The notes under the pieces: model-generated
The model's database searches: none
What the model saw: the letters and a program-made list of their open reading frames with translations, nothing else
What the model was told of the DNA's origin: nothing
Part shown: positions 1-64,000 of the stretch, one piece after another
Layout of the letters: every line of letters begins with the position of its first letter
Position numbering within the stretch: position 1 is the first letter of the stretch
Program-made: the position numbers and the translations under genes
DNA from: Aureimonas sp. Leaf324
GTDB lineage: Bacteria > Pseudomonadota > Alphaproteobacteria > Rhizobiales > Rhizobiaceae
Direction: 5' to 3'
Assembly: GCF_001423245.1 (NCBI RefSeq)
Contig: NZ_LMOH01000012.1
Location: forward strand, 188,518-252,517
Length of the DNA stretch: 64,000 nt

Positions 1-188
1 ACGCCCACGACGACTTGTCCCTGAGCGCCGCCGTCAAGCTGATGAAGCGCAAGAAGGTCCGACGCCTGCCCGTCGTCGACGACAATCGCAGGATGGTCGG
101 GATCGTCTCCGTCAGCGACATTCTGCAGCACGCCGGTCGAAAGGTATCGCGCAAGCTGGTCGAAGCCGTTGCTGCGGCACATGGATGA
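1..188 (+). CDS. CBS-domain protein, C-terminal part (cut by window start)
   Basis: The reading frame is open from base 3 and ends at TGA 186-188, so only the last 61 residues are visible. They contain a typical CBS second half: an SAAVKLMKRKKVRRLPVVD stretch, then a GIVSVSDIL strand and helix, then a short basic tail. CBS pairs usually bind adenosyl ligands and act as sensor modules, or form small stand-alone stress proteins. The stop overlaps the next gene by four bases (ATGA), suggesting translational coupling. CBS proteins recur in hypoxia regulons such as DosR (Hrp1), which fits the island that follows, but the promoter lies outside the window. The full domain architecture is unknown. 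Confidence 0.85.
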   Translation, partial: AHDDLSLSAAVKLMKRKKVRRLPVVDDNRRMVGIVSVSDILQHAGRKVSRKLVEAVAAAHG

Positions 189-778
189 TCCCGATCGCGT
201 CTGCCCGTCGGCGCTCGCCGGGACGGACCGAAGCTGACCGCGGGCCGCATGCCCTGGAACGGCGCACTCCCCACGGAGCCGAACACGTTCGACGGACCCG
301 CTCGGTCGAGCGAAACCTGTTTCTCCTCATGGCCGCGAACATTGCGCCCCTCATCGTTGCGGCGATGCTGGGGCGACGACTGTCGTCACCGCTTGACGGC
401 GGAGCCGTTGCAAAGGATGGACGTCGCGTCCTGGGAGACTCGAAGACCTGGCGTGGTTGCGCGGCTTCCCTCTTCGGGACGATCGCCGTCGGCGGGCTTC
501 TGAACGTCGCGCCGCCTCTCGCAGCCCGTTTCTCCCTCCTGTCGATGAGCGGCGATGTCTTTTCCAGCTTCTGGAAGCGTCGCATCGGGATCGAGGTCCA
601 CGGGCGCTCGGCGCTCCTCGATCAGTTGCCCGAAGCGGTCCTGCCGCTCCTCCTCCTACGCCGCCGGCTGGTCACGTCTCGACGCGACGTTTTCGACGCC
701 ATCTTCGTGTTCACGGTGCTGGAAGAGCCGGTTTCGCGCCTCCTCTTCCGGTTCGGTCTTCGGGACCGGCCGTTTTGA
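185..778 (+). CDS. CDP-archaeol-synthase-like (CarS/DUF46) membrane protein
   Basis: It is up to 197 aa from ATG 185, which overlaps the CBS stop. A shorter start at ATG 329 (149 aa) would begin inside the first hydrophobic helix, so the longer form or an intermediate non-ATG start is likelier. A hydrophobic segment (about 45-64) is followed by DGRRVLGDSKTWRG, and later by SMSGDVFSSFWKRRIGI and an LLDQLPE stretch. These are the conserved blocks of the CDP-archaeol synthase (CarS) family, which transfers CMP to a lipid phosphate. CarS is an archaeal ether-lipid enzyme, and bacterial homologues of unknown substrate exist. The N-terminal 45 residues are arginine-rich and may not be translated. 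The substrate here cannot be told from sequence. Confidence 0.7.
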   Translation: MIPIASARRRSPGRTEADRGPHALERRTPHGAEHVRRTRSVERNLFLLMAANIAPLIVAAMLGRRLSSPLDGGAVAKDGRRVLGDSKTWRGCAASLFGTIAVGGLLNVAPPLAARFSLLSMSGDVFSSFWKRRIGIEVHGRSALLDQLPEAVLPLLLLRRRLVTSRRDVFDAIFVFTVLEEPVSRLLFRFGLRDRPF

Positions 779-873
779 CGACGTTCGACCGCGAAGCAAG
801 GTATCGACAGGCGTTCCCGCAGTTCCGCGAGACGGGTCTTCCACGAAGATCCGTCTCGCGTCTTGGCGCGCGT

Positions 874-1230
874 TCAAGCCCGTGTTCCGCCGTATTCGCC
901 GAGCATGACGAGAGACGATGCCAAAGCGAGGAGCGCACCCGAGAGGATGCTGTTCCACAGGATGATCGGCTGGTCCACGACGCCGAGAAACCAGGGCGAA
1001 GCGATCAGCCATACTCCCATGACCGCGGTGAGCCATTCCTGCCAGACTTGGAACGACATCATGGCCAGTACGCCGAGGGCGACCGCCAGGACGCCGCAGA
1101 GGGAGTAGTTCCAGATCGCGGCTGCCTCCCATCCGACGCCCCGCATGTCGTTGATGAGGAACAGAGCGGAGAGCAGAAGCCAGAATCCGACCAGCGTGAT
1201 GATCCGATCCTGCCAGTGTTGCGCATTCAT
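874..1230 (-). CDS. SPW-repeat membrane protein
   Basis: This 118-aa protein has four hydrophobic segments arranged as two similar halves. The second half contains WLTAVMGVWLIASPWFLG, the SPW motif that names the family; the first half has the degenerate counterpart beginning WQDRIITLVGFWLLLSA. SPW-repeat proteins are small inner-membrane proteins of unknown function. The start at 1230 is preceded by a purine-rich AAGGAGG-type site (5'-TCAAGGAGGTTCGA before the ATG). A perfect FNR-type palindrome at 1299-1312 is centred about 75 bases upstream, in the usual position for activation. It is probably transcribed alone, since the next gene on this strand ends just beyond the box. Confidence 0.85.
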   Translation of the reverse strand: MNAQHWQDRIITLVGFWLLLSALFLINDMRGVGWEAAAIWNYSLCGVLAVALGVLAMMSFQVWQEWLTAVMGVWLIASPWFLGVVDQPIILWNSILSGALLALASSLVMLGEYGGTRA

Positions 1231-1298
1231 TCGAACCTCCTTGACGATGTCGCCGCTCGGGCGATCGACGGATGCTCCCTCGACGAAGCCGCCGCGTG

Positions 1299-1312
1299 TT
1301 GATCGCGATCAA
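1299..1312. promoter_or_regulatory. FNR/FixK-type box TTGATCGCGATCAA
   Basis: A perfect TTGAT-N4-ATCAA palindrome centred about 75 bases upstream of the SPW-repeat gene (start 1230). It also overlaps the stop codon of the host-attachment-like gene that ends at 1309. It matches the consensus bound by FNR, FixK and Anr regulators. Confidence 0.88.
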
Positions 1313-1794
1313 GCGTCGGTCGAGCTGCCGTCTTCCGCAGCGCCGACGTCTCGAAGCGATGCACCATCCCGACGCGTCAGGATGAACAGGAAGGTCGACG
1401 TGCCGGGGATGCGATGGGTGCGGCGGTCTTCTGCATCGCCGGCGCCACCATCGGCGGAACGGTTTGTCGGCTCGCCGGTCCGCCGACGGGTCACGCCGTC
1501 CCGGACGGCCCGGACCAGCGGAATGTCGCGCCGATCCGCAATCATGACGATGCCCGGGACGAGGTGCCTGCGCGACAGTCGCCGCAAGGTCGAGCTGACC
1601 TCGTCCGTGAAAACCTTCGCTTGACCATCATGGTGCTCGCCGGGGGCATCCGCATGGATGATCGCCTCGGTCTCGAGGACGAGTTGAGCCAGGCTTCCGT
1701 GATTGCGCAGGACCTCGGCCTTCCGGCGATCGAGGACGAGCAACAGGGCGTCGTGCGGGAGGACGAGATCACGAAGCATCGCCCGAACCGCCAT
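1309..1794 (-). CDS. Host-attachment-family-like protein with divergent C-terminus
   Basis: Residues 6-100 resemble the better-preserved family member at 3952-4404: both start with an xLPHxAL or IPHGAL strand, then DRRKAEVLRN or DHRKALLLRN, and later a GIVMIADRRDI or GMVIVATPHLL strand. This is the host-attachment (Host_attach/baeRF-like) fold of small, mostly uncharacterised proteins. After about residue 105 the similarity stops and the sequence becomes low-complexity (RRTGEPTNRSADGGAG), where the family would normally have the last helices. That suggests an old frameshift or C-terminal decay. ATG 1794 overlaps the DUF779 gene by 26 bases; ATG 1779 is an alternative that aligns better with the paralogue. 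It is probably cotranscribed from the box at 3913. Confidence 0.6.
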   Translation of the reverse strand: MAVRAMLRDLVLPHDALLLVLDRRKAEVLRNHGSLAQLVLETEAIIHADAPGEHHDGQAKVFTDEVSSTLRRLSRRHLVPGIVMIADRRDIPLVRAVRDGVTRRRTGEPTNRSADGGAGDAEDRRTHRIPGTSTFLFILTRRDGASLRDVGAAEDGSSTDA

Positions 1795-2212
1795 CGTGGC
1801 CGCGGGATCCCGCCCGGCCGTTCGTCTCGGCGCCGACGGCGACGTCGTCGACCGTCCGACGTGTCGGAGCTGCCCCTCTCGGCCGGGCTCTTGTCGTCGA
1901 CCGGGCCGTGAAGCGCTGCCCGTCGGCAGCCTCGAGCGAGAAGCTGTCGCCTCCGCCGTCGGTCACGTCGATGGTGAGCAGCGTATCGGCAAGATAGTCG
2001 AATTGCGCCGACGCGACATAGAACGGGGTCCCGTCGATGTCGTCGAGCCAGACGTCGAGAGGACCGACGAGGAAGTCTCGGGCGCGGAAGCACATCGGCG
2101 CCGTACCCTCGCAGCACCCGCCGGAAAGGTGGAAGATCAGTGGCCCGAAACGCTCGCGGAGGGTCTTTGCCAAGGCGAGCGCCCTGGGCGTGAACTCGAC
2201 ATGCGTCGGCAT
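1769..2212 (-). CDS. DUF779-family protein, partner of the aldehyde dehydrogenase
   Basis: The first ~110 residues are a recognisable DUF779 domain: LSGGCCEGTAPMCF near the N-terminus, then FYVASAQFDYLADTLLTIDV and an FSLEAADGQRFTARS end. DUF779 proteins of unknown function are habitually encoded beside acetaldehyde dehydrogenases, as here: the ALDH gene ends 36 bases upstream on the same strand. The paired cysteines after GG look like a metal- or redox-active site, but no role is established. Beyond residue 110 there is an arginine/alanine-rich tail of about 38 residues not typical of the family, overlapping the next gene. The family usually ends near this point, so the tail may reflect a lost stop codon. 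Confidence 0.8.
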   Translation of the reverse strand: MPTHVEFTPRALALAKTLRERFGPLIFHLSGGCCEGTAPMCFRARDFLVGPLDVWLDDIDGTPFYVASAQFDYLADTLLTIDVTDGGGDSFSLEAADGQRFTARSTTRARPRGAAPTRRTVDDVAVGAETNGRAGSRGHDGGSGDAS

Positions 2213-2248
2213 GATGCGTCCTCCTCCCTGCGCCCGCCGCGACGTCGG

Positions 2249-3769
2249 TCAGAAGAGCCCGAGCGCGTTCAGGCTGTAGCTGACCAGAAGGTTCTTGGTC
2301 TGGCGGTAGTGGTGCATCGCCATGCGATGCGTCTCGCGCCCGAAGCCGGATTGCTTGTACCCGCCGAAGGCCGCGTGCGCCGGATAGGCGTGGTAGCAGT
2401 TGGTCCAGACGCGTCCGGCCCGGATGCCGCGGCCGACGTGGTAGAGATCGTTGGCGTTGCGCGCCCAGACGCCGGCGCCCCGCCCGTAGATCGTGTCGTT
2501 ACCAATGCGGATCGCGTCGTCCCGGTCCTTGAACGTCGTCACGGACACGACCGGTCCGAAAATCTCCTCTTGAAAGATCCGCATGCGGTTCTCGCCGGAG
2601 AAGACGGTCGGCTCGACGAAGTAGCCGTCGTTCAGCGGCCCGCCGAGCCGCGCACGCTCTCCGCCGGTGAGACACTTCGCACCCTCTTGCCGGCCGACGT
2701 CGATGTAGCCGAGGATCTTCTCCATCTGGCCCTTCGAGCACTGTGCGCCCATTTGGGTCGTCGGATCCAGCGGATCGCCGACCTTGATCCGGGCGACCCG
2801 GTCGACCGCCCGTTCCATGAACCTGTCGAAGATCGACTCCTGAACCAACGCCCGCGACGGGCAGGTGCAGACCTCGCCCTTGTTGAAGGTGAACAAGGCA
2901 AAGCCTTCCAGCGCCTTGTCGAGGAAGGCGTCGTCCTCGTCCATGACGTCGGCGAAGAAGATGTTGGGCGACTTGCCGCCGAGCTCCATCGTCTGCGGGA
3001 TGATCGTCTCGGCCGCGAACTGCATGATCTGCCGGCCGGTCGTCGTCTCGCCCGTGAAGGCGACCTTGGCGATGCGCGGACTGCGGGCGAGTGGCGCGCC
3101 GACCTCGGATCCATGGCCGAACACGACGTTCAGGACGCCCGGCGGCAGAACGTCGCCGACGAGGTCCATCAGGACGGCGAGGCTCATCGGCGTGTCGGAG
3201 GCCGGCTTGATGACGACGCAATTGCCGCAGGCAAGCGCCGGAGCGAGCTTCCACGCCGCCATGAGCAACGGGAAGTTCCAGGGAATGATCTGAGCAACCA
3301 CGCCGAGCGGCTCGTTGAAGTGATAGGCGACCGTATCGGCATCGATCTCGCCGATGGTCCCCTCCTCTGCCCTGACGCATCCCGCGAGGTAGCGGAAATG
3401 GTCGGCCGCCAGCGGAACGTCGGCATGAAGGGTCTCGCGGATCGGCTTGCCGTTGTCTCGCGTCTCGACGTCCGCCAGCAGCGGGATGTTCGCCTCGATC
3501 CGATCCGCGACGAGATTGAGGAGCCGTGCGCGTTCGGCGGCTGGCGTCCGGCTCCAGTCGGGAAACGCCCGATGCGCGGCGTCCAGGGCTGTCTCGACGT
3601 CGTCGGCGTCGGATCGCGCGACTTCGCACAGAGCAGCTCCGTCGATCGGACTGCGGTCGGTGAAGTAGCGTCCCTTGGCCGGCGGGGTCCACGATCCGCC
3701 GATGAAGTTCTCGTAGCGCGTCCGTCGGATGGCGGAAGACGTCGTGGCGGGTTTGGGCTTGTCGAGCAT
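2249..3769 (-). CDS. NAD-dependent aldehyde dehydrogenase (acetaldehyde/AldB-ExaC type)
   Basis: At 506 aa it is full length for the class. It begins [19 protein letters not shown], contains [19 protein letters not shown], the glutamate-bearing MELGGKSPN motif, and the catalytic cysteine in GEVCTCPSR; the CTC pattern is typical of the AldB/ExaC acetaldehyde dehydrogenases. The C-terminal part has [10 protein letters not shown] and [12 protein letters not shown]. It oxidises acetaldehyde or other short aldehydes to acids with NAD(P)+. The start at 3769 follows a GGAG site. It heads an operon with DUF779 and a host-attachment-like gene, under a perfect FNR box at 3913-3926 about 150 bases upstream. 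The three zinc alcohol dehydrogenases nearby would feed it aldehydes or remove them. Confidence 0.93.
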
Positions 3770-3912
3770 GTTCGCAGCTCCACCGTCTCTGGCTACCCCG
3801 GCTGCCGCTCCGACGGTTCGAGGCCAGTTGCCGCCCTTCGCCTTCGAGCGGCCCGAGACCGCCCGGTATCGGGCCAGGAATCGCAGGATCGGTGGAAGCG
3901 CCTCGACGTGAC

Positions 3913-3926
3913 TTGATCGCGATCAA
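3913..3926. promoter_or_regulatory. FNR/FixK-type box TTGATCGCGATCAA
   Basis: A perfect palindrome, identical base for base to the one at 1299-1312. It lies between the aldehyde dehydrogenase (start 3769, about 150 bases away) and the stop of the host-attachment gene at 3952. It is the likely activator site for the ALDH-DUF779 operon. Confidence 0.87.
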
Positions 3927-3951
3927 GGATCGCTCCGGTTCCGGAGGACGG

Positions 3952-4404
3952 CTACTCCGTCAGCCTGGCGGCGATGTCCCTGATGGGGAGATGCACGAGA
4001 TCGCGAGCAACCTCGGCGATCACGATCCGTCGGAGGTGCGGATCGAGGCGATCACGGATTTCGCCCAGAAGATGCGGTGTCGCGACGATCACCATGCCTT
4101 CGATACGATCCGTCTTCACGACGTCCCGCAGGACCTCGATGAGGTGGCGGGCAAAGCGCGCGCGGGCCTCACTCCGCATGTTCGCGTCCCGGTAATCGCG
4201 AACCAGGGTTCGGCTGCTCTTGTTGAAGCGGCCGAAGGTGACTTCCGACCCTTGGGAGCTTTCACTGTCCGGGAGTTCGACCGTGCGACACTTCCGAAGA
4301 GCCGGTCGCATGACCTCCCCTTCGTTGCGCAGGAGGAGCGCCTTGCGGTGGTCGGCCACCACCACGAGCGCTCCATGCGGAATGCGCAGACCCTGGCTCG
4401 GCAT
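3952..4404 (-). CDS. Host-attachment-family (baeRF-like) protein
   Basis: This 150-aa protein starts RIPHGALVVVADHRKALLLRNEG, has a polar middle that includes SRTLVRDYRD, a RARFARHLIEVLRDVV helix, a GMVIVATPHLLGEIRDRL strand-helix, and ends VARDLVHLPIRDIAARL. This is the layout of the Host_attach family, originally named from an Agrobacterium protein implicated in plant attachment; the fold is related to release-factor-like domains and its biochemical role is unclear. A strong GAGGAGG site precedes ATG 4404. The FNR-type box at 4456-4469 is centred 58 bases upstream and is shared with the divergent alcohol dehydrogenase. Confidence 0.82.
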   Translation of the reverse strand: MPSQGLRIPHGALVVVADHRKALLLRNEGEVMRPALRKCRTVELPDSESSQGSEVTFGRFNKSSRTLVRDYRDANMRSEARARFARHLIEVLRDVVKTDRIEGMVIVATPHLLGEIRDRLDPHLRRIVIAEVARDLVHLPIRDIAARLTE

Positions 4405-4455
4405 GCGGACGATCCTCCTCGTCGCCAGTGATGCCTGCAGCGTCGAAATCCGGCC

Positions 4456-4469
4456 TTGATCCAGATCAC
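4456..4469. promoter_or_regulatory. FNR/FixK-type box TTGATCCAGATCAC (one mismatch)
   Basis: It has nine of ten consensus half-site bases. It lies in the divergent region between the host-attachment gene (start 4404, 58 bases) and the zinc alcohol dehydrogenase (start 4558, 95 bases), so it could serve both. Confidence 0.75.
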
Positions 4470-4557
4470 GTCATCACGACGCCCTCGATGATTGCTTCGC
4501 GTCGCGTCGCGGCCTCGACCACGACCACGACCACGGCGAAACCCTGGAGATCGGTCC

Positions 4558-5541
4558 ATGAAGGCCATGGTTCTCGAGGCGATCGGCCAGCCCCTGCGGC
4601 TCCGGCACCTTCCCAATCGTCGTCCCGGCGACGGCGAAATACGGCTCGCCCTGGAAGCCTGTGCGGTCTGCCGCACGGATCTTCACGTGGTGGACGGCGA
4701 TCTGCCCCAACCACACCTGCCGCTGATCCCAGGCCACGAGATCGTCGGCGTCGTCGACGCACTGGGACCGGGCGTCGACACTTCGCTTCTAGGCCGAAGG
4801 GTCGGGGTGCCCTGGCTGGGCGGCGTCTGCGGGCACTGCGACTCCTGCACGTCGGGCCGCGAGAATCTCTGCGATCACGCCGTCTTCACGGGCTACTCCC
4901 GAGATGGTGGCTTCGCCACGCAGGTCGTCGCGACGGCCGACTTCGCCTTTCCGCTCGACGGTTTCGAAGACCCCGTCTCGACCGCGCCCCTGCTCTGCGC
5001 CGGCCTGATCGGTTGGCGCTCCCTTCGCATGGCGGGAGCCGGACGAGCGATCGGCCTCTTCGGCTTCGGAGCCGCGGCCCACATCCTGACACAGATCTGT
5101 CGCTGGCAGGGGCGCGACGCCTTTGCGTTCGTGCGTAAGGGCGACGACGCCGCCGCCGCCCATGCCAAGGCCCTCGGATGCGTCTGGGCGGGTTCCTCCG
5201 ACGAGGCTCCGCCGCACGAACTGGATGCCGCGATCGTCTTCGCGCCCGTCGGCGAACTCGTGCCCAAGGCGCTCGCCTATGTCAGGAAGGGCGGTACGGT
5301 CGTGTGCGGCGGCATTCACATCAGCGATATCCCCGCGTTTCCCTATCGGCTTCTGTGGGGTGAGCGGATCGTGCGGTCGGTCGCCAATCTCACGCGCAAG
5401 GACGCGATCGAGTTTCTCGCTGTCGCGGCAGCGGCGAAGGTTCGCACCCGGACCACGGTCTACCCGCTGGAGCACGCCAACGACGCGTTGAGCAATCTAA
5501 GGAACGGTCGCTTTCAGGGAGCCGCGGTCCTCGTCCCCTGA
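4558..5541 (+). CDS. Zinc-dependent alcohol dehydrogenase family protein (short form)
   Basis: This 327-aa MDR-family enzyme has the catalytic-zinc cysteine in CAVCRTDLH, GHEIVG with the zinc histidine, and four structural-zinc cysteines in CGHCDSCTSGRENLC. The cofactor domain is atypical: the usual GxGxxG loop reads GFGAAAHI, and the length is 20-30 residues below the neighbours. This resembles the alcohol dehydrogenase subfamily with the YSRDGGFA motif found in respiratory or hypoxia clusters. Start ATG 4558 follows a GGAG; an upstream in-frame start at 4492 lacks one. It reads away from the box at 4456. The second ADH starts 99 bases downstream with its own box. Confidence 0.88.
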   Translation: MKAMVLEAIGQPLRLRHLPNRRPGDGEIRLALEACAVCRTDLHVVDGDLPQPHLPLIPGHEIVGVVDALGPGVDTSLLGRRVGVPWLGGVCGHCDSCTSGRENLCDHAVFTGYSRDGGFATQVVATADFAFPLDGFEDPVSTAPLLCAGLIGWRSLRMAGAGRAIGLFGFGAAAHILTQICRWQGRDAFAFVRKGDDAAAAHAKALGCVWAGSSDEAPPHELDAAIVFAPVGELVPKALAYVRKGGTVVCGGIHISDIPAFPYRLLWGERIVRSVANLTRKDAIEFLAVAAAAKVRTRTTVYPLEHANDALSNLRNGRFQGAAVLVP

Positions 5542-5553
5542 CGCGTCCGCCCT

Positions 5554-5567
5554 TTGCGTTCGATCAA
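5554..5567. promoter_or_regulatory. FNR/FixK-type box TTGCGTTCGATCAA (half-degenerate)
   Basis: One perfect ATCAA half and one TTGCG half with the correct four-base spacing, centred about 80 bases before the alcohol dehydrogenase at 5641. The same TTGCG variant occurs at 10431-10444. Confidence 0.65.
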
Positions 5568-5640
5568 GGCGCGAAGCCATCCGACATGGTCCGTGTGGCC
5601 TATCGGCCGGCCCTCCGGCCCTGCCTCACGGAGACAAGAG

Positions 5641-6711
5641 ATGTCGAAGACGATGCGTGCCGCGATCGTGGAAGCGTTCGGAGAGCCGCTGGCGATCCGT
5701 TCCGTCCCGATCCCCCATCCCGGCCCGGACGAAGTGCTCGTGCGCGTGATGGCCTGCGGCGTGTGCCACACCGATCTGCACGCGGCGGACGGCGACTGGC
5801 CGGTCAAGCCGCGGCCGCCTTTCGTCCCCGGACATGAAGTCGCCGGTGTCGTTTCCGACCTCGGGGCCGCCGTCGAGGATCTGCGCGTTGGGGATCGGGT
5901 GGGCGTCGCGTGGCTGCACGACGCTTGCCTCAGATGCGAGTATTGCGAAACCGGCTGGGAGACGCTGTGCGAGCATCAGCACAACACGGGCTACAGTTGC
6001 GATGGCGGCTTCGCCGAATACGTGATCGCCAGGAAGGATTTCGTGGCGCGGCTTCCCGAGAAGCTGGACTTCGCGCAGGCGGCTCCGATCCTTTGTGCCG
6101 GCGTCACCACCTATAAGGGTCTGAAGGAGACGGAAGCTCGACCGGGACAGTGCGTCGCCATCTCCGGAGTGGGCGGGCTCGGCCACGTCGCGATCCAGTA
6201 TGCCAAGGCGATGGGCCTGAAGGTCGCGGCGATCGACGTCGCGCCCGACAAGCTCGTCCTTGCCAGGAAGGCCGGTGCGGATTTCACGGTCGACGCGCGC
6301 GATGCCGACGCCTCCGAGCGCATCATCGCCGCCACGGGCGGTGGAGCCCACGGCGTGCTCGTCACGGCGGTATCGCCACCCGCCTTCGCCGCCGCCCTGC
6401 GGATCGTTCGGCGCAAGGGAACCGTCGTGCTCGTCGGTCTGCCGCCGGGCGACTTCCCGACGCCCATCTTCGACGTGGTCCTGAAGCGCATCACCATCCG
6501 AGGCTCCATCGTCGGCACGCGCCGGGATCTGGAGGAGGCACTGGCCTTCGCAGCGGACGGGAAGGTCGAGGCGGAGATCCACAAGCGTCCACTGGACGAC
6601 ATCAACCAGGTGTTCTCCGATCTGCGCGCCGGTCGCGTCACGGGGCGCGTCGTCCTCGACCTCGCTTCGGCCCTGCAACCGGCGGCGATGCGCGAACACG
6701 CGTTCGCCTGA
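5641..6711 (+). CDS. Zinc-dependent alcohol dehydrogenase (AdhP/AdhA type)
   Basis: At 356 aa it has the standard AdhP layout: catalytic zinc ligands in CGVCHTDLH and GHEVAG, structural-zinc cysteines in CLRCEYCETGWETLC, the YSCDGGFAEY segment, and the nucleotide-binding GVGGLGHVAIQYAKAMG. It interconverts primary alcohols such as ethanol with aldehydes using NAD(H). ATG 5641 is preceded by GGAGACAAGAG; the longer upstream reading frame has no ribosome site. The K+ channel gene starts 21 bases after its stop and is probably cotranscribed. An FNR-type box lies at 5554-5567. In low oxygen the enzyme could recycle NADH, but the direction is inference. Confidence 0.92.
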   Translation: MSKTMRAAIVEAFGEPLAIRSVPIPHPGPDEVLVRVMACGVCHTDLHAADGDWPVKPRPPFVPGHEVAGVVSDLGAAVEDLRVGDRVGVAWLHDACLRCEYCETGWETLCEHQHNTGYSCDGGFAEYVIARKDFVARLPEKLDFAQAAPILCAGVTTYKGLKETEARPGQCVAISGVGGLGHVAIQYAKAMGLKVAAIDVAPDKLVLARKAGADFTVDARDADASERIIAATGGGAHGVLVTAVSPPAFAAALRIVRRKGTVVLVGLPPGDFPTPIFDVVLKRITIRGSIVGTRRDLEEALAFAADGKVEAEIHKRPLDDINQVFSDLRAGRVTGRVVLDLASALQPAAMREHAFA

Positions 6712-6732
6712 CCCTCCCGAGGAGGACCGACC

Positions 6733-7164
6733 ATGGCGGTCGACCTGTGGATCGGCACCGCCATGATCGCGGCCAGCGTCTGCATTCACACGCTCGGCCT
6801 CATCGCCCTGACGCGCGTGCTGTCCCGGCTGATCGCCTGGCTCCGGCTGCACCAGGGTTGGGGTCGCACCGTCGCGATGATGTTCGCCGTCCTCGGCCTC
6901 TTCGCCATTCTCACGGTCGAGATCTGGGGCTGGGCAGGCTGCTATGTCGTTCTGGGCGTCGTGCCCGACATCGAGACCGCCCTCTACTTCTCGACCACGA
7001 CCTTCTCCACCGTCGGCTTCGGGGACATCGTGCCGGGCCAGCGATGGCGCATCCTGGCCGCGCTCGAGGGCGTGGACGGCTTTCTGCTCATCGGCTGGTC
7101 GACGGCCTATCTCGTCTCCGCCGGCACGCGCATCGGGCCGTTCCGGATCGGCGAGCATTTCTGA
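6733..7164 (+). CDS. Small potassium channel (ion-channel 2 family)
   Basis: This 143-aa membrane protein has hydrophobic helices at about 8-29, 48-68 and 107-128. Between the last two lies a pore loop whose filter reads TTTFSTVGFGDIVPG (residues 88-102). TVGFGD is the K+ selectivity filter signature. There is no RCK/TrkA-N domain and no voltage-sensor helix, so it is a minimal pore subunit likely to work as a tetramer. It sits 21 bases behind the alcohol dehydrogenase with a CGAGGAGG ribosome site, so it is likely in the same FNR-controlled transcript. Its role in the island might be in membrane potential or pH control during oxygen limitation; this is inference. Confidence 0.85.
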   Translation: MAVDLWIGTAMIAASVCIHTLGLIALTRVLSRLIAWLRLHQGWGRTVAMMFAVLGLFAILTVEIWGWAGCYVVLGVVPDIETALYFSTTTFSTVGFGDIVPGQRWRILAALEGVDGFLLIGWSTAYLVSAGTRIGPFRIGEHF

Positions 7165-7182
7165 CCGGGCCCCGCCACAGGC

Positions 7183-7196
7183 TTGAGGCAGATCAA
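7183..7196. promoter_or_regulatory. FNR/FixK-type box TTGAGGCAGATCAA (one mismatch)
   Basis: TTGAG-N4-ATCAA centred about 84 bases before the universal stress gene at 7274. The same TTGAG left half occurs in the box at 22550-22563. Confidence 0.78.
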
Positions 7197-7273
7197 GGCC
7201 GGGCGGCGGCGCCCCCTCCACCTTCGTGACAACCGGCGGATGCGATCCGTCTTCCACACGAAGGAGACCAGTC

Positions 7274-8182
7274 ATGAGCGCCCTATCGACCACGGACGCC
7301 CCGGCAGCCGGCCATGCGTTCGGCGCCGCGACGTCGAAGGCGGCAAGCCGCCGAAGCGTCCGCGACGCACTTCTCCTGATGGACGGTTCCGACGCGGACG
7401 AACGCCTGGTGAAGGTGGCGGACTGTGTCGCGGCAACGTTCGACACGCACCTCGAGGCCGCTCTCCTGAACGAGATCCCGATCCCGAACATCTTCGCCAA
7501 CGACGTGAACGTCGACAGCATCTACAGCTTCCGCGAATTCGATGCCCAGGCCATCGAACGACTGGCCAAGGAGCGGACGGAGCGGCTGGAGCGGACCGGT
7601 CAGCGCTTCGAGTTTCGTCGGATCGAGGCCCTGAGCTTCGAGATGGAGATCGTCGTCTCGCATATGGCGCGGACGGTCGATCTCGTCGTCGTCGCACGCC
7701 CGTACGACGGGACCGCGAGACGCCCGGAACTTCTGGAGGCGATCCTCTTCGAAGGCGGAACCCCGACATTGGTCGTACCGCCCATGGCGAGCGCGATGGA
7801 CCCGAAGGCCCCCGTCGTCATCGGCTGGAAGAACACCCTCGAATGCGCCCGTGCGGTGACGGGCGCGCTCCCCTTCCTGCAGCGCGCCGCGAGCGTCCAT
7901 CTCGTGTCAATCGAGGAACACGACGCGGAGGAATCCTCCGGGCGTGAACCCATGGCGGACATGGCGCGCCATATCGCGCGGCACGGCGTCGACGTGGAGA
8001 TCCGTCATCTGCCGCGCTGGGATCATCCCGCGCAAGCTCTCCTCCATGAAGCCGGCGTCATCGGGGCCGGTCTCCTCGTGACGGGCGCTTACGGCCGCTC
8101 GCGACTGCGCGAGTGGATTCTCGGCGGCGTCACGCGCGAGTTGCTTCAGGAGACGCAGCTGCCGACGCTGCTCGCCCACTAG
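7274..8182 (+). CDS. Universal stress protein (tandem UspA domains)
   Basis: This 302-aa protein has two Usp-like halves. The first starts RDALLLMDGSDADERLVKVAD; the second starts PVVIGWKNTLECARAV and ends with GAYGRSRLREWILGGVTRELL, the Gx2Gx9G-type nucleotide-binding tail of ATP-binding Usp proteins. Usp proteins support survival during energy stress and dormancy. ATG 7274 has an AAGGAGACC site eight bases upstream. Its own FNR-type box is at 7183. Two more Usp genes of the same architecture occur at 11048 and 12007, so this is one of a family of three in the island. Confidence 0.9.
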   Translation: MSALSTTDAPAAGHAFGAATSKAASRRSVRDALLLMDGSDADERLVKVADCVAATFDTHLEAALLNEIPIPNIFANDVNVDSIYSFREFDAQAIERLAKERTERLERTGQRFEFRRIEALSFEMEIVVSHMARTVDLVVVARPYDGTARRPELLEAILFEGGTPTLVVPPMASAMDPKAPVVIGWKNTLECARAVTGALPFLQRAASVHLVSIEEHDAEESSGREPMADMARHIARHGVDVEIRHLPRWDHPAQALLHEAGVIGAGLLVTGAYGRSRLREWILGGVTRELLQETQLPTLLAH

Positions 8183-8191
8183 GAGCGCCCG

Positions 8192-8416
8192 ATGCAGCAC
8201 TGCGACCTCGTCTACTGCGTCGAGCGGCTTCCGGGATACTGGACCGTGACCTTCTGCGGCAGCGCGAACGGCCGCTTCGGAACCCGCCGGGAAGCGCTGC
8301 ACTCCGCCGCCTCGGATGCGCGACGGGTGGAGCAGCTCGGCCACACGGTCTGCATCGAGGTGTCCCGTCCGCGCAACCGGTATCGTCTGTCCGAGCGACG
8401 CTTCCATCTTCGGTGA
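8192..8416 (+). CDS. Small conserved-looking unknown protein
   Basis: A 74-aa protein starting nine bases after the Usp stop, with the AGGAG ribosome site overlapping that stop codon, so it is translated from the same message. The sequence YCVERLPGYWTVTFCGSANGRFGTRREAL followed by a helix and a HTVCIEV strand suggests a small beta-beta-alpha-beta fold similar in shape to DUF2188-type modules. The tail is basic. I do not recognise a family with confidence and assign no function. Confidence 0.6.
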   Translation: MQHCDLVYCVERLPGYWTVTFCGSANGRFGTRREALHSAASDARRVEQLGHTVCIEVSRPRNRYRLSERRFHLR

Positions 8417-8446
8417 CCGCCTGCGCGGCTTCGTTTCGGCCGCTCG

Positions 8447-10369
8447 TCATCGCCACGACGCCGGTTTCAGCATGGCCGCGCGCAACGCGTTCATGACGAC
8501 CGCCACATCGATCGCCTCCTGAAGCAACGCTCCCTGCAGGGGTGGCAGGTAGCCGAACGTCGCGGCGATCATGCCCGTGGTCGAAAGGCCGATCCCGGCG
8601 ACGACGCTCTGCACCGCCAGGCGTCTGGCGCCGATCGCGATCTCCATCCCGTCCGCAAGGCGTGCGAGGTCGTCGCCCACGAGCACGACGTCGGCCACCT
8701 CGGAACTGGCCGCCGCGCCCCGAGCGCCCATCGCCACCCCGACATCGGCGGCTGCAAGCGCGGGGGCGTCGTTGACGCCGTCGCCGACCATCATCACCGG
8801 TCCGTCGCCTCGTGCGGCTTTCACGGCGTCGACCTTCGCGGTGGGGGTGAGATCCGCCTTGACCGCGTCGAGTCCCAGTCTCGAGCCGACCGCTTCCGCA
8901 ACGGCGCGCCGGTCGCCGGTCGCCAGGACGATGCGCCGGATGCCGAGTGCGCGAAGGCGGGTCAGCAGCGCCCCCGCCGCCGGGCGGACGAGATCCATCA
9001 TCACCAGGCTGCCCGCGATGCGTCCGTCGATCGCGACGCAGACGTCGACATCCTCGACCGAAGCCGGTTCCGGATCATGGCGGAGCGCGCCGGGCCGATC
9101 GTTGAGACAGCCGGCAACGAACCGCCGACTGCCGACGCAGACGGTCCGGCCTTCGACATCGGCGCACAGCCCGTGCCCCGGAACTTCGCTGATGCCGATG
9201 GGGGCGACGAGCGGGAGGCCGCGTTCCCTCGCCGCCGCAACGATGGCCGCGGCCATGGGGTGCGTCGATCCCTGCTCGGCGGAGGCCGCCAGACGAAGCA
9301 GCTCGGCTTCGGTGACCGACCCCTCCGGTCGGACTTCGAGTAGCCCCGGCCGCCCTTCGGTCAGGGTTCCCGTCTTGTCCATGACGACGGACCGGATCCT
9401 CGCCAGCGCCTCGAGCGGTGCGGCACCTTTCACGAGGACGCCGAGGCCGGCACTGCGGGAAACGCCGGCCACCAGGGCGACCGGAACGGCGAGGATCAGG
9501 GGACACGGCGTGGCGACCACCAGGACGGCGACGCTCCGCACGACGTCCTGCGACAGCGCATAGGCCGCACCGGCGAAGGTCAGTGTCAGACCCAGGAAGC
9601 CGAGGGAATAACGATCGGCCAGTCGCGACATCGGCGCCTTTGAGGCTTCCGCCTGATCCACCAGCCGCACGATGCCGGCATAGGTGCTTTCGGCGGCAGG
9701 CAGCCGCGTCCCGAGCACGAAGGCCTCGCCGACGTTCACCGAGCCGCTCATGGCGGCGCCGTCCTTCGGTATGCGGACAGGCAGGGGCTCGCCCGTGAGG
9801 CTGGATTGGTCCAGAAGGGCTTCGCCCGCTTCCACGTTCCCGTCGACCGGCACCGCGTCGCCACGCCGGATCATCAGACGGTCTCCCGGCCTGATCGCCT
9901 CCACGAGCACCGTTTCCGCCGTCGGACCGACGAGACGCGTAGCGGTCCGCGGCACCCGTCCGAGCAGGCCACGCAGTTCACGGCGGGCCCGCGCCTGGGC
10001 GAACGCTTCCAGGAACTGGCCGCCGGCATACATCAAGGCCACGACCGCCGCCGCCAGCGTTTCTCCCACGGCGAGAGCGCTCCCCATGGAAAGTGCCGCG
10101 ACGATGTCGAGGCCGATCTCCCCGCGTCGAAGCGTCTGCACGATCTGCACGAGCAGGACCGCTTCCACCGGAAGGACGGCAGCCGTCCACATCAGTTGGG
10201 CGATGCGCTCCAGCCCCAGCAGCTTCGCGCCCCCGCCGACGACGAGAAGAAGGAGGACGAGCGACAGGAGGAGCCGTGGGCGAAGGTCGAGCCGATCCCG
10301 TCGACCCTCTTGCGTCCTTCTGCCCTTCTCGGACGTCGTCTTGCCAACGGCCTCTGCTTCGCTGCTCAT
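8447..10369 (-). CDS. P1B-type heavy-metal ATPase with TPC transmembrane motif
   Basis: From ATG 10369 (GAGG site upstream) it is 640 aa. It shows LTGEP (191-195), the TM motif TPCP (287-290), the phosphorylated aspartate in DKTGTLTEG (331), the HP locus in GSTHPM, and GDGVNDAPAL. There is no N-terminal metal-binding domain; instead there is a charged, arginine-rich leader. The TPC motif replaces the CPC of copper pumps and is the hallmark described for P1B-5 ATPases, which move Ni/Fe and are expressed in low-oxygen nodules in Sinorhizobium (Nia). The PPLQGALLQEAIDV segment near the C-terminus is also unlike copper pumps. No C-terminal hemerythrin domain is fused, but a separate hemerythrin lies at 21949. 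Two FNR-type boxes precede the gene. Confidence 0.9.
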   Translation of the reverse strand: MSSEAEAVGKTTSEKGRRTQEGRRDRLDLRPRLLLSLVLLLLVVGGGAKLLGLERIAQLMWTAAVLPVEAVLLVQIVQTLRRGEIGLDIVAALSMGSALAVGETLAAAVVALMYAGGQFLEAFAQARARRELRGLLGRVPRTATRLVGPTAETVLVEAIRPGDRLMIRRGDAVPVDGNVEAGEALLDQSSLTGEPLPVRIPKDGAAMSGSVNVGEAFVLGTRLPAAESTYAGIVRLVDQAEASKAPMSRLADRYSLGFLGLTLTFAGAAYALSQDVVRSVAVLVVATPCPLILAVPVALVAGVSRSAGLGVLVKGAAPLEALARIRSVVMDKTGTLTEGRPGLLEVRPEGSVTEAELLRLAASAEQGSTHPMAAAIVAAARERGLPLVAPIGISEVPGHGLCADVEGRTVCVGSRRFVAGCLNDRPGALRHDPEPASVEDVDVCVAIDGRIAGSLVMMDLVRPAAGALLTRLRALGIRRIVLATGDRRAVAEAVGSRLGLDAVKADLTPTAKVDAVKAARGDGPVMMVGDGVNDAPALAAADVGVAMGARGAAASSEVADVVLVGDDLARLADGMEIAIGARRLAVQSVVAGIGLSTTGMIAATFGYLPPLQGALLQEAIDVAVVMNALRAAMLKPASWR

Positions 10370-10430
10370 CCACGCCTCGCGTCGGTCCGGGAATGTCGAG
10401 GATTCCTTGCCGGCGCGGCGGGCCCTCGCC

Positions 10431-10444
10431 TTGCGGAAGATCAA
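10431..10444. promoter_or_regulatory. FNR/FixK-type box TTGCGGAAGATCAA (half-degenerate)
   Basis: TTGCG-N4-ATCAA centred about 68 bases upstream of the P-type ATPase start at 10369, closer than the perfect box at 10497. It shares the TTGCG left half with the box at 5554. Confidence 0.6.
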
Positions 10445-10496
10445 CCGTTCGCGCGAACGGCTCCTCTTTGCGTCACGACTGCACTCCTCGGTCCGT

Positions 10497-10510
10497 TTGA
10501 TCCGGATCAA
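10497..10510. promoter_or_regulatory. FNR/FixK-type box TTGATCCGGATCAA
   Basis: A perfect, fully symmetric palindrome in the divergent region between the P-type ATPase (start 10369) and the phasin-like gene (start 10610, about 106 bases). Confidence 0.87.
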
Positions 10511-10609
10511 GACGCGCCGCCGCGACGACACCCATCATCGAGACAGCGAAACGGCGCCCATCGGACCCGCACGATCGAAATCGACGGGCGCGCAGGCCAG
10601 GAGACGACG

Positions 10610-10981
10610 ATGAGCACGCAGGAAACGCGTCTTCCATTCCCCTTTCCACCGCTCGCGGACGGCGGGTTCCTCCCCATTGTCGCTCTGCCGACGCTGACGA
10701 GCGAAGCGGTTCTTCGGGTCGGCGCGGCGTCATTCGAATTCATGGGTCGCCGGCTGCGCAAGGATGCCGCCTTGTCGAGCGAACTCGTGGAAGGGCTTTC
10801 GAAGGGCGATGCGGTCGCGGTCCTTGCCGACTATCAACGCGATACGATGGTGGACTACGCGAAGGCCACATCTTCGATGCTGAAGGAGATGGAGACGGCG
10901 TTCGAGAGCACGGTCGCCCGGTTCCGCCAGAAGGCCGACGGCGTCGTCGAGGACCTTGCGTCTCAGACGATCTCCCCCTGA
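10610..10981 (+). CDS. Phasin-like small helical protein
   Basis: A 123-aa protein with a short N-terminal segment and two long amphipathic helices (TSEAVLRVGAASFEFMGRRLRKD and YAKATSSMLKEMETAFESTVARF). The pattern resembles phasin_2-type granule-associated proteins, which coat polyhydroxyalkanoate granules and are often FixK-controlled in rhizobia. The AGGAGACGACG ribosome site precedes ATG 10610; the long upstream reading frame is antisense to the ATPase and not real. It is followed after 66 bases by a Usp gene with no box of its own, so the two probably form one transcript. Confidence 0.6.
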   Translation: MSTQETRLPFPFPPLADGGFLPIVALPTLTSEAVLRVGAASFEFMGRRLRKDAALSSELVEGLSKGDAVAVLADYQRDTMVDYAKATSSMLKEMETAFESTVARFRQKADGVVEDLASQTISP

Positions 10982-11047
10982 CGCCGCCTCCAACCTTTCG
11001 TCCGATCTGAAACCCCGTCTCGCGACGGCCGACTGGGACTGTTTCCG

Positions 11048-11905
11048 ATGAGCGCGTCGAGCATCGCCGATCCGAGTTTCGGCCTCGTGCCCCGCAATAT
11101 CCTCGTCAGCGTGGACCTCGATCTCGACATGGACGGGCGCCTCAAGCTCGTCGCGGATCTCGCGGACCGGTTTTCCTGCCACGTGATCGGAGCGGCCGCC
11201 CGGGAGGTCGTCATGCCCGTCATGACCGAGGCGGACGTGATCGTTCAGACGGACCTCCTCGAGGAGGAACGGCGGATCGTGCAGCGCGATCTGGACGACG
11301 CGGAAGCCGTCTTCCGGCGCACCTTCGATCGATCCACCAGCGCGACATGGTGTTCGGCCACCGAAAGGGCCTCCTACTGGATCTGCGAGCAGGCCCGCTC
11401 CGCAGATCTCGTCGTCTGCGGCGCTCGTCTCGGGGAAGGCACCCTCGGAGGCGCGCTTCGCGTCGATCCCGGACATGTTCTCCTCGGCCTCGGCCGCCCG
11501 TTGCTGGTGGTCCCGCCGCGAACCGACATGCTGGCGGCCAGACGGATCGTGATCGGATGGAAGAACTCCCGTGAGGCCAGACGCGCCATCCTCGACGCCC
11601 TTCCCTTCCTGATGCGTTCGGAGAACGTCCTCGTGGTCTGCGCAGGCCAATATCCCGACATCGACGGCGCGAAAGCCGTCGCCGAGCATCTGCGTCGTTA
11701 CGGCATCCACTGCGAGGGCGTCGCGGATACGCCGTCCTCCAACCACAGCGTAGCGGAAGATCTCCGCAATGCCGTGACCCGTTCCGGTTCGGACCTTCTG
11801 GTCTGCGGGGCCTATGGACATACCCGGCTCAGGGAATGGGTCTTCGGCGGCGTGACCACCGACCTTCTCGACGACACGCGGTCGGTCTGTCTGTTCTCGC
11901 ATTGA
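11048..11905 (+). CDS. Universal stress protein (tandem UspA domains)
   Basis: This 285-aa protein has a first Usp half beginning PRNILVSVDLDLDMDGRLKL and a second half RRIVIGWKNSREARRAI ending GAYGHTRLREWVFGGVTTDLL. The second-half ATP-binding tail is conserved; the first half is diverged in its glycines. It is probably in one transcript with the phasin-like gene and shares its perfect FNR box at 10497. It is similar in length and layout to the Usp proteins at 7274 and 12007. Confidence 0.88.
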   Translation: MSASSIADPSFGLVPRNILVSVDLDLDMDGRLKLVADLADRFSCHVIGAAAREVVMPVMTEADVIVQTDLLEEERRIVQRDLDDAEAVFRRTFDRSTSATWCSATERASYWICEQARSADLVVCGARLGEGTLGGALRVDPGHVLLGLGRPLLVVPPRTDMLAARRIVIGWKNSREARRAILDALPFLMRSENVLVVCAGQYPDIDGAKAVAEHLRRYGIHCEGVADTPSSNHSVAEDLRNAVTRSGSDLLVCGAYGHTRLREWVFGGVTTDLLDDTRSVCLFSH

Positions 11906-11934
11906 CCCGCGCCGGCGCGGCGATGCCGATCCGT

Positions 11935-11948
11935 TTGATTGGCGTCAA
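11935..11948. promoter_or_regulatory. FNR/FixK-type box TTGATTGGCGTCAA (one mismatch)
   Basis: TTGAT-N4-GTCAA centred about 65 bases before the GTG start of the third universal stress gene. The GTCAA right half is shared with the box at 17037. Confidence 0.75.
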
Positions 11949-12006
11949 AGGGCGAACGGCGATCCCGAGCCAGTCTCGTTTCATTCCACCGGGATCGAGG
12001 TGCAAC

Positions 12007-12927
12007 GTGACGACCGATCTTCTTCCGCCGCTCGGCGATGCGTCCGACCCCCGTTCGGCCGGGGAATTCGGTTCGAACGGACGCCGTCGTCTGGCCGGGA
12101 TCGCGGACATCGTCGTCCACGTCGACGGCAGCGATGAGGACGAGCCCCGGCTTGCCTGGGCTGAATCGATCGCCGTCGCGGCAGACGCGCATGTGACGGC
12201 CTTCATGACCAACGAGGTCCCCATTTCGCCCCTTCTCCTGCACCCGGGCGGCGAGTTCGTGCTGGCGGAAATCTGGAAGCAGGCGCGCAAGACCGGAGAT
12301 CAGGTCGAGGTTCAACTGACCACCCGGATGACGCTTCTCGAGCCTTTGAATTCGCTCCGCCGAAGCGACGGACGCATGGTCGATCTCTGTACCTTGGCCG
12401 CGCGCCAGGCGCGGGCGTGCGATCTCTTCGTGGCCAGCCGACCCTACGGCGCCGAACGCAACTGGCCGGCCCTCGTGGAAACCGTCCTGTTCGAGGGGAC
12501 GGCCCCGATCCTCTTGGTCCCACCGGGAAACCGGGAACCTGCGAATGTTCCGCGAACGGTCCTCCTCGGTTGGCAGGACACCCGCGAATGCTCGCGGGCG
12601 ATCATGGCGTCGATGCCCTTTCTGCGGGCCGCCGAGAACGTTCATCTGGTCGCGGTCGCCGAGGACGGCAGCGAGGAGGAATATCGAAGGGATCCGATGG
12701 CCGACACCGGCCGGTATCTCGCCCGGCACGGCGTCCGGCTCGAACTGCGGCGCGTGCCCCATTGGGCCCATTACGGCGAAGGCCTTCTGACCGAAGCGAA
12801 GGCTCTCGACGCGGACATGGTCGTGGCCGGAGCCTACGGCCACTCGCGCATTCGAGAGCGAATTCTCGGCGGCGCGACGCTGGATCTGCTGACGCAGGCC
12901 GAGGTCCCCGTCCTCATGTGTCACTGA
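12007..12927 (+). CDS. Universal stress protein (tandem UspA domains), GTG start
   Basis: This 306-aa protein has a first Usp half beginning IADIVVHVDGSDEDEPRLAWAES, a second half RTVLLGWQDTRECSRAI, and a C-terminal GAYGHSRIRERILGGATLDLL. GTG 12007 is chosen because GAGG lies eight bases upstream and the box at 11935 then falls at the usual distance; the longer frame starting at 11836 would run through the box. The stop is 37 bases before the flavodoxin-fold reductase gene, suggesting an operon. Confidence 0.87.
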   Translation: MTTDLLPPLGDASDPRSAGEFGSNGRRRLAGIADIVVHVDGSDEDEPRLAWAESIAVAADAHVTAFMTNEVPISPLLLHPGGEFVLAEIWKQARKTGDQVEVQLTTRMTLLEPLNSLRRSDGRMVDLCTLAARQARACDLFVASRPYGAERNWPALVETVLFEGTAPILLVPPGNREPANVPRTVLLGWQDTRECSRAIMASMPFLRAAENVHLVAVAEDGSEEEYRRDPMADTGRYLARHGVRLELRRVPHWAHYGEGLLTEAKALDADMVVAGAYGHSRIRERILGGATLDLLTQAEVPVLMCH

Positions 12928-12964
12928 TGAGGGTCCATCGCGCGCCCTGACGAAGGAGCGAAAG

Positions 12965-13549
12965 ATGAGGAAGCATGTCGCCTTGATCCAGGGGCATCCG
13001 GACGTCTCGCCCGATCGCCTGTGCCGAGCCCTCGCCGACGCCTATATCGACGGCGCCAGAACGTCGGGGCATATCGTCGAGGAGATCGACGTGGCCCGCC
13101 TCGATTTCCCGCTGCTGCGCCGACAGAAGGAGTTCGAGGATGGCGCGATGCCGGCCGCCCTCGACAAGGCTGCCGAGGCCATTCGGGAAGCCGAGCACGT
13201 CGTCTTCGTCTTCCCCCTGTGGCTCGGCACCATGCCGGCGCTTCTGAAGGCCTTTCTCGAACAGGTCATGCGTCCGGGCTTCGCGTTCGACTACGATGGC
13301 GGCGGATTTCCCAAGAAGCTTCTGAAGGGTCGATCGGCTCGGATCATCGTCACGATGGGTATGCCGTCGTCCGTTTACCGCTGGGTCTATCTCGATCACT
13401 GGCTGGCAGGACTGCGGCGCAGCATCCTCGGCTTCGTCGGTCTTTCGCCGGTGCGCGAGACCCTGTTCGGCCGGGTCAACGACGTGCCCCCGGAAGTGCG
13501 CCGCCAGTGGCTGACGACGATGGCCGGGTTGGGCCGGCAGGCGCGATGA
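12965..13549 (+). CDS. NAD(P)H-dependent flavodoxin-fold oxidoreductase (quinone reductase/KefF-like)
   Basis: At 194 aa it is a Flavodoxin_2 protein: an N-terminal beta strand and phosphate loop (VALIQGHPDVSPDRLCRALAD), VVFVFPLWLGTMPALLKAFLEQVMRPGFAF for FMN and active-site contacts, and IIVTMGMPSSVYRW. Such FMN enzymes reduce quinones two electrons at a time or serve as regulatory subunits of K+ efflux systems. A GAAGGAGCG site precedes ATG 12965. It follows the Usp gene closely and the acetyltransferase comes 92 bases later. A redox role in the low-oxygen programme is inference. Confidence 0.85.
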   Translation: MRKHVALIQGHPDVSPDRLCRALADAYIDGARTSGHIVEEIDVARLDFPLLRRQKEFEDGAMPAALDKAAEAIREAEHVVFVFPLWLGTMPALLKAFLEQVMRPGFAFDYDGGGFPKKLLKGRSARIIVTMGMPSSVYRWVYLDHWLAGLRRSILGFVGLSPVRETLFGRVNDVPPEVRRQWLTTMAGLGRQAR

Positions 13550-13641
13550 CGCAGTCTTTTCGCCACGGACCGATCCGGTCCGAGCGAAGCCTCACGGGTT
13601 CGAACCATCCTGACGAGCGCGAAGACAGGAGCCACATCACG

Positions 13642-14175
13642 ATGGAACACGCAAAGCCCTCATCCCTTGGCGACGGTGTCGCAGCGATCCGCACGAGCGG
13701 GGCCCTGACCCTGTCGGCGCGGCCCATCCGGCCGGAGGACGAACCGCTGCTGCGACGGCTGTTCGAGAGAATTTCACCGGACGACCTGCATTTCCGCTTC
13801 TTCGGCGGCATGCGCCACATCGATCATGCCCGGCTCGCCGGAATGATCGATGTGGACTACGAAAGGTCGATCACGTTTCTAGCTTTCGACGAGACGGATC
13901 GTCCCGTTGGGACCGTCATGGTCGCCGGCGATCGCAGGGGCCGAGATGCCGAGATCGCGGTCTCCGTCGACAGCGACTTGAAAGGACTCGGCATCGGCTG
14001 GAGCCTCCTGCACCATGGCATCGACTGGGCGAGAAAGAAGGGTTTTCGCCGCGTCTTCTCGATCGAGGAGATCGAGAACGTCGGGACCATCGGGCTCGAA
14101 CGGGAGGCCGGGTTCGTCCAGCGACGCAGCGCGGAGGATCCGACCCAGACGATCATGTCTCTGGATCTGACCTGA
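13642..14175 (+). CDS. GNAT-family N-acetyltransferase
   Basis: This 177-aa protein begins its domain with LSARPIRPEDEPLLRRLFERISPDDLHFRFFG, the opening characteristic of the GNAT domain found at the C-terminus of Pat/PatZ acyl-CoA synthetase-like protein acetyltransferases and in stand-alone relatives. The acetyl-CoA loop is DLKGLGIGWSLLHHGI. Protein-lysine acetylation during energy stress is possible but not shown. ATG 13642 has AGGAG 11 bases upstream; the longer frame overlaps the reductase gene and is rejected. A perfect GGACCG-ATC-CGGTCC inverted repeat lies at 13567-13581 in the upstream gap. Confidence 0.85.
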   Translation: MEHAKPSSLGDGVAAIRTSGALTLSARPIRPEDEPLLRRLFERISPDDLHFRFFGGMRHIDHARLAGMIDVDYERSITFLAFDETDRPVGTVMVAGDRRGRDAEIAVSVDSDLKGLGIGWSLLHHGIDWARKKGFRRVFSIEEIENVGTIGLEREAGFVQRRSAEDPTQTIMSLDLT

Positions 14176-14221
14176 GACGTCGCCGATCCCCGCACCGACG
14201 ACAGGCCGGACTAGCGGCTCG

Positions 14222-15628
14222 TCATTCGTCCAGCGGCAGGGTCGCGACGTCTTCTTCCTGTCCCCGCCGGACCGCGATGACGATCGCCGGGCGCGCCGCA
14301 GCCGCCGCTTCGTCGACGATCTGCGAAAGACGCGCGGTGTTCGCGACGGGCAGCTGATTGATCGACACGATGAGATCGCCCGGAACGATGCCGATGCTCT
14401 CGGCCGACCCGCCGGTCACGACGTCGGTCACCTCCACTCCGGTGGGAGAATCTTCGATCGAAAGGCCGAAGCGGGTCAATTCCAGCGCATCGCGGTTGCC
14501 TACGCCCGAGGGCGACGCCTGGTCGTCGGACTGCGCGACCGTGACGGAGAGCCGCAGACGACGGCCGGCTCGAAGAACTTCGACCGGCACCACGGTATCG
14601 GGCGCCCGAGCTGCGATGTGTCGCGCCAATTCCCTCGCATTGGCGACCGTCGAGCCATCGAGGGAGACGAGAACGTCGGAAGCCCTCAAGCCTGCCTTCG
14701 AGGCTGGCGAGTCCCGTCCGACACCGAGAACGAGCGCGCCCTCCGATCGTTCGAGGCCGAGGGCATCGCGCACCTCGTCGGAGACATCCGAGATCCGGAT
14801 TCCGATGTGGCCGTAACGGGGCGGCTTGCCGCGCAGGATCGCGTCTATGACCTTTCTTGCGTCATCCGACGGGATGGCAAAGCCGACCCCCGCGCTGACG
14901 CCTGTGGGGCTGTAGATGGCGGTGTCGATTCCAACGACCCGTCCGTCCCCGTCGATGATAGGCCCACCCGAATCTCCGCTATTCAAGGCGGCATCGATCT
15001 GGATGAAGTCGTCGAGCGGTCCCATGCCGAGATCGCGATCGAGGGCCGACACCATTCCCAGGGAGGTCGCGATTCCGAGGCCGAAGGTGTTGCCGAAGAC
15101 CAGGACCTCGTCGCCGATGCGCAGCGCCTCCGACTTCCCCCATTCGACATGGGGCAGTGGCGGGACCGGGTCGATGCGCAGGACCGCGACGTCGCGGACC
15201 GCGTCGGACCCCACCAGCTCCGCGGACATCGATCTGCCGTCGGCTGTCCGGATCGTGATGCGCTCCGCCTGGTGGACGACGTGCTCGCTCGTGACCACGG
15301 CGCCGTCCTTCGTCAGGATGAAGCCGGTGCCGATCGACGTTCCCGTATCGTCCTCCATGGGTTGCGTGAGGCTCGAAAGCCTGCGGCGGTCGGAGCTGCC
15401 AGCTGCGATCGAGCGAACGCCGTCGAGCGCGTCGGCCGGGGGCGTTCGTGCCGTGACGCCTTCGGCGACCACCGTCACGATGGCCGGCAGCAAGGTCGCG
15501 ACGACGTCGGACCGCGAGCGAGACGTCACATCGGCATATGCCGCAACGGGCGTGCTCGCTGCCACCACGAGGGAGGCCAGCCCCGCAACCAGAAAGGGAG
15601 ACACCGGGGGCCGGCGCGGACGTCGCAT
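14222..15628 (-). CDS. HtrA/Deg-family periplasmic serine protease with two PDZ domains
   Basis: From ATG 15628 it is 468 aa. An N-terminal basic and hydrophobic segment ending ...TPVAAYA looks like a cleavable signal peptide. The trypsin-like domain carries the triad His116 (TSEHVV), Asp146 (RDVAVL) and Ser220 in NSGDSGGPI. GDSGG is the trypsin wording, where most Deg proteins have GNSGG. Two PDZ domains follow at about 285-370 and 385-460. It degrades or refolds damaged envelope proteins. Its gene follows Hsp20 on the same strand with 86 bases between, so transcription from the BON-Hsp20 unit is possible. Confidence 0.9.
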   Translation of the reverse strand: MRRPRRPPVSPFLVAGLASLVVAASTPVAAYADVTSRSRSDVVATLLPAIVTVVAEGVTARTPPADALDGVRSIAAGSSDRRRLSSLTQPMEDDTGTSIGTGFILTKDGAVVTSEHVVHQAERITIRTADGRSMSAELVGSDAVRDVAVLRIDPVPPLPHVEWGKSEALRIGDEVLVFGNTFGLGIATSLGMVSALDRDLGMGPLDDFIQIDAALNSGDSGGPIIDGDGRVVGIDTAIYSPTGVSAGVGFAIPSDDARKVIDAILRGKPPRYGHIGIRISDVSDEVRDALGLERSEGALVLGVGRDSPASKAGLRASDVLVSLDGSTVANARELARHIAARAPDTVVPVEVLRAGRRLRLSVTVAQSDDQASPSGVGNRDALELTRFGLSIEDSPTGVEVTDVVTGGSAESIGIVPGDLIVSINQLPVANTARLSQIVDEAAAAARPAIVIAVRRGQEEDVATLPLDE

Positions 15629-15714
15629 GGGGTTCGGTCCCTGTCGAAGTGGGCGAAGCCGACACCTGCCCTTGGGAGCCGGCGGTGCAGGATCGTGCAC
15701 TGCCGGCTCACGTC

Positions 15715-16254
15715 TCACGCGGCCTTCACCTCGATCTTCTTCTCCGAGGCCAGAGCTTCCGGCGTCTTCGGCAGACGGACGGTCAGGACGCCTTTTGCGA
15801 AATCTGCCGAGATCCTGTCCTGGTCGATCCCCGTCGGCAGCGCGAAGCTCCGCGAGAAGCTGCCGTAGTGTCGCTCGGCGAAGTGGAAGTCCTTGCGGTG
15901 TTCCTGCCGCTCGTCCCGCTTCTCGCCGGACAGGGTCAGCATGCCGTTCGCGATCTTGACCTCGATGTCGTTCCGGTCGAGTCCCGGCAACTCCGCGCTG
16001 ACCTCGTATTCGGTCGCACGTTCGACGACATCGACGGCGGGCTGGCCGAACGAGAAGAGATCGTCGAGCGGAAACGACAGATCGAGATCCGGGCCCATCC
16101 TGAGCCGGGATACCTCCGAGCGCCCGTTCGACAGTCTTTCGAACAGTCGGTCGATCTCCTGCCGGACCATCTGAATCGGATGCCAGTCGGCGCGACGTTG
16201 ACTGACGGGAGGCTTGTCCGCTTTCTGAATCGGGAGACTGGATGTGTTGTCCAT
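15715..16254 (-). CDS. Hsp20/alpha-crystallin small heat-shock protein
   Basis: A 179-aa protein with an N-terminal region rich in Phe and Leu (PLDDLFSFGQPAVDVVE) and an alpha-crystallin domain from about 72 to 165, including YEVSAELPGLDRNDIEVKI, GMLTLSGEKRDE and GVLTVRLPK. Small heat-shock proteins hold unfolding proteins without ATP, which suits energy-starved cells. GAGGAGC precedes ATG 16254. No heat-shock ROSE-type leader is evident. It lies 61 bases downstream of the BON gene, separated by a GC-rich hairpin (16278-16297), and no FNR box of its own is seen. Confidence 0.93.
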   Translation of the reverse strand: MDNTSSLPIQKADKPPVSQRRADWHPIQMVRQEIDRLFERLSNGRSEVSRLRMGPDLDLSFPLDDLFSFGQPAVDVVERATEYEVSAELPGLDRNDIEVKIANGMLTLSGEKRDERQEHRKDFHFAERHYGSFSRSFALPTGIDQDRISADFAKGVLTVRLPKTPEALASEKKIEVKAA

Positions 16255-16277
16255 GAGCTTGCTCCTCGCTGAAGGAT

Positions 16278-16297
16278 GGCGGGGGCTGGACCCCGCC
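16278..16297. repeat. GC-rich hairpin between BON and hsp20 genes
   Basis: A perfect seven-base stem (GGCGGGG/CCCCGCC) with a six-base loop. There is no T-run on either side, so it is more likely a processing or partial attenuation hairpin than a full intrinsic terminator. Confidence 0.45.
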
Positions 16298-16315
16298 CCG
16301 TCCTCCGTCCTGCGA

Positions 16316-16966
16316 TCAGTAGGTGATGGTGATCTGGTCGACGACCTTGGTCACACCGGGTGCCGACCACGCCGCGCGTTCGATCGCCTGTCTTTCGCTC
16401 CACGCCCGGACCTTGCCGCCGAGCGTGACCGACCCGTGGTCGACATCGACGCGGATACCCGCGGCATCCACGAGGGCGTCACGCTGCAACGCGTCCTCGA
16501 TGCGCTTCTTCACATCCGACACTTTCAGGCGCGGCCGGATCTCGATGAGGTTTGCGACGCCGATCACGCCGGTCAACGCCCGGACAGCTTCGGACGCCGC
16601 CTCCTTCTGATACTGCCACTCGACCTGGCCGGTCAGCGTGACCCAGCCCTTCTCGACCTTCGCCTGAACGGCGCCGTCGGGAATGCTGGTGTTCCACTGA
16701 AGGGTGTTGACCGCGCGGTGCGCGATCTGGTCGTCGGCCATGCGGTGGCTGCCATAGGGCCGGACCTCGATCTCCTCCGCGACCGCCTTGACGCCCTTGA
16801 CCCGCATCGCGACGCCTTCCGCCGAGGACTTCTGGAGATATGTCGGGACGTGGCCCGACAGGGTGACGACGCCGTCGTGCACGGCGACACCGATGCCTGC
16901 GGCATCGATGCTGGGATCGAACTCGAGGGCGTCGACGACGGATTGGCGAATGGTCTTGTCGGTCAT
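16316..16966 (-). CDS. BON-domain protein (three BON repeats)
   Basis: This 216-aa protein has three consecutive BON domains, each beginning with a short helix and containing the GxVxLxGxV signature: GVVTLSGHVPTY, GWVTLTGQVEWQYQ and GSVTLGGKVRAWSE. BON domains bind phospholipids or membranes and occur in OsmY-like stress proteins. There is no signal peptide, so a cytoplasmic location is suggested. An FNR-type box at 17037-17050 is centred 78 bases upstream. It is the first gene of a possible BON-hsp20-htrA unit. Confidence 0.9.
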   Translation of the reverse strand: MTDKTIRQSVVDALEFDPSIDAAGIGVAVHDGVVTLSGHVPTYLQKSSAEGVAMRVKGVKAVAEEIEVRPYGSHRMADDQIAHRAVNTLQWNTSIPDGAVQAKVEKGWVTLTGQVEWQYQKEAASEAVRALTGVIGVANLIEIRPRLKVSDVKKRIEDALQRDALVDAAGIRVDVDHGSVTLGGKVRAWSERQAIERAAWSAPGVTKVVDQITITY

Positions 16967-17036
16967 GATCTTCTCCTCTGATTCCGGGGCGTCTTCCGCC
17001 TCCGTTCAAAGCTAGGTGCGACCGAAGATCGTGGGT

Positions 17037-17050
17037 TTGATGCGCGTCAA
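17037..17050. promoter_or_regulatory. FNR/FixK-type box TTGATGCGCGTCAA (one mismatch)
   Basis: TTGAT-N4-GTCAA centred about 78 bases upstream of the BON gene and overlapping the last codons of the zeta-like gene (stop at 17047-17049). Confidence 0.76.
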
Positions 17051-17403
17051 ACGGTACCGATCTTGGTCGGCAGTCCCGCTGCCTCGGGCTTTCCGATGTC
17101 CGCCACCTCCCCTTCGATCCGGCGAAGCGTGCGACGGATTTCCTCCGGTGCGACGGGGATACCGTCGGCGGCCAGATCCCACGCCAGCGTATGGATCAGT
17201 TCCTCGTCGTCGCCGCTCGACACACCCAGCGCGACGATGATGCGGGCATAGCGGTCGGCCTCGTCGGGTCCCAGCGAGCGAAGGGAAGCGACCCAAAGAC
17301 CGAGGCGCCGATCGCGGATGGCCTTGCGCATGAAGGCCTCCTCTTCCGATCGGGCGAAGAGGCTCTCCGACGCGGTTTCCCGTTCCTTCAGGATCTGGCT
17401 CAT
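17047..17403 (-). CDS. F1-ATPase inhibitor zeta-subunit (DUF1476) paralogue
   Basis: This 118-aa helical protein matches the DUF1476 pattern: an N-terminal acidic helix with EEEAFMRKAIRDRRLGLWVA, a DEADRYARIIVALGV helix, a DDEELIHTLAWDLAADGI segment, and EEIRRTLRRIEGEVADI. In Paracoccus and other alphaproteobacteria the zeta subunit inhibits ATP hydrolysis by F1. The usual gene is about 105 aa and stands alone in core genome; this copy lies in a stress island with its own perfect FNR box at 17485-17498. I infer an oxygen-limitation isoform that stops the synthase running backwards. The C-terminal extension (KPEAAGLPTKIGTV) is not typical. Confidence 0.8.
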   Translation of the reverse strand: MSQILKERETASESLFARSEEEAFMRKAIRDRRLGLWVASLRSLGPDEADRYARIIVALGVSSGDDEELIHTLAWDLAADGIPVAPEEIRRTLRRIEGEVADIGKPEAAGLPTKIGTV

Positions 17404-17484
17404 GTTCGCACCGCTTTCGTCCCCTGGAGGGCCCTCGGCCCGAATTCGGAAGCGGCAGAATTCGACCGGCGCCGGCCATTCTCC

Positions 17485-17498
17485 TTGATGCAGATCAA
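17485..17498. promoter_or_regulatory. FNR/FixK-type box TTGATGCAGATCAA
   Basis: A perfect palindrome in its half-sites, centred about 88 bases upstream of the zeta-like inhibitor gene (start 17403). It lies between that start and the stop of the unknown gene at 17560. Confidence 0.87.
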
Positions 17499-17559
17499 GC
17501 AGGATGGATCGACGGCATTCCGGCGTCTTGCGCCTCGAACCGATGCCGAACTGCAGACG

Positions 17560-17946
17560 TCAGGGCTTCTCCACCCGCACGACGCGATAGGTGTGCATCG
17601 CTCCCGCACGCTGGAGGGACACGTATTCGCCCGTCACGAAGCGCTCGGTCGCGAAGCGGAAGCCTTTCTCGTCGTCATTTGGGCCCGGCTCGTAGTCGAA
17701 GTACCAGATCCCGCCCGGACCATGACGGAGCGTGCCGATCCGATCGGGAATGCCGTGCTGGAAATGTCTGACGCGGCACAGATCGGGGTTGCGCCTCCAA
17801 GCCACCGGATCGATGCGGCCATCGGCGTCGAGGGGAGCGAGGATATCGTATCCGTCCTCCACAGGCGCTTCACGCTGCCCCTTCTCGCGACCCGCGAGGA
17901 GCCGGATATGCCGGAAACCGGGCCCCAGGTCGCTCGCTCGAATCAT
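17560..17946 (-). CDS. Unknown protein under a perfect FNR box
   Basis: A 128-aa soluble protein starting at ATG 17946 with an exact AGGAGGT ribosome site. It begins MIRASDLGPGFRHIRLLAGREK and contains EDGYDILAPLDADGRIDP, a CRVRHFQHG segment, GIWYFDYEPGPNDDEKGFRF and GEYVSLQ, ending in a beta strand. The aromatic, Asp-rich YFDYEPG region and alternating strands suggest a small beta-rich fold. I do not recognise the family. It is divergent from the HAD-ATPase fusion, with which it shares the box at 17998-18011 (58 bases from its start). Confidence 0.7.
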   Translation of the reverse strand: MIRASDLGPGFRHIRLLAGREKGQREAPVEDGYDILAPLDADGRIDPVAWRRNPDLCRVRHFQHGIPDRIGTLRHGPGGIWYFDYEPGPNDDEKGFRFATERFVTGEYVSLQRAGAMHTYRVVRVEKP

Positions 17947-17997
17947 CGCAGACCTCCTGTCGCTGCCCCCTCTTCGCCCGCTCGATCGCTCGCGTCC

Positions 17998-18011
17998 TTG
18001 ATGTCCATCAA
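17998..18011. promoter_or_regulatory. FNR/FixK-type box TTGATGTCCATCAA
   Basis: Perfect half-sites in the divergent promoter region between the unknown gene (start 17946, 58 bases) and the HAD-ATPase fusion (start 18094, 89 bases). Confidence 0.86.
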
Positions 18012-18093
18012 GACGAGCGGAGGCTGCTCCACGCAAAAACGGCGGGCGATCGGGATTTCGTCCGACCCGATCGTCGTGTTCGGGAGATCGACG

Positions 18094-19797
18094 ATGTTCT
18101 TTCTCGCTCTGGCCGTCGATTTCGACGGCACGCTCGCAAGCGAAGGCCTCGTCGCTGCCGAAACATTCGCGGCTCTGCGGCGTCTGCGCGAGAGCGGGAG
18201 GCGGGTCGTGCTGGTCACCGGCCGTGAACTGCGGGATCTTTGCACCCACCTGTCCGACCTTTCGATCTTCGATCGGGTCGTCGCCGAGAACGGCGGTGTT
18301 CTTCTCGATCCTGCGAACGGACGCAGGACCATCCTCGGCGCCCCTCCGCCAGCCGAGTTCGTCGAGCGTCTGCGGCGGCGCGGCGTCGATAGGATTTCGG
18401 TCGGAGAGGTCGTCGTGGCCACTTGGGAGCCCGCCGAGCAGGTCGCTCTCGAGGTGATCCGCACGATGGGACTGGAACTGCAGGTCGTCTTCAACAAGGG
18501 CGCGGTGATGATCCTGCCGACAGGCATCGGCAAGGCGTCGGGCCTGCAGGCGGCTCTCCACTCGTTGTCGCTCTCCCCCCACAACGTCGCGGCCGTCGGC
18601 GACGCGGAAAACGATCACGCGCTTCTTCGGGCTTCCGGGTGCGGGGCTGCCGTTGCGAACGCGACGGAAAGCTTGGCTCTACAGGCCGATCTGCGCCTCC
18701 GGGGCCGCAATGGTGCCGGAGTGGTCGAATTGGTGGATCGGCTTCTCGCAGAGGACCATGCCCTCGTTCCGCCCGGCCGGCACGGCATCGCCCTGGGGAA
18801 AGACCCAAATGGGCGGGAGATCCTCATCCAGCCCTTCGGCGAGAGCCTGCTGATTTTCGGATCCTCGGGCTGCGGGAAATCGACATTCGCCACCGCGTTG
18901 GCGGAAACCTTTGCGGCACGCCGTTACGAGTTCTGCGTGATCGATCCGGAGGGCGACTACGTCGATCTCGAGGAAGCCGTGTCGATCGGCACGCTTCACA
19001 CCCCCCCGCCGATGCGCGAAGCGCTGCGGCTTCTGCAGGACGACTCGGTGAATCTCGTTCTGGATACGCAGGCCCTCACGCTCGCCGAGCGAAGAGCGAC
19101 GTGCGCGCCAGTGCTTCAGCACCTGGCGGATCTTCGCGCGTCGACGGGACGACCACACTGGCTGCTCGTCGACGAGGCGCACCAGTTGTTCTCCGAAACG
19201 GGCACCCCGATGCCGACCCCGCCGCCTGCGATGATCGCGCTGACGGCATACCCGGAAAGCCTGTCGCTGGACGCGCTGCACCGGTTCGACGCCGTCGTCG
19301 CCCTCGGCGTCGACGCCGTCGATCGTCTGTCCGTCATCGGACACCGCTTGGGCCGCTCTTCCATCTTCGAGAACGCGGGCGCGTCGGCGGGAGATGCGTT
19401 TTTCTGGCGGCCCCGATCGGACCTCGCGCCCGTGCCGTTCGAGCGAATCCGTCCCGTCCAGGACCACAAGAGGCACCAGGGAAAATACGCGAAGGGCGAT
19501 GTGGGCTGGGAACACAGTTTCTGGTTCCGGGGACCCGTCAACGCCCTCAACACACCGGCGCGCAACCTCTATCATTTCGTCGATCTGGCCATCGAGATGG
19601 ACGATGCGGTGTGGGAGCATCATCTCCGGGCCGGCGACTATTCGGCATGGTTCCGGCGGGTGATCGGCGACGAGGATCTCGCTCGCGAGGCCGAACGGAT
19701 CGAACGGGACCCGGCTGTCCCGCCGCAGCAGAGCCGTCAGCGCATCCGCAAGGCGATCTGGCGTCGATATGCGGCCCCGGCCGGCGACGCCGGTTGA
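18094..19797 (+). CDS. HAD phosphatase fused to a HerA/DUF87-like P-loop ATPase
   Basis: This 567-aa protein has three parts. Residues 1-220 form a Cof-type HAD hydrolase: VDFDGTL with the nucleophile Asp9, TGR at 42-44, a GIGKASGL lysine motif, and GDAENDHALL (169-178). Residues 230-430 are a P-loop ATPase with Walker A GSSGCGKST (256-264) and Walker B WLLVDEAHQ (357-365), of the HerA/DUF87 type that reads an IDPEGDY motif (284-290). The last ~130 residues contain ARNLYHFVDLAIEMDD and DYSAWFRRVIGDEDLA, resembling a small helical DUF5752-like module. ATG 18094 follows GGGAG. The frame upstream to 17191 is antisense shadow. The function is unknown; sugar-phosphate or nucleotide sensing coupled to ATP hydrolysis is speculation. 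Confidence 0.85.
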   Translation: MFFLALAVDFDGTLASEGLVAAETFAALRRLRESGRRVVLVTGRELRDLCTHLSDLSIFDRVVAENGGVLLDPANGRRTILGAPPPAEFVERLRRRGVDRISVGEVVVATWEPAEQVALEVIRTMGLELQVVFNKGAVMILPTGIGKASGLQAALHSLSLSPHNVAAVGDAENDHALLRASGCGAAVANATESLALQADLRLRGRNGAGVVELVDRLLAEDHALVPPGRHGIALGKDPNGREILIQPFGESLLIFGSSGCGKSTFATALAETFAARRYEFCVIDPEGDYVDLEEAVSIGTLHTPPPMREALRLLQDDSVNLVLDTQALTLAERRATCAPVLQHLADLRASTGRPHWLLVDEAHQLFSETGTPMPTPPPAMIALTAYPESLSLDALHRFDAVVALGVDAVDRLSVIGHRLGRSSIFENAGASAGDAFFWRPRSDLAPVPFERIRPVQDHKRHQGKYAKGDVGWEHSFWFRGPVNALNTPARNLYHFVDLAIEMDDAVWEHHLRAGDYSAWFRRVIGDEDLAREAERIERDPAVPPQQSRQRIRKAIWRRYAAPAGDAG

Positions 19798-19851
19798 ACG
19801 TCCTGTGGGTGTCCGCCGCAGCCGCATCGAACTTGCAGTTTCTGTCGTCGA

Positions 19852-19865
19852 TTGATGCCGATCAA
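19852..19865. promoter_or_regulatory. FNR/FixK-type box TTGATGCCGATCAA
   Basis: Perfect half-sites, centred about 78 bases before the alcohol dehydrogenase gene at 19937. Confidence 0.87.
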
Positions 19866-19936
19866 CGGTTTTGCCTGTCCCTTCTCCAATATGCGCCTTT
19901 CCGCCCGCAAGGACGCGCAAGAAGGGAGACCATGCC

Positions 19937-21010
19937 ATGAGCACCATGAAAGCCGCGATCTTCATCGAGAAGAACAGGATCGTGCTCGGAGAGAAACCGA
20001 TCCCCGACGTCGGCCCCTCGGACGCCCTCGTGCGGATCACCACCACGACGATCTGCGGGACGGACGTCCACATCCTCAAGGGCGAATACCCCGTCGCCTC
20101 CGGTCTGACGATCGGGCATGAACCCGTCGGCGTGATCGAAAAGCTGGGACGCGAGGTGAAAAGCTTTCGTGAGGGCCAGCGCGTGATCGCCGGGGCCATC
20201 ACGCCCGGGTTCACGAGCAACGCATGCCAATGCGGCTTCTGTTCGCAGGACGGGGCGGGCACGGCGCACGGCTGGAAGCCGTTGGGCGGATGGCGCTTCG
20301 GCAACACGATCGACGGGTGCCAGGCCGACTACGTCCTCGTCCCGGATGCGGAAGGCAACCTCGCCCTCATCCCGGACGGGCTGACGGACGAGCAGGTGCT
20401 GATGTGTCCCGACATCATGTCGACGGGGTTCGGCGGCGCCGAACGCGGCGACATCAGGATCGGGGACGTCGTCGCCGTCTTCGCGCAAGGCCCGATCGGC
20501 CTGTGCGCCGCCGTCGGCGCACGTCTCTTGGGCGCCTCCGTCGTCATCGGTGTCGACCGCCTCGAAACGCGTCTGGCCGTATCGCAGAGACTGGGGACCG
20601 ACATCGTCGTCGATGCGTCCAAGGTCGATGCCGTGAGCGAGATCATGAAGCTGACCGGTGGGCGAGGTGTCGATGTCGCGATCGAAGCACTCGGCACCCA
20701 GACGACCTTCGCGCAGGCGCTGCGGGTTCTTCGCCCAGGCGGGACCTTGTCCAGTCTCGGCGTCTATTCCGAGGATCTTTCCATCCCCCACGATGCCTTC
20801 GCCGCCGGGCTTGGAGACCACCGGATCGTCACCACGCTCTGCCCCGGCGGAAAGGAACGGATGCGTCGTCTCATGCAGACGGTCCAGAGTGGCCGCGTCG
20901 ATCTCGGCGCTCTCGTGACCCACCGCTTCCCGTTGGTGCGGATCGAGGATGCGTACGATCTCTTCTCGCACCAGCGGGACGGGGTCCTGAAGGTCGCGCT
21001 CAAGCCGTGA
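19937..21010 (+). CDS. NAD(P)-dependent zinc alcohol dehydrogenase (secondary-ADH/Tdh-like type)
   Basis: This 357-aa MDR enzyme has catalytic-zinc residues in TICGTDVH and IGHEPVG. Instead of the usual four-cysteine structural zinc loop it has ITPGFTSNACQCGFCSQDG, the loop seen in the isopropanol-dehydrogenase-like group, followed by GWRFGNTIDGCQADY. The cofactor site is GPIGLCAAVGARLLGA followed by an acidic strand end (VDR), consistent with NAD+. It differs clearly from the two ADHs at 4558 and 5641. ATG 19937 follows GAAGGGAGACC. A perfect FNR box is at 19852. The Fnr gene begins 156 bases after it. Confidence 0.9.
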   Translation: MSTMKAAIFIEKNRIVLGEKPIPDVGPSDALVRITTTTICGTDVHILKGEYPVASGLTIGHEPVGVIEKLGREVKSFREGQRVIAGAITPGFTSNACQCGFCSQDGAGTAHGWKPLGGWRFGNTIDGCQADYVLVPDAEGNLALIPDGLTDEQVLMCPDIMSTGFGGAERGDIRIGDVVAVFAQGPIGLCAAVGARLLGASVVIGVDRLETRLAVSQRLGTDIVVDASKVDAVSEIMKLTGGRGVDVAIEALGTQTTFAQALRVLRPGGTLSSLGVYSEDLSIPHDAFAAGLGDHRIVTTLCPGGKERMRRLMQTVQSGRVDLGALVTHRFPLVRIEDAYDLFSHQRDGVLKVALKP

Positions 21011-21166
21011 TAGGCCGCGATCCGCACACGTGCCCGTCGGTCGTACGTGCGCAACCAAGGGTTAAACCCTACATGACGGTTCCGTGACCTGGGATTACTG
21101 ATTTAGGTTGTTGGCGCGATCTCGCATTTCGCCCGTGTCGCTCGATCCATCGAAGGGAGGACGACG

Positions 21167-21934
21167 ATGCAACCTGCATTGAAACTTTCACTGGATCGGT
21201 CCGGACCCATTCCGTCCCCCTGCCTCGGATGCCCTGTTCGCCGGGACGGCATCTGCCGTGTTCTCGGAAACGACGAATTGGGTCGGCTGGCCCTCGTGTC
21301 CGTGCGTCGCGTCGTGCCACGCCACGAAGCGGTCTGGCGCGCCGGCGACGGGTCCGGCTCCGTGGCGAGCCTCCTCAGCGGTGTTGTCAGTCTATCCCGC
21401 AGCCTGCCGGATGGTCGGCAGCAGATCGTGGCCCTGCAATTCCCGACCAGCGTGATCGGTTCGCTGGCCGGCGGGAGGGAGCTGGAGACCGTCGCGCAGG
21501 AGACGACGCGAATCTGCTCGGTCCCGCGTGGACACTTCGAAAACATCCTTTCGCGCAATCCCGAGCTGGAGCGAGAGGTCATACGGCAGATCGGAGCCCA
21601 GCTGGACGAGGCCAGGAACTGGCTGGTGGCCATCGGTCGCAAGTCGGCCGCCGAGCGGGTCGCGACCTACCTGCACATGCTGGTCACGAACCACCGCTCG
21701 CCCCAGCGTGACGCCGGACCGGTCGAGATCCTTCTGCCGCTGTCTCGCGGCGCCACGGCCGACTTTCTGGGCCTCACCATCGAGACGGTCTCGCGGAAGA
21801 TGACGGAACTGAAGAGGTCAGGCATCGTCGACTTCGACGATGCGACCCGCATGCACGTGCTCTCGACCGACAGGTTGCGGGCGGCGACAGGCGATGAACC
21901 CGTCTTGGATCAACCCGGATCGCTTCGAAACTAG
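21167..21934 (+). CDS. Crp/Fnr-family oxygen-sensing transcriptional regulator (FNR type)
   Basis: This 255-aa protein has cysteines 19, 22 and 30 (CLGCPVRRDGIC, C-x2-C-x7-C) and Cys117 (RICSVP), the four ligands expected for an oxygen-labile [4Fe-4S] cluster in FnrL/FnrN proteins. The effector beta-barrel spans about 40-130, the dimer helix 130-160, and the helix-turn-helix 193-220 reads GATADFLGLTIETVSRKM. Glu206, Ser209 and Arg210 match the FNR residues that read TTGAT. It is therefore the obvious regulator of the boxes in this island. A GAAGGGAGG site precedes ATG 21167. No TTGAT box is seen in its own 156-base upstream region, so it may be constitutive or under other control. Confidence 0.93.
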   Translation: MQPALKLSLDRSGPIPSPCLGCPVRRDGICRVLGNDELGRLALVSVRRVVPRHEAVWRAGDGSGSVASLLSGVVSLSRSLPDGRQQIVALQFPTSVIGSLAGGRELETVAQETTRICSVPRGHFENILSRNPELEREVIRQIGAQLDEARNWLVAIGRKSAAERVATYLHMLVTNHRSPQRDAGPVEILLPLSRGATADFLGLTIETVSRKMTELKRSGIVDFDDATRMHVLSTDRLRAATGDEPVLDQPGSLRN

Positions 21935-21948
21935 ACGGGCCGGACACG

Positions 21949-22473
21949 TCAAAGCACCGTCTGGTAGGCCCATGTCAGGGCATCGAGATCGCGATCGGAA
22001 AGGATGGCAACGGCGAGAGGAAGAACGATTTCCGACTCGTAGGTCGCATGGCGACGCACGCTCCGAAACAACGCCCGGGTCTGATACGCGACCGCGTCGA
22101 TTGTCCTTGCACTGTCCCTGGCAGACAGCGACCGCAGTTCCTCCGACAAGTCTCCGACGGCATCCTGATCCTCGCCATGTTCGTGCACCAGACGCTGCAG
22201 ATCGATCCGTAACGGAGCCGCCTTCCAGAGACGGCGCTCGAGAAGGGGGAAGATTCGCTCTTCCTCGAGCTCATGGTGGACCCGGAGGCGGCTTCCAAAC
22301 GATGTGACGAGGGTGCGGCAGTGCATCGGGTCTTCGGAAGGCAGCCTATCCGCCATCGACTCGAGATCGGCACACATGCCGAGCTGTTCCGCATGATAGG
22401 ATACCAGCAGATCGAGCCGCAAAACCTCATCACCCCGGTGCGGTCCGCGGCGCCGATTCTTTGTCCAGGTCAT
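21949..22473 (-). CDS. Hemerythrin HHE-domain protein
   Basis: A 174-aa helical protein with the diiron ligand pattern: VSYHAEQLGM, later VHHELEEERIFPLLERRL, then VHEHGEDQDAV, and RRHATYESEIVLPLA. Hemerythrin domains bind O2 or NO or store iron. In rhizobial P1B-5 ATPases a hemerythrin is fused to the pump, whereas here the two are separate genes in the same regulon. ATG 22473 has AGGA upstream; the longer frame to 22980 is not supported. An FNR-type box at 22550-22563 lies 83 bases upstream. The gene converges with the Fnr gene, with 14 bases between stops. Confidence 0.88.
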   Translation of the reverse strand: MTWTKNRRRGPHRGDEVLRLDLLVSYHAEQLGMCADLESMADRLPSEDPMHCRTLVTSFGSRLRVHHELEEERIFPLLERRLWKAAPLRIDLQRLVHEHGEDQDAVGDLSEELRSLSARDSARTIDAVAYQTRALFRSVRRHATYESEIVLPLAVAILSDRDLDALTWAYQTVL

Positions 22474-22549
22474 GTCGTGTCGTCCTTTTGAGGCAACCTG
22501 TCCCTTCAGAAGCCCGGCGGGGAGTCTGTAGCTGGCTTGCAACCCGGCT

Positions 22550-22563
22550 TTGAGCTTGATCAA
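22550..22563. promoter_or_regulatory. FNR/FixK-type box TTGAGCTTGATCAA (one mismatch)
   Basis: TTGAG-N4-ATCAA centred about 83 bases upstream of the hemerythrin gene (start 22473). It is the last box of the island. Confidence 0.76.
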
Positions 22564-23032
22564 ACCCGTCGTCGCTCGGTCTGCGACATAATGGCTGGTC
22601 GTCTGCGGCGCGGGCTTCCGAACCCTCGAAGGACCGAGGGACGGGAGAGAAGAAGCCTCAGCCCGAAGACATCGAATCGCAGTGTCGGCAAGTCGACGGG
22701 TTGCAGTCGCTTGGCCAGCGCGATGCCGAGGAGCTTCAGATCGTTCGGCGCGACAGCATTCCGTCGCGAAAGGCGCGGAAGGAATTCGGCGCGCTGAAGT
22801 CGAAACCGCTGACGCGTCTGATGAATCTAGTACGGGAGAAAAAGGAATGGCGTGCGTCATGTCCCGCCGAACCGTACACTGGTCGATCCTGAGTGCGGCG
22901 GCTGTCGTGGACGCTGGAGAGCCTTGCCTAAGGCAGTCGTCGAATCGACGCCCCCGGCCAATTTCCACGTCTGGCGGCACTGCAATGCAGCATTCTCGAT
23001 CGTCGATTGCCCAACTCTATTGCACCGCCGCA

Positions 23033-23057
23033 ATTTGCATTTTTTTTGTATGCAAAT
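23033..23057. promoter_or_regulatory. Inverted repeat ATTTGCAT-N9-ATGCAAAT, candidate operator
   Basis: Perfect eight-base arms separated by an A/T-rich spacer, immediately upstream of the candidate -35 element of the ABC-importer operon. A shorter overlapping dyad TTGTATGCAA (23046-23055) has the size of a GntR/FCD operator. The GntR regulator at 31036 is the natural candidate to bind here. Confidence 0.5.
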
Positions 23058-23059
23058 GC

Positions 23060-23087
23060 TTGACTGACTCGGGTGGCTGTATACGAT
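23060..23087 (+). promoter_or_regulatory. Candidate sigma-70 promoter for the ABC/hydroxyproline operon
   Basis: TTGACT at 23060-23065 and TACGAT at 23082-23087 with a 16-base spacer, about 58 bases before the binding-protein start. The fit is moderate and the spacing good. Confidence 0.45.
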
Positions 23088-23144
23088 CCCGGTCCGCAAG
23101 CTGATCGCAATCGTTTTCCCGTCCCTCACTTTGGAATGTCGATC

Positions 23145-23951
23145 ATGAAAATCGCCGCTCTCCTCGCGGGTACCGTCATGGCCGCAAGCCTCGCGCTGCC
23201 GGCCTATGCGGACAAACTCGACGACATCATCGCGTCCGGCACGCTGCGCTGCGCCGTCGTGCTCGACTTCCCGCCGATGGGCTCGCGCGACGCTTCCAAC
23301 AACCCGGAAGGCTTCGACGTCGACTACTGCAACGACCTCGCCAAGGCGCTCGGCGTCACCGCCGAGATCGTCGAGACCCCCTTCCCCGAGCGCATCCCGG
23401 CGCTGATGTCGGGCCGCGTCGACGTCGGTGTCGCCTCGACGTCCGACACGCTGGAGCGCGCCAAGACCGTCGGCTTCTCGGTCCCGTACTTCGCCTTCGA
23501 GATCGTCGTCACCGCCAACGAGAAGTCGGGCGTCACGTCCTACGACACGATGAAGGGCAAGACGGTCGGCGCCACCGCCGGCACCTACGAGGCGATCGCC
23601 CTCGAGAACCAGGTGAAGGAATGGGGCTCGGGCGAGTTCCGGCCCTACCAGACCCAGGCCGACGTCTTCCTGGCGCTGAGCCAGGGCCAGATCGACGCGA
23701 CGGTGTCGACCTCGACGGTCGCGCAGGCCAACGTGAAGACCGGCAACTTCCCGGGCATCAAGGTCGTCGGCCCGACGCCGTTCGACATCGACTACGTCTC
23801 GCTGTTCACCAACCGCGAGGAGTACGGGCTGATCAACTACCTCAACCTCTTCGTGAACCATCAGGTTCGCAGCGGCCGCTACAAGGAGCTGTTCGAGAAG
23901 TGGGTCGGTGGCGAAGCGCCGAACCTGACGGCGCCGGGCGTCTACCGCTAA
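23145..23951 (+). CDS. ABC-transporter substrate-binding protein (polar amino-acid family)
   Basis: From ATG 23145 it is 268 aa with a clear signal peptide (MKIAALLAGTVMAASLALPAYA). The ATG nine bases earlier would add MSI but has no ribosome site, while GGAA lies correctly before 23145. The mature part is a SBP_bac_3 protein: LRCAVVLDFPPMGSRD, GFDVDYCNDLAKAL, and RVDVGVASTSDTLERAK. It binds the imported amino acid in the periplasm. The catabolic genes downstream suggest a hydroxyproline, probably 3-hydroxyproline, as ligand, rather than the glutamate or glutamine typical of the family. A strong stem-loop follows the gene. Confidence 0.92.
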   Translation: MKIAALLAGTVMAASLALPAYADKLDDIIASGTLRCAVVLDFPPMGSRDASNNPEGFDVDYCNDLAKALGVTAEIVETPFPERIPALMSGRVDVGVASTSDTLERAKTVGFSVPYFAFEIVVTANEKSGVTSYDTMKGKTVGATAGTYEAIALENQVKEWGSGEFRPYQTQADVFLALSQGQIDATVSTSTVAQANVKTGNFPGIKVVGPTPFDIDYVSLFTNREEYGLINYLNLFVNHQVRSGRYKELFEKWVGGEAPNLTAPGVYR

Positions 23952-23954
23952 TCT

Positions 23955-23999
23955 CGTCGTCTCACGACGGCGCGCGGCCCTTTTGGCGGTCGCGCGCCG
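23955..23999 (+). repeat. Intercistronic stem-loops after the binding-protein gene
   Basis: CGTCGT-CTC-ACGACG (23955-23969) directly followed by a nine-base-arm hairpin CGGCGCGCG/CGCGCGCCG (23968-23976 and 23991-23999) with a 14-base loop. Such structures between a binding-protein gene and permease genes commonly stabilise the upstream mRNA or attenuate downstream expression. The T-run sits inside the loop, not after the stem. Confidence 0.55.
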
Positions 24000-24027
24000 C
24001 CCCCACCCCACCGACGAACGGGCTCGG

Positions 24028-24693
24028 ATGTTCGGCTACACCTTCCGATGGAACCAGGCCTTCCAGGCCCTTCCGCGCATGCTCGACGGGGCGCTGGTCA
24101 CGCTGGAGATTGCGCTCCTGTCGATGGCGATCGGCGTCGCGGTGGCCGTCGCGCTGACGCTCTTCCGCCGCTCCGAAAGCCGAATCCTGCGCGCCGTCGC
24201 GACGACATGGGTCGAGATCGCGCGCAACACGCCGGCCCTCTTCCAGATCTACATGGCCCATTTCGGTCTCGGCGCCTTCGGCATCCACCTCAGCCCCTTC
24301 ACCTCGCTTCTCGCCGGCATCGCCTTCAACAATGCGGGCTATCTCGCCGAGAACTTCCGCGGCGCGCTGAAGGGCATTCCCGATACGCAGATCCGCGCCG
24401 GCCGGTCGCTCGGCATGACCTCGCTGCAGGCGTTCCGGCTGATCGTTCTGCCGCAGATGCTGCGCATCGCCTTCCTGCCGGCCACCAACCAGATGGTGTG
24501 GGCGATCCTCATGACCTCGTTGGGCGTCACGGTCGGCATGAACACCGATCTCGCCGGCGTCACGCAGGAGCTCAACGCCCGCTCCTTCCGCACCTTCGAG
24601 TTCTTCTCGATCGCGGCCATCATCTACTACGTGATCGCCAAGGTCGTGACGCTCGCCGCCCGGCTTCTGGCCTCGCGCCTGTTCCGCTACTGA
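24028..24693 (+). CDS. ABC-transporter permease (His/Glu/Gln/Arg type), subunit 1
   Basis: A 221-aa inner-membrane protein starting at ATG 24028, with five hydrophobic segments. It carries the ATPase-docking EAA-like loop (IRAGRSLGMTSLQAFRLIVLPQMLRIAFLP) and the PALFQIYMAHFGLG region of polar amino-acid permeases. It pairs with the next gene, whose ATG is 12 bases beyond its stop, to form the heterodimeric channel. Confidence 0.92.
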   Translation: MFGYTFRWNQAFQALPRMLDGALVTLEIALLSMAIGVAVAVALTLFRRSESRILRAVATTWVEIARNTPALFQIYMAHFGLGAFGIHLSPFTSLLAGIAFNNAGYLAENFRGALKGIPDTQIRAGRSLGMTSLQAFRLIVLPQMLRIAFLPATNQMVWAILMTSLGVTVGMNTDLAGVTQELNARSFRTFEFFSIAAIIYYVIAKVVTLAARLLASRLFRY

Positions 24694-24704
24694 GGGCGCG
24701 CTCG

Positions 24705-25358
24705 ATGTTCGATACCGCAATGACCGGGGCCGACCTCCTCTTCCTCCTGAAGGGCGCCGGCATGACGCTCGCGGTCACGGCCATCGCCGTCGCCGCCGGC
24801 ACCGTGATGGGCATCCTCTTCGGCGTCCTGCGTTTCCAGTTCGGGCCCTACTGGTCGGCACCGCTGACCTTCGTGCTCGACGTCTTCCGCTCGGTCCCGC
24901 TGCTGATCCAGCTCGTGCTCGGCAACTCGCTGCAGGCGATCCTGAAACTCGGCTGGGCACCGTTCACCACGTCCTGCGTCGTGCTCTCGCTCTACACGGC
25001 GGCCTACTGCACGGAGATCGTGCGCGGTTCGATGGAGGCCGTGCCGACGACCACCCGGCGCGCGGCGCGCTCGCTGGGAATGACCTGGGGCCAGGACATG
25101 CGCGAGATCGTGGCGCCGCTCGCGACCCGCATCGCGCTTCCGTCCTGGATCGGCCTGACGCTCGGCGTCATGAAGGATTCGGCGCTGGTCCTCTGGCTCG
25201 GCCTGATCGAGCTCCTGCGGGCCTCGCAGATCCTCGTGACGCGGCTTCAGGAGCCGCTGTTCATCCTGATCATCTGCGGCGCGATCTACTTCCTCATCAG
25301 CTTCCCCATCGCCCGGCTCGGCGGCCACCTCGAAAAACGTTGGTCCCCCCATGATTGA
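24705..25358 (+). CDS. ABC-transporter permease (His/Glu/Gln/Arg type), subunit 2
   Basis: A 217-aa membrane protein from ATG 24705. It shows VFRSVPLLIQLVLGN, the EAA-like loop RRAARSLGMTWGQDMREIVAPLATRIALPS, and a last helix FILIICGAIYFLISFPIARL. It is the partner of the permease at 24028. The stop overlaps the ATPase gene by eight bases, indicating translational coupling. Confidence 0.92.
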   Translation: MFDTAMTGADLLFLLKGAGMTLAVTAIAVAAGTVMGILFGVLRFQFGPYWSAPLTFVLDVFRSVPLLIQLVLGNSLQAILKLGWAPFTTSCVVLSLYTAAYCTEIVRGSMEAVPTTTRRAARSLGMTWGQDMREIVAPLATRIALPSWIGLTLGVMKDSALVLWLGLIELLRASQILVTRLQEPLFILIICGAIYFLISFPIARLGGHLEKRWSPHD

Positions 25359-26073
25359 GATCAGACAAGTTCGAAAGTCCTTCGGCCCGCTCGAAGTCCT
25401 GAAGGGGATCGACCTCACCGTCGCCAAGGGCGAAGTCCTGACGATCATCGGCGGCTCGGGCTCGGGCAAGTCGACGCTGCTCACCTGCATCAACGGTCTG
25501 GAGCCGATCAATTCGGGCCGGATCGTCGTCGACGGCACCGAGGTCCACGCCAAAAGCACCAACCTCGACAAGCTGCGTCGCAAGATCGGCATCGTGTTCC
25601 AGCAATGGAACGCCTTCCCGCATCTGACCGTGATCGAGAACGTGATGCTGGCGCCGCGCAAGGTGCTCGGCCAGACCAAGGCCGAAGCCGAGGAGATGTC
25701 GGTGAAGCAGCTGACCCATGTCGGTCTCGGCGACAAGCTGAACGTCTATCCAAGCCGCCTGTCGGGCGGACAGCAGCAGCGCATGGCGATCGCCCGCGCG
25801 CTCGCCATGAGCCCGGAATACATGCTTTTCGACGAGGTGACCTCGGCGCTCGATCCGATGCTGGTCGGCGAGGTCCTCGATACGCTCCGCATGCTCGCCT
25901 CGGAAGGCATGACGATGATCTGCGTCACGCACGAGATGAAGTTCGCGCGCGAAGTCTCCGATCGCGTGGCCTTTTTCCATCAGGGCGTTATGGCCGAGAT
26001 CGCGCCGCCCGCGCAGATCTTCGATGCTCCGCAGCAGGAGGAGACGCGCCGGTTCCTGTCGGCGACGCACTGA
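25351..26073 (+). CDS. ABC-transporter ATP-binding protein (polar amino-acid type)
   Basis: A 240-aa ATPase of the GlnQ/HisP class: Walker [11 protein letters not shown]-loop [10 protein letters not shown], signature LSGGQQQR, Walker [13 protein letters not shown] and the switch histidine in CVTHEMKFA. It energises uptake through the two permeases. ATG 25351 lies inside the end of the preceding permease gene. Confidence 0.95.
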
Positions 26074-26218
26074 ACCGGTCGGGGCGGCTAACCGCGAACG
26101 CCGCCAGACGCAGTGCGTCGATGTCGTCCGCGACACCCCTGCCGCCGCTAGAACCGCTCGAGCGCCGACGGCCGGTCTGACGTCCGAAGTCTCGACGGCA
26201 CCATCCAAGGACGAACCG

Positions 26219-27247
26219 ATGCGCACCTCCAAAGTCATCCATGTCGTGACGTGCCACGCCGAGGGTGAGGTCGGCGACGTGATCGTCGGCGGCGTCGCCC
26301 CGCCGCCGGGCGCGACGGTCTGGGAGCAGTCCCGCTTCATCGCGTCCGACGAGACGCTCCGGAATTTCGTCCTCAACGAGCCGCGCGGCGGCGTCTTCCG
26401 GCACGTGAACCTTCTGGTGCCGCCGAAGGACCCGCGGGCCCAGATGGGCTGGATCATCATGGAGCCGGCCGACACGCCGCCGATGTCCGGCTCCAACTCG
26501 ATCTGCGTGGCGACGGTGCTTCTCGACACCGGGATCATCCCGATGGAGGAGCCGATCACCCGCATGGTGCTGGAGCCGCCCGGCGGCCTCGTCGAGGTCG
26601 AGGCGGAGTGCCGCAACGGCAAGGCCGAGCGCATCCGCGTGCGCAACGTCGCCTCCTTTGCCGACAAGCTCGACGCCACGCTGGAGGTCGAGGGGATCGG
26701 CACGCTCACCGTCGACACGGCTTATGGTGGCGACAGCTTCGTGCTCGTCGACGCTACCGCGCTCGGGCTCGAACTGACGCCCGACCAAGCGCGCGACATC
26801 GCGCGGATGGGCGTGCGGATCACCGCCGCCGCCAACGAACAGCTCGGCTTCCGGCATCCGGCGACCGACTGGAACCACATTTCCTTCTGCCAGATTACCA
26901 ATCCGGTCGAGCGGCGCGACGGGGTTCTCCACGGCAAGAACGCGGTCGCGATCCGCCCCGGCAAGGTCGATCGCTCGCCGACCGGCACAGGATGCTCGGC
27001 GCGCATGGCGGTGCTCCACGCGCGCGGCCAGATGAAGGTCGGCGACCGCTTCGTCGGCCGCTCGATCCTCGACACCGAATTCCACTGCTCGATCGATTCC
27101 GAGGTCGAGATCAACGGCAAGGCGGCCATCCGCCCGATCATCTCCGGCAGAGCCTGGGTGATCGGCACGCAGCAGCTGATGGTTGATCCCGACGACCCGT
27201 TCCCGGCGGGCTACCGGCTGTCCGACACGTGGCCGATGGACCTCTAG
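26219..27247 (+). CDS. Proline-racemase-family enzyme, likely 3-hydroxy-L-proline dehydratase
   Basis: This 342-aa protein belongs to the proline racemase superfamily. The first catalytic position, usually cysteine in MCGHxT, is serine here (MSGSNSICV, about residue 90). The second cysteine is present in [13 protein letters not shown] (about residue 256). Ser/Cys members of the family include trans-3-hydroxy-L-proline dehydratases and related epimerases, while true racemases and 4-hydroxyproline epimerases have Cys/Cys. Dehydration of trans-3-hydroxyproline gives delta1-pyrroline-2-carboxylate, which the next gene's product could reduce to proline. ATG 26219 is preceded by CAAGGACGAACCG. It follows the ABC genes by 145 bases. 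Confidence 0.85.
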
Positions 27248-27287
27248 GAGCTCGCCCCATGCGCTTGCAATTCGCGCGGTGACAGCG

Positions 27288-28301
27288 ATGTCCGAGGATC
27301 TCCTGCATGTCTCGATCGCCGAGCTCGAAAGCCTGCTCCGGCGGATCTTCGAGGCCAACGGCGTATCGGCGAAGAACGCCGCCATCCTCGCGGCCAACTG
27401 CGCCGCGTGCGAGCGCGACGGCGCGCACAGCCACGGCATCTTCCGGATGCAAGGCTACGTCGCCTCGCTGCGCAGCGGCTGGGTCGATGGCCGTGCCGTG
27501 CCCGAGATCGAGGCGGCGGGCTCGTCGTTCCTGCGCGTCGACGCCCGAAACGGCTTCGCCCAGCCGGCGCTTGCGGCGGCGATGCCGAGCCTTCTGGCTG
27601 CGGTCGAAGCCACTGGCGTCGCGGTGCTGGCGATGCGCGGATCGCATCACTTCAGCGCCCTCTGGCCGGATCTCGAACCGCTGGCGGACCGGGGGCTCGT
27701 TTCCCTGACCACGGTCGCCGGGCAGGCCTGCGTCGTGCCGCCCGGTGGGCGCGTTCCCGTGTTCGGCACCAATCCCTTCGCCTTCGCGACGCCTGTCGCC
27801 GGATCGCCGCCGCTGGTGTTCGATTTCGCCACCAGCACGATGTCGAACGGCGATACGCGGATCGCCGCCCGCGAAGGGCGCAAGGTCCCGCACGGCACCG
27901 GGATCGACCGCGACGGGCACCCGACGAGCGACCCGAACGCGATCCTCGACGGCGGCGCCCTCCTGCCCTTCGGCGGACACAAGGGTCTGGCGATGACGCT
28001 GATGGTCGAACTGCTCGCGGCGGCACTGACGGGCGGCAGCTTCTCCTCGGACGTCGACTACTCGACGCATCCCGGCGCCGAGACGCCCCGCACCGGCCAG
28101 TTGCTGATCGCGATCGATCCCACGCGCGGCGCGACGAGGGTGTATGCCGACCGCGCACGCGACCTCATCGACGCGGTCCGACGCTCGGGCGCGTCGCGCC
28201 TGCCGGCAGATCGCCGCTATGCAGCGCGCGCACGAGCGCAGGCCGAGGGCATCCCTATCGCTCGTGCGCAGTTCGAGCAGCTTGCGGCGCTCGCCGGCTG
28301 A
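27288..28301 (+). CDS. Malate/L-lactate dehydrogenase-2-family reductase, likely delta1-pyrroline-2-carboxylate reductase
   Basis: This 337-aa protein has the LDH2/MDH2 layout: [52 protein letters not shown], and [19 protein letters not shown]. The family includes ureidoglycolate and sulfolactate dehydrogenases and the NAD(P)H-dependent delta1-pyrroline-2-carboxylate/piperideine-2-carboxylate reductases. Between a hydroxyproline dehydratase and aconitase X the last activity is by far the likeliest, yielding L-proline. ATG 27288 lacks a good ribosome site. The AGGAG overlapping the previous stop instead serves a seven-codon frame (27259-27282) ending just before this start, so reinitiation may operate. 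Confidence 0.85.
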
Positions 28302-28359
28302 TGCCCGCGGATCGTCGCGCCTGCCGCACGTTTCCCCCCTGTTCGATCGGACCATCACG

Positions 28360-30048
28360 ATGACCCACCGCACGGCGCTTTCGATCCTGGCCGGACGAGC
28401 GGCAGGTCCGATCCTTCGCCTCGACGAGCCCTTGAGCTTCTGGGGCGGGGTCGATCCGGCGACGGCGAAGGTGATCGACACGAGGCATCCGCAGCACGGC
28501 GCCTGCCTATCCGGCGCAGTGGTGATGATGTCGACGACGCGGGGATCCTGCTCGGGCTCCGGCGTCGTCCTGGAAATGGCGCTGAGCGGCGTCGCGCCGG
28601 CCGCCCTCGTCTTCGCCGAGGTCGAGGACGTCGCCACCCTCGGGGCGCTCGTGGCCGCGGAGATGTTCCAAAGACCGATCCCCGTCCTCCGGCTCGATCG
28701 CGAAGCCTTCGACGCGCTGGCCATGGCACCTCATGCGACGATCGACGCGGACGCGATCCAGGCGGGCGATCTGGCGATCTCGGTATCCGCAGCCCCGGCG
28801 TCGGACCTCGCGCTCGACGAACACGATCGGGCGATGCTCGACGGATCCGAGGGAGAAGCCGCCGCGCAGGCCATGCGCATTCTCGTCGCCATGGCCCGCC
28901 AGCAGGGCGCGGCCCGGCTGATCGACGTCACGCGTGCCCATATCGACGGATGCATCTATGCCGGCCCCGCCAATCTGGTGTTCGCCGAGGCGATGGAGGC
29001 GATGGGCGGCCGGGTGCGCGTGCCGACCACGATGAACGCGATCTCGGTGGACCGCGAGGGATGGCAACGGCAGGGCGTACCGCGCGATTTCGGCGAACCG
29101 GCCGCCCGTCTGGCCGACGCCTATGTCCGCATGGGATGCCGTCCGACCTTCACCTGTGCGCCCTATCTTCTGGACGAGGCACCGCAGGAGGGCGAACCGA
29201 TCGGATGGTCGGAGTCCAACGCCGTCATCTTCGCCAACAGCGTGCTCGGTGCCCGCACGGCCAAGCACCCGGACTTCCTCGACCTCTGCATCGCGATCAC
29301 CGGCCGCGCGCCGCTGGCGGGTGCGTTCCTCGACGAGGAGCGGCGTGCCCGCGTGGTGATCGACGTCGATCTCCCGGCCGCGGCCGACGCTTCCATCTGG
29401 CCGCTGATCGGCTATCTCGCGGGAACTCTCGCTCCCGACCGTATCCCGCTTTTGCGCAGTCTTGCGGCAGCGGCCCCGACGCAGGACGATCTGAAGGCCC
29501 TCTGCGCGGCCTTCGGCACGACCTCGGCGGCTCCCATGCTGCATGTCGAGGGCGTCACGCCGGAAGCCCAAGACGCGGCCGCGCCAGATGCCGCCCATGC
29601 CGCAATCGGCCGCGCCGATCTCGTCGCCGGATGGCGCAAGCTCAACGACGGCCCGTCGGCAGTCGACCTCGTGGCCATCGGCAGCCCCCACGCGTCGCTG
29701 GCGGAATGCCGCGCGCTGGCGGATGCCTTGGGTGGACGTCGACGGCAGGAGCGCGTCACGGCCATCGTGACCGCCGGTCGCCAGGTGCTGGCGGAGGCCG
29801 AGCGCGACGGCACGCGGCAGGCGCTGGCCGCATCGGGCGTCGAGATGATCCCCGACCTCTGCTGGTGTTCGATCTCGCGCCCCGTCTTTCCGGTGGAGGC
29901 GAAGACCGTCATCACGACATCCGGCAAATACGCGCACTACGGACCCGGTCTGTCCGGCTGCGCCGTCCGCCTCGGCACGCTGGACGACTGCGTCGAGGCG
30001 CTTCTCACCGGCAGCGCCCCCGCGCGCCTGCCGGCCTGGTTGGTGTGA
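28360..30048 (+). CDS. Fused aconitase X, likely cis-3-hydroxy-L-proline dehydratase
   Basis: From ATG 28360 it is 562 aa. Residues 1-135 form the small swivel domain ([28 protein letters not shown] and [11 protein letters not shown]), fused to the large AcnX domain, which shows [60 protein letters not shown] and, near the end, [15 protein letters not shown]. The cysteines and the SESN motif match the iron-sulfur/substrate site of AcnX. Characterised bacterial AcnX proteins dehydrate cis-3-hydroxy-L-proline to delta1-pyrroline-2-carboxylate. Single-chain fusion of the two subunits is a known variant. The in-frame extension to 28144 overlaps the reductase gene and is rejected. Confidence 0.9.
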
Positions 30049-30350
30049 CGGCTTGGAAGAAGCGCTCGTTCCGGGCAGTCGGGTCCGCGCCGGAGTTGGC
30101 GGGAGCGTCTTCGCAGACGTCTCGTGAATCGGACCGCAGCGGGCACGTCCGGGCGCCGGTCTCCCTTCGTCGCTGACCGGGAGAAGCCTTCGCTGGTCAT
30201 GCCTCGTGGGATCGGACGCGACACCCGGCCCCAAAACAGGAAGCGTCGAAAAATCCTGTCGATCCGCTCATTTGGACCGATTTCCTCCACGCGTTCGGAA
30301 GGTGGCGCTCGCACGATGGCTTGCCTGATCCGAGCACTGCGGAGCGAGCG
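30049..30350. other. Gap without a recognisable gene
   Basis: 302 bases between the aconitase X stop and the small membrane-anchored gene. I see no convincing gene, promoter pair or terminator hairpin in it. Confidence 0.5.
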
Positions 30351-30761
30351 ATGGCCGAAGACGTCAAGGAAGAACCGACGGCGAACCGGACGAGATGGCC
30401 CGTTCCCCTCACGTCGGCCGCCGGTCTTTCAGCCCTTGCGGGGGCGATCCTCGTGCTGGTCGGTGGTTTCACCTGGGCCGTGGTCGACAAGGGCGGGTCC
30501 GAGCCCGGGAGAGCTGTGGCAGCGCAGGACGACATACCCGTTCCGATGCCGGTGGCGGGCAAGGCGACGGTCGTGCAGGCGTCCGATTATTCCGTCGTCT
30601 CGGTGTTCGAGGGCGAAGCGTTTCTGGCGACCGCGAACGATCTCGTGCGCGTGGTCGTCGGGGTCCAGCGGCCGGGGCTCGGGACGATCACCTCCGTCAC
30701 ATCGCTCGATGACGGCGGCGGCCTGATCGTCGGGACAGAAGCGTCGCTGCGGACGCAGTGA
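30351..30761 (+). CDS. Small membrane-anchored unknown protein
   Basis: A 136-aa protein starting at ATG 30351 with GGAG seven bases upstream. It has a charged N-terminus (AEDVKEEPTANRTR), one hydrophobic helix at about 26-47, then an extracytoplasmic domain of about 85 residues with beta-like stretches (KATVVQASDYSVVSVFEGEAFLATANDLVRVVVG). It is not a recognised family. It lies between aconitase X and the GntR gene, 302 bases after the former, and may or may not belong to that operon. Confidence 0.5.
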   Translation: MAEDVKEEPTANRTRWPVPLTSAAGLSALAGAILVLVGGFTWAVVDKGGSEPGRAVAAQDDIPVPMPVAGKATVVQASDYSVVSVFEGEAFLATANDLVRVVVGVQRPGLGTITSVTSLDDGGGLIVGTEASLRTQ

Positions 30762-31035
30762 TCTTGTCGAGGCTCGGCTGCGACGCGACGAGAGGTTTTT
30801 CGATAGGGCGAGAGCCTGTGAGCGATCCCCGCTCGAAGTCCGCGTGAGAAGCGTCACGCTTCGCTGATGATGGGCGCGCCATTGCCCCACCGCGAGCGAC
30901 GCGGATGAAGCCTCGCACCGGGGTCTTCGCATCTTGGCCCCGCGCTTGCCGTTTGGATGGCCGGGACGGTTGCCATCCCACGATGCCGCGTCCTAAGCGT
31001 GACTCGTCGCACAGCATCGAACGAAGGGCGGACGC

Positions 31036-31740
31036 ATGGCCGACGAGACGAAGCCAGGTCTGCCGGAACGCCGCCGGGGCTCCGGCGTGCAGATGGTCTA
31101 CGATGTGCTGCGCGACGAGATCCTCGACCTTGCGATGGCGCCGGGGTCGCCGATCGACGAGGTGCAACTGGCGGAACGCTTCGGCGTCTCGCGCACGCCT
31201 GTTCGCGAGGCGATCGTCCGGCTGGCCGGCGAAGGGCTGGTCACGACGCTGCCGAACCGCTCGACCTTCGTCGCGCCGATCGATTACCTGAACCTCGACA
31301 CGTATTTCGACGCGCTGGTTCTCATGTACCGCGTGACGACACGCCTCGCGGCGGAAAACCATACCGTGGGGGACCTCGAGGAGATCCGCGCGCGACAGTC
31401 CGAGTTCGCGGCGGCGGTGGAAGCACAGGATGCGCTGGCGATGATCGCCACCAACGCCGCCTTTCACACGGCGGTGGCGGACGCCGGGCGGAACGCGCAC
31501 TTCGCCGGCTTCTTCAACCGACTGCTCGACCAGGGGCGCCGCATCTTGCGGATCTACTACAACGCCTTCGAGGACCGTCTGCCCCAGGCGTTCGTCGACG
31601 AGCACGAGGCGATGATCGACGCCGTCGAGCGGCGGGATTCAGCCGCCGCCGACGATCTCGCCCGCATTCATGGCGAGCAGATCGCCGAGAAGGTGCATTC
31701 GCTGTTCAAGATCGGCGGCCGGCTGGACATCGCGCTCTAA
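31036..31740 (+). CDS. GntR-family transcriptional regulator (FCD subfamily)
   Basis: A 234-aa protein with an N-terminal winged helix (VYDVLRDEILDLAMAPGSPIDEVQLAERFGVSRTPVREAIVRLAGEGLV) followed by an all-helical FCD ligand domain with the metal-binding pattern NAAFHTAVADA...HEAMIDAVERRD. FCD regulators bind organic acids or amino acids and usually control the adjacent catabolic operon. The likely target is the promoter region at about 23030-23090 upstream of the ABC genes, and the likely inducer a hydroxyproline or pyrroline carboxylate. Confidence 0.92.
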   Translation: MADETKPGLPERRRGSGVQMVYDVLRDEILDLAMAPGSPIDEVQLAERFGVSRTPVREAIVRLAGEGLVTTLPNRSTFVAPIDYLNLDTYFDALVLMYRVTTRLAAENHTVGDLEEIRARQSEFAAAVEAQDALAMIATNAAFHTAVADAGRNAHFAGFFNRLLDQGRRILRIYYNAFEDRLPQAFVDEHEAMIDAVERRDSAAADDLARIHGEQIAEKVHSLFKIGGRLDIAL

Positions 31741-31782
31741 CGCGTTCCAGGAGCCCCGCCGCTCGAGCCGCCCGCTTCCACG

Positions 31783-32835
31783 TCAGGCCATCATCGCCGG
31801 TGGAGATGAGACTTCGCCCGGCAGCGACAGTCCGCTGTCCGCCACGCAGTGATAGTTTCGGTACCATTCCACGAAACGCCGCAGCCCTATGGCAATCGGC
31901 GTATTGGGCGCATAGTCGACAGTCGCGCGCAGTCGGCTGGTATCGGCATAGGTCACCGGCACGTCGCCGGGCTGCATCGGGAGAAGCTCCTTCACGGCCT
32001 TACGGCCGATCTCGGATTCGAGACATTCAACGAAGTCCGCCAGCCGCACCGGGCTGGCGTTGCCGATGTTGAAGATCCGATGCGCCGTTGTGCCATCCAC
32101 CGTCTCCTGCCCACCCGGCGGGCGTCCGAGCAGCCGGACGACGGCCTCGATGGCGTCGGAGACGAACGTGAAGTCGCGCAGCATGTCGCCGCCGTTGAAG
32201 AGGCGGATCGCCCGCCCCTCCGAAATGTCCCGCGTGAAGCTGTAATAGGCCATGTCCGGCCGTCCCCAGGGACCGTACAGGGTGAAGAAACGCAGTCCCG
32301 TGCACGGCAGGCCGTGCAGCTTCGCATAGGACTCCGCCATCAGTTCGTTGGACCGCTTGGTGGCGGCATAGAACGACACCGGATGGTCGACCGGGTCCTC
32401 TTCGCGGAAGGGAGCGAATCGGTTGGCCCCATAGACCGAGCTCGACGACGCATAGACGAGATGCCCCACGCGCAGTTCGCGGCAGCATTCGAGGACTGAC
32501 AGGAAGCCGTTGAGGTTCGACCTCGCATAAGGCCAGGGATCGGTGCTGCGTACGCCGGCCTGCGCTGCCAGGTGCACGACGACGTCGGGCGAATAGCCCC
32601 TGGCGAGTTCGAGGAAGCGATCGGTCTCGACGATGTCGGCCCGCACGAAGCGGAACCCCTCGCGTCCGTGCAACCGACAGAGGCGATCTTCCTTCAGGCC
32701 GACGTCGTAATAGGCGTTGAGATCGTCGACACCCAGAACCTCGACGCCCTCGTGGAGCAGCCGGTCCGACAGGTGATAACCGACGAAGCCTGCGGCGCCC
32801 GTCACCAGGACGCGGCGGAAGGGCTGCATCGTCAT
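31783..32835 (-). CDS. NAD-dependent nucleotide-sugar epimerase (UDP-glucuronate 4-epimerase-like)
   Basis: From ATG 32835 it is 350 aa. It has the Rossmann motif VLVTGAAGFVGYHL, the SDR active site with SSSSVYG and YAATKRSNE (Tyr/Lys pair), and the FFTLYGPWGRPDMAYYSFT segment typical of UDP-glucuronate 4-epimerases. The product would be UDP-galacturonate for surface polysaccharide or lipid A. The 52 residues encoded upstream to 32991 lack a ribosome site and homology. It is divergent from the ArnT-like gene, consistent with shared envelope function. Confidence 0.9.
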   Translation of the reverse strand: MTMQPFRRVLVTGAAGFVGYHLSDRLLHEGVEVLGVDDLNAYYDVGLKEDRLCRLHGREGFRFVRADIVETDRFLELARGYSPDVVVHLAAQAGVRSTDPWPYARSNLNGFLSVLECCRELRVGHLVYASSSSVYGANRFAPFREEDPVDHPVSFYAATKRSNELMAESYAKLHGLPCTGLRFFTLYGPWGRPDMAYYSFTRDISEGRAIRLFNGGDMLRDFTFVSDAIEAVVRLLGRPPGGQETVDGTTAHRIFNIGNASPVRLADFVECLESEIGRKAVKELLPMQPGDVPVTYADTSRLRATVDYAPNTPIAIGLRRFVEWYRNYHCVADSGLSLPGEVSSPPAMMA

Positions 32836-33283
32836 GACGGCGTCGACGACCTGAGACTGGACTGGAAACCCATGAGCCGGCGACCTCCTCCCCAGATCGA
32901 TTGACGCGGCATCCCGCCCCGAAGGGACGGTGCGAGACTGGCGACGACCCAGCCCCATGTAGCAAGGCATTCGCGGACCGATCGGAGTCAAGTTCGACCG
33001 TCAAAGCTGTCCGAACCGTATAGTTTCGGTCAGGTTCGCCGCCGGGACGTCATGCGAGGAAGGCGTGCACCAACCTGTCATGCGCGCGGCGCGGAAGACG
33101 GCGTATCCACCGGCGCGCGGGGCGTGCACGCTTCAGGTACGAGCATCGTCCGGTCTCGTCGCCGGCATGCTTCCTCAGGAAGCGCGTCCACCCCGCCCGA
33201 GGCATGCGGCCGGTGGCGCGCCGCATTCGAAGACAGACCACGTCGACAAGCCTTGACGCGAACGAGGAGGAAGGCCGGGGACC
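32836..33283. other. Divergent intergenic region, epimerase/ArnT-like
   Basis: 448 bases with no convincing gene. It must carry the promoters of both flanking genes. A weak dyad CCGAA-N9-TTCGG with a CGTATAG core lies near 33012-33029 and resembles one arm of the palindrome at 34738-34761. Otherwise I see nothing. Confidence 0.45.
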
Positions 33284-34681
33284 ATGAACGAACGCGCCAA
33301 TCGGCTGCAGCCCTATGCGGTCCTCGCGATCTTCTTTCTCGCCGCCCTCGCCTTCCGGCCGCTCCTGCCGGTCGACGAGACGCGTTACCTCACCGTCGCG
33401 TGGGAGATGTTCCAGCGCGGGTCCTTCTTCGTCCCGACGCTGAACTTCTTCCCCTATCACCACAAGCCGCCGCTTCTGTTCTGGCTCATCGACGCCAGTT
33501 GGGCGCTCTTCGGCCCATCGCGCCCCGCGGCTCTTCTGGTGGTCTTCGCCATCTCGTCGCTGTCACTCCACCTCACCCGCAGGCTCGCCGAAACCCTTCT
33601 GCCGAACCGCCCCGACATCGCGTCGAGGGTGGAGTGGGTGATGCTCGGGAACGCGGTCTTCCTTCTCTATTCCAGCCTCATCCTCTTCGATCTCCTCCTG
33701 ACCTGCTGCGTGCTGGCAGCCTTCCTGTCCCTCCACGCCTTCGCCCGCAGCGGTCGGCGCCGCGATGCCGTGGTCTTCGGCCTGCTGGTGGGTCTCGGCA
33801 TCCTCGCCAAGGGGCCGGTGGTGCTGGTTCATCTCGTCTGGCCGGTGCTGCTCTACCTTTGGTGGAAGCCTTCGCCGCAGGTCCTGACGAACGGCGCTTT
33901 CTATCGCGGCGTCGGGCTGGGCCTGCTGGCCGCCCTCGTCCCGGTCGCGATCTGGCTCGGGCCTGCCCTTCTGCGCACCGACGGCGAGTTCGCTCGCGCC
34001 CTCCTCTGGAACCAGTCGGCCGGACGCATCTCGGGGCAGATGGAAGCCTCCCATCCCCGGCCCTTCTACTTCTACGTGGTCCTCCTGCCGGTGATGCTCC
34101 TGCCCTGGCTCGCCTCGCCGACGCTCTGGCGGGCGGTCCGGGCCCGCGCGATCCGGTTCGAGACGAGCGAGGGCCGCGCGATCCGCTTCCTGCTCGTCTG
34201 GTCCGGCGCGGTGCTGGCGACCTTCAGCCTGATCTCCGGCAAGCAGCCGCATTACCTCGTCCCGATCCTGCCGCTGGTCACGATCGTGCTCACCGTTCTT
34301 CTGGCGGACGCGACGCTGCGCTCGATCCGGCGCACCGCGCTGGCGCTCGCTGCCGGGCTCGTCCTGTTCCAGGCCGTCGCTTCGCTCGCGCTGTTCCCGC
34401 GATACGATCTCGACCCGATCGCCGCCTTCGTCCGCGACCATCCGGAGGCGCGGTTCGGCTTCGTCGGCGGCTACCAGGGCGAACTCAACTTCCTGGCGCG
34501 CCGCACGCAGCCGATCGAACTCGTCGCCCTCGAACACGCCGACGCCTGGTTCAATGCCTATCCCGGCGGCTATCTCATCGACTTCTACAAGGCGACGGAC
34601 CCGACGCCGGGCCGACCGGTGGTCACGACGAACTATCGTGGCGGCCTCGCCGGCGTCTTCGAGAAATCCGCCGCCCCCTGA
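33284..34681 (+). CDS. ArnT/PMT-like membrane glycosyltransferase
   Basis: A 465-aa protein with about ten hydrophobic helices. The first periplasmic loop has PVDETRYLTVAWEMFQRGSFFVPTLNFFPYHHKPPLLFW, the DE(A/T)RY and H-KPPL signature of ArnT and related PMT_2 transferases that use polyprenyl-phosphate sugars. ArnT adds aminoarabinose (or galacturonic acid in rhizobial relatives) to lipid A. The short C-terminal soluble part (about 370-465) is as in the family. GAGGAGG lies upstream of ATG 33284. The neighbouring epimerase, GT2 and LAB_N genes support a lipid-A or envelope decoration locus. Confidence 0.9.
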   Translation: MNERANRLQPYAVLAIFFLAALAFRPLLPVDETRYLTVAWEMFQRGSFFVPTLNFFPYHHKPPLLFWLIDASWALFGPSRPAALLVVFAISSLSLHLTRRLAETLLPNRPDIASRVEWVMLGNAVFLLYSSLILFDLLLTCCVLAAFLSLHAFARSGRRRDAVVFGLLVGLGILAKGPVVLVHLVWPVLLYLWWKPSPQVLTNGAFYRGVGLGLLAALVPVAIWLGPALLRTDGEFARALLWNQSAGRISGQMEASHPRPFYFYVVLLPVMLLPWLASPTLWRAVRARAIRFETSEGRAIRFLLVWSGAVLATFSLISGKQPHYLVPILPLVTIVLTVLLADATLRSIRRTALALAAGLVLFQAVASLALFPRYDLDPIAAFVRDHPEARFGFVGGYQGELNFLARRTQPIELVALEHADAWFNAYPGGYLIDFYKATDPTPGRPVVTTNYRGGLAGVFEKSAAP

Positions 34682-34737
34682 CCGGACGGCGGCCGACGCA
34701 GCGCTGATCATCCAGAGCGCGCTGCCCACGGTCCGCC

Positions 34738-34761
34738 GACCTATACGAAAGCGTATAGGTC
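34738..34761. promoter_or_regulatory. Perfect 10-bp-arm palindrome, candidate operator
   Basis: GACCTATACG-AAAG-CGTATAGGTC, located 56 bases after the ArnT-like stop and about 190 bases before the response-regulator gene. There is no following T-run, so a protein-binding site is likelier than a terminator. Confidence 0.55.
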
Positions 34762-34953
34762 TCGACATGGTGCCGAGACCCTCAGGCGATACGAAGGCAT
34801 ACCCCGTTCGCCCCGGATTCGCCGCGTCATGCCTCGAACCCTCCGCCATGTCGCTTCCATCGTGTCCGCCGCCGGTCGCGGAAACGACGCCCCGTGTCGC
34901 CTGTTCGCTCCTCATGCCTCGATGCCCGATCGCGCCCCGCGAGGGAAGCGCGC

Positions 34954-35631
34954 ATGAAGATCCTCATCGTCGAGGACGACACCACCACCGCCGCCTACAT
35001 TCGCTCCGGCCTTGGCGAGGAGGGGCACGAGGCTGATCACACGCCCACGGGCATCGGCGGTCTGGAACTGGCCTGCACGCGGGACTACGACGTCCTCGTC
35101 ATCGACCGGATGCTGCCGGGCCTCGACGGGCTGTCGCTCGTGCGCGCCCTTCGCTCGCTGGGCAGGTCGACCCCGGCCATCTTCCTCACGGCTGTCGGCG
35201 GCGTCGACGACCGGGTGGAAGGGCTGGAAGCGGGCGCCGACGACTACCTCCTGAAGCCCTTCGCTTTCTCGGAGTTGCTGGCCCGGCTCAACGCCCTGAA
35301 CCGCCGCACGGCGGTGCATCGCGAGGAAGTCGTCCTCAGGGTGGGCGATCTCGAGATGGACCTGATCGGTCGCCGGGTGACGCGGGCGGGCTGCGAGATC
35401 GAGCTTCAGCCGCGCGAGTTCCGGCTTCTCGAATACCTGATGCGCAACCGCGGCCGCGTGTTGACGCGCACCATGCTCCTGGAACGGGTCTGGGAATTCC
35501 ACTTCGACCCGAAGACGAACGTGGTCGAGACGCATGTCAGCCGCCTTCGCTCGAAGATCGATCGCCCCTTCGACAGCGAGATGATTCACACCGTGCGTGG
35601 ATCCGGCTACGTCCTCAATGCCGCGGCCTGA
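34954..35631 (+). CDS. OmpR/PhoB-family response regulator
   Basis: A 225-aa protein with a receiver domain (KILIVEDD, phosphoacceptor Asp in LVIDRMLPG, LTAVGG, and Lys in LLKPFAF) and a C-terminal winged helix (LQPREFRLLEYLMRNRGRVLTRTMLLERVWEFHFDPKTNVVETHVSRLRSKI split over 130-220). It is closest in look to CzcR/CusR/TctD-type regulators. No histidine kinase gene is adjacent on either side, which is unusual for this class. ATG 34954 follows GGGAAGCGCGC. It probably regulates the surrounding envelope genes. Confidence 0.93.
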   Translation: MKILIVEDDTTTAAYIRSGLGEEGHEADHTPTGIGGLELACTRDYDVLVIDRMLPGLDGLSLVRALRSLGRSTPAIFLTAVGGVDDRVEGLEAGADDYLLKPFAFSELLARLNALNRRTAVHREEVVLRVGDLEMDLIGRRVTRAGCEIELQPREFRLLEYLMRNRGRVLTRTMLLERVWEFHFDPKTNVVETHVSRLRSKIDRPFDSEMIHTVRGSGYVLNAAA

Positions 35632-35739
35632 TCCGCTCGCCGCGCGGCCAGCGTGCGTACCTCTGGCCGACACCGCCCTTCCGACGCCCGTCGGACGCTT
35701 CGTCCCGTCCCACGGCCGCCTCATGATGACGGACCCTTC

Positions 35740-36363
35740 ATGACCAGCATCGTCGCCGCGATCTCCGGCACCGTGATCGCCATCATCTCCGCCGGCGGTC
35801 TGCCCGGCATCATGCTCCTCATGGCGCTGGAATCGGCCTGCATCCCGATCCCGTCCGAGATCATCATGCCGTTTGCCGGATACCTCGTCTCGCAGGGTCA
35901 GTTCAGCCTCCTCGCGGTCGCCACCTTCGGCGCCATCGGCTGCAACCTCGGCTCCGCGGCGGCCTATCTCGTCGGGTCGCGCGGCGGTCGGGCACTGGTC
36001 GAGCGCTGGAGCCGCCATTCGCTGTTCGGGATCGCCGAACTGCGGCTCGCCGAGCGGTTCTTCCAGCGTTTCGGGCCGGCCGCGACCTTTCTCGGCCGTC
36101 TCCTGCCGGTCGTTCGCACCTTCATCGCCCTGCCGGCCGGCCTCGCCCGCATGAACGTCTGGAGCTTCCACGCCTTCACCTTCGCCGGATCGTGGATCTG
36201 GTGCTGGGCGCTCGCCTATCTCGGCATGACCCTCGGCGATCGCTGGCAGGATGACCCGCGCCTCAAGACCGCGTTCCATGTCGCGGACGTCGTGGTCCTC
36301 GTCGCGCTCGGCGCGTTGGTGGTCTGGTACGTCGTCCGCCGCAGGCGGGCCGAGCGCGCATGA
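35740..36363 (+). CDS. DedA-family membrane protein
   Basis: A 207-aa protein with about five hydrophobic segments. It has the DedA signatures ESACIPIPSEIIMPFAGYL, GAIGCNLGSAAAYLVGSRGGR, and FLGRLLPVVRTFIALPAGLARM. DedA/VTT proteins act in undecaprenyl-phosphate or phospholipid flipping, and several are needed for polymyxin resistance. It lies 108 bases behind the response regulator and ahead of the GT2/LAB_N pair, in keeping with a lipid-carrier role in the same locus. Confidence 0.92.
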   Translation: MTSIVAAISGTVIAIISAGGLPGIMLLMALESACIPIPSEIIMPFAGYLVSQGQFSLLAVATFGAIGCNLGSAAAYLVGSRGGRALVERWSRHSLFGIAELRLAERFFQRFGPAATFLGRLLPVVRTFIALPAGLARMNVWSFHAFTFAGSWIWCWALAYLGMTLGDRWQDDPRLKTAFHVADVVVLVALGALVVWYVVRRRRAERA

Positions 36364-36679
36364 CCGTCCGTCGATGCTCGGTCGATCTGCCGGTCACGTA
36401 TCGTCGCGCAAGGGGGGGCGCTGCCGGCGGTCCACAGGCGGGCGCGACGCCTCTTCCGCCAGGGCGTCGGCTGTCTGCCGGATGCAACAGGATGCGGAAA
36501 ACTTCGCGAGTGCGTCTTCGGCACTGCTGGATTTCTCCAGAACTTGGTGACAGCGTCGATCGCCTCCGGACACCCGAGCGAGCGGTGGCATCGGCCGCGA
36601 CGCGCCCATCGATGCTCGGCCTGAAATGCGTATCAACCCCGTCGTGCCTCCGGCCTTCTCTCCTGTGCAGCGACCAACG
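36364..36679. other. Gap between dedA and GT2 genes
   Basis: 316 bases with no recognisable gene. An in-frame ATG at 36626 could extend the GT2 protein by 18 residues, but it has no clear ribosome site. I see no palindrome of note. Confidence 0.4.
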
Positions 36680-37516
36680 ATGACGATCGAACTGGACATC
36701 CGAGCCGCGCTGCACGCGCCGGCGGCATCGCCGCGCGACGCGGTCGGCGCCGTCGCACGTCCTGCCACGACGATGCCGGGGGGCCTCACGACCAGCATCG
36801 TCGTTCCCGCCCGCAACGAGGCGCCGAACCTCGCCGTCCTGGTGCGCGAGATCGCCGCCGCGATGAAGGGGCGGGTCTTCGAGGTGGTCGTGGTGGACGA
36901 CGGCTCGACGGACGAAACCGCCGACACGCTGGCCGCGCTGCTCGGGGACGGGATCCCCGTGCGGCACCTGCGCCATGATCGCTCGGCGGGCCAGAGCGCG
37001 GCGGTGAGGACCGGGGTCTTCGCTGCGCTCGGCCAGTTCGTCGTCACAATCGACGGCGACGGACAGAACGACCCGGCCTTCATCCCGGCCATGATCGACG
37101 CACTTGCGGCCGCCGGGCCCCGCGTCGGCATCGTCGCCGGCCAGCGGCGCGCCCGGACCGACACGCTCGTCAAGCGGCTGTCGTCGCGCTTCGCCAACGG
37201 CCTGCGCAGCGCCATCCTGAAGGACGGAACGCGCGACACCGGCTGCGGGCTAAAGGCGATCCGCACCGACCTCTTCCGCACGCTTCCCTTCTTCGACGGC
37301 TGGCACCGCTACCTGCCGGCGCTGGCGCTGATGGAAGGACACGGCGTCCTCCATATCGACGTCGTCGACCGGCCGCGGCGGTTCGGAACCTCGAACTACG
37401 GCGTGCTCGACCGGGCGCGACGCGGGGCGCTCGATCTCGTCGGCGTCTGGTGGCTGCGCCGGAGACGGCGGGTTCGACCGGGCGTGTCCGAACTGACCAC
37501 GGGGGCCACACGATGA
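36680..37516 (+). CDS. GT2 glycosyltransferase (dolichol-/undecaprenyl-phosphate sugar transferase type)
   Basis: A 278-aa GT-A protein: TSIVVPARNEAPNLAVLVREI, VVVVDDGSTDET, and the metal-binding TIDGDGQNDP, followed by DTGCGLKAIRTDLF and RRFGTSNYG. This is the DPM1/ArnC-like group that loads sugars on polyprenyl phosphate. The C-terminus lacks the two membrane helices of ArnC but is arginine-rich. Its stop overlaps the next ATG (ATGA), a common arrangement with LAB_N proteins. Confidence 0.9.
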   Translation: MTIELDIRAALHAPAASPRDAVGAVARPATTMPGGLTTSIVVPARNEAPNLAVLVREIAAAMKGRVFEVVVVDDGSTDETADTLAALLGDGIPVRHLRHDRSAGQSAAVRTGVFAALGQFVVTIDGDGQNDPAFIPAMIDALAAAGPRVGIVAGQRRARTDTLVKRLSSRFANGLRSAILKDGTRDTGCGLKAIRTDLFRTLPFFDGWHRYLPALALMEGHGVLHIDVVDRPRRFGTSNYGVLDRARRGALDLVGVWWLRRRRRVRPGVSELTTGATR

Positions 37517-37878
37517 CCACGGCATGGACCTGGCTGCACGACGTCTTCGTCGAGCGTTTCGACGTCTGGTTGATGGTCGGCCTCATCGCGCAGGCCTTCT
37601 TCACCGGGCGCTTCATCATCCAGTGGATCGCGTCCGAGCGGGCCCGCAAGTCGATCGTGCCGGCGACGTTCTGGACGTTCTCGCTCGGCGGCGGCTTCCT
37701 CCTTCTGGTCTACGCGATCCATCGCGAGGACCCGGTGTTCATCATCGGGCAGGCGGCCGGGCTGATCGTCTATATCCGAAACCTGATGCTGATCGGCGGC
37801 GAGCGGAAGCGGTCCGGCGCGACAGCCGCCGCACCCGCGAACGGCGCCAGCATGGCCTCACCGGCCGAGGCGGTCTAG
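37513..37878 (+). CDS. LAB_N-domain (lipid-A-biosynthesis N-terminal-like) membrane protein
   Basis: A 121-aa protein with three hydrophobic helices. The sequence FDVWLMVGLIAQAFFTGRFIIQWIASE followed by VPATFWTFSLGGGFLLLVYAI and DPVFIIGQAAGLIVYIRNLMLI is the LAB_N (PF07578) pattern. These small proteins accompany GT2 enzymes and are suspected of flipping polyprenyl-linked sugars. The last 25 residues are alanine-rich. The 3' end overlaps the convergent ATPase gene by 21 bases. Confidence 0.88.
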   Translation: MTTAWTWLHDVFVERFDVWLMVGLIAQAFFTGRFIIQWIASERARKSIVPATFWTFSLGGGFLLLVYAIHREDPVFIIGQAAGLIVYIRNLMLIGGERKRSGATAAAPANGASMASPAEAV

Positions 37879-38391
37879 GACGAGGTCGACGCGCTCCTCG
37901 ACCGTGACCTTCGGCAGAACGACGGTCTCGTAGCCGAGTTCGCGATAGGCTTTCAGGAGCCGCTCGTATTCCGCGACCGCCGCGGCGAGGTCGTGTCGCC
38001 GCTCGCCGTCCGTCCGGTAGATCTCTGGCCAGGGCGGCACGAGGAACACCAGGTCGTGGTAGCGGTCGAAGCTGGCGAGGAGATCGCGCGCCGCGCGTCC
38101 CGTCGCGTGCTCCAGCGCCACCGCCGCATCGACCAGCCCGCGGTCGAAGAACACCCAGCCGTCCACGCCCCTCATATGGCGGCGATCCTCGGCGGCGATC
38201 TCGATCGCCCGCATCGCGAAGGCTGCCGGATCGACCCAGGGAAGCGCCCGACCGTCGCCGCGCTGCTCCTCCTCCACGATCCGGCGGCCGGGTTCCGGCA
38301 CGACGTCCCACCCCCGCCGCCCCAGCGCCCGCAGAAGCGTCGATTTGCCGCCGCCCGAGCAGCCGGACAGGACGACATGTCGCGAGATCAT
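37858..38391 (-). CDS. AAA-type P-loop ATPase/kinase-like protein
   Basis: A 177-aa protein from ATG 38391 with Walker A SGCSGGGKST, an EPGRRIVEEEQRGDGRALPW segment, VFFDRGLVDA as the probable Walker-B/DRx region, and a late PKVTVEERVDLVLDRL helix. This matches the AAA_28-type small nucleotide-kinase-like proteins of unknown substrate. Its ATG overlaps the stop of the ArgO-like gene by four bases, so they are cotranslated. Confidence 0.85.
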   Translation of the reverse strand: MISRHVVLSGCSGGGKSTLLRALGRRGWDVVPEPGRRIVEEEQRGDGRALPWVDPAAFAMRAIEIAAEDRRHMRGVDGWVFFDRGLVDAAVALEHATGRAARDLLASFDRYHDLVFLVPPWPEIYRTDGERRHDLAAAVAEYERLLKAYRELGYETVVLPKVTVEERVDLVLDRLGR

Positions 38392-39074
38392 GTATGGCTC
38401 GCGTGGCTCGGGGAAGAGACCGGGGCGGACGAATCTCGGACGTCTGGACTGTCGTGCCCGAGCGCCCCGACGACAAGCGAGGCCGCCAGCGCCAGCATCA
38501 CGACGCCGACGACGGCATCGAGGACGCGCCACGCGGAAGGCCGCGTGAAGACCGGTTGGAGCAACCGCGCGCCGTAGCCGAGACCGGCGAACCACAGGAA
38601 GCTCGCGGCCGCTGCCCCGAGGAGGAACAAGGGGCGCGCGGCTTCGGGCTGCGCCGATCCGGCCGTTCCCATGAGGAGAACGGTGTCGAGATAGACATGC
38701 GGGTTGAGAAAGGTGAACGCCGCGCCGGTCGCCAGCGCCCGCATGAGCGAGAGGCCCTCGGAGGCTTCGGCCGTCAGGGCACCCGGCGAGGCCATCCGCC
38801 GGAACGCTGCGATGCCGTACCAGGCGAGGAACGCCGCGCCGCCGAGGGCCAGCACGAGCGTCAGTTGCGGCGCCGCCGCAAGGAACGCTCCCATCCCGCC
38901 GACACCGGCTGCGATCAGCACCGCGTCCGATGCGCCGAAGAAGAGCACGAGCGGACCGACATGCTCGCCACGCAGCCCCTGTCGCAGGACGAAGAGGTTC
39001 TGCGCGCCGATCGCGACGATCAGGGCGGCAGACAGGGCGAAACCGGAAAGAAAGGCGGAAAGGGCGGGTGTCAT
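38388..39074 (-). CDS. LysE/ArgO-family amino-acid exporter
   Basis: A 228-aa membrane protein with six hydrophobic helices. It starts with FLSGFALSAALIVAIGAQNLFVLRQGLRGEHVGPLV, the ArgO/LysE opening, and contains FTFLNPHVYLDTVLLMG. It exports arginine or lysine. The divergent LysR-type gene at 39149 is an ArgP relative, the known regulator of this exporter class. The C-terminal tail is Ser/Asp-rich. Confidence 0.92.
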   Translation of the reverse strand: MTPALSAFLSGFALSAALIVAIGAQNLFVLRQGLRGEHVGPLVLFFGASDAVLIAAGVGGMGAFLAAAPQLTLVLALGGAAFLAWYGIAAFRRMASPGALTAEASEGLSLMRALATGAAFTFLNPHVYLDTVLLMGTAGSAQPEAARPLFLLGAAAASFLWFAGLGYGARLLQPVFTRPSAWRVLDAVVGVVMLALAASLVVGALGHDSPDVRDSSAPVSSPSHASHT

Positions 39075-39101
39075 GCGTCCGTGGATGCCCTGCCCGCGCT
39101 A

Positions 39102-39145
39102 TGAAGTAAAACTTGTTCCGCTAAGGCTCGTGAAGCATAACTTCA
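39102..39145. promoter_or_regulatory. Paired GAAG-N5-CTT dyads, candidate ArgP-type operator
   Basis: GAAGTAAAACTTG at 39103-39115 and the 15-base palindrome TGAAGCATAACTTCA at 39131-39145 lie 29 bases apart in the 74-base divergent region. LysR-type regulators bind such spaced dyads. The second covers the space just before the regulator's own GTG start. Confidence 0.6.
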
Positions 39146-39148
39146 TCC

Positions 39149-40039
39149 GTGCTCGACTATCCCGCTCTGTCCGCTGTGGCCGCCGTCGTCCGCGAGGGGT
39201 CGTTCGAACGCGCCGCCGGGGCGCTCGGCATCACGCCGTCCGCTGTCTCGCAGCGCGTGCGGGCGCTGGAGGAGCGGCTCGGCGCCGTTCTCGTGGTACG
39301 CGGCCAGCCATGCCGGGCGACGGATCTCGGCCGCACGCTCTGCGCCCATCTCGATCGAGTGCGCCTGCTCGAGGGCGAGGTCGCGCTCCTCCTCCCGCCT
39401 TCTGCGGGAAACGCAGACGACCGTCTTCCGCTGAAGGTCGCGGTCAATTCCGACAGTCTCGCGACATGGTTTCCCAGTGCGGCGGCTGCCTTCAGTCAGG
39501 CCGCAGACACGCCGCTCGACCTGACGCTGGACGACGAAGCGCACACGGCCGACAGGCTTCGCTCCGGCGAGGTGCTGGCGGCGGTGACGGCCGATCCGCG
39601 TCCCGTCCAGGGCTGCCGGACGCTGCGCCTCGGAGCCCTGCGTTATCTCGCCTGCGCGAGCCCCGAATTCGCCGCAAGGTTCTTCCGGGGCGGAGTGACG
39701 CGCGAGACACTCTCTTCCGCCCCCTGCCTTCGCTTCGATCGGCGCGATCGGCTGCAGGCGCGCTGGGCCCGGGAAGCCCTCGGCTTCGAGTTCGACGCGC
39801 CGGTCTATACCGTCGCCTCGACCCACGCCTTTCTCGACTTCGCGCTGGCCGGGCTGGCCTGGGGAATGCAGCCCGAAGCGCTGGCCGCGCCGCACCTCGC
39901 CCATGGTCGCCTCGTCGAGTTGGTGCCGGGCCAACCGCTCGACATCACCCTCTACTGGACCGTCGCCCGCCTGCCGGTTTCCGCGCTGCCGCGCCTGACC
40001 GATGCCGTGTGCCAGGCGGCCTCCAAAGGGCTGGTGTAA
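39149..40039 (+). CDS. LysR-family regulator (ArgP/IciA-like)
   Basis: A 296-aa protein with a GTG start. The N-terminal winged helix reads YPALSAVAAVVREGSFERAAGALGITPSAVSQRVRALEERLGAVLVVR, closely following ArgP wording, and the effector domain contains LPLKVAVNSDSLATWF. ArgP senses lysine and arginine and activates argO. The divergent layout with the LysE-family exporter supports this. No ribosome site is obvious; the palindrome at 39131-39145 occupies its place. Confidence 0.9.
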   Translation: MLDYPALSAVAAVVREGSFERAAGALGITPSAVSQRVRALEERLGAVLVVRGQPCRATDLGRTLCAHLDRVRLLEGEVALLLPPSAGNADDRLPLKVAVNSDSLATWFPSAAAAFSQAADTPLDLTLDDEAHTADRLRSGEVLAAVTADPRPVQGCRTLRLGALRYLACASPEFAARFFRGGVTRETLSSAPCLRFDRRDRLQARWAREALGFEFDAPVYTVASTHAFLDFALAGLAWGMQPEALAAPHLAHGRLVELVPGQPLDITLYWTVARLPVSALPRLTDAVCQAASKGLV

Positions 40040-40090
40040 GTCCGGCTTCGGACGGGACGAACGTAGGCGACGCCCGTCCCGCACCCGGCG

Positions 40091-40921
40091 TCAGAAGTTC
40101 GCGGTCATCGGGTCGGGCCCCATGCGGCCGTCCGCCGCGTCGAGCGAGGCGATCTTCGCCATGTCGTCCTCGTCGAGCCGGAAGTCGAACACATCGACAT
40201 TGGCCTGGATGCGGCTCGGCGTCACGGACTTCGGGATGACCACGAGACCGTTGTCGATGTGCCAGCGGATGATGACCTGCGCCGGGGTCTTGCCGTGCTT
40301 GCGCGCGACCTCGCCGATGGTCGGGTCTTCCAGCTGCTGTCCCTGGCCGAGCGGGCTCCAGGATTCCGTGGCGATCCCGCGCTCCGCGTGGGCGGCGCGC
40401 ATCTGCCGCTGCTGGAAGCGGAGGTGCAGCTCGATCTGGTTGAGGACCGGCGTCACCCCGGTCTCCGCGATCAGCCGGTCAAGGTGTTCGACCGTGAAGT
40501 TGGAGACGCCGATCGACGTCGCACGACCCTCCTCGCGCAGCCGGATCAGCGCCCGCCACGTGTCGACATAGAGATCGCGGTTCGGGGCAGGCCAGTGGAT
40601 GAGATAGAGGTCGACATGATCGAGGCCGAGCCGCTGCAGGCTGGCGTCGAAGGCCTTCAGCGTCGCGTCGTAGCCTTGGTTGGCGTTCCAGACCTTGGTG
40701 GTCAGGAAGATGTCTTGGCGCGCGATGCCGGACTGGCGCAGCCCCTCGCCGACGCCCGCCTCGTTCTCGTAGACGGCCGCCGTGTCGATATGGCGGTAGC
40801 CGGCCTCGATGGCCGTGGACACCGCGTCCGCGGCGCCGTCGTTGGGCGTGCGCCACACGCCGAGACCGATCTGGGGAATGGCTTTTCCGTCGTTGAAGGC
40901 GACGGTCGGATGCTGGTTCAT
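40091..40921 (-). CDS. Aldo/keto reductase (2,5-diketo-D-gluconate reductase-like)
   Basis: A 276-aa TIM-barrel reductase from ATG 40921. It has GLGVWRTPNDG, the catalytic Asp/Tyr in HIDTAAVYENE, Lys in LTTKVWN, His in YLIHWPAP, and the NADPH site VIPKSVTPSRI. It reduces aldehydes and ketones with NADPH, close to DkgA/DkgB. It appears to be a single-gene unit. Confidence 0.93.
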   Translation of the reverse strand: MNQHPTVAFNDGKAIPQIGLGVWRTPNDGAADAVSTAIEAGYRHIDTAAVYENEAGVGEGLRQSGIARQDIFLTTKVWNANQGYDATLKAFDASLQRLGLDHVDLYLIHWPAPNRDLYVDTWRALIRLREEGRATSIGVSNFTVEHLDRLIAETGVTPVLNQIELHLRFQQRQMRAAHAERGIATESWSPLGQGQQLEDPTIGEVARKHGKTPAQVIIRWHIDNGLVVIPKSVTPSRIQANVDVFDFRLDEDDMAKIASLDAADGRMGPDPMTANF

Positions 40922-41127
40922 GATGTCTTCGTTTCCATCGGCTGGAGGCGCAGCCGCGCCTCGATCGCGGCGGTACATAAGCCTGCCTGATCGAAGGAAA
41001 ACCGGCGCGTCATCCTCGTGAGGAACCGACCCGTCGCGGAACGCCGCCCCCAGCCCGCCGTTTGCGCTGCTGGACGCGGCGATCCGAACGCCCTGCCCTA
41101 CCGTGCCCCCAGCCCATCGGACCCTGC

Positions 41128-42375
41128 ATGACCCAGGATATCGACTTCCTCATCATCGGAGCGGGTGCCGCCGGCATCGGCGCCGCGCGCCGGCTGCACA
41201 GCCTCGGCGCCACGCCCCTCGTTCTGGAGGCGGCGGACCATGTCGGGGGGCGGGCCGAAACGTTCCATGCGGGCGGCCTTGCGCTCGACTTCGGCTGCGG
41301 CTGGCTCCATTCGGCCGAGCGCAACGTCTGGACCCGGATCGCCGAGGACGCGGGCTTTGCCGTCGACCGGCGCACCCCGGCTTGGGGACGTCAGTACCGC
41401 GACCTCGGCTTTCCGCCCGCCGACCACGCCGCGGCCTCGGCCGCGATGGCGCGATGGGCGGAGCGGCTCGAGGACGTGTCGCCCGATAGCGACCGCGCGA
41501 GCGATGCGCTTCGACCGAGCGATCCGTGGAACGACTTTATCGCGGCGCGGACGGGATACATCAGCGGCGTCGGCCCGGAACGGATCTCGGTCGCCGATTA
41601 TCTCGCCTACGACGAGGCCTCCTCGGACGAGAACTGGCGCCTCCCAGCCGGATACGGGACGCTGGTCTCCGCCAGCCTGCCGACAACCGCGGATCTGCGC
41701 ACGGGCGTCGCCGTCCAGAAGATCGAACTCGACGGCGAACGGGTCGCGGTGGCGACCGGCGCCGGCACGGTGCGCGCACGCGCCGTCATCCTCACCGTCT
41801 CGGCCGCGGTCCTCGCCGGCGGCGCCATCGCGATGCCCGCCGCGCTCAATCCGTGGCGCGATGCGGCGGCCCGCCTGCCGCTCGGTCGCAATGAGAAGGT
41901 CTTCCTCGAAATCGTCGGCGACGCGTCGTTCGAGGACGAGACGCATGTGGTCGGCTCACCCCGCAGCCGCGCGACCGGCAGCTACTACATCCGCCCGCTC
42001 GGCGCGCCGGTCGTCGAGTGCTTCCTCGGCGGCGACGGGGCGGCGGTCCTCGACGATGGACCGCAGGCGGGGTTCGACTTCGCCCTGGCGGAACTCAGCG
42101 GCCTCTTCGGCGCCGACATCCGGCGCTGCCTCAGACCGCTGACGGCGACCCACTGGAGCGGTCTCCCCTTGATCGGGGGCGGATACAGCTGCGCCCTGCC
42201 CGGCAAGGCCAGCGCGCGCGAACGGCTCGCCCAACCCTTCGACGACCGGGTGTTCTTCGCGGGCGAAGCGACCAGCCGCACCGACTTCTCCACCGCGCAC
42301 GGGGCGCACGACACGGGCGTGCGCGCCGCCGACGAGGCCTTTGCCGCGGTCGGGGCGCTTCGGGCACACGCCTGA
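41128..42375 (+). CDS. FAD-dependent oxidoreductase, flavin amine-oxidase-like
   Basis: A 415-aa protein with an N-terminal dinucleotide motif FLIIGAGAAGIGAARRLHSLG, then VLEAADHVGGRAET, and a C-terminal FAD-contacting DRVFFAGEATSRTDFSTAHGAHDTG. This is the amine-oxidase/phytoene-desaturase fold, as in polyamine oxidases and small monoamine oxidases. The substrate is not evident. ATG 41128 is chosen because the extra 22 residues upstream are not conserved-looking. Confidence 0.88.
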   Translation: MTQDIDFLIIGAGAAGIGAARRLHSLGATPLVLEAADHVGGRAETFHAGGLALDFGCGWLHSAERNVWTRIAEDAGFAVDRRTPAWGRQYRDLGFPPADHAAASAAMARWAERLEDVSPDSDRASDALRPSDPWNDFIAARTGYISGVGPERISVADYLAYDEASSDENWRLPAGYGTLVSASLPTTADLRTGVAVQKIELDGERVAVATGAGTVRARAVILTVSAAVLAGGAIAMPAALNPWRDAAARLPLGRNEKVFLEIVGDASFEDETHVVGSPRSRATGSYYIRPLGAPVVECFLGGDGAAVLDDGPQAGFDFALAELSGLFGADIRRCLRPLTATHWSGLPLIGGGYSCALPGKASARERLAQPFDDRVFFAGEATSRTDFSTAHGAHDTGVRAADEAFAAVGALRAHA

Positions 42376-42479
42376 TCTACGGTGCGTTCGGGCGGTTATC
42401 TCCACCATCGGAGCGAACGGGGCTCGACATATCCAGTCGATCTGCCCATCACGGGACAGGCTCACAAGCGACGGTTCCC

Positions 42480-43850
42480 ATGGTGAAGACGACAGGTTCC
42501 GGTTCGCGGCGTCGCCGCATCGGGCGCGCCCCGATGGTGCGGCGCTCGCGCGCCATGTGGATGTCGAAGCGCCTGTGGCGTCCGCGGCTGGTCTTCTGGC
42601 TCGGCGCGCTGGCGGTCGGGCTCGTCAGCGTCGCCTTTGCGGAGATGGCCGACTGGGCGCAGCGTGCCTTTGCGGCCATCAGAACCGGAGGCACCACGGG
42701 CGTTCTCGCGGCACTCCTCGTCCCCCCGCTCGGCTTTGCCCTGTCGAGCTATCTCGCGCTTCGATATTTTCCCAATTCGCAGGGCAGCGGTATTCCGCAG
42801 GCGATCGCCGCGCGGCATTTCGAGGGCGACGAGGAGCGCGGCATCCTCCTGTCGCTGCGGGTCGCCGCCGGGAAGATTCTCCTCACCCTCCTCGGGCTCC
42901 TGTCCGGCGCCTCGATCGGGCGCGAGGGCCCGACGGTGCAGGTCGGCGCCGCCATCATGCTGGCCGCCGGCCGCGTCGGCGGCATGGCCCATGCGCGCGG
43001 ACTGATCCTCGCGGGCTCGGCCGCCGGCATCGCCGCGGCCTTCAACACGCCGCTCGCCGGCATCGTCTTCGCGATCGAGGAGATGGGCCGGGCCTACGAA
43101 GCGCGCACCAACGGCCTCGTCCTGTCCGCGGTGGTCCTCGCCGGCCTCGCCTCGCTCGCGCTCACCGGCAACTACACGTATTTTGGGCGTAGTGACGCCG
43201 TGGTCGTATCCGCGAGCGGCTGGGTCCTCACCGTGGCGTGCGGCGTCGTCGGCGGAGCGCTCGGCGCCCTGTTCAGTGTCGCCGCGCTGGGTGCCATGCG
43301 CCGCATCCGCGCCTGGACCCGCGGGCGTGCCCGACGGATCGTCGGCATCGCGACCCTCTGCGGCCTGGTCGTCGCGCTGATCGGCCTCGCGTCGAACGGC
43401 GCGACCTACGGGACGGGCTACGAGGAGGCTCGCTCGGCCGTCGAGGGCGCGCCGCTTCCGGCCTTCTTCTTCCTCGCCAAGTTCGCGGCCGGTCTGGTCT
43501 CGATGATCTCGGGCATTCCGGGCGGCATCTTCGCGCCGTCGCTGTCGGTCGGAGCCGGCCTCGGCTCGACGATCGGTCTCGTGCTCGGCGTCGGCACGGG
43601 CCTCGCCGCGACCCTCGGCATGGCCGGATACTTCGCGGGCGTCGTCCAGGCGCCGATGACGGCCTTTGTAATCATCCTCGAAATGACCGGCAATCAGGGC
43701 AACGTGGTTCCAATCATGCTGGCCTCGCTGATCGGTTTCGGCACGGCGCGCCTCGTCTCGGGCACGCCCCTCTACCACAGTCTCTCGCGCAACTACGTCG
43801 CCGAGGTTCTGCGGCAGTCGCGCAGCGAACGCGAGGGAACCGCGACATGA
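42480..43850 (+). CDS. ClC-family chloride channel/antiporter
   Basis: From ATG 42480 it is 456 aa, with multiple membrane helices. The anion filter motifs are GSGIPQ (102-107), GREGP (147-151, with the gating glutamate at 149) and GIFAPSLSVGAGLG. The gating glutamate fits either a Cl-/H+ exchanger or a gated channel. There are no C-terminal CBS domains. The basic N-terminus (residues 1-36) is rich in Arg. The stop overlaps the ATG of the DUF2254 gene. Confidence 0.92.
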   Translation: MVKTTGSGSRRRRIGRAPMVRRSRAMWMSKRLWRPRLVFWLGALAVGLVSVAFAEMADWAQRAFAAIRTGGTTGVLAALLVPPLGFALSSYLALRYFPNSQGSGIPQAIAARHFEGDEERGILLSLRVAAGKILLTLLGLLSGASIGREGPTVQVGAAIMLAAGRVGGMAHARGLILAGSAAGIAAAFNTPLAGIVFAIEEMGRAYEARTNGLVLSAVVLAGLASLALTGNYTYFGRSDAVVVSASGWVLTVACGVVGGALGALFSVAALGAMRRIRAWTRGRARRIVGIATLCGLVVALIGLASNGATYGTGYEEARSAVEGAPLPAFFFLAKFAAGLVSMISGIPGGIFAPSLSVGAGLGSTIGLVLGVGTGLAATLGMAGYFAGVVQAPMTAFVIILEMTGNQGNVVPIMLASLIGFGTARLVSGTPLYHSLSRNYVAEVLRQSRSEREGTAT

Positions 43851-45091
43851 CGGCGACGCGCTGGCAATGGGTCCTGCGCCGCGTCACGCGGCGCATCTGG
43901 TTCCGGGCGGGCCTGTTCTCGCTTCTTGCCGTGGCGACGGCGCTCGTCGGCGCCTGGGCCAGCCCCTTCATCTCGTTCGGGCTGTCGGCCTCGATCGGCG
44001 CGGATGCGGTCGACAACATCCTCGGCATCCTCGCCTCGTCGATGCTGACGGTCACCACCTTCTCGCTCTCGACCATGGTCTCGGCCTATTCCGCCGCGAC
44101 CAGCAACGTCACGCCGCGCGCCAACGTCCTTATCATGGAGGACGCGACGACCCAGAACGTTCTGTCGACCTTCATCGGCTCGTTCCTGTTCAGCCTCGTC
44201 GGCATCATCGCCCTATCGACCGGCACCTACGGCGAACAGGGCCGCGTCGTCCTCTTCGGCGTGACCATCCTCGTCATCGGCTTCATCATCGTCACGCTGC
44301 TTCGCTGGATCGATCACCTGTCGCGGCTCGGCCGGGTGACGGAAACGACGCAGCGCGTCGAGGAGGCCGCCATCGCGGCGATCCGCGAGCGACGGCGCCG
44401 GCCGTATCTCGGCGGGCTCCCGCTGCACGACCGCGCGTCCGGCGTTCCCGCGGGTGCCGTGCGGCTGGCCCCACGCGAGATCGGCTATATCCAGCACATC
44501 GACGTTGAAGCGCTGGCCGCGCTGGCCCGCAGCGCCGGGGCGCGCGTGTTCGTGCTTCGTCTGCCCGGCGAGATGGCCGACCCGACCGAGGCGATCCTCG
44601 CCGTCGATGGCGCGCGGATCGAGGAGGCCTCGCTCCGTCGCTGCGTGACGATCGGCGATCGCCGCTCCTTCGACCAGGATCCGCGCTTCGGCGTCTGCGT
44701 GCTGACGGAGGTCGCCAGCCGCGCCCTGTCGCCGGCGACCAACGATCTCGGCACGGCGGTCGACGTCGTCGGCCGCCTCCTGCGGGTGCTGGCCGCCTGG
44801 GCCGAGCCGACCGAAGCCGAGGAGCCGGAATTTGCCGAGGTCTACGTCCCTCCGCTTCGGGTCGACGACCTGTTCGACGACGCCTTCCTCGCCGTGGCGC
44901 GCGACGGCGCCGGCATCCTCGAGGTCGGAGTGCGTCTCCAGAAAGCGCTGCGCACCCTCTCGCGCCTCGACCATCCCGGCTACGCGCAAGCCGCCCGGCA
45001 TCATGCACGGCAAGCGCTCACGAGGGCCGAAATCGCCATGACGCTGGAGGCGGACAAGGCGGTTCTGCGCGAGATCGCGGCGCCGGTCTGA
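43847..45091 (+). CDS. DUF2254 membrane protein, translationally coupled to ClC
   Basis: A 414-aa protein with hydrophobic segments at about 20-40, 55-75, 105-125 and 130-150, then a soluble domain of about 260 residues (ALSPATNDLGTAVDVVGRLLRVLAAW is conserved-looking). This is the layout of DUF2254 predicted membrane proteins, whose function is unknown. The ATGA overlap with the ClC gene implies equimolar production and perhaps a joint role in ion homeostasis. Confidence 0.85.
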   Translation: MTATRWQWVLRRVTRRIWFRAGLFSLLAVATALVGAWASPFISFGLSASIGADAVDNILGILASSMLTVTTFSLSTMVSAYSAATSNVTPRANVLIMEDATTQNVLSTFIGSFLFSLVGIIALSTGTYGEQGRVVLFGVTILVIGFIIVTLLRWIDHLSRLGRVTETTQRVEEAAIAAIRERRRRPYLGGLPLHDRASGVPAGAVRLAPREIGYIQHIDVEALAALARSAGARVFVLRLPGEMADPTEAILAVDGARIEEASLRRCVTIGDRRSFDQDPRFGVCVLTEVASRALSPATNDLGTAVDVVGRLLRVLAAWAEPTEAEEPEFAEVYVPPLRVDDLFDDAFLAVARDGAGILEVGVRLQKALRTLSRLDHPGYAQAARHHARQALTRAEIAMTLEADKAVLREIAAPV

Positions 45092-45285
45092 CCCGTCGGT
45101 TGGCGTCCGGCGCGCGTGACGGGTGCCGACGATCGAACGATGGGACCGGCGGGGGCGGACAGCTTGTCGCAAGCCTCGGACGATCCCGGACAAGTCCCTA
45201 GCCGGCGAAGCGTTCCCGCCTAAGTGCCCCTTCCCGATCATCCGACGGCTGGAAGCTGCCGCGCGGTCGTCTGAAGGAGCTCGAC

Positions 45286-47583
45286 ATGGACACGATGACG
45301 CCCGGCGCAGGAACCTGCCCCTTCGGCGGGACCCGGATCAGCGGTGCGGCCGGCAGCGAGCCGCAGATCGACCACTGGTGGCCGAACCGACTGAAGGTCG
45401 AGCTTCTTCATCAGGAGCCGCCGGCGGCCAACCCGCTCGGACCCGACTTCGACTATGCCGAGGCCTTCAAGGCGCTCGACCTGCAGGCCGTCAAGTCCGA
45501 CATCAAGGCGTTCCTGACGACGTCGGTTTCGTGGTGGCCGTCCGACTACGGCAACTACGGGCCGCAGATGATCCGCATGGCCTGGCATTCGGCCGGCACC
45601 TACCGCATCGCGGACGGGCGCGGCGGCGCGGGCCAGGGCATGCAGCGCTTTGCGCCGGTCAACTCGTGGTGGGACAACGGCAACACCGACAAGTCCCGCC
45701 GCCTCCTCTGGCCGATCAAGCAGAAGTACGGTGCAGCCCTTTCCTGGGCCGACCTGATGGTCCTCACCGGCAACTGCGCGCTGGAGATCATGGGCTTCAA
45801 GACCTTCGGCTTCGCCGGCGGGCGCGTCGATGCCTGGGAGCCGGATCGCTCGACCTATTGGGGTCCCGAGGGCTGGACCGGCAAGGCCGCGAAGGACGCG
45901 CCGCGCGGGCCGATGGCCGGTCACCCGGAGGAAATGGTCAATCGGGGCCTCCGCTGGCAGGGCGGCCCGAAGGACGCCACCTACGAGCTCGACAGCCCGC
46001 TCGCCGCCTCGCACCAGTCCCTGATCTACGTCGACCCGGAAGGCCCGAACGCCAACGGCGATCCGCTGGATTCGGCCCGCGACATCCGCCTCACCTTCGG
46101 CCGGATGGCGATGAACGACGAGGAGACGGTCGCGCTGATCGCTGGCGGCCACGCCTTCGGCAAGTCGCACGGCATGGTGAAGGCCGACCGCATCGGCGGC
46201 GCGCCGGAAGTCGCGCGCATGCACGAGATGGGTCTCGGCTGGCACAACCCGGAAGGCTCGGGCAATGCCGAGTTCACGATGACCAACGGCATCGAGGGCT
46301 CGTGGACGCCGAACCCGACGCAGTGGGACAACGACTACCTCGAGAACCTCTTCCGCTTCGAGTGGCGCAAGACCAAGAGCCCGGCCGGCTCCATCCAGTG
46401 GACCCCGGTCGATCCGAATGCGCCCAAGACGCCGGACGCCCACGTCGAGGGCCGGATGAACCCCTTGATGATGATGACCTCGGATATCGCCCTCAAGGAA
46501 GATCCCGCTTATCGCGCCGTCTGCGAGAAGTTCCTCGCCGACTTCGATTATTTCTCCGATGCCTTCTCCCGCGCTTGGTTCAAGCTGACCCATCGCGACA
46601 TGGGCCCGAAGGTGCGCTACCTCGGCCCCGAGGTGCCCGCCGAGGACCTGATCTGGCAGGACCCGATCCCGCCGCTCGACCATGCCGTGATCGACGAGGC
46701 GGACATCGCCCGCCTGAAGTCTGACATTCTCGCCAGCGGCCTGTCGGTGACCGACCTCGTCGCGACGGCCTGGGCCGCCGCCTCGACGCACCGCGTCTCC
46801 GACAAGCGCGGCGGCGCCAACGGCGGTCGCATCCGCCTGCAGCCGCAGCGCGGCTGGACGGTCAACGAGCCCGACCGGCTGGAGCGTGTCATTCCGAAGC
46901 TGGAGGAGATCGCCGATCGCTTCAACGGCTCAGCGTCCGGCGGCAAGCGCGTGTCGTTCGCCGACATGGTGGTGCTCGCCGGCTGTGCGGGCGTCGAGAA
47001 GGCGGCGCGCGACGCGGGGTCCGACGTCGAGGTTCCGTTCGTGCCGGGTCGCCGCGACACGACGCAGGAGCTGACCGACGTCGAGCAGTTCGACTGGCTG
47101 CAGCCGGTGTCGGACGGGTTCCGCAACTACCACGACACGTCGATCGACTTCACCGTGTCGCCGGAGGAGCTGTTTCTCGACCGCGCCATGCTCCTGTCGC
47201 TGACCGCGCCGGAATGGACCGCCCTCACCGGCGGCCTGCGGGTCCTCGGCGTCAATGCCGGCGGCTCTCAGCATGGCGTCTTCACCGATCGCGTCGGCAC
47301 GCTGACCAACGACATGTTCCGTCACCTCACCTCGATGGACACCGTCTGGTCGCCGCAGGACGCCTCGGAGATGACGTTCGACATCAAGGACCGCGACAGC
47401 GGCGAGCGTCGGTTCACCGCCACGCGTTGCGACCTCGTGTTCGGCTCGAACTCGCAGCTTCGCCAGATCGCCGAGGTCTACGCGGCCGACGACGGCAAGG
47501 ACCGCTTCGTGCGCGAGTTCGTCGACGCCTGGCACAAGGTGATGATGCTCGATCGCTACGAGGTGAAGCCGACGCAGCGCTGA
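45286..47583 (+). CDS. katG: Catalase-peroxidase KatG
   Basis: A 765-aa bifunctional haem enzyme, full length and with both the catalytic N-terminal and the inactive C-terminal peroxidase halves. The distal Trp/His site is [10 protein letters not shown]. The proximal His segment is [19 protein letters not shown] carries the tyrosine of the Met-Tyr-Trp adduct. It destroys hydrogen peroxide and oxidises small phenols. A GAAGGAGCTCGAC ribosome site precedes ATG 45286. No OxyR or Fur gene is adjacent and no clear operator was recognised in the 194-base upstream gap. Confidence 0.97.
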
Positions 47584-47704
47584 TCCGGCACGGTGCGCAA
47601 CACTCCGGGGTGGTCGGTCGGACCGCTCCGGCACGAAATGCCCTTGCCGATCGATGACGGTTTCGGCGACATGATCATCCGTGTCGCCGAAGTCGGAGCC
47701 TGAA

Positions 47705-48109
47705 ATGGACGCGCCCGAACCGCAGCCCGCAACCGCCCCGTCGGGCGCGCCGACCATCCGGACCATCGCCATGCCCGCCGACACCAACCCGGCCGGCGAC
47801 ATCTTCGGCGGCTGGCTGCTCGCGCAGATGGACTTTGCGGCCGGCACCGCGGCCGCACGCGTGGCGCGGGGCCGCTGCGCCACCATCGCGATCGAAGCGA
47901 TGCGCTTTCTCAAACCCGTCTATGTCGGCGACGAGGTCAGCCTCTACGCGGACATCCTGCATGTCGGCCGCACATCGATGCGCATCAACGTGGAAGCCTG
48001 GCGCCGCAGCCGCGAGGGCGAGGAGGTCGAGCAGGTGACGCAGGGCGTCTTCACCTTCGTCGCGATCGACGCCAACCGGAAGCCGCGGCCGATCCCGGTT
48101 CAGGGCTGA
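47705..48109 (+). CDS. Acyl-CoA thioesterase (YciA-like hotdog fold)
   Basis: A 134-aa protein with RTIAMPADTNPAGDIFGGWLLAQMDFAAG, the active-site Asn/Asp segment of the YciA/BFIT hotdog group, followed by ATIAIEAMRFLKPVYVGDEV. It hydrolyses acyl-CoA thioesters. ATG 47705 follows GGAG; a GTG at 47681 would add eight residues without a ribosome site. Confidence 0.9.
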   Translation: MDAPEPQPATAPSGAPTIRTIAMPADTNPAGDIFGGWLLAQMDFAAGTAAARVARGRCATIAIEAMRFLKPVYVGDEVSLYADILHVGRTSMRINVEAWRRSREGEEVEQVTQGVFTFVAIDANRKPRPIPVQG

Positions 48110-48187
48110 TCGCAGCCGCGACACAACGGGTCATCCGCTTGCAGCGCAGATAGGCTAGTCTGCATGGGGCAAAGCGGGAGAATGCGG

Positions 48188-48880
48188 ATGGACGGCACCT
48201 TCAGTGTTCTGGCGACCTCGGCGCTGTTCGTCGGCTCGCACTTCCTTCTGTCCCACCCGTTCCGGGCACCCCTCGTCGCCCAGCTCGGAGAGAAGGGCTT
48301 CCAGGGCGTCTACACGCTCGTCGCCTTCGCGACGCTCGGCGCCACGGTCTGGGCCTATCGCGCGGCGCCCGTCACCGAGCCGCTTTGGGAAGTGGGCGAC
48401 GGCCTGTGGGCGATCGCCACGGTCCTGATGCTCGTCGCCTCGATCCTCTTCATGGGCTCGCTGATCCGCAACCCCACGCTGTCCGGCTCGAAGACCGACC
48501 CTGCCCATGCCGAGGCCCGCGGGGTCTTCGCCGTGACCCGGCATCCGATGATGTGGTCCTTCGCGATCTGGGGCCTGTCGCATATCCTCGTCTATCCGAT
48601 CCCGAAGAACGTCGTCCTCTGTGCGGCGATCATCATCCTGGCGCTGGTCGGGTCGGCGCTGCAGGAGCGCAAGCGCGCGGCGCTCGATCCGGCCGGTTGG
48701 CGCTCGTGGAGCGCGCGGACCAGCTTCTGGCCGCTCGCCGCCGTGGCGGCAGGCCGGGCGCGTCTCGGCGGCTTTGGCATGCACGCCCTGGCGGGTGGGA
48801 CGGTGGTCTGGCTCGTCGCGACATGGGCCCATATTCCGCTCGCCGGCTGGGCGGCCGGTATCTGGCGGTGGATCGTCTGA
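48188..48880 (+). CDS. NnrU-family membrane protein
   Basis: A 230-aa protein with about six hydrophobic helices. The sequence SHFLLSHPFRAPLVAQLGEKGFQGVYTLVAFATLGATVWAY split over 17-57 and VTRHPMMWSFAIWGLSHIL are NnrU signatures; NnrU is linked to nitric-oxide and nitrite reduction loci and is related to methyltransferase-like membrane proteins. GGGAG seven bases upstream favours ATG 48188 over 48164. No denitrification genes are nearby, so this is probably a housekeeping relative. Confidence 0.85.
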   Translation: MDGTFSVLATSALFVGSHFLLSHPFRAPLVAQLGEKGFQGVYTLVAFATLGATVWAYRAAPVTEPLWEVGDGLWAIATVLMLVASILFMGSLIRNPTLSGSKTDPAHAEARGVFAVTRHPMMWSFAIWGLSHILVYPIPKNVVLCAAIIILALVGSALQERKRAALDPAGWRSWSARTSFWPLAAVAAGRARLGGFGMHALAGGTVVWLVATWAHIPLAGWAAGIWRWIV

Positions 48881-48990
48881 CGGCGCGGCCCCCGCCGCTG
48901 TGGATGGCGGCTTATCAGCGCGCGAACCAGCTTGCCAACGCGTTCCCGATCTGTTCTGTCGGCAGATGACGACGGCCGCAGAGAAAGGCG

Positions 48991-50133
48991 ATGGTGGCGC
49001 GCGAGACAGAGGTCGAGGCCGACGACGTGGACAATCGCGCGAGCGCCGCGAGACCGGCCTGCCAGCGCAAGATCATCCATGTCGACATGGATGCGTTCTA
49101 CGCTTCGGTCGAGCAGCGGGACGATCCGTCGCTGCGCGGCAAGCCGCTTGCCGTCGGCGGTTCGGCGCAGCGCGGCGTCGTGGCGGCGGCGAGCTACGAG
49201 GCCCGCGCCTTCGGCGTGCGCTCGGCCATGCCGTCGGTCACCGCCAAGCGCCGCTGCCCCGACCTCCTGTTCGTGAAGCCGCGCTTCGACGTCTACAAGG
49301 CCGTCTCGCTCCAGATCCGCGAGATCTTCGCCGAACACACTGACATCATCGAACCGCTGTCGCTCGACGAGGCCTATCTCGACGTGACCGAGAACAAGCA
49401 GGGGATCGCGTCTGCCACCGCGATCGCCGAGGCGATCCGCCGGCGCATCCGCGAGGTCACCGGCCTCACCGCCTCGGCCGGCGTGTCCTACAACAAGTTC
49501 CTCGCCAAGCTCGCCTCCGACCATCGCAAGCCGGACGGGCTCTTCGTGGTGACGCCCGCGATGGGCGCGACCTTCGTCGAGACACTGCCAGTCGGCCGCT
49601 TCCACGGCGTCGGCCCGGCGACCGTCGCCAAGATGGAGCGGCTCGGTATCCACACGGGCGCCGACCTCAAGGCGCAGTCCCTCGCCTTCCTGCAGGAGCG
49701 CTTCGGCAAGATCGGCCCCTACTACTACGGCATCTCGCGCGGCATCGACGAGCGCCCGGTGCGCGCCAACCGCATCCGCAAGTCGGTCGGGGCCGAGAAC
49801 ACGTTCTCCGCCGATCTCCATACGCTGGACGCGATGCGCGAGGCGCTGGGTCCTATCATCGACAAGGTCTGGCGGCATTGCGAGGGTGCGGGAACGCGGG
49901 GGCGAACCGTGACGCTGAAGGTCAAATACGCCGACTTCCGACAGATCACCCGCGCCCTGTCGTCGACCGCCCCGGTCGGCTCGCGGGCCGAGATCGAGCG
50001 GGCGGCCTTCCGCCTGATCGACGACCTGCCGCCCGATCCGCGCGGCGTCCGCCTTCTCGGCGTGACGCTCTCGGCGCTGACGAACGAGACCGGCGCGGCA
50101 CCGCCGCCCGCTCAGTTCGCGCTGCCGCTGTGA
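48991..50133 (+). CDS. dinB: DNA polymerase IV (Y family)
   Basis: A 380-aa translesion polymerase with IIHVDMDAFYASVEQRD and SLDEAYLDVT holding the catalytic acidic residues, a GVSYNKFLAKLASD palm-finger segment, helix-hairpin-helix GRFHGVGPATVAKMERLG, and the little-finger domain after about 240. The C-terminal QFALPL resembles the clamp-binding QLVLGL end of the E. coli enzyme. The first 25 residues are an acidic extension. No LexA box was recognised upstream. Confidence 0.95.
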   Translation: MVARETEVEADDVDNRASAARPACQRKIIHVDMDAFYASVEQRDDPSLRGKPLAVGGSAQRGVVAAASYEARAFGVRSAMPSVTAKRRCPDLLFVKPRFDVYKAVSLQIREIFAEHTDIIEPLSLDEAYLDVTENKQGIASATAIAEAIRRRIREVTGLTASAGVSYNKFLAKLASDHRKPDGLFVVTPAMGATFVETLPVGRFHGVGPATVAKMERLGIHTGADLKAQSLAFLQERFGKIGPYYYGISRGIDERPVRANRIRKSVGAENTFSADLHTLDAMREALGPIIDKVWRHCEGAGTRGRTVTLKVKYADFRQITRALSSTAPVGSRAEIERAAFRLIDDLPPDPRGVRLLGVTLSALTNETGAAPPPAQFALPL

Positions 50134-50194
50134 CCGGCGGCTGACGGTCGCATGTCCTGATCTATCTCTCAGGCGGCAACCAGGGAGCGCGGGC

Positions 50195-50917
50195 ATGGAT
50201 ACGTTCGACACGATCGGCTTTCTCGGCTTCGACGTCTTCGGCACCGTGGTCGACTGGCGCACGAGCGTCGCGCGCAGCGCCGAACCGTTTCTCCGGCGCC
50301 ATGGGCTCGACATCGATCCCTCGCGCTTCGCCGACGAGTGGCGCGCCGAGTATCAGCCCTCAATGGAACGGGTGCGGTCGGGCGAGCGCCCGTTCGTGCG
50401 GCTCGGCACGCTGAACCGCGAAAACCTGGAGCGCATCCTCCTGCGCCATGGGGTCGAACCCGCGTCCCTCCCCGACGCCGAACTCAGCGAGCTCAACCGC
50501 GCGTGGGAGCGGCTCGATCCGTGGCCCGACAGCGTCGAGGGGCTGACGCGCCTCAAGCGTCGCTTCGCGATCGGCCCGATCTCGAACGGCCACATCGCGG
50601 GCATGATGAACCTCGCGCGCTTCGGCGGCCTGCCGTGGGACGTCATCGTCGGCGCCGAGATCGCGCAGAGCTACAAGCCGAAGCCGGAAACCTACCTGCG
50701 GTCGATCGAGGCCGTCGGCCTGCCGCCGGAGCGCGCCGCCATGGTGGCCGCCCACAACGACGACCTCGTGGCCGCCAGCGCCCTTGGCCTTTGCACCGTC
50801 TTCATCCGTCGGCCGCGGGAGCACGGGACCCATCAGACCACCGATCTCGAGCCCGCCCGAGACTGGGACGTGGTGGCGGAGGATCTCGTGGATGCCGCCA
50901 GGCAACTGGGATGCTAG
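50195..50917 (+). CDS. Haloacid dehalogenase type II
   Basis: A 240-aa HAD enzyme starting with IGFLGFDVFGTVVDWRTSV, the nucleophile Asp motif of L-2-haloacid dehalogenases, with WPDSVEGLTRLKRRFAIGPISNGH and SYKPKPETYLRS. It would release halide from short 2-haloacids, or act on a related phosphate ester. The motif-IV region reads AAHNDDLVAA. The ribosome site is a weak GGGAG. It is 41 bases before arsC. Confidence 0.9.
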   Translation: MDTFDTIGFLGFDVFGTVVDWRTSVARSAEPFLRRHGLDIDPSRFADEWRAEYQPSMERVRSGERPFVRLGTLNRENLERILLRHGVEPASLPDAELSELNRAWERLDPWPDSVEGLTRLKRRFAIGPISNGHIAGMMNLARFGGLPWDVIVGAEIAQSYKPKPETYLRSIEAVGLPPERAAMVAAHNDDLVAASALGLCTVFIRRPREHGTHQTTDLEPARDWDVVAEDLVDAARQLGC

Positions 50918-50957
50918 ACCGCCCGCCGCGCCTCCTTCTTCCGACCCGGAACCCACG

Positions 50958-51362
50958 ATGAGCGTCACGATCTACCACAACCCTGCCTGCGGCACGTCCC
51001 GCAACGTCCTGGAGATGATCCGCGAGTCGGGTGAGGATCCGACGGTGATCGAGTACCTGAAGACGCCGCCGAGCCGCGAGCGTCTCGTCGAACTGATCGG
51101 CGCGATGGGTCTTCGCCCGCGCGAACTCCTGCGCGAGAAGGGCACGCCCTATGCCGAACTCGGCCTCGGCGATCCCGCACTCTCCGACGACGCGATCCTC
51201 GACGCCATGATGGCGCATCCGATCCTGATCAACCGTCCGATCGTCGTGACAGCCAAGAGCACGGCCCTCTGCCGCCCGTCCGAACGCGTGCTGGACCTTC
51301 TGGACCGTCCCGTCGCCAGCTTCCGCAAGGAGGACGGCGAAATAGTCGGCCCCGCCGCCTGA
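50958..51362 (+). CDS. arsC: Arsenate reductase (glutaredoxin-coupled)
   Basis: A 134-aa thioredoxin-fold protein with the catalytic HNPACGTSRN (Cys11), VIEYLKTPPSRERL and the HPILINRPIVV cis-proline region. It reduces arsenate to arsenite with glutathione and glutaredoxin. No arsR or arsB gene is adjacent, so it may have a general role. It converges with the tartrate dehydrogenase gene, 11 bases from its stop. Confidence 0.94.
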   Translation: MSVTIYHNPACGTSRNVLEMIRESGEDPTVIEYLKTPPSRERLVELIGAMGLRPRELLREKGTPYAELGLGDPALSDDAILDAMMAHPILINRPIVVTAKSTALCRPSERVLDLLDRPVASFRKEDGEIVGPAA

Positions 51363-51373
51363 ACCTTTCGGCT

Positions 51374-52453
51374 TCAGGGAACGATGTTGGAGCCGCGGAT
51401 CGCTTCGCACACGGCGTCCGTCACCTCCTGCGTCGTGGCGGTGCCGCCGACGTCCGGCGTCGTCACGCCCCTGCCCGTCACGGTTTCGACCGCATGCATG
51501 AGGCGCCGGGCCGCCTGCGGCTGCCCGAGATGCTCCAGCATCTGCGCCGCCGTCCAGAAGGTCGCGACGGGATTGGCGATGCCCTTGCCGGCGATGTCGA
51601 AGGCCGAGCCGTGAATCGGCTCGAACATGGAGGGAAAGCGCCGCTCGGGATCGATGTTCGCCGTCGGCGCGACCCCGAGACTGCCGGCCAGCGCACCGGC
51701 GAGGTCCGAAAGAATATCGGCATGAAGATTGGTCGCGACGATCGTGTCGAGGCTCTGCGGCTTCAGCGTCATGCGCACCGTCATCGCATCGACCAGCATC
51801 TTGTCCCAGGTCACGTCGGGGAACTCGGCGGACACCTCCGCCGCGATCTCGTCCCACATCACCATGCCGAAGCGCTGGGCGTTGGACTTCGTCACGACGG
51901 TCAGGAGCTTGCGCGGGCGCGACTGCGCGAGGCGGAAGGCATAGCGCATGATCCGGGTGACGCCGACGCGCGTGAAGATCGCGACTTCGGTCGCCACCTC
52001 CTCCGGCAGGCCGCGATGGGCTCGGCCGCCGTGGCCGGAATATTCGCCTTCCGAGTTCTCCCGCACGATCACCCAGTCGAGATCGCCCGGCTTCACCCCG
52101 GCGAGCGGCGAGACGATGCCGGGCAGGATCTTGGTCGGGCGCACGTTGGCGTACTGGTCGAAGCCCTGGCAGATCGGCAAGCGTAGCCCCCACAGGGTGA
52201 CGTGATCGGGCACATCGGGCGCGCCGACGGCGCCGAAGAAGATCGCGTCGAAGCCCTTCAGCTGCTCAGTGCCATCCGCCGGCATCATGACGCCATGCTT
52301 CCGGTAGTAGTCCGACCCCCAGTCGAACTGCGTGACGTCGAGCCGGAACGTCCCCTCGCGTCGCTCCAGCGCCTCTAGCGCCTGAAGCCCGGCGGCAATG
52401 ACCTCCGGCCCGATGCCGTCGGCGGGAATGGCGGCGATCCTGTAGGTCTGCAT
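51374..52453 (-). CDS. Tartrate/D-malate dehydrogenase (isopropylmalate-dehydrogenase family)
   Basis: A 359-aa beta-decarboxylating dehydrogenase beginning YRIAAIPADGIGPEVIAAG, with GALRLPICQGFDQYANVRPTK-like substrate contacts (LRLPICQGFDQYANVRPTK), VRENSEGEYSGHGGR, and ATNLHADILSDLAGALAGSLG with the metal aspartates. The YANVRP and EGEYSG wording points to tartrate dehydrogenase/D-malate dehydrogenase (TtuC/DmlA) rather than LeuB. It oxidises tartrate or D-malate with NAD+. Confidence 0.92.
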   Translation of the reverse strand: MQTYRIAAIPADGIGPEVIAAGLQALEALERREGTFRLDVTQFDWGSDYYRKHGVMMPADGTEQLKGFDAIFFGAVGAPDVPDHVTLWGLRLPICQGFDQYANVRPTKILPGIVSPLAGVKPGDLDWVIVRENSEGEYSGHGGRAHRGLPEEVATEVAIFTRVGVTRIMRYAFRLAQSRPRKLLTVVTKSNAQRFGMVMWDEIAAEVSAEFPDVTWDKMLVDAMTVRMTLKPQSLDTIVATNLHADILSDLAGALAGSLGVAPTANIDPERRFPSMFEPIHGSAFDIAGKGIANPVATFWTAAQMLEHLGQPQAARRLMHAVETVTGRGVTTPDVGGTATTQEVTDAVCEAIRGSNIVP

Positions 52454-52601
52454 GGCGGCGTCATCCTCCTGGCGTCGCGGACCGGCTTACGGGGTTTCGC
52501 CTGCCGGATGAAGTCGCCCCGGCTACGCGGCTCCCGCCCCGCCCTCGACCTTTGCCGGCCGCGCGCCAGTTTCGGCAGCGATCAACTAAGGGTGATGTCG
52601 C

Positions 52602-53537
52602 GTGGCGGACGGTTCGAAGACGGTGGTCTATGCGGCATTGGCGGGCAACGCGCTCATCGCCGCGACGAAGTTCGCCGCTGCCTTCTTCACCGGCTCGTCG
52701 GCGATGCTCAGCGAGGGTGTTCACTCCCTCGTCGACACCGGCAACGAGGTGCTGCTCCTTTATGGCATGCGTCGGGCTGGCCGCCCGCCGGACCGCACCC
52801 ATCCGCTCGGCCACGGGCGGGAGCTCTACTTCTGGAGCTTCATCGTCGCGCTCCTTGTCTTCGCGCTTGGCGCCGGCGTGTCGATCTACCAGGGCATCCA
52901 TCACATCATGGATCCCGAGCCGATCGAGAATGTCGGCTGGAACTACGGGGTGCTGGTGGCGTCGTTCCTGTTCGAAGGCTTCTCGTGGGTCGTGGCCCTG
53001 CGCGAGTTCCGGGAGCAGAAGGGGGCGGCCGGCTATGTCGAGGCGATCACGCGCAGCAAGGACCCGACGACCTTTACCGTCCTTCTCGAGGACAGCGCGG
53101 CGCTGATCGGCCTTGCCATCGCGTTTGTCGGCATCTTCCTCGCGCAAGCGCTCGGACGACCGGAGCTCGATGGCGTCGCCTCCGTCGGCATCGGCATCGT
53201 CCTGGCGGGCGTCGCGATCTTCCTCGCCCGCGAGAGCAAGGGCCTGCTGATCGGCGAGCCGGCGTTGCCGAGTGTGCAGGCCGCGATCCTCAGGATGGCG
53301 GAGGCCGATCCGGCGATCCAGAAGGCGAACGGCGTGATCACCACCCATCTCGGGCCGCGCCAGATCGTGGTTGCCCTCAGCGCCGAATTCGAGGACCACA
53401 TGACGGCGCCCGACATCGAAGCCTGCGTCCAGCGGCTGGAGGCGCGGGTGAAGGCCGAACTGCCGGATGTGACGACCGTCTTCGTCAAGCCGCAAACGGC
53501 CGGCACTTGGGCAAAACGCGCCAGCGCGATCCGCTGA
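52602..53537 (+). CDS. Cation diffusion facilitator (CDF) metal transporter
   Basis: A 311-aa protein starting at GTG 52602 with AAGGGTG upstream. It has six membrane helices with the metal-binding SEGVHSLVDTGNE (helix II) and LLEDSAALIGLAIAF (helix V), and a C-terminal cytoplasmic domain of about 90 residues. HPLGHGRELYFW is the conserved loop. It exports Zn2+, Fe2+ or Co2+ in exchange for protons. The N-terminal DGS and the lack of a His-rich loop are typical of this bacterial subgroup. It converges with pccA. Confidence 0.92.
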   Translation: MADGSKTVVYAALAGNALIAATKFAAAFFTGSSAMLSEGVHSLVDTGNEVLLLYGMRRAGRPPDRTHPLGHGRELYFWSFIVALLVFALGAGVSIYQGIHHIMDPEPIENVGWNYGVLVASFLFEGFSWVVALREFREQKGAAGYVEAITRSKDPTTFTVLLEDSAALIGLAIAFVGIFLAQALGRPELDGVASVGIGIVLAGVAIFLARESKGLLIGEPALPSVQAAILRMAEADPAIQKANGVITTHLGPRQIVVALSAEFEDHMTAPDIEACVQRLEARVKAELPDVTTVFVKPQTAGTWAKRASAIR

Positions 53538-53552
53538 CGCAAAGGCGTCCCG

Positions 53553-55561
<2,009 letters not shown>

Positions 55562-55565
<4 letters not shown>

Positions 55566-57724
55566 TCTGCGGCGTTGCGATCGCCGGTGTCGCCGACCGG
55601 GGGCATGTTGTGGCCGAGGAGGCGCAGCACTTCGGCCGCCGCCTCCACGAGATTGGTGCCGGGTCCGAAGATCGCATGGACACCGGCGCGCCGAAGCGCG
55701 TCGTAGTCCTGCGCCGGGATGACGCCGCCGGCCACGACCTTGATGTCGGCGCGGCCGAGTTCGCCGAGGCGCGCGATCAGATCCGGGATCAGCGTCTTGT
55801 GGCCGGCCGCGAGCGACGAGGCGCCGACGATATCGACCTCGCGCTCCACCGCCAGCGCCGCCGCCTCGTCCGGCGTCTGGAACAGCGGGCCCGGCACGAT
55901 CTCGAAGCCGAGATCGCCGAACATCGAGGACACGAGGTTCGCGCCGCGATCGTGCCCGTCCTGCCCCATCTTGGCGACCAGCATGCGCGGCCGGCGCCCG
56001 AGGCGCCGCTCCGTCGCCGCCACGGCGTCGGTCAGCCGCGTCCAGCGGGGATCGTCGGCATAGGCTCCGCCATAGACGCCGCTGACCGGCCGGGGCTGCG
56101 TGTCGAAGCGGCCGAAGACGTCCTCCATCGCGGCCGAAATCTCGCCGAGCGTCGCACGGGCTCGGGCGCATGCGACGGCCAGCTCGAGAAGGTTGCCGCT
56201 TCCCGAAGCCCCCTCGCGCAGGGCATCGAGCGCCGTCCTGACGGCCTCGGCGTCGCGCCCGGCCTTGACCCTTTCGATCCGCGCAACCTGTGCCTCGCGG
56301 ACGGCATAGTTGTCGACGTCGAGGATCTCGATCGGCGCTTCCGCCTCCAGCCGGTAGCGATTGACGCCGACGATCACATCCTCGCCGCGATCGACCCGAG
56401 CGGCCTTGGCCGCCGCCGCTTCCTCGATCATCGCCTTCGGCCAGCCGGCCGCGACGGCCTTCGCCATCCCGCCTTCGCTGCGAATGCGCTCGATGAGTTC
56501 CCACGCGCCGTCGACCAGCGCCTTGGTCAGGCTCTCCACGTAGTAGGAGCCGCCGAGCGGATCGACGACCTTCGTCATCCCCGTCTCCTCCTGCAGCACC
56601 AGCTGCGTGTTGCGCGCGATGCGGGCGGAGAAGTCGGTCGGCAGCGCGATCGCCTCGTCGAGCGCATTGGTGTGGAGCGACTGCGTGCCGCCGAGCATCG
56701 CGGCCATGGCCTCGATCGTGGTGCGAATGACGTTGTTGTACGGGTCCTGCTCGGTCAGCGAGACCCCCGACGTCTGGCAGTGCGTGCGCAGCATCTTGGA
56801 GCGCTCGTCCCGCGCTCCGAGCTCGGTCATCGCCCGATGCCAGAGGACGCGCGCGGCGCGCAGCTTGGCGACCTCCATGAAAAAGTTCATCCCGATGGCG
56901 AAGAAGAAGCTCAAACGCCCTGCAAATGCATCGATATCGAGCCCGGACGCCACGCCGTAACGCACGTATTCCATGCCGTTGGCGATGGTGAAGGCCAGTT
57001 CCTGGAGCTGCGTCGCCCCGGCTTCCTGCATGTGGTAGCCGGAGATCGAGATCGAGTTGAACTTCGGCATCTCGCGGCTCGTGTAGGCGAAGATGTTCGA
57101 GACAATCCGCATCGAGGGTTCGGGCGGATAGATATACGTGTTGCGGACCATGAACTCCTTGAGGATGTCGTTCTGGATGGTCCCGTCGAGCCGGTCGCGC
57201 GGCACGCCTTGCTCCTCGCCCGCGACGATGAAGAAGGCGAGGATCGGGATCACCGCCCCGTTCATGGTCATCGAGACCGACATCTCGCCCAAGGGGATGC
57301 CGTCGAAGAGGATCTTCATGTCCTCGACCGTGTCGATCGCGACGCCCGCCTTGCCGACATCCCCGACGACGCGTGGGTGATCGGAATCGTAGCCGCGATG
57401 GGTGGCGAGATCGAAGGCGACCGACAGGCCCTTCTGTCCCGCCGCGAGATTGCGGCGGTAGAAGGCGTTGGACTCTTCGGCGGTCGAAAACCCCGCATAC
57501 TGCCGGATCGTCCAGGGTCGCCCGGCATACATCGAAGCGCGCACGCCGCGCGTGAAGGGCGCGAAGCCCGGCAGGCCGGGATCCCAGCCGGCCACATCCT
57601 CCGCGGTGTAGAGCGGCTTGACCGTGATCCCCTCGGGCGTCTGCCAGTCGAAGTCGCGGCCCTTCACCTCGCGCGCCGCCAGCGCTTTCCAGGCCTCATG
57701 CGTCGGGCGTTCAGTGTCCGCCAT
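55562..57724 (-). CDS. scpA: Methylmalonyl-CoA mutase (single chain)
   Basis: A 720-aa B12 enzyme. The N-terminal TIM-barrel domain begins [13 protein letters not shown] and has the substrate-contacting [24 protein letters not shown]. The C-terminal cobalamin domain contains [10 protein letters not shown], with the histidine that coordinates cobalt. It converts methylmalonyl-CoA to succinyl-CoA as a homodimer. Its first codons overlap the end of the epimerase gene and its stop overlaps the pccA start. No meaB/argK chaperone gene is in the operon. Confidence 0.96.
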
Positions 57725-58127
57725 CGGGCGCCTCCATCAGCTCGACGAGAACGCCGCCCATGTCGCGCGGGTGCAGGAAGACGATCCGCGTTCCGTGCGC
57801 GCCGATGCGCGGGGTTCCGAGCGCCCGCGCGCCACGGGCCGTCATGTCCGCGATCGCGGCATCGAGATCGGTGACCTCGAAGCAGAGGTGATGCTGTCCG
57901 CCGGCCGGGTTGCGCTGGAGAAAGCCGGCGACCGGCGAGGCGTCGTCGAGCGGCTCGATGAGCTCGACCTGCGTATTTCCCGCATCGACGAAGCAGACCC
58001 TGACGCCCCGCTCGGGCAGATCGAAGGGCGCGCCGACCGCCGCCTCGCCGAACAGGGCGGCGTAGTGCTCGCCCGCCCGCGCGATCGAGGGGGTCGCCAC
58101 CCCGACATGGTTCAAGCGTCCGAACAT
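57711..58127 (-). CDS. mce: Methylmalonyl-CoA epimerase
   Basis: A 138-aa VOC-fold enzyme starting [15 protein letters not shown], with VELIEPL and HHLCFEV supplying metal ligands and the final [18 protein letters not shown] strand with the last glutamate. It converts the carboxylase product to the mutase substrate. GGGAGG seven bases upstream supports ATG 58127; an ATG at 58157 overlaps the pccB stop but would place the ribosome site inside the protein. The gene overlaps the mutase start by 14 bases. Confidence 0.94.
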
Positions 58128-58153
58128 CGCGGGGCCTCCCGTCCCTTTGCCGT

Positions 58154-59680
58154 TCATAGCGGAATGTTGTCGTGCTTCTTCCAGGGATTCTGCAACTGCT
58201 TGCCCCGCAGCTTCCGCAAGCCGAGCGCCACCCGCCGCCGGGTCGAATGCGGCATGATGACCTCGTCGACGAACCCCTTGGACGCCGCGACGAACGGGTT
58301 GGCGAAGCGGCGCTCGTATTCGGCCGTCCGCTCCGCGATCTCCTCGACGCTCCGGCCGCGGAAGATGATCTCGACCGCGCCCTTGGCGCCCATCACCGCG
58401 ATCTCGGCGGTGGGCCACGCGTAGTTCAGATCGCCGCGCAGATGCTTCGACGCCATCACGTCGTAGGCGCCGCCATAGGCTTTCCGGGTGATGACCGTGA
58501 TCTTCGGCACCGTCGCCTCGGCATAGGCGAAGAGGAGCTTCGCCCCGTGCTTGATGATGCCGTTGTGCTCCTGCGCGACGCCCGGCAGGAAACCCGGCAC
58601 GTCGACGAAAGTGACGATCGGGATCTCGAACGCATCGCAGAAGCGCACGAAGCGCGCGGCCTTCTTCGAGGCCGCGATGTCGAGGCAGCCTGCCAGCACC
58701 GTCGGCTGGTTGGCGACAAGTCCGACCGTGCGCCCTTCGATGCGCCCGAAGCCGACGATGATGTTGCCCGCGTGGTTCGGCTGGATCTCGAAGAACTCGC
58801 CCTCGTCGACGACTTTCGTGATCAGCTCGTGCATGTCGTAGGGCTGGTTGGCGCTCGGCGGGATGAGCGTGTCGAGGCTCGCCTCCAGACGGTCGAACGG
58901 GTCCGGGCTCGGGCGCTCGGGCACGCCGGTCCGGTTCGAGGCTGGAAGGAAACCCATGAAGTCACGCGCGGCGAGCAGCGCCTCGATGTCGTTCTCGAAG
59001 GCGCAGTCGGCGACCGAGGATTTCGTCGTGTGCGTCACCGCGCCGCCGAGTTCCTCCTGGCTCACCACCTCATTGGTCACCGTCTTCACGACGTCCGGGC
59101 CGGTGACGAACATGTAGCTTGAGTCCTTCACCATGAAGATGAAGTCGGTCATCGCCGGTGAATAGACGGCGCCGCCCGCGCACGGGCCCATCACGAGGCT
59201 GAGCTGCGGCACGACGCCGGACGCCAGCACGTTGCGCTGGAACACCTCGGCATAGCCGCCGAGCGAAGCCACGCCTTCCTGGATGCGCGCGCCGCCCGAA
59301 TCGTTCAGCCCAATTACCGGCGCGCCGACCTTCAGCGCCATGTCCATGATCTTGCAGATCTTAGCCGCGTGACGCTCCGACAGCGAGCCGCCGAACACCG
59401 TGAAGTCCTGGCTGAAGACGAAGACCAGCCGGCCGTTGATCGTGCCCGATCCCGTGACGACCCCGTCGCCGGGTACGATCTGCGTTTCCATGCCGAAGTC
59501 GGTGCAGTTGTGCTCGACGAACATGTCGAGCTCCTCGAACGAACCTTCGTCGAGCAGGACGTCGAGGCGTTCGCGGGCCGTGAGCTTGCCCTTGGCGTGC
59601 TGCGCCGCGACGCGGCGTTCGCCGCCGCCTTCGCGTGCGGCGGCGCGGCGGCGTTCGAGTTCCTCAATCGTCGACGACAT
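58154..59680 (-). CDS. pccB: Propionyl-CoA carboxylase beta chain
   Basis: A 508-aa carboxyltransferase from ATG 59680 with GGGAGG upstream. Its N-terminal half has [19 protein letters not shown] and [16 protein letters not shown], and the C-terminal half has [25 protein letters not shown], characteristic of PccB. It transfers CO2 to propionyl-CoA. First gene of the operon, divergent from paoA. The in-frame extension to 59935 is not conserved-looking. Confidence 0.96.
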
Positions 59681-60173
59681 GCACGGCCTCCCATTGCTCG
59701 CGCAGGATGGAGGAAGGGACGGGCCCGCTGCAACCGCCGTCTCGCGACGGACCGGGGCTTTCACATCCCGACAGGCGCGGCATCGACCACGCGAGACGCG
59801 ACGAAGCGCCACGCCACTTGGGTGCCGTTCGGCCTGTCGAGCACCCGAACCCAGCCCCACAGCGAAGGCTGCCGTCTGCCGGATGGCCCGCATTCGCAGG
59901 CGCTTGGCTGCGATCGGACGGGCCGTCGCAGGCACCCGGCGGGGACGTCCGCCTCCCGATATCGTGTGTCGAAGCCCGGTGACGACGCGCGCGCAGCCGG
60001 TAGCCGGCGGCGCGATCTGGATTAGTTACAAACTGGAGCGGCGCCAGCGCATCACCGTCCGGGTGGTTGCGCGATGGCATCGAACTTTTGCGTCCAGGGA
60101 CCCGATCCGCCGTCCGGCAACGGCGAATCGCGTCGGGTCTCCCGTTGCGCCCCACCGAAGAGCCTCGCGAGCC
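59681..60173. other. Divergent promoter region between pccB and paoA
   Basis: 493 bases without a gene. It must carry promoters in both directions. I recognise no operator, FNR box or riboswitch-like element in it. Confidence 0.5.
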
Positions 60174-60824
60174 ATGTCGAGATTCCCCGACCTTGAACTG
60201 AACCGGCGGCAGCTGATGTCCGGCGTGACGGCGACCGCCGCGCTCGGCGCCCTGCCCGCCTCCGCGCTGGCGCAGTCGTCCGGCGCGACGGCCGATGCCA
60301 CCGAAGCGGCCGTCACGGCGCCCGTCGCCTTCACCGTCAACGGCGAGCGGCGCGAACTGGACCTCGATCTGCGCACCACGCTTCTCGATGCGCTGCGCGA
60401 GCACATCAAGCTCACCGGCACCAAGAAGGGCTGCGACCACGGCCAGTGCGGCGCCTGCACGGTGATGGTCAACGGCCGGCGCATCAACGCCTGCCTGACG
60501 CTCGCGGTGCTGCACGAGGGGGACGAGATCACGACGATCGAGGGCCTCGGCACGCCCGACAACCTGCACCCGATGCAGGAGGCATTCCTGAAGCACGACG
60601 GCTACCAGTGCGGCTACTGCACGCCGGGTCAGATCTGCTCGGCCGTCGGCGTCCTCGAAGAGGTCAAGGCCGGCATCCCGAGCCATGTCACGGCCGACCT
60701 CAACGGGGCGATGGAAGCCACGAACGAAGAGATGCGCGAGCGCATGAGCGGCAACATCTGCCGCTGCGGCGCCTATTCCAACATCGCCGACGCCATGGCC
60801 GAAGTCGCCGGGAGGCCCGCATGA
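60174..60824 (+). CDS. paoA: Aldehyde oxidoreductase [2Fe-2S] subunit with Tat signal
   Basis: A 216-aa protein whose N-terminus has twin arginines 11-12 (ELNRRQLM) and a hydrophobic run ending ASALAQSS, a Tat export signal. It then has the plant-type [2Fe-2S] motif [11 protein letters not shown] and the second cluster [13 protein letters not shown] with CRCGAYSN. It passes electrons from the molybdenum centre to an acceptor. The signal would carry the folded PaoABC complex to the periplasm. ATG 60174 is used; its stop overlaps paoB. Confidence 0.93.
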
Positions 60825-61771
60825 AGTCCTTCACCTTCGAGCGCGCCAACTCGCCGGCGGAAGCCGCCAAGGCCGCGGCGGCCCGTCCCGACGCCAAGTT
60901 CATCGCCGGCGGCACCAACCTCCTCGACCTGATGAAGCTCGAGATCGAGGCGCCGCGCCACCTGATCGACGTCAACCGGCTGGGTCTCGACGCGATCGAG
61001 GCGACCGAGAACGGCGGCCTTCGCATCGGCGCGCTGGTGCGCAACACCGACATGGCCGCCGACGAGCGTATCCGCCGCGACTACGGCGTCCTGACGCGGG
61101 CGGTCGTGGCGGGCGCGTCCGGCCAGCTCCGCAACAAGGCGACGACGGCCGGCAACCTCCTCCAGCGCACGCGCTGCCCGTACTTCTACGACACCAACAT
61201 GGCCTGCAACAAACGCACGCCCGGTGCCGGCTGCGCCGCGCTGGAAGGCTATTCGCGCCTTCTCGGCGTCGTCGGCGTGAGCGACAGCTGCATCGCGACG
61301 AACCCGTCCGACATGAACGTCGCGCTCAGCGTCCTCGACGCCTCCGTCGAGACCGTGAAGCCGGACGGCGCGACACGCACCATCGCGTTCGCCGATTTCC
61401 ATCGCCTGCCCGGCGATACGCCGGAGGTGGAGACCGCGCTGGGGGCGGGCGAGTTCGTCACCGCCGTCACCCTGCCCGCGCCGCTCGGCGGCAAGCACAT
61501 CTACCGCAAGGTTCGCGACCGCGCATCCTACGCCTTCGCCGTCATTTCCGTCGCGGCCGTAATCCAGCCTGACGGCACGGGCCGCGTCGCCATCGGTGGC
61601 GTCGCGCCGAAACCCTGGCGTGTCGCCGAGGCCGACGCGCAGCTGCGCGAGGGCGCCAAGCCCGCCGCCGCGCGCCTCTTCGCCGATGCCAGGACCACCG
61701 AGCACAACGCCTTCAAGATCCCGCTGACCGAGCGCACGCTCGGCGCCGTGCTGACCGAAGCGAGGAGCTGA
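60821..61771 (+). CDS. paoB: Aldehyde oxidoreductase FAD-binding subunit
   Basis: A 316-aa protein of the CO-dehydrogenase medium-chain/FAD family: [37 protein letters not shown] and [15 protein letters not shown]. The extra cysteines in that segment match the [4Fe-4S] cluster site of the E. coli PaoB. ATG overlaps the paoA stop, so translation is coupled. No signal peptide of its own; it would be exported with PaoA. Confidence 0.93.
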
Positions 61772-61775
61772 TCCG

Positions 61776-63986
61776 ATGAAGTTCGACACCCCCGCTGGCA
61801 CCAATCCGATCGACCGGGAACGCGTCGTCGGCCAGCCGCACGAGCGCATCGATGGTCGCCTGAAGGTGACGGGCACCGCGCCCTACGCCTACGAGCATCA
61901 CGACGTCGCCGAGAACGTCGCCTACGGCTACGTCGTGGGCTCCGCCATCGCCAAGGGGCGCATCACGCGCATCGACAGCGCGGCCGCCCGCCGCGCGCCG
62001 GGCGTCGTCGCGATCGTCACCCACGAGAACGCGGGAGAGCTCGGCAAGGGCGACAAGAACACCGCCAAGCTCCTCGGCGGACCCGAGGTGCAGCACTATC
62101 ACCAGGCGGTCGCGGTCGTCGTTGCCGACACCTTCGAGCAGGCCCGCGCCGCGGCCATGATGCTCGACATCGCCTATGAGAGCACGGACGGCGCCTTCGA
62201 CCTTGCGGCCGCCAAGGACACCGCACCGGACGCGCCGGCCAGCGAAGGGTCGCCGACCCAGACCGGCGCGGGCGATTTTGCGAAAGCGTTCGCCGCCGCG
62301 CCCGTCAAGTTCGACCAGAGCTACACGACGCCCGACCAGAGCCACGCGATGATGGAGCCGCATGCCTCGCTCGCCGAGTGGGATGGCGACAGTGTCACCG
62401 TCTGGACCTCCAACCAGATGATCGCCTGGGGCTCGGCCGATCTCGCCAAGACCCTGAAGATCGCGCCGGAGAAGGTGCGCATCGTCTCGCCTTTCATCGG
62501 CGGCGGCTTCGGCGGCAAGCTGTTCCTGCGGGCGGATGCCGTGATGGCGGCGCTCGGCGCGAAGGCGGCGGGGCGCCCGGTCAAGGTCGCGCTGGCCCGG
62601 CCGATGATGGCCAACAACACGACGCACCGCCCCGCAACGATCCAGCGCGTGCGCATCGGCGCCGAGCGCGACGGCAAGATCACGGCCATCGCGCACGAAA
62701 GCTGGTCGGGCGATCTGGAGGGCGGCCAGCCCGAGGTCGCCACGCAGCAGACGCGGCTTCTCTATGCCGGCGCCAACCGGATGACGTCGCTGAAGCTCGC
62801 GGTCCTCGACCTGCCGGAAGGCAACGCCATGCGTGCCCCCGGCGAGGCACCGGGCCTGATGGCGCTGGAGGTCGCGATGGACGAGCTCGCCGATCAGCTC
62901 GGCCAGGATCCCGTCCACTTCCGCATCCTGAACGACACGCAGGTCGACCCCGAGGATCCCTCGCGCCCCTTCTCGCAGCGCCGCCTCGCGGACTGCTTCC
63001 GGCAGGGCGCCGAGAAGTTCGGGTGGAGCGCGCGTAATGCCCGCCCCGCGCAGGTGCGCGACGGCCGCTGGATGGTCGGCATGGGCGTCGCATCGGCCTT
63101 CCGCAACAACATGAACATGGATTCGGGCGCCCGCGCCCGTCTGGGCCGCGACGGCGTGGTGACGATCGAGACCGATATGACCGACATCGGCACCGGCTCC
63201 TACACGATCATCGCCCAGACGGCGGCGGAGATGATGGGCCTGCCGCTCGACAAGGTGCAGGTCACGCTCGGCGACTCGATGTTCCCCGTCTCCGCCGGGT
63301 CCGGCGGCCAGTGGGGCGCCAACTCCTCGACGGCGGGCGTCTATGCGGCCTGCGTGAAGCTGCGCGAGGCGATCGCCGCCAAGCTCGGCCTCGACCCGTC
63401 CGCAGTCGAGTTCGCGGACGGGATGGTGCGCGCGGGCGACCGGCAGGTGCCGCTCGCCGAGGCAGCCACTGAAGGCGAGATCGTCGCCGAGGACAAGATC
63501 GAGTTCTCGAAGGAGATGATGAAGGAGAAGCAGCAGTCGACCTTCGGCGCCCATTTCGTGGAGGTCGGCGTCGACATGGCGACCGCCGAAGTGCGCGTTC
63601 GCCGCATGCTCGCGGTTTGCGCGGCAGGACGCATCCTCAATCCCCTCACCGCGCGCAGCCAGGTCATCGGCGGCATGACGATGGGCGTCGGCGGCGCGCT
63701 GATGGAAGACCTCGTCGTCGACAAGCGGCACGGCCTCTTCATCAACCACGACCTTGCGGGCTACGAGGTGCCGGTCCATGCCGACATCCCGCATCAGGAG
63801 GTCGTGTTCCTCGACGAGACCGATCCCGACGTGTCGCCCATGAAGGCGAAAGGCGTCGGCGAGCTCGGCCTGTGCGGCGTTGCGGCGGCGATCGCCAACG
63901 CGATCCACAATGCCACCGGCGTGCGGGTGCGCGACTACCCGATCACCCTGGACAAGCTGATCGAGGACCTGCCGGACGTCGCCTGA
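61776..63986 (+). CDS. paoC: Aldehyde oxidoreductase molybdenum-binding subunit
   Basis: A 736-aa large subunit starting four bases after paoB. It has GQPHERIDGRLKVTGTAPYAYE, the molybdopterin-cytosine-dinucleotide-contacting GGGFGGKLF, MRAPGEAPGLMALE, and the catalytic glutamate 696 in KGVGELG. It oxidises aldehydes, including aromatic ones, with water. The stop is 14 bases from the window end. The family usually has a PaoD chaperone gene next, which would be outside. Confidence 0.95.
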   Translation: MKFDTPAGTNPIDRERVVGQPHERIDGRLKVTGTAPYAYEHHDVAENVAYGYVVGSAIAKGRITRIDSAAARRAPGVVAIVTHENAGELGKGDKNTAKLLGGPEVQHYHQAVAVVVADTFEQARAAAMMLDIAYESTDGAFDLAAAKDTAPDAPASEGSPTQTGAGDFAKAFAAAPVKFDQSYTTPDQSHAMMEPHASLAEWDGDSVTVWTSNQMIAWGSADLAKTLKIAPEKVRIVSPFIGGGFGGKLFLRADAVMAALGAKAAGRPVKVALARPMMANNTTHRPATIQRVRIGAERDGKITAIAHESWSGDLEGGQPEVATQQTRLLYAGANRMTSLKLAVLDLPEGNAMRAPGEAPGLMALEVAMDELADQLGQDPVHFRILNDTQVDPEDPSRPFSQRRLADCFRQGAEKFGWSARNARPAQVRDGRWMVGMGVASAFRNNMNMDSGARARLGRDGVVTIETDMTDIGTGSYTIIAQTAAEMMGLPLDKVQVTLGDSMFPVSAGSGGQWGANSSTAGVYAACVKLREAIAAKLGLDPSAVEFADGMVRAGDRQVPLAEAATEGEIVAEDKIEFSKEMMKEKQQSTFGAHFVEVGVDMATAEVRVRRMLAVCAAGRILNPLTARSQVIGGMTMGVGGALMEDLVVDKRHGLFINHDLAGYEVPVHADIPHQEVVFLDETDPDVSPMKAKGVGELGLCGVAAAIANAIHNATGVRVRDYPITLDKLIEDLPDVA

Positions 63987-64000
63987 TCGCAGACCGACGG

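What the first reader, a model, noticed from the sequence alone, without database searches (positions are those of the whole stretch)
1299..22563. A 13-box FNR/FixK regulon island resembling a low-oxygen dormancy programme
At 1299, 3913, 4456, 5554, 7183, 10431, 10497, 11935, 17037, 17485, 17998, 19852 and 22550 there are 14-base palindromes of the TTGAT-N4-ATCAA class. Six have perfect half-sites (1299, 3913, 10497, 17485, 17998, 19852). All lie about 58-150 bases upstream of start codons and none were seen in the remaining 41 kb. They serve Usp proteins, BON, zeta-like inhibitor, hemerythrin, SPW, ALDH, ADHs and unknowns. Gene content parallels the DosR dormancy regulon of mycobacteria but is under a different, Fnr-type regulator, also encoded here.
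Basis: partly seen in the sequence, partly recalled or inferred. Interest (0 to 1): 0.92.

Follow-up and report, generated by a model that had tools for sequence, protein, structure and literature searches.

The report
Clustered FNR-controlled low-oxygen survival island
A 31-41 kb stretch of this bacterial chromosome packs nine of the genome's ten perfect oxygen-switch (FNR-type) DNA sites in front of stress-survival genes, together with the likely switch protein; it is a well-supported new example of a kind of low-oxygen gene cluster already known in rhizobia and Burkholderia.

Summary
All 13 boxes are at the stated coordinates. The 4.4-Mb genome has only 10 perfect TTGAT-N4-ATCAA sites, and 9 lie in this one island, whose boxes begin about 9 kb before the window. 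Of 30 TTGA-N6-TCAA sites, 14 lie in the same 31 kb. Boxes sit 51-143 nt before the likeliest starts. A -10-like signal peaks exactly 22 nt after the island boxes, the spacing of activator sites at -41.5, and shows no peak at 15 non-island boxes. By FNR and BON searches, one of 20 congeners has the island, in shuffled order; 8 gene-box pairs are kept. The FNR at 21167 has the four cysteines of oxygen-sensing FnrN/FnrL proteins and ETVSR in its recognition helix. Most likely this is an accessory low-oxygen regulon run by its own Fe-S FNR. The kind is known: predicted FixK/FNR core regulons (Dufour 2010), the Burkholderia lxa locus, a similar region on S. meliloti pSymA. The DosR likeness is analogy only and already drawn for lxa. 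Oxygen dependence and dormancy are untested.

The parts
1299..1312 (.). perfect FNR box, 68 nt before SPW-domain gene (874-1230 -)
   Evidence: box kept before the SPW gene in G020
3913..3926 (.). perfect FNR box, 143 nt before aldehyde dehydrogenase (2249-3769 -)
4456..4469 (.). 1-mismatch FNR box between divergent baeRF/host-attach-like gene (-) and ADH1 (+)
   Evidence: box kept before ADH1 in G020
5554..5567 (.). 2-mismatch FNR-like box (TTGCG..ATCAA), 73 nt before ADH2
   Evidence: also a TTGCG-type 2-mismatch box before ADH2 in G020
7183..7196 (.). TTGA-N6-TCAA box, 77 nt before Usp1
   Evidence: 2-mismatch box before Usp1 in G020
10431..10444 (.). 2-mismatch FNR-like box, 61 nt before P-type ATPase
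10497..10510 (.). perfect FNR box between divergent P-type ATPase (-) and small ORF 10610-10981 (+)
   Evidence: box kept upstream of the ATPase unit in G020
11935..11948 (.). TTGA-N6-TCAA box before Usp3
17037..17050 (.). TTGA-N6-TCAA box, 70 nt before BON gene
   Evidence: kept in G020
17485..17498 (.). perfect FNR box, 81 nt before ATPase-inhibitor zeta gene
   Evidence: a TTGAN6TCAA box stands there in G020
17998..18011 (.). perfect FNR box between divergent ORF 17560-17946 (-) and HAD-ATPase (+)
19852..19865 (.). perfect FNR box, 71 nt before ADH3, with the FNR gene next downstream on the same strand
22550..22563 (.). TTGA-N6-TCAA box, 76 nt before hemerythrin gene
21167..21934 (+). FNR regulator, C-x2-C-x7-C (C19, C22, C30) plus C117, recognition helix ETVSR; FnrN/FnrL type
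   Evidence: Pfam; PDB FNR/FixK2 matches; NCBIfam FnrL best, below its cut-off; tree
874..1230 (-). SPW repeat membrane protein
   Evidence: PF03779
1309..1794 (-). baeRF/Host_attach-like protein (below Pfam cut-offs)
1769..2212 (-). DUF779 protein
   Evidence: PF05610
2249..3769 (-). aldehyde dehydrogenase, nearest ExaC acetaldehyde dehydrogenase (below the equivalog cut-off)
   Evidence: PF00171; NCBIfam
3952..4404 (-). baeRF family 12 / host-attachment-like protein
   Evidence: PF18856
4558..5541 (+). Zn alcohol dehydrogenase ADH1
   Evidence: TIGR02822 above cut-off
5641..6711 (+). Zn alcohol dehydrogenase ADH2 (AdhP-like)
   Evidence: NF006940 above cut-off
6733..7164 (+). ion channel
   Evidence: PF07885
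7274..8182 (+). universal stress protein Usp1
   Evidence: PF00582
8447..10369 (-). P-type ATPase
   Evidence: PF00122/PF00702
10610..10981 (+). small ORF without family match
11048..11905 (+). universal stress protein Usp2
   Evidence: PF00582
12007..12927 (+). universal stress protein Usp3 (start uncertain)
   Evidence: PF00582; start
12965..13549 (+). flavodoxin-fold NAD(P)H reductase
   Evidence: PF02525
13621..14175 (+). GNAT acetyltransferase (start uncertain)
   Evidence: PF00583, (searched within the longer frame 13021-14175)
14222..15718 (-). trypsin-like protease with PDZ domains (start uncertain)
15715..16254 (-). Hsp20
   Evidence: PF00011
16316..16966 (-). three-BON-domain protein
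   Evidence: PF04972
17047..17403 (-). ATPase inhibitor subunit zeta, one of three copies in the genome
   Evidence: PF07345
17560..17946 (-). ORF without family match; has relatives beside Usp/BON on the Bosea plasmid
18094..19797 (+). HAD-IIB hydrolase fused to HerA-like ATPase
19937..21010 (+). Zn alcohol dehydrogenase ADH3, 72% identical to a pSymA relative
21949..22473 (-). hemerythrin HHE protein
   Evidence: PF01814; start

Best explanation
The stretch is an accessory low-oxygen regulon island. When oxygen falls, the FNR encoded at 21167 (an FnrN/FnrL-type protein with four conserved cysteines, inferred to hold an oxygen-labile 4Fe-4S cluster) dimerises, binds the TTGAT-N4-ATCAA-type boxes (up to 17, of which 14 fit TTGAN6TCAA), centred near -41.5, and activates the genes behind them. 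Products: stress proteins (three Usp, BON, CBS; Hsp20 and a PDZ protease lie behind BON on the same strand), redox and fermentation enzymes (three ADH, ALDH, flavodoxin-like reductase; PTA and PhaC/SDR in the left extension), a P-type ATPase, hemerythrin, and an extra F1-ATPase inhibitor zeta that could stop ATP being burnt when respiration stops. Net effect proposed: survival of oxygen starvation in an otherwise aerobic cell. Shown here: boxes, clustering, promoter geometry, conserved gene-box pairs, regulator signature residues. Inferred: Fe-S cluster, oxygen response, activation, survival role.
For: 9 of 10 perfect sites and 14 of 30 TTGAN6TCAA sites of the genome in one island. A -10-like hexamer peak exactly 22 nt after the box in 21 gene-facing flanks of 17 boxes (z 6.6 against other offsets) and in 68 boxes of 13 loci of other genomes, both orientations (z 4.8, also peaking at 22); no peak at 15 of the 16 non-island TTGAN6TCAA sites of the same genome. 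In congener G020 the island genes are in another order, yet 8 units keep a box: ATPase, ADH1, SPW, CBS/MgtC, ADH2, Usp1, BON, zeta. Regulator: one search aligns it with A. fischeri FNR (fourth Cys and ETxSR match); one search shows the cysteines and ETVSR in it, its C16 paralogue and the G020 orthologue; one search puts it in a 43-row branch in which every row has the N-terminal cysteine motif. Gene content matches the published predicted FixK/FNR core regulons (Hsp20, CBS, Zn-ADH, HlyD/ABC, Usp, P-ATPase; PMC2908626 Table 1, passages). pSymA 595-644 kb has 12 such boxes and relatives of many of the genes.
Against: No expression data. The genome has other CRP/FNR proteins: a 61%-identical FNR paralogue on contig C16, and a cysteine-less one on C10 with REAVSR in the helix region and a perfect box just upstream of its gene; either could use the same boxes. 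Ion channel, Usp2, flavodoxin, GNAT, protease, Hsp20 and FNR itself have no box of their own and would have to be read through from a neighbour. -10 matches are weak at most single promoters, and the three sets are not alike: the island set uses gene-facing flanks only, the others both sides. Boxes 5554 and 10431 are 2-mismatch sites, a class also found in the rest of the window. Comparable gene clusters on Sphingomonas, Novosphingobium and Phenylobacterium plasmids have no perfect box and only 1-2 with one mismatch, so the gene set is not always tied to this box.
Confidence: 0.82

Rival explanations
1. The boxes are real but are served mainly by another CRP/FNR protein (C16 paralogue or the cysteine-less C10 protein); the 21167 protein is secondary.
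For: C16 paralogue shares cysteines and ETVSR; the C10 protein has a perfect box just upstream of its gene and REAVSR in its helix region. In the pSymA, Bradyrhizobium and Phenylobacterium clusters the linked CRP/FNR protein lacks the cysteine motif.
Against: The 21167 gene lies inside the island and its orthologue lies inside the island of G020. The C16 contig (17.7 kb) has no TTGAN6TCAA site.
Confidence: 0.25
2. General stress island: the two-component pair in the left extension (kinase C12:183830-185212 with a NarL-type response regulator beside it) is the main switch and FNR only modulates.
For: A HisKA_3 kinase with PAS and a NarL/DevR-class regulator are in the island here and in G020.
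Against: The kinase gene has a perfect FNR box 89 nt before its likeliest start, so it looks like a target. No NarL/DosR-type box set was looked for.
Confidence: 0.12
3. Chance clustering or a repeat artefact.
For: Short palindromes occur by chance; the reversed-pattern control of TTGAN6TCAA gives 14 sites genome-wide.
Against: GC here is 0.63-0.69; 0 of 100 shuffles reach the window count; the control of the full pattern gives 0 perfect sites genome-wide; spacers differ between most boxes; -10 geometry and conservation.
Confidence: 0.01

Closest known systems
[quoted passage not shown]
   Same: A large contiguous cluster with six Usp, Hsp20, BON protein, flavin/nitro reductase; induced at low oxygen, tied to anoxic persistence; an Anr/FixK homologue is proposed as regulator; compared with DosR in print (PMC6127331 and PMC9104464, passages).
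   Different: Beta-proteobacterium; its candidate regulator BCAM0049 has a locus number far outside the cluster. Gene-by-gene orthology with lxa itself was not tested (primary paper not held); a Paraburkholderia plasmid with relatives of CBS, SDR, ADH, two Usp, HK, RR and FNR, and 7 TTGAN6TCAA sites in 41 kb, was looked at (identities 25-39%).
Predicted FixK/FNR core regulons of alpha-proteobacteria (Dufour, Kiley, Donohue 2010)
   Same: Same box and the same classes of target: Hsp20, CBS, HlyD/ABC, Zn-ADH, Usp, P-type ATPase (PMC2908626 Table 1, passages).
   Different: Here the targets are packed into one accessory island, and no ccoN (cbb3 oxidase) was found in the genome.
Sinorhizobium meliloti pSymA 595-644 kb low-oxygen region
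   Same: 12 TTGAN6TCAA boxes; relatives of ADH3 (72%), P-ATPase (53%), flavodoxin (54%), BON (50%), MgtC/DUF4010, Hsp20, protease, GNAT, Usp.
   Different: The linked CRP/FNR protein has no cysteine motif. That the region is under FixJ/FixK at low oxygen is recalled, not tested.
DosR (DevR) dormancy regulon of mycobacteria
   Same: Similar classes of product (Usp, alpha-crystallin, CBS, P-type ATPase; recalled); DevR is one of the PDB matches of the island's response regulator, NarL being the best.
   Different: Different regulator class and boxes (DosR's recalled); no evidence of common descent of the regulon.

Membership tests
FNR/FnrN regulon (Fe-S type) | Regulator with cNMP-binding and Crp HTH domains | tested here: met
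   PF00027, PF13545, PF00325
FNR/FnrN regulon (Fe-S type) | Four cysteines for the Fe-S cluster | tested here: met
   C19, C22, C30, C117; present in the three clade members
FNR/FnrN regulon (Fe-S type) | TTGAT-N4-ATCAA boxes with class-II spacing to -10 | tested here: met
FNR/FnrN regulon (Fe-S type) | Oxygen-dependent control of the genes | not testable with these tools
   needs expression data
FixK regulon (FixLJ-FixK cascade) | Regulator without the cysteine cluster | tested here: not met
   the linked regulator has the cysteines and falls in a branch of Cys-bearing proteins; a FixK elsewhere in the genome is not excluded
lxa-type locus | Contiguous cluster of several Usp with Hsp20, BON, reductase | tested here: met
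   against the lxa list in PMC6127331 (passages)
lxa-type locus | Orthology with BCAM0275-0323 | not tested
   the locus itself was not fetched
lxa-type locus | Low-oxygen induction and role in anoxic persistence | not testable with these tools
   needs expression and survival data
DosR regulon | DosR-type boxes under a DosR regulator | not tested
   no DosR-box scan was made; the boxes found are FNR-type

The most novel reading that the evidence does not exclude
A self-contained, transferable oxygen regulon: a divergent FnrN subfamily (at 60% identity or more in 2 of 21 genomes of the genus; no other match above 44% in 397 genomes drawn from the order, six candidates scored per genome) travels with nearly all of its own boxes and targets, so that one acquisition gives an aerobe without detectable cbb3 oxidase a ready-made anoxia-survival programme, including an oxygen-regulated extra ATP-synthase brake (zeta). 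The left edge abuts TniB/TniQ-type transposition genes, and a sister genome 96% identical in the right flank carries a divergent Tni set with other cargo at the same place.
Probability: 0.35. Interest if true: 0.6.

Novelty: new member of a known kind. Interest (0 to 1): 0.42.

Why it matters
It gives a compact, testable oxygen regulon in which the sensor and nine of the genome's ten perfect sites lie together. This suits the study of how low-oxygen survival programmes are gained as a block, and whether an FNR-boxed zeta subunit switches ATP synthase off in anoxia. It also sets alpha-proteobacterial FixK/FNR clusters beside the Burkholderia lxa locus.

Tried and rejected
Chance clustering: rejected. 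DosR homology: kept only as analogy. The island as a standard fixNOQP/FnrN neighbourhood: rejected, no ccoN found in the genome (the control rang in 6 of 14 genomes, over the cut-off in 1); a cytochrome bd gene exists elsewhere (C12:795871). Transposon ends: between the left Tni region and the right border the inverted matches listed are 11-13 bases and the direct ones at most 19, so a Tn-borne island is not shown; G020's island has no Tni relatives in the 19 kb fetched on either side. FNR neighbourhoods in Devosia, M. loti and R. brockwellii show cyd, cbb3 or other contexts, not this island; the Aminobacter and Paraburkholderia sprentiae neighbourhoods of the HAD-ATPase do not show it either. 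Clusters of similar genes with few or no boxes: Sphingomonas, Phenylobacterium, Novosphingobium plasmids. Rows dropped: the ATGAT site C12:176395 was left out of the promoter count; the C10:1799 site was left out of the non-island set (15 of 16 used). Whether the 1-8 perfect sites of other congeners are clustered was not examined, G020 apart. Aligning the three zeta copies by tblastn failed; the other two were read from their loci.
Full report
The observation. Four of the five one-mismatch sites fit TTGA-N6-TCAA, the wider FixK/FnrN consensus ('anaerobox' TTGA-n6-TCAA in PMC11784457, passages). Up to two mismatches the window has 29 sites, where shuffles give 7.4; 18 are in the first 22.6 kb and 11 in the remaining 41 kb (ten of these with two mismatches, one with one).

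Whole genome. The window lies at C12:188518-252517 of a 4.415-Mb, 30-contig assembly. It holds 10 perfect sites (reversed-pattern control 0), 9 of them in C12:181073-208382, the tenth at C10:1799 just upstream of another CRP/FNR gene. Of 30 TTGAN6TCAA sites (control 14), 14 lie in C12:179723-211080. Twenty congeners have 0-8 perfect sites each; whether those are clustered was not examined, G020 apart.

Extent. The island reaches left of the window (L002): phosphoribosyltransferase, PTA, PhaC, SDR, HlyD/FtsX/ABC, SPW, CBS, NarL-type response regulator and HisKA_3/PAS kinase, MgtC/DUF4010, CBS, with boxes at C12:179723, 181073, 185224 and 188159 (FtsX, ABC and the second SPW named from sequence and context, not from a family search). 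The working span is about C12:170-211 kb, of which the window shows the right 22.5 kb.

Promoter geometry. For 17 boxes (21 gene-facing flanks) I scored each offset downstream of the box against TATAAT. The single highest offset is 22 nt (mean match 1.95 of 6; background 0.91, sd 0.16), i.e. a box centred at -41.5, the class-II activator position (recalled). In 68 TTGAN6TCAA boxes of 13 loci of other genomes, both orientations, the peak is also at 22 (1.76 against 1.24, sd 0.11). In 15 of the 16 non-island sites of the same genome, both orientations, there is no peak at 22 (1.23 against 1.19). All. The z-values compare offsets with each other and are not formal P values, and the sets differ in size and in the flanks used. 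Distances from box to the likeliest start are 51-143 nt; I chose the starts by frame and Shine-Dalgarno match, and those of Usp3, MgtC and the protease are uncertain.

Conservation. Of 21 genomes of the genus (own included), only G020 and the own genome have a full-length BON relative and an FNR relative of 60% or more; five others have only a 42-48% match over about 70 residues of BON. In G020 C2:130-155 kb, 21 of my 37 island query proteins find relatives (best query per place; a weak ABC match not counted), in a different order; ALDH, DUF779, the flavodoxin, the HAD-ATPase, PTA and PhaC were not among them. There, boxes stand before ATPase/ORF8192, ADH1, SPW, CBS-MgtC, ADH2, Usp1, BON and zeta, as they do here (those of ADH2 and Usp1 are 2-mismatch sites, and before ADH2 both genomes have TTGCG-N4-ATCAA). 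The 34 kb scanned there have 20 sites at 2 mismatches or fewer, some inside genes. Box-gene pairs thus survive rearrangement.

Regulator. The 21167 protein has C-x2-C-x7-C, a fourth cysteine at 117, and ETVSR in the recognition helix. In a 56-row tree it groups with its C16 paralogue and the G020 orthologue on a long stem inside a 43-row branch in which every row has the N-terminal cysteine motif. The other branch holds the cysteine-less proteins of the pSymA, Bradyrhizobium and Phenylobacterium clusters, but also ten motif-bearing proteins, nine of them from congeners; some long branches there are unsafe. NCBIfam's best is FnrL, below its cut-off. Tsoy et al. (PMC4999443, passages) use these cysteines to tell FnrN (direct oxygen sensing) from FixK. 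In 397 genomes drawn from the order, 120 have a match at E 1e-30 or better and none outside the own genome exceeds 44% identity (six candidates scored per genome). The gene follows ADH3 and may share its box-driven promoter.

Known kin. Dufour et al. (PMC2908626, passages) predicted FixK/FNR/DNR core regulons with Hsp20, CBS, phosphoketolase, HlyD/ABC, Zn-ADH, cytochrome c, Usp and P-type ATPase. pSymA 595-644 kb (12 boxes), a Bosea plasmid (8) and a Bradyrhizobium plasmid (11) hold comparable clusters. Against a fixed tie of genes and box: similar clusters on Sphingomonas, Phenylobacterium and Novosphingobium plasmids have no perfect box and one or two with one mismatch. The Burkholderia lxa locus is the experimentally described counterpart (PMC6127331, PMC9104464, passages), and the first of these already draws the DosR comparison. 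FnrN-dependent, anaerobox-driven Hsp20 is shown in R. leguminosarum (PMC11784457, passages). So the kind is known.

What is particular here. Nine of ten perfect sites of a genome without detectable ccoN lie in one accessory block with its own Fe-S-type FNR. And one of three zeta (F1-ATPase inhibitor) genes carries a perfect box here and a TTGAN6TCAA box in G020. Zeta is a potent inhibitor of the F-ATPase in free-living alpha-proteobacteria, but S. meliloti zeta does not inhibit its own enzyme (PMC10469736, passages), so a brake function is a hypothesis. In the rows listed by two searches (8 of 11 papers, 10 of 146) none held both the zeta/DUF1476 terms and FixK or FNR regulon; that is a partial look at a partial library.

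Mobility. TniB/TniQ genes and a weak TniA-like one (Mu-transposase C-terminal match just below its cut-off) end at C12:169.6 kb, next to the left edge; the gene before them has no Pfam match. Congener G002 is 96% identical over C12:211493-213905, the stretch compared, but to the left of that breakpoint it has other genes with a 42-46% identical Tni set. This makes the site a likely insertion hot spot, but transposon ends were not found and G020's island is elsewhere without Tni relatives within 19 kb. Horizontal gain is likely; the vehicle is unknown.

Organism. 

Verdict. Real, strongly supported as an FNR-type low-oxygen regulon island; ordinary in kind, notable in compactness. The oxygen response and dormancy claims remain to be tested.

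Noticed in passing
L001:13585-19586 (C12:163.6-169.6 kb), left of the window: TniB/TniQ genes, a weak TniA-like gene and a gene without Pfam match (possibly TnsA-like) abut the extended island; G002 has a divergent set with other cargo at the same chromosomal breakpoint.
   Followed up: partly
L001:214-7100: HipA-like kinase, ABC-3C system genes (MC2, CTD6) and Mrr-type nuclease: a defence-gene neighbourhood left of the Tni genes.
   Followed up: no
17047-17403 and G000 C1:498026, C2:97238: Three ATPase-inhibitor zeta genes in one genome, one of them behind a perfect FNR box.
   Followed up: partly
L120 (G000 C16, 17.7 kb contig), 5873-6613: A second FNR, about 60% identical to the island's, on a small contig without any TTGAN6TCAA site or other island relatives.
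   Followed up: partly
L003:952-1812 (G000 C10): A cysteine-less CRP/FNR gene with the genome's only perfect box outside the island, just upstream of it: possible autoregulation.
   Followed up: no
18094-19797: HAD-IIB phosphatase fused to a HerA-like ATPase, 42-48% identical over 99-100% of its length to translated stretches in 11 plasmid-collection records, among them Sinorhizobium, Aminobacter, Paraburkholderia, Nonomuraea and Synechococcus; function unknown.
   Followed up: no
L002:16317-17240: Two ORFs whose signal-peptide-like starts run into GNGNGNxGxGNGN repeats, between the kinase and MgtC genes; similar DNA in G020 L099:5404-6641.
   Followed up: no
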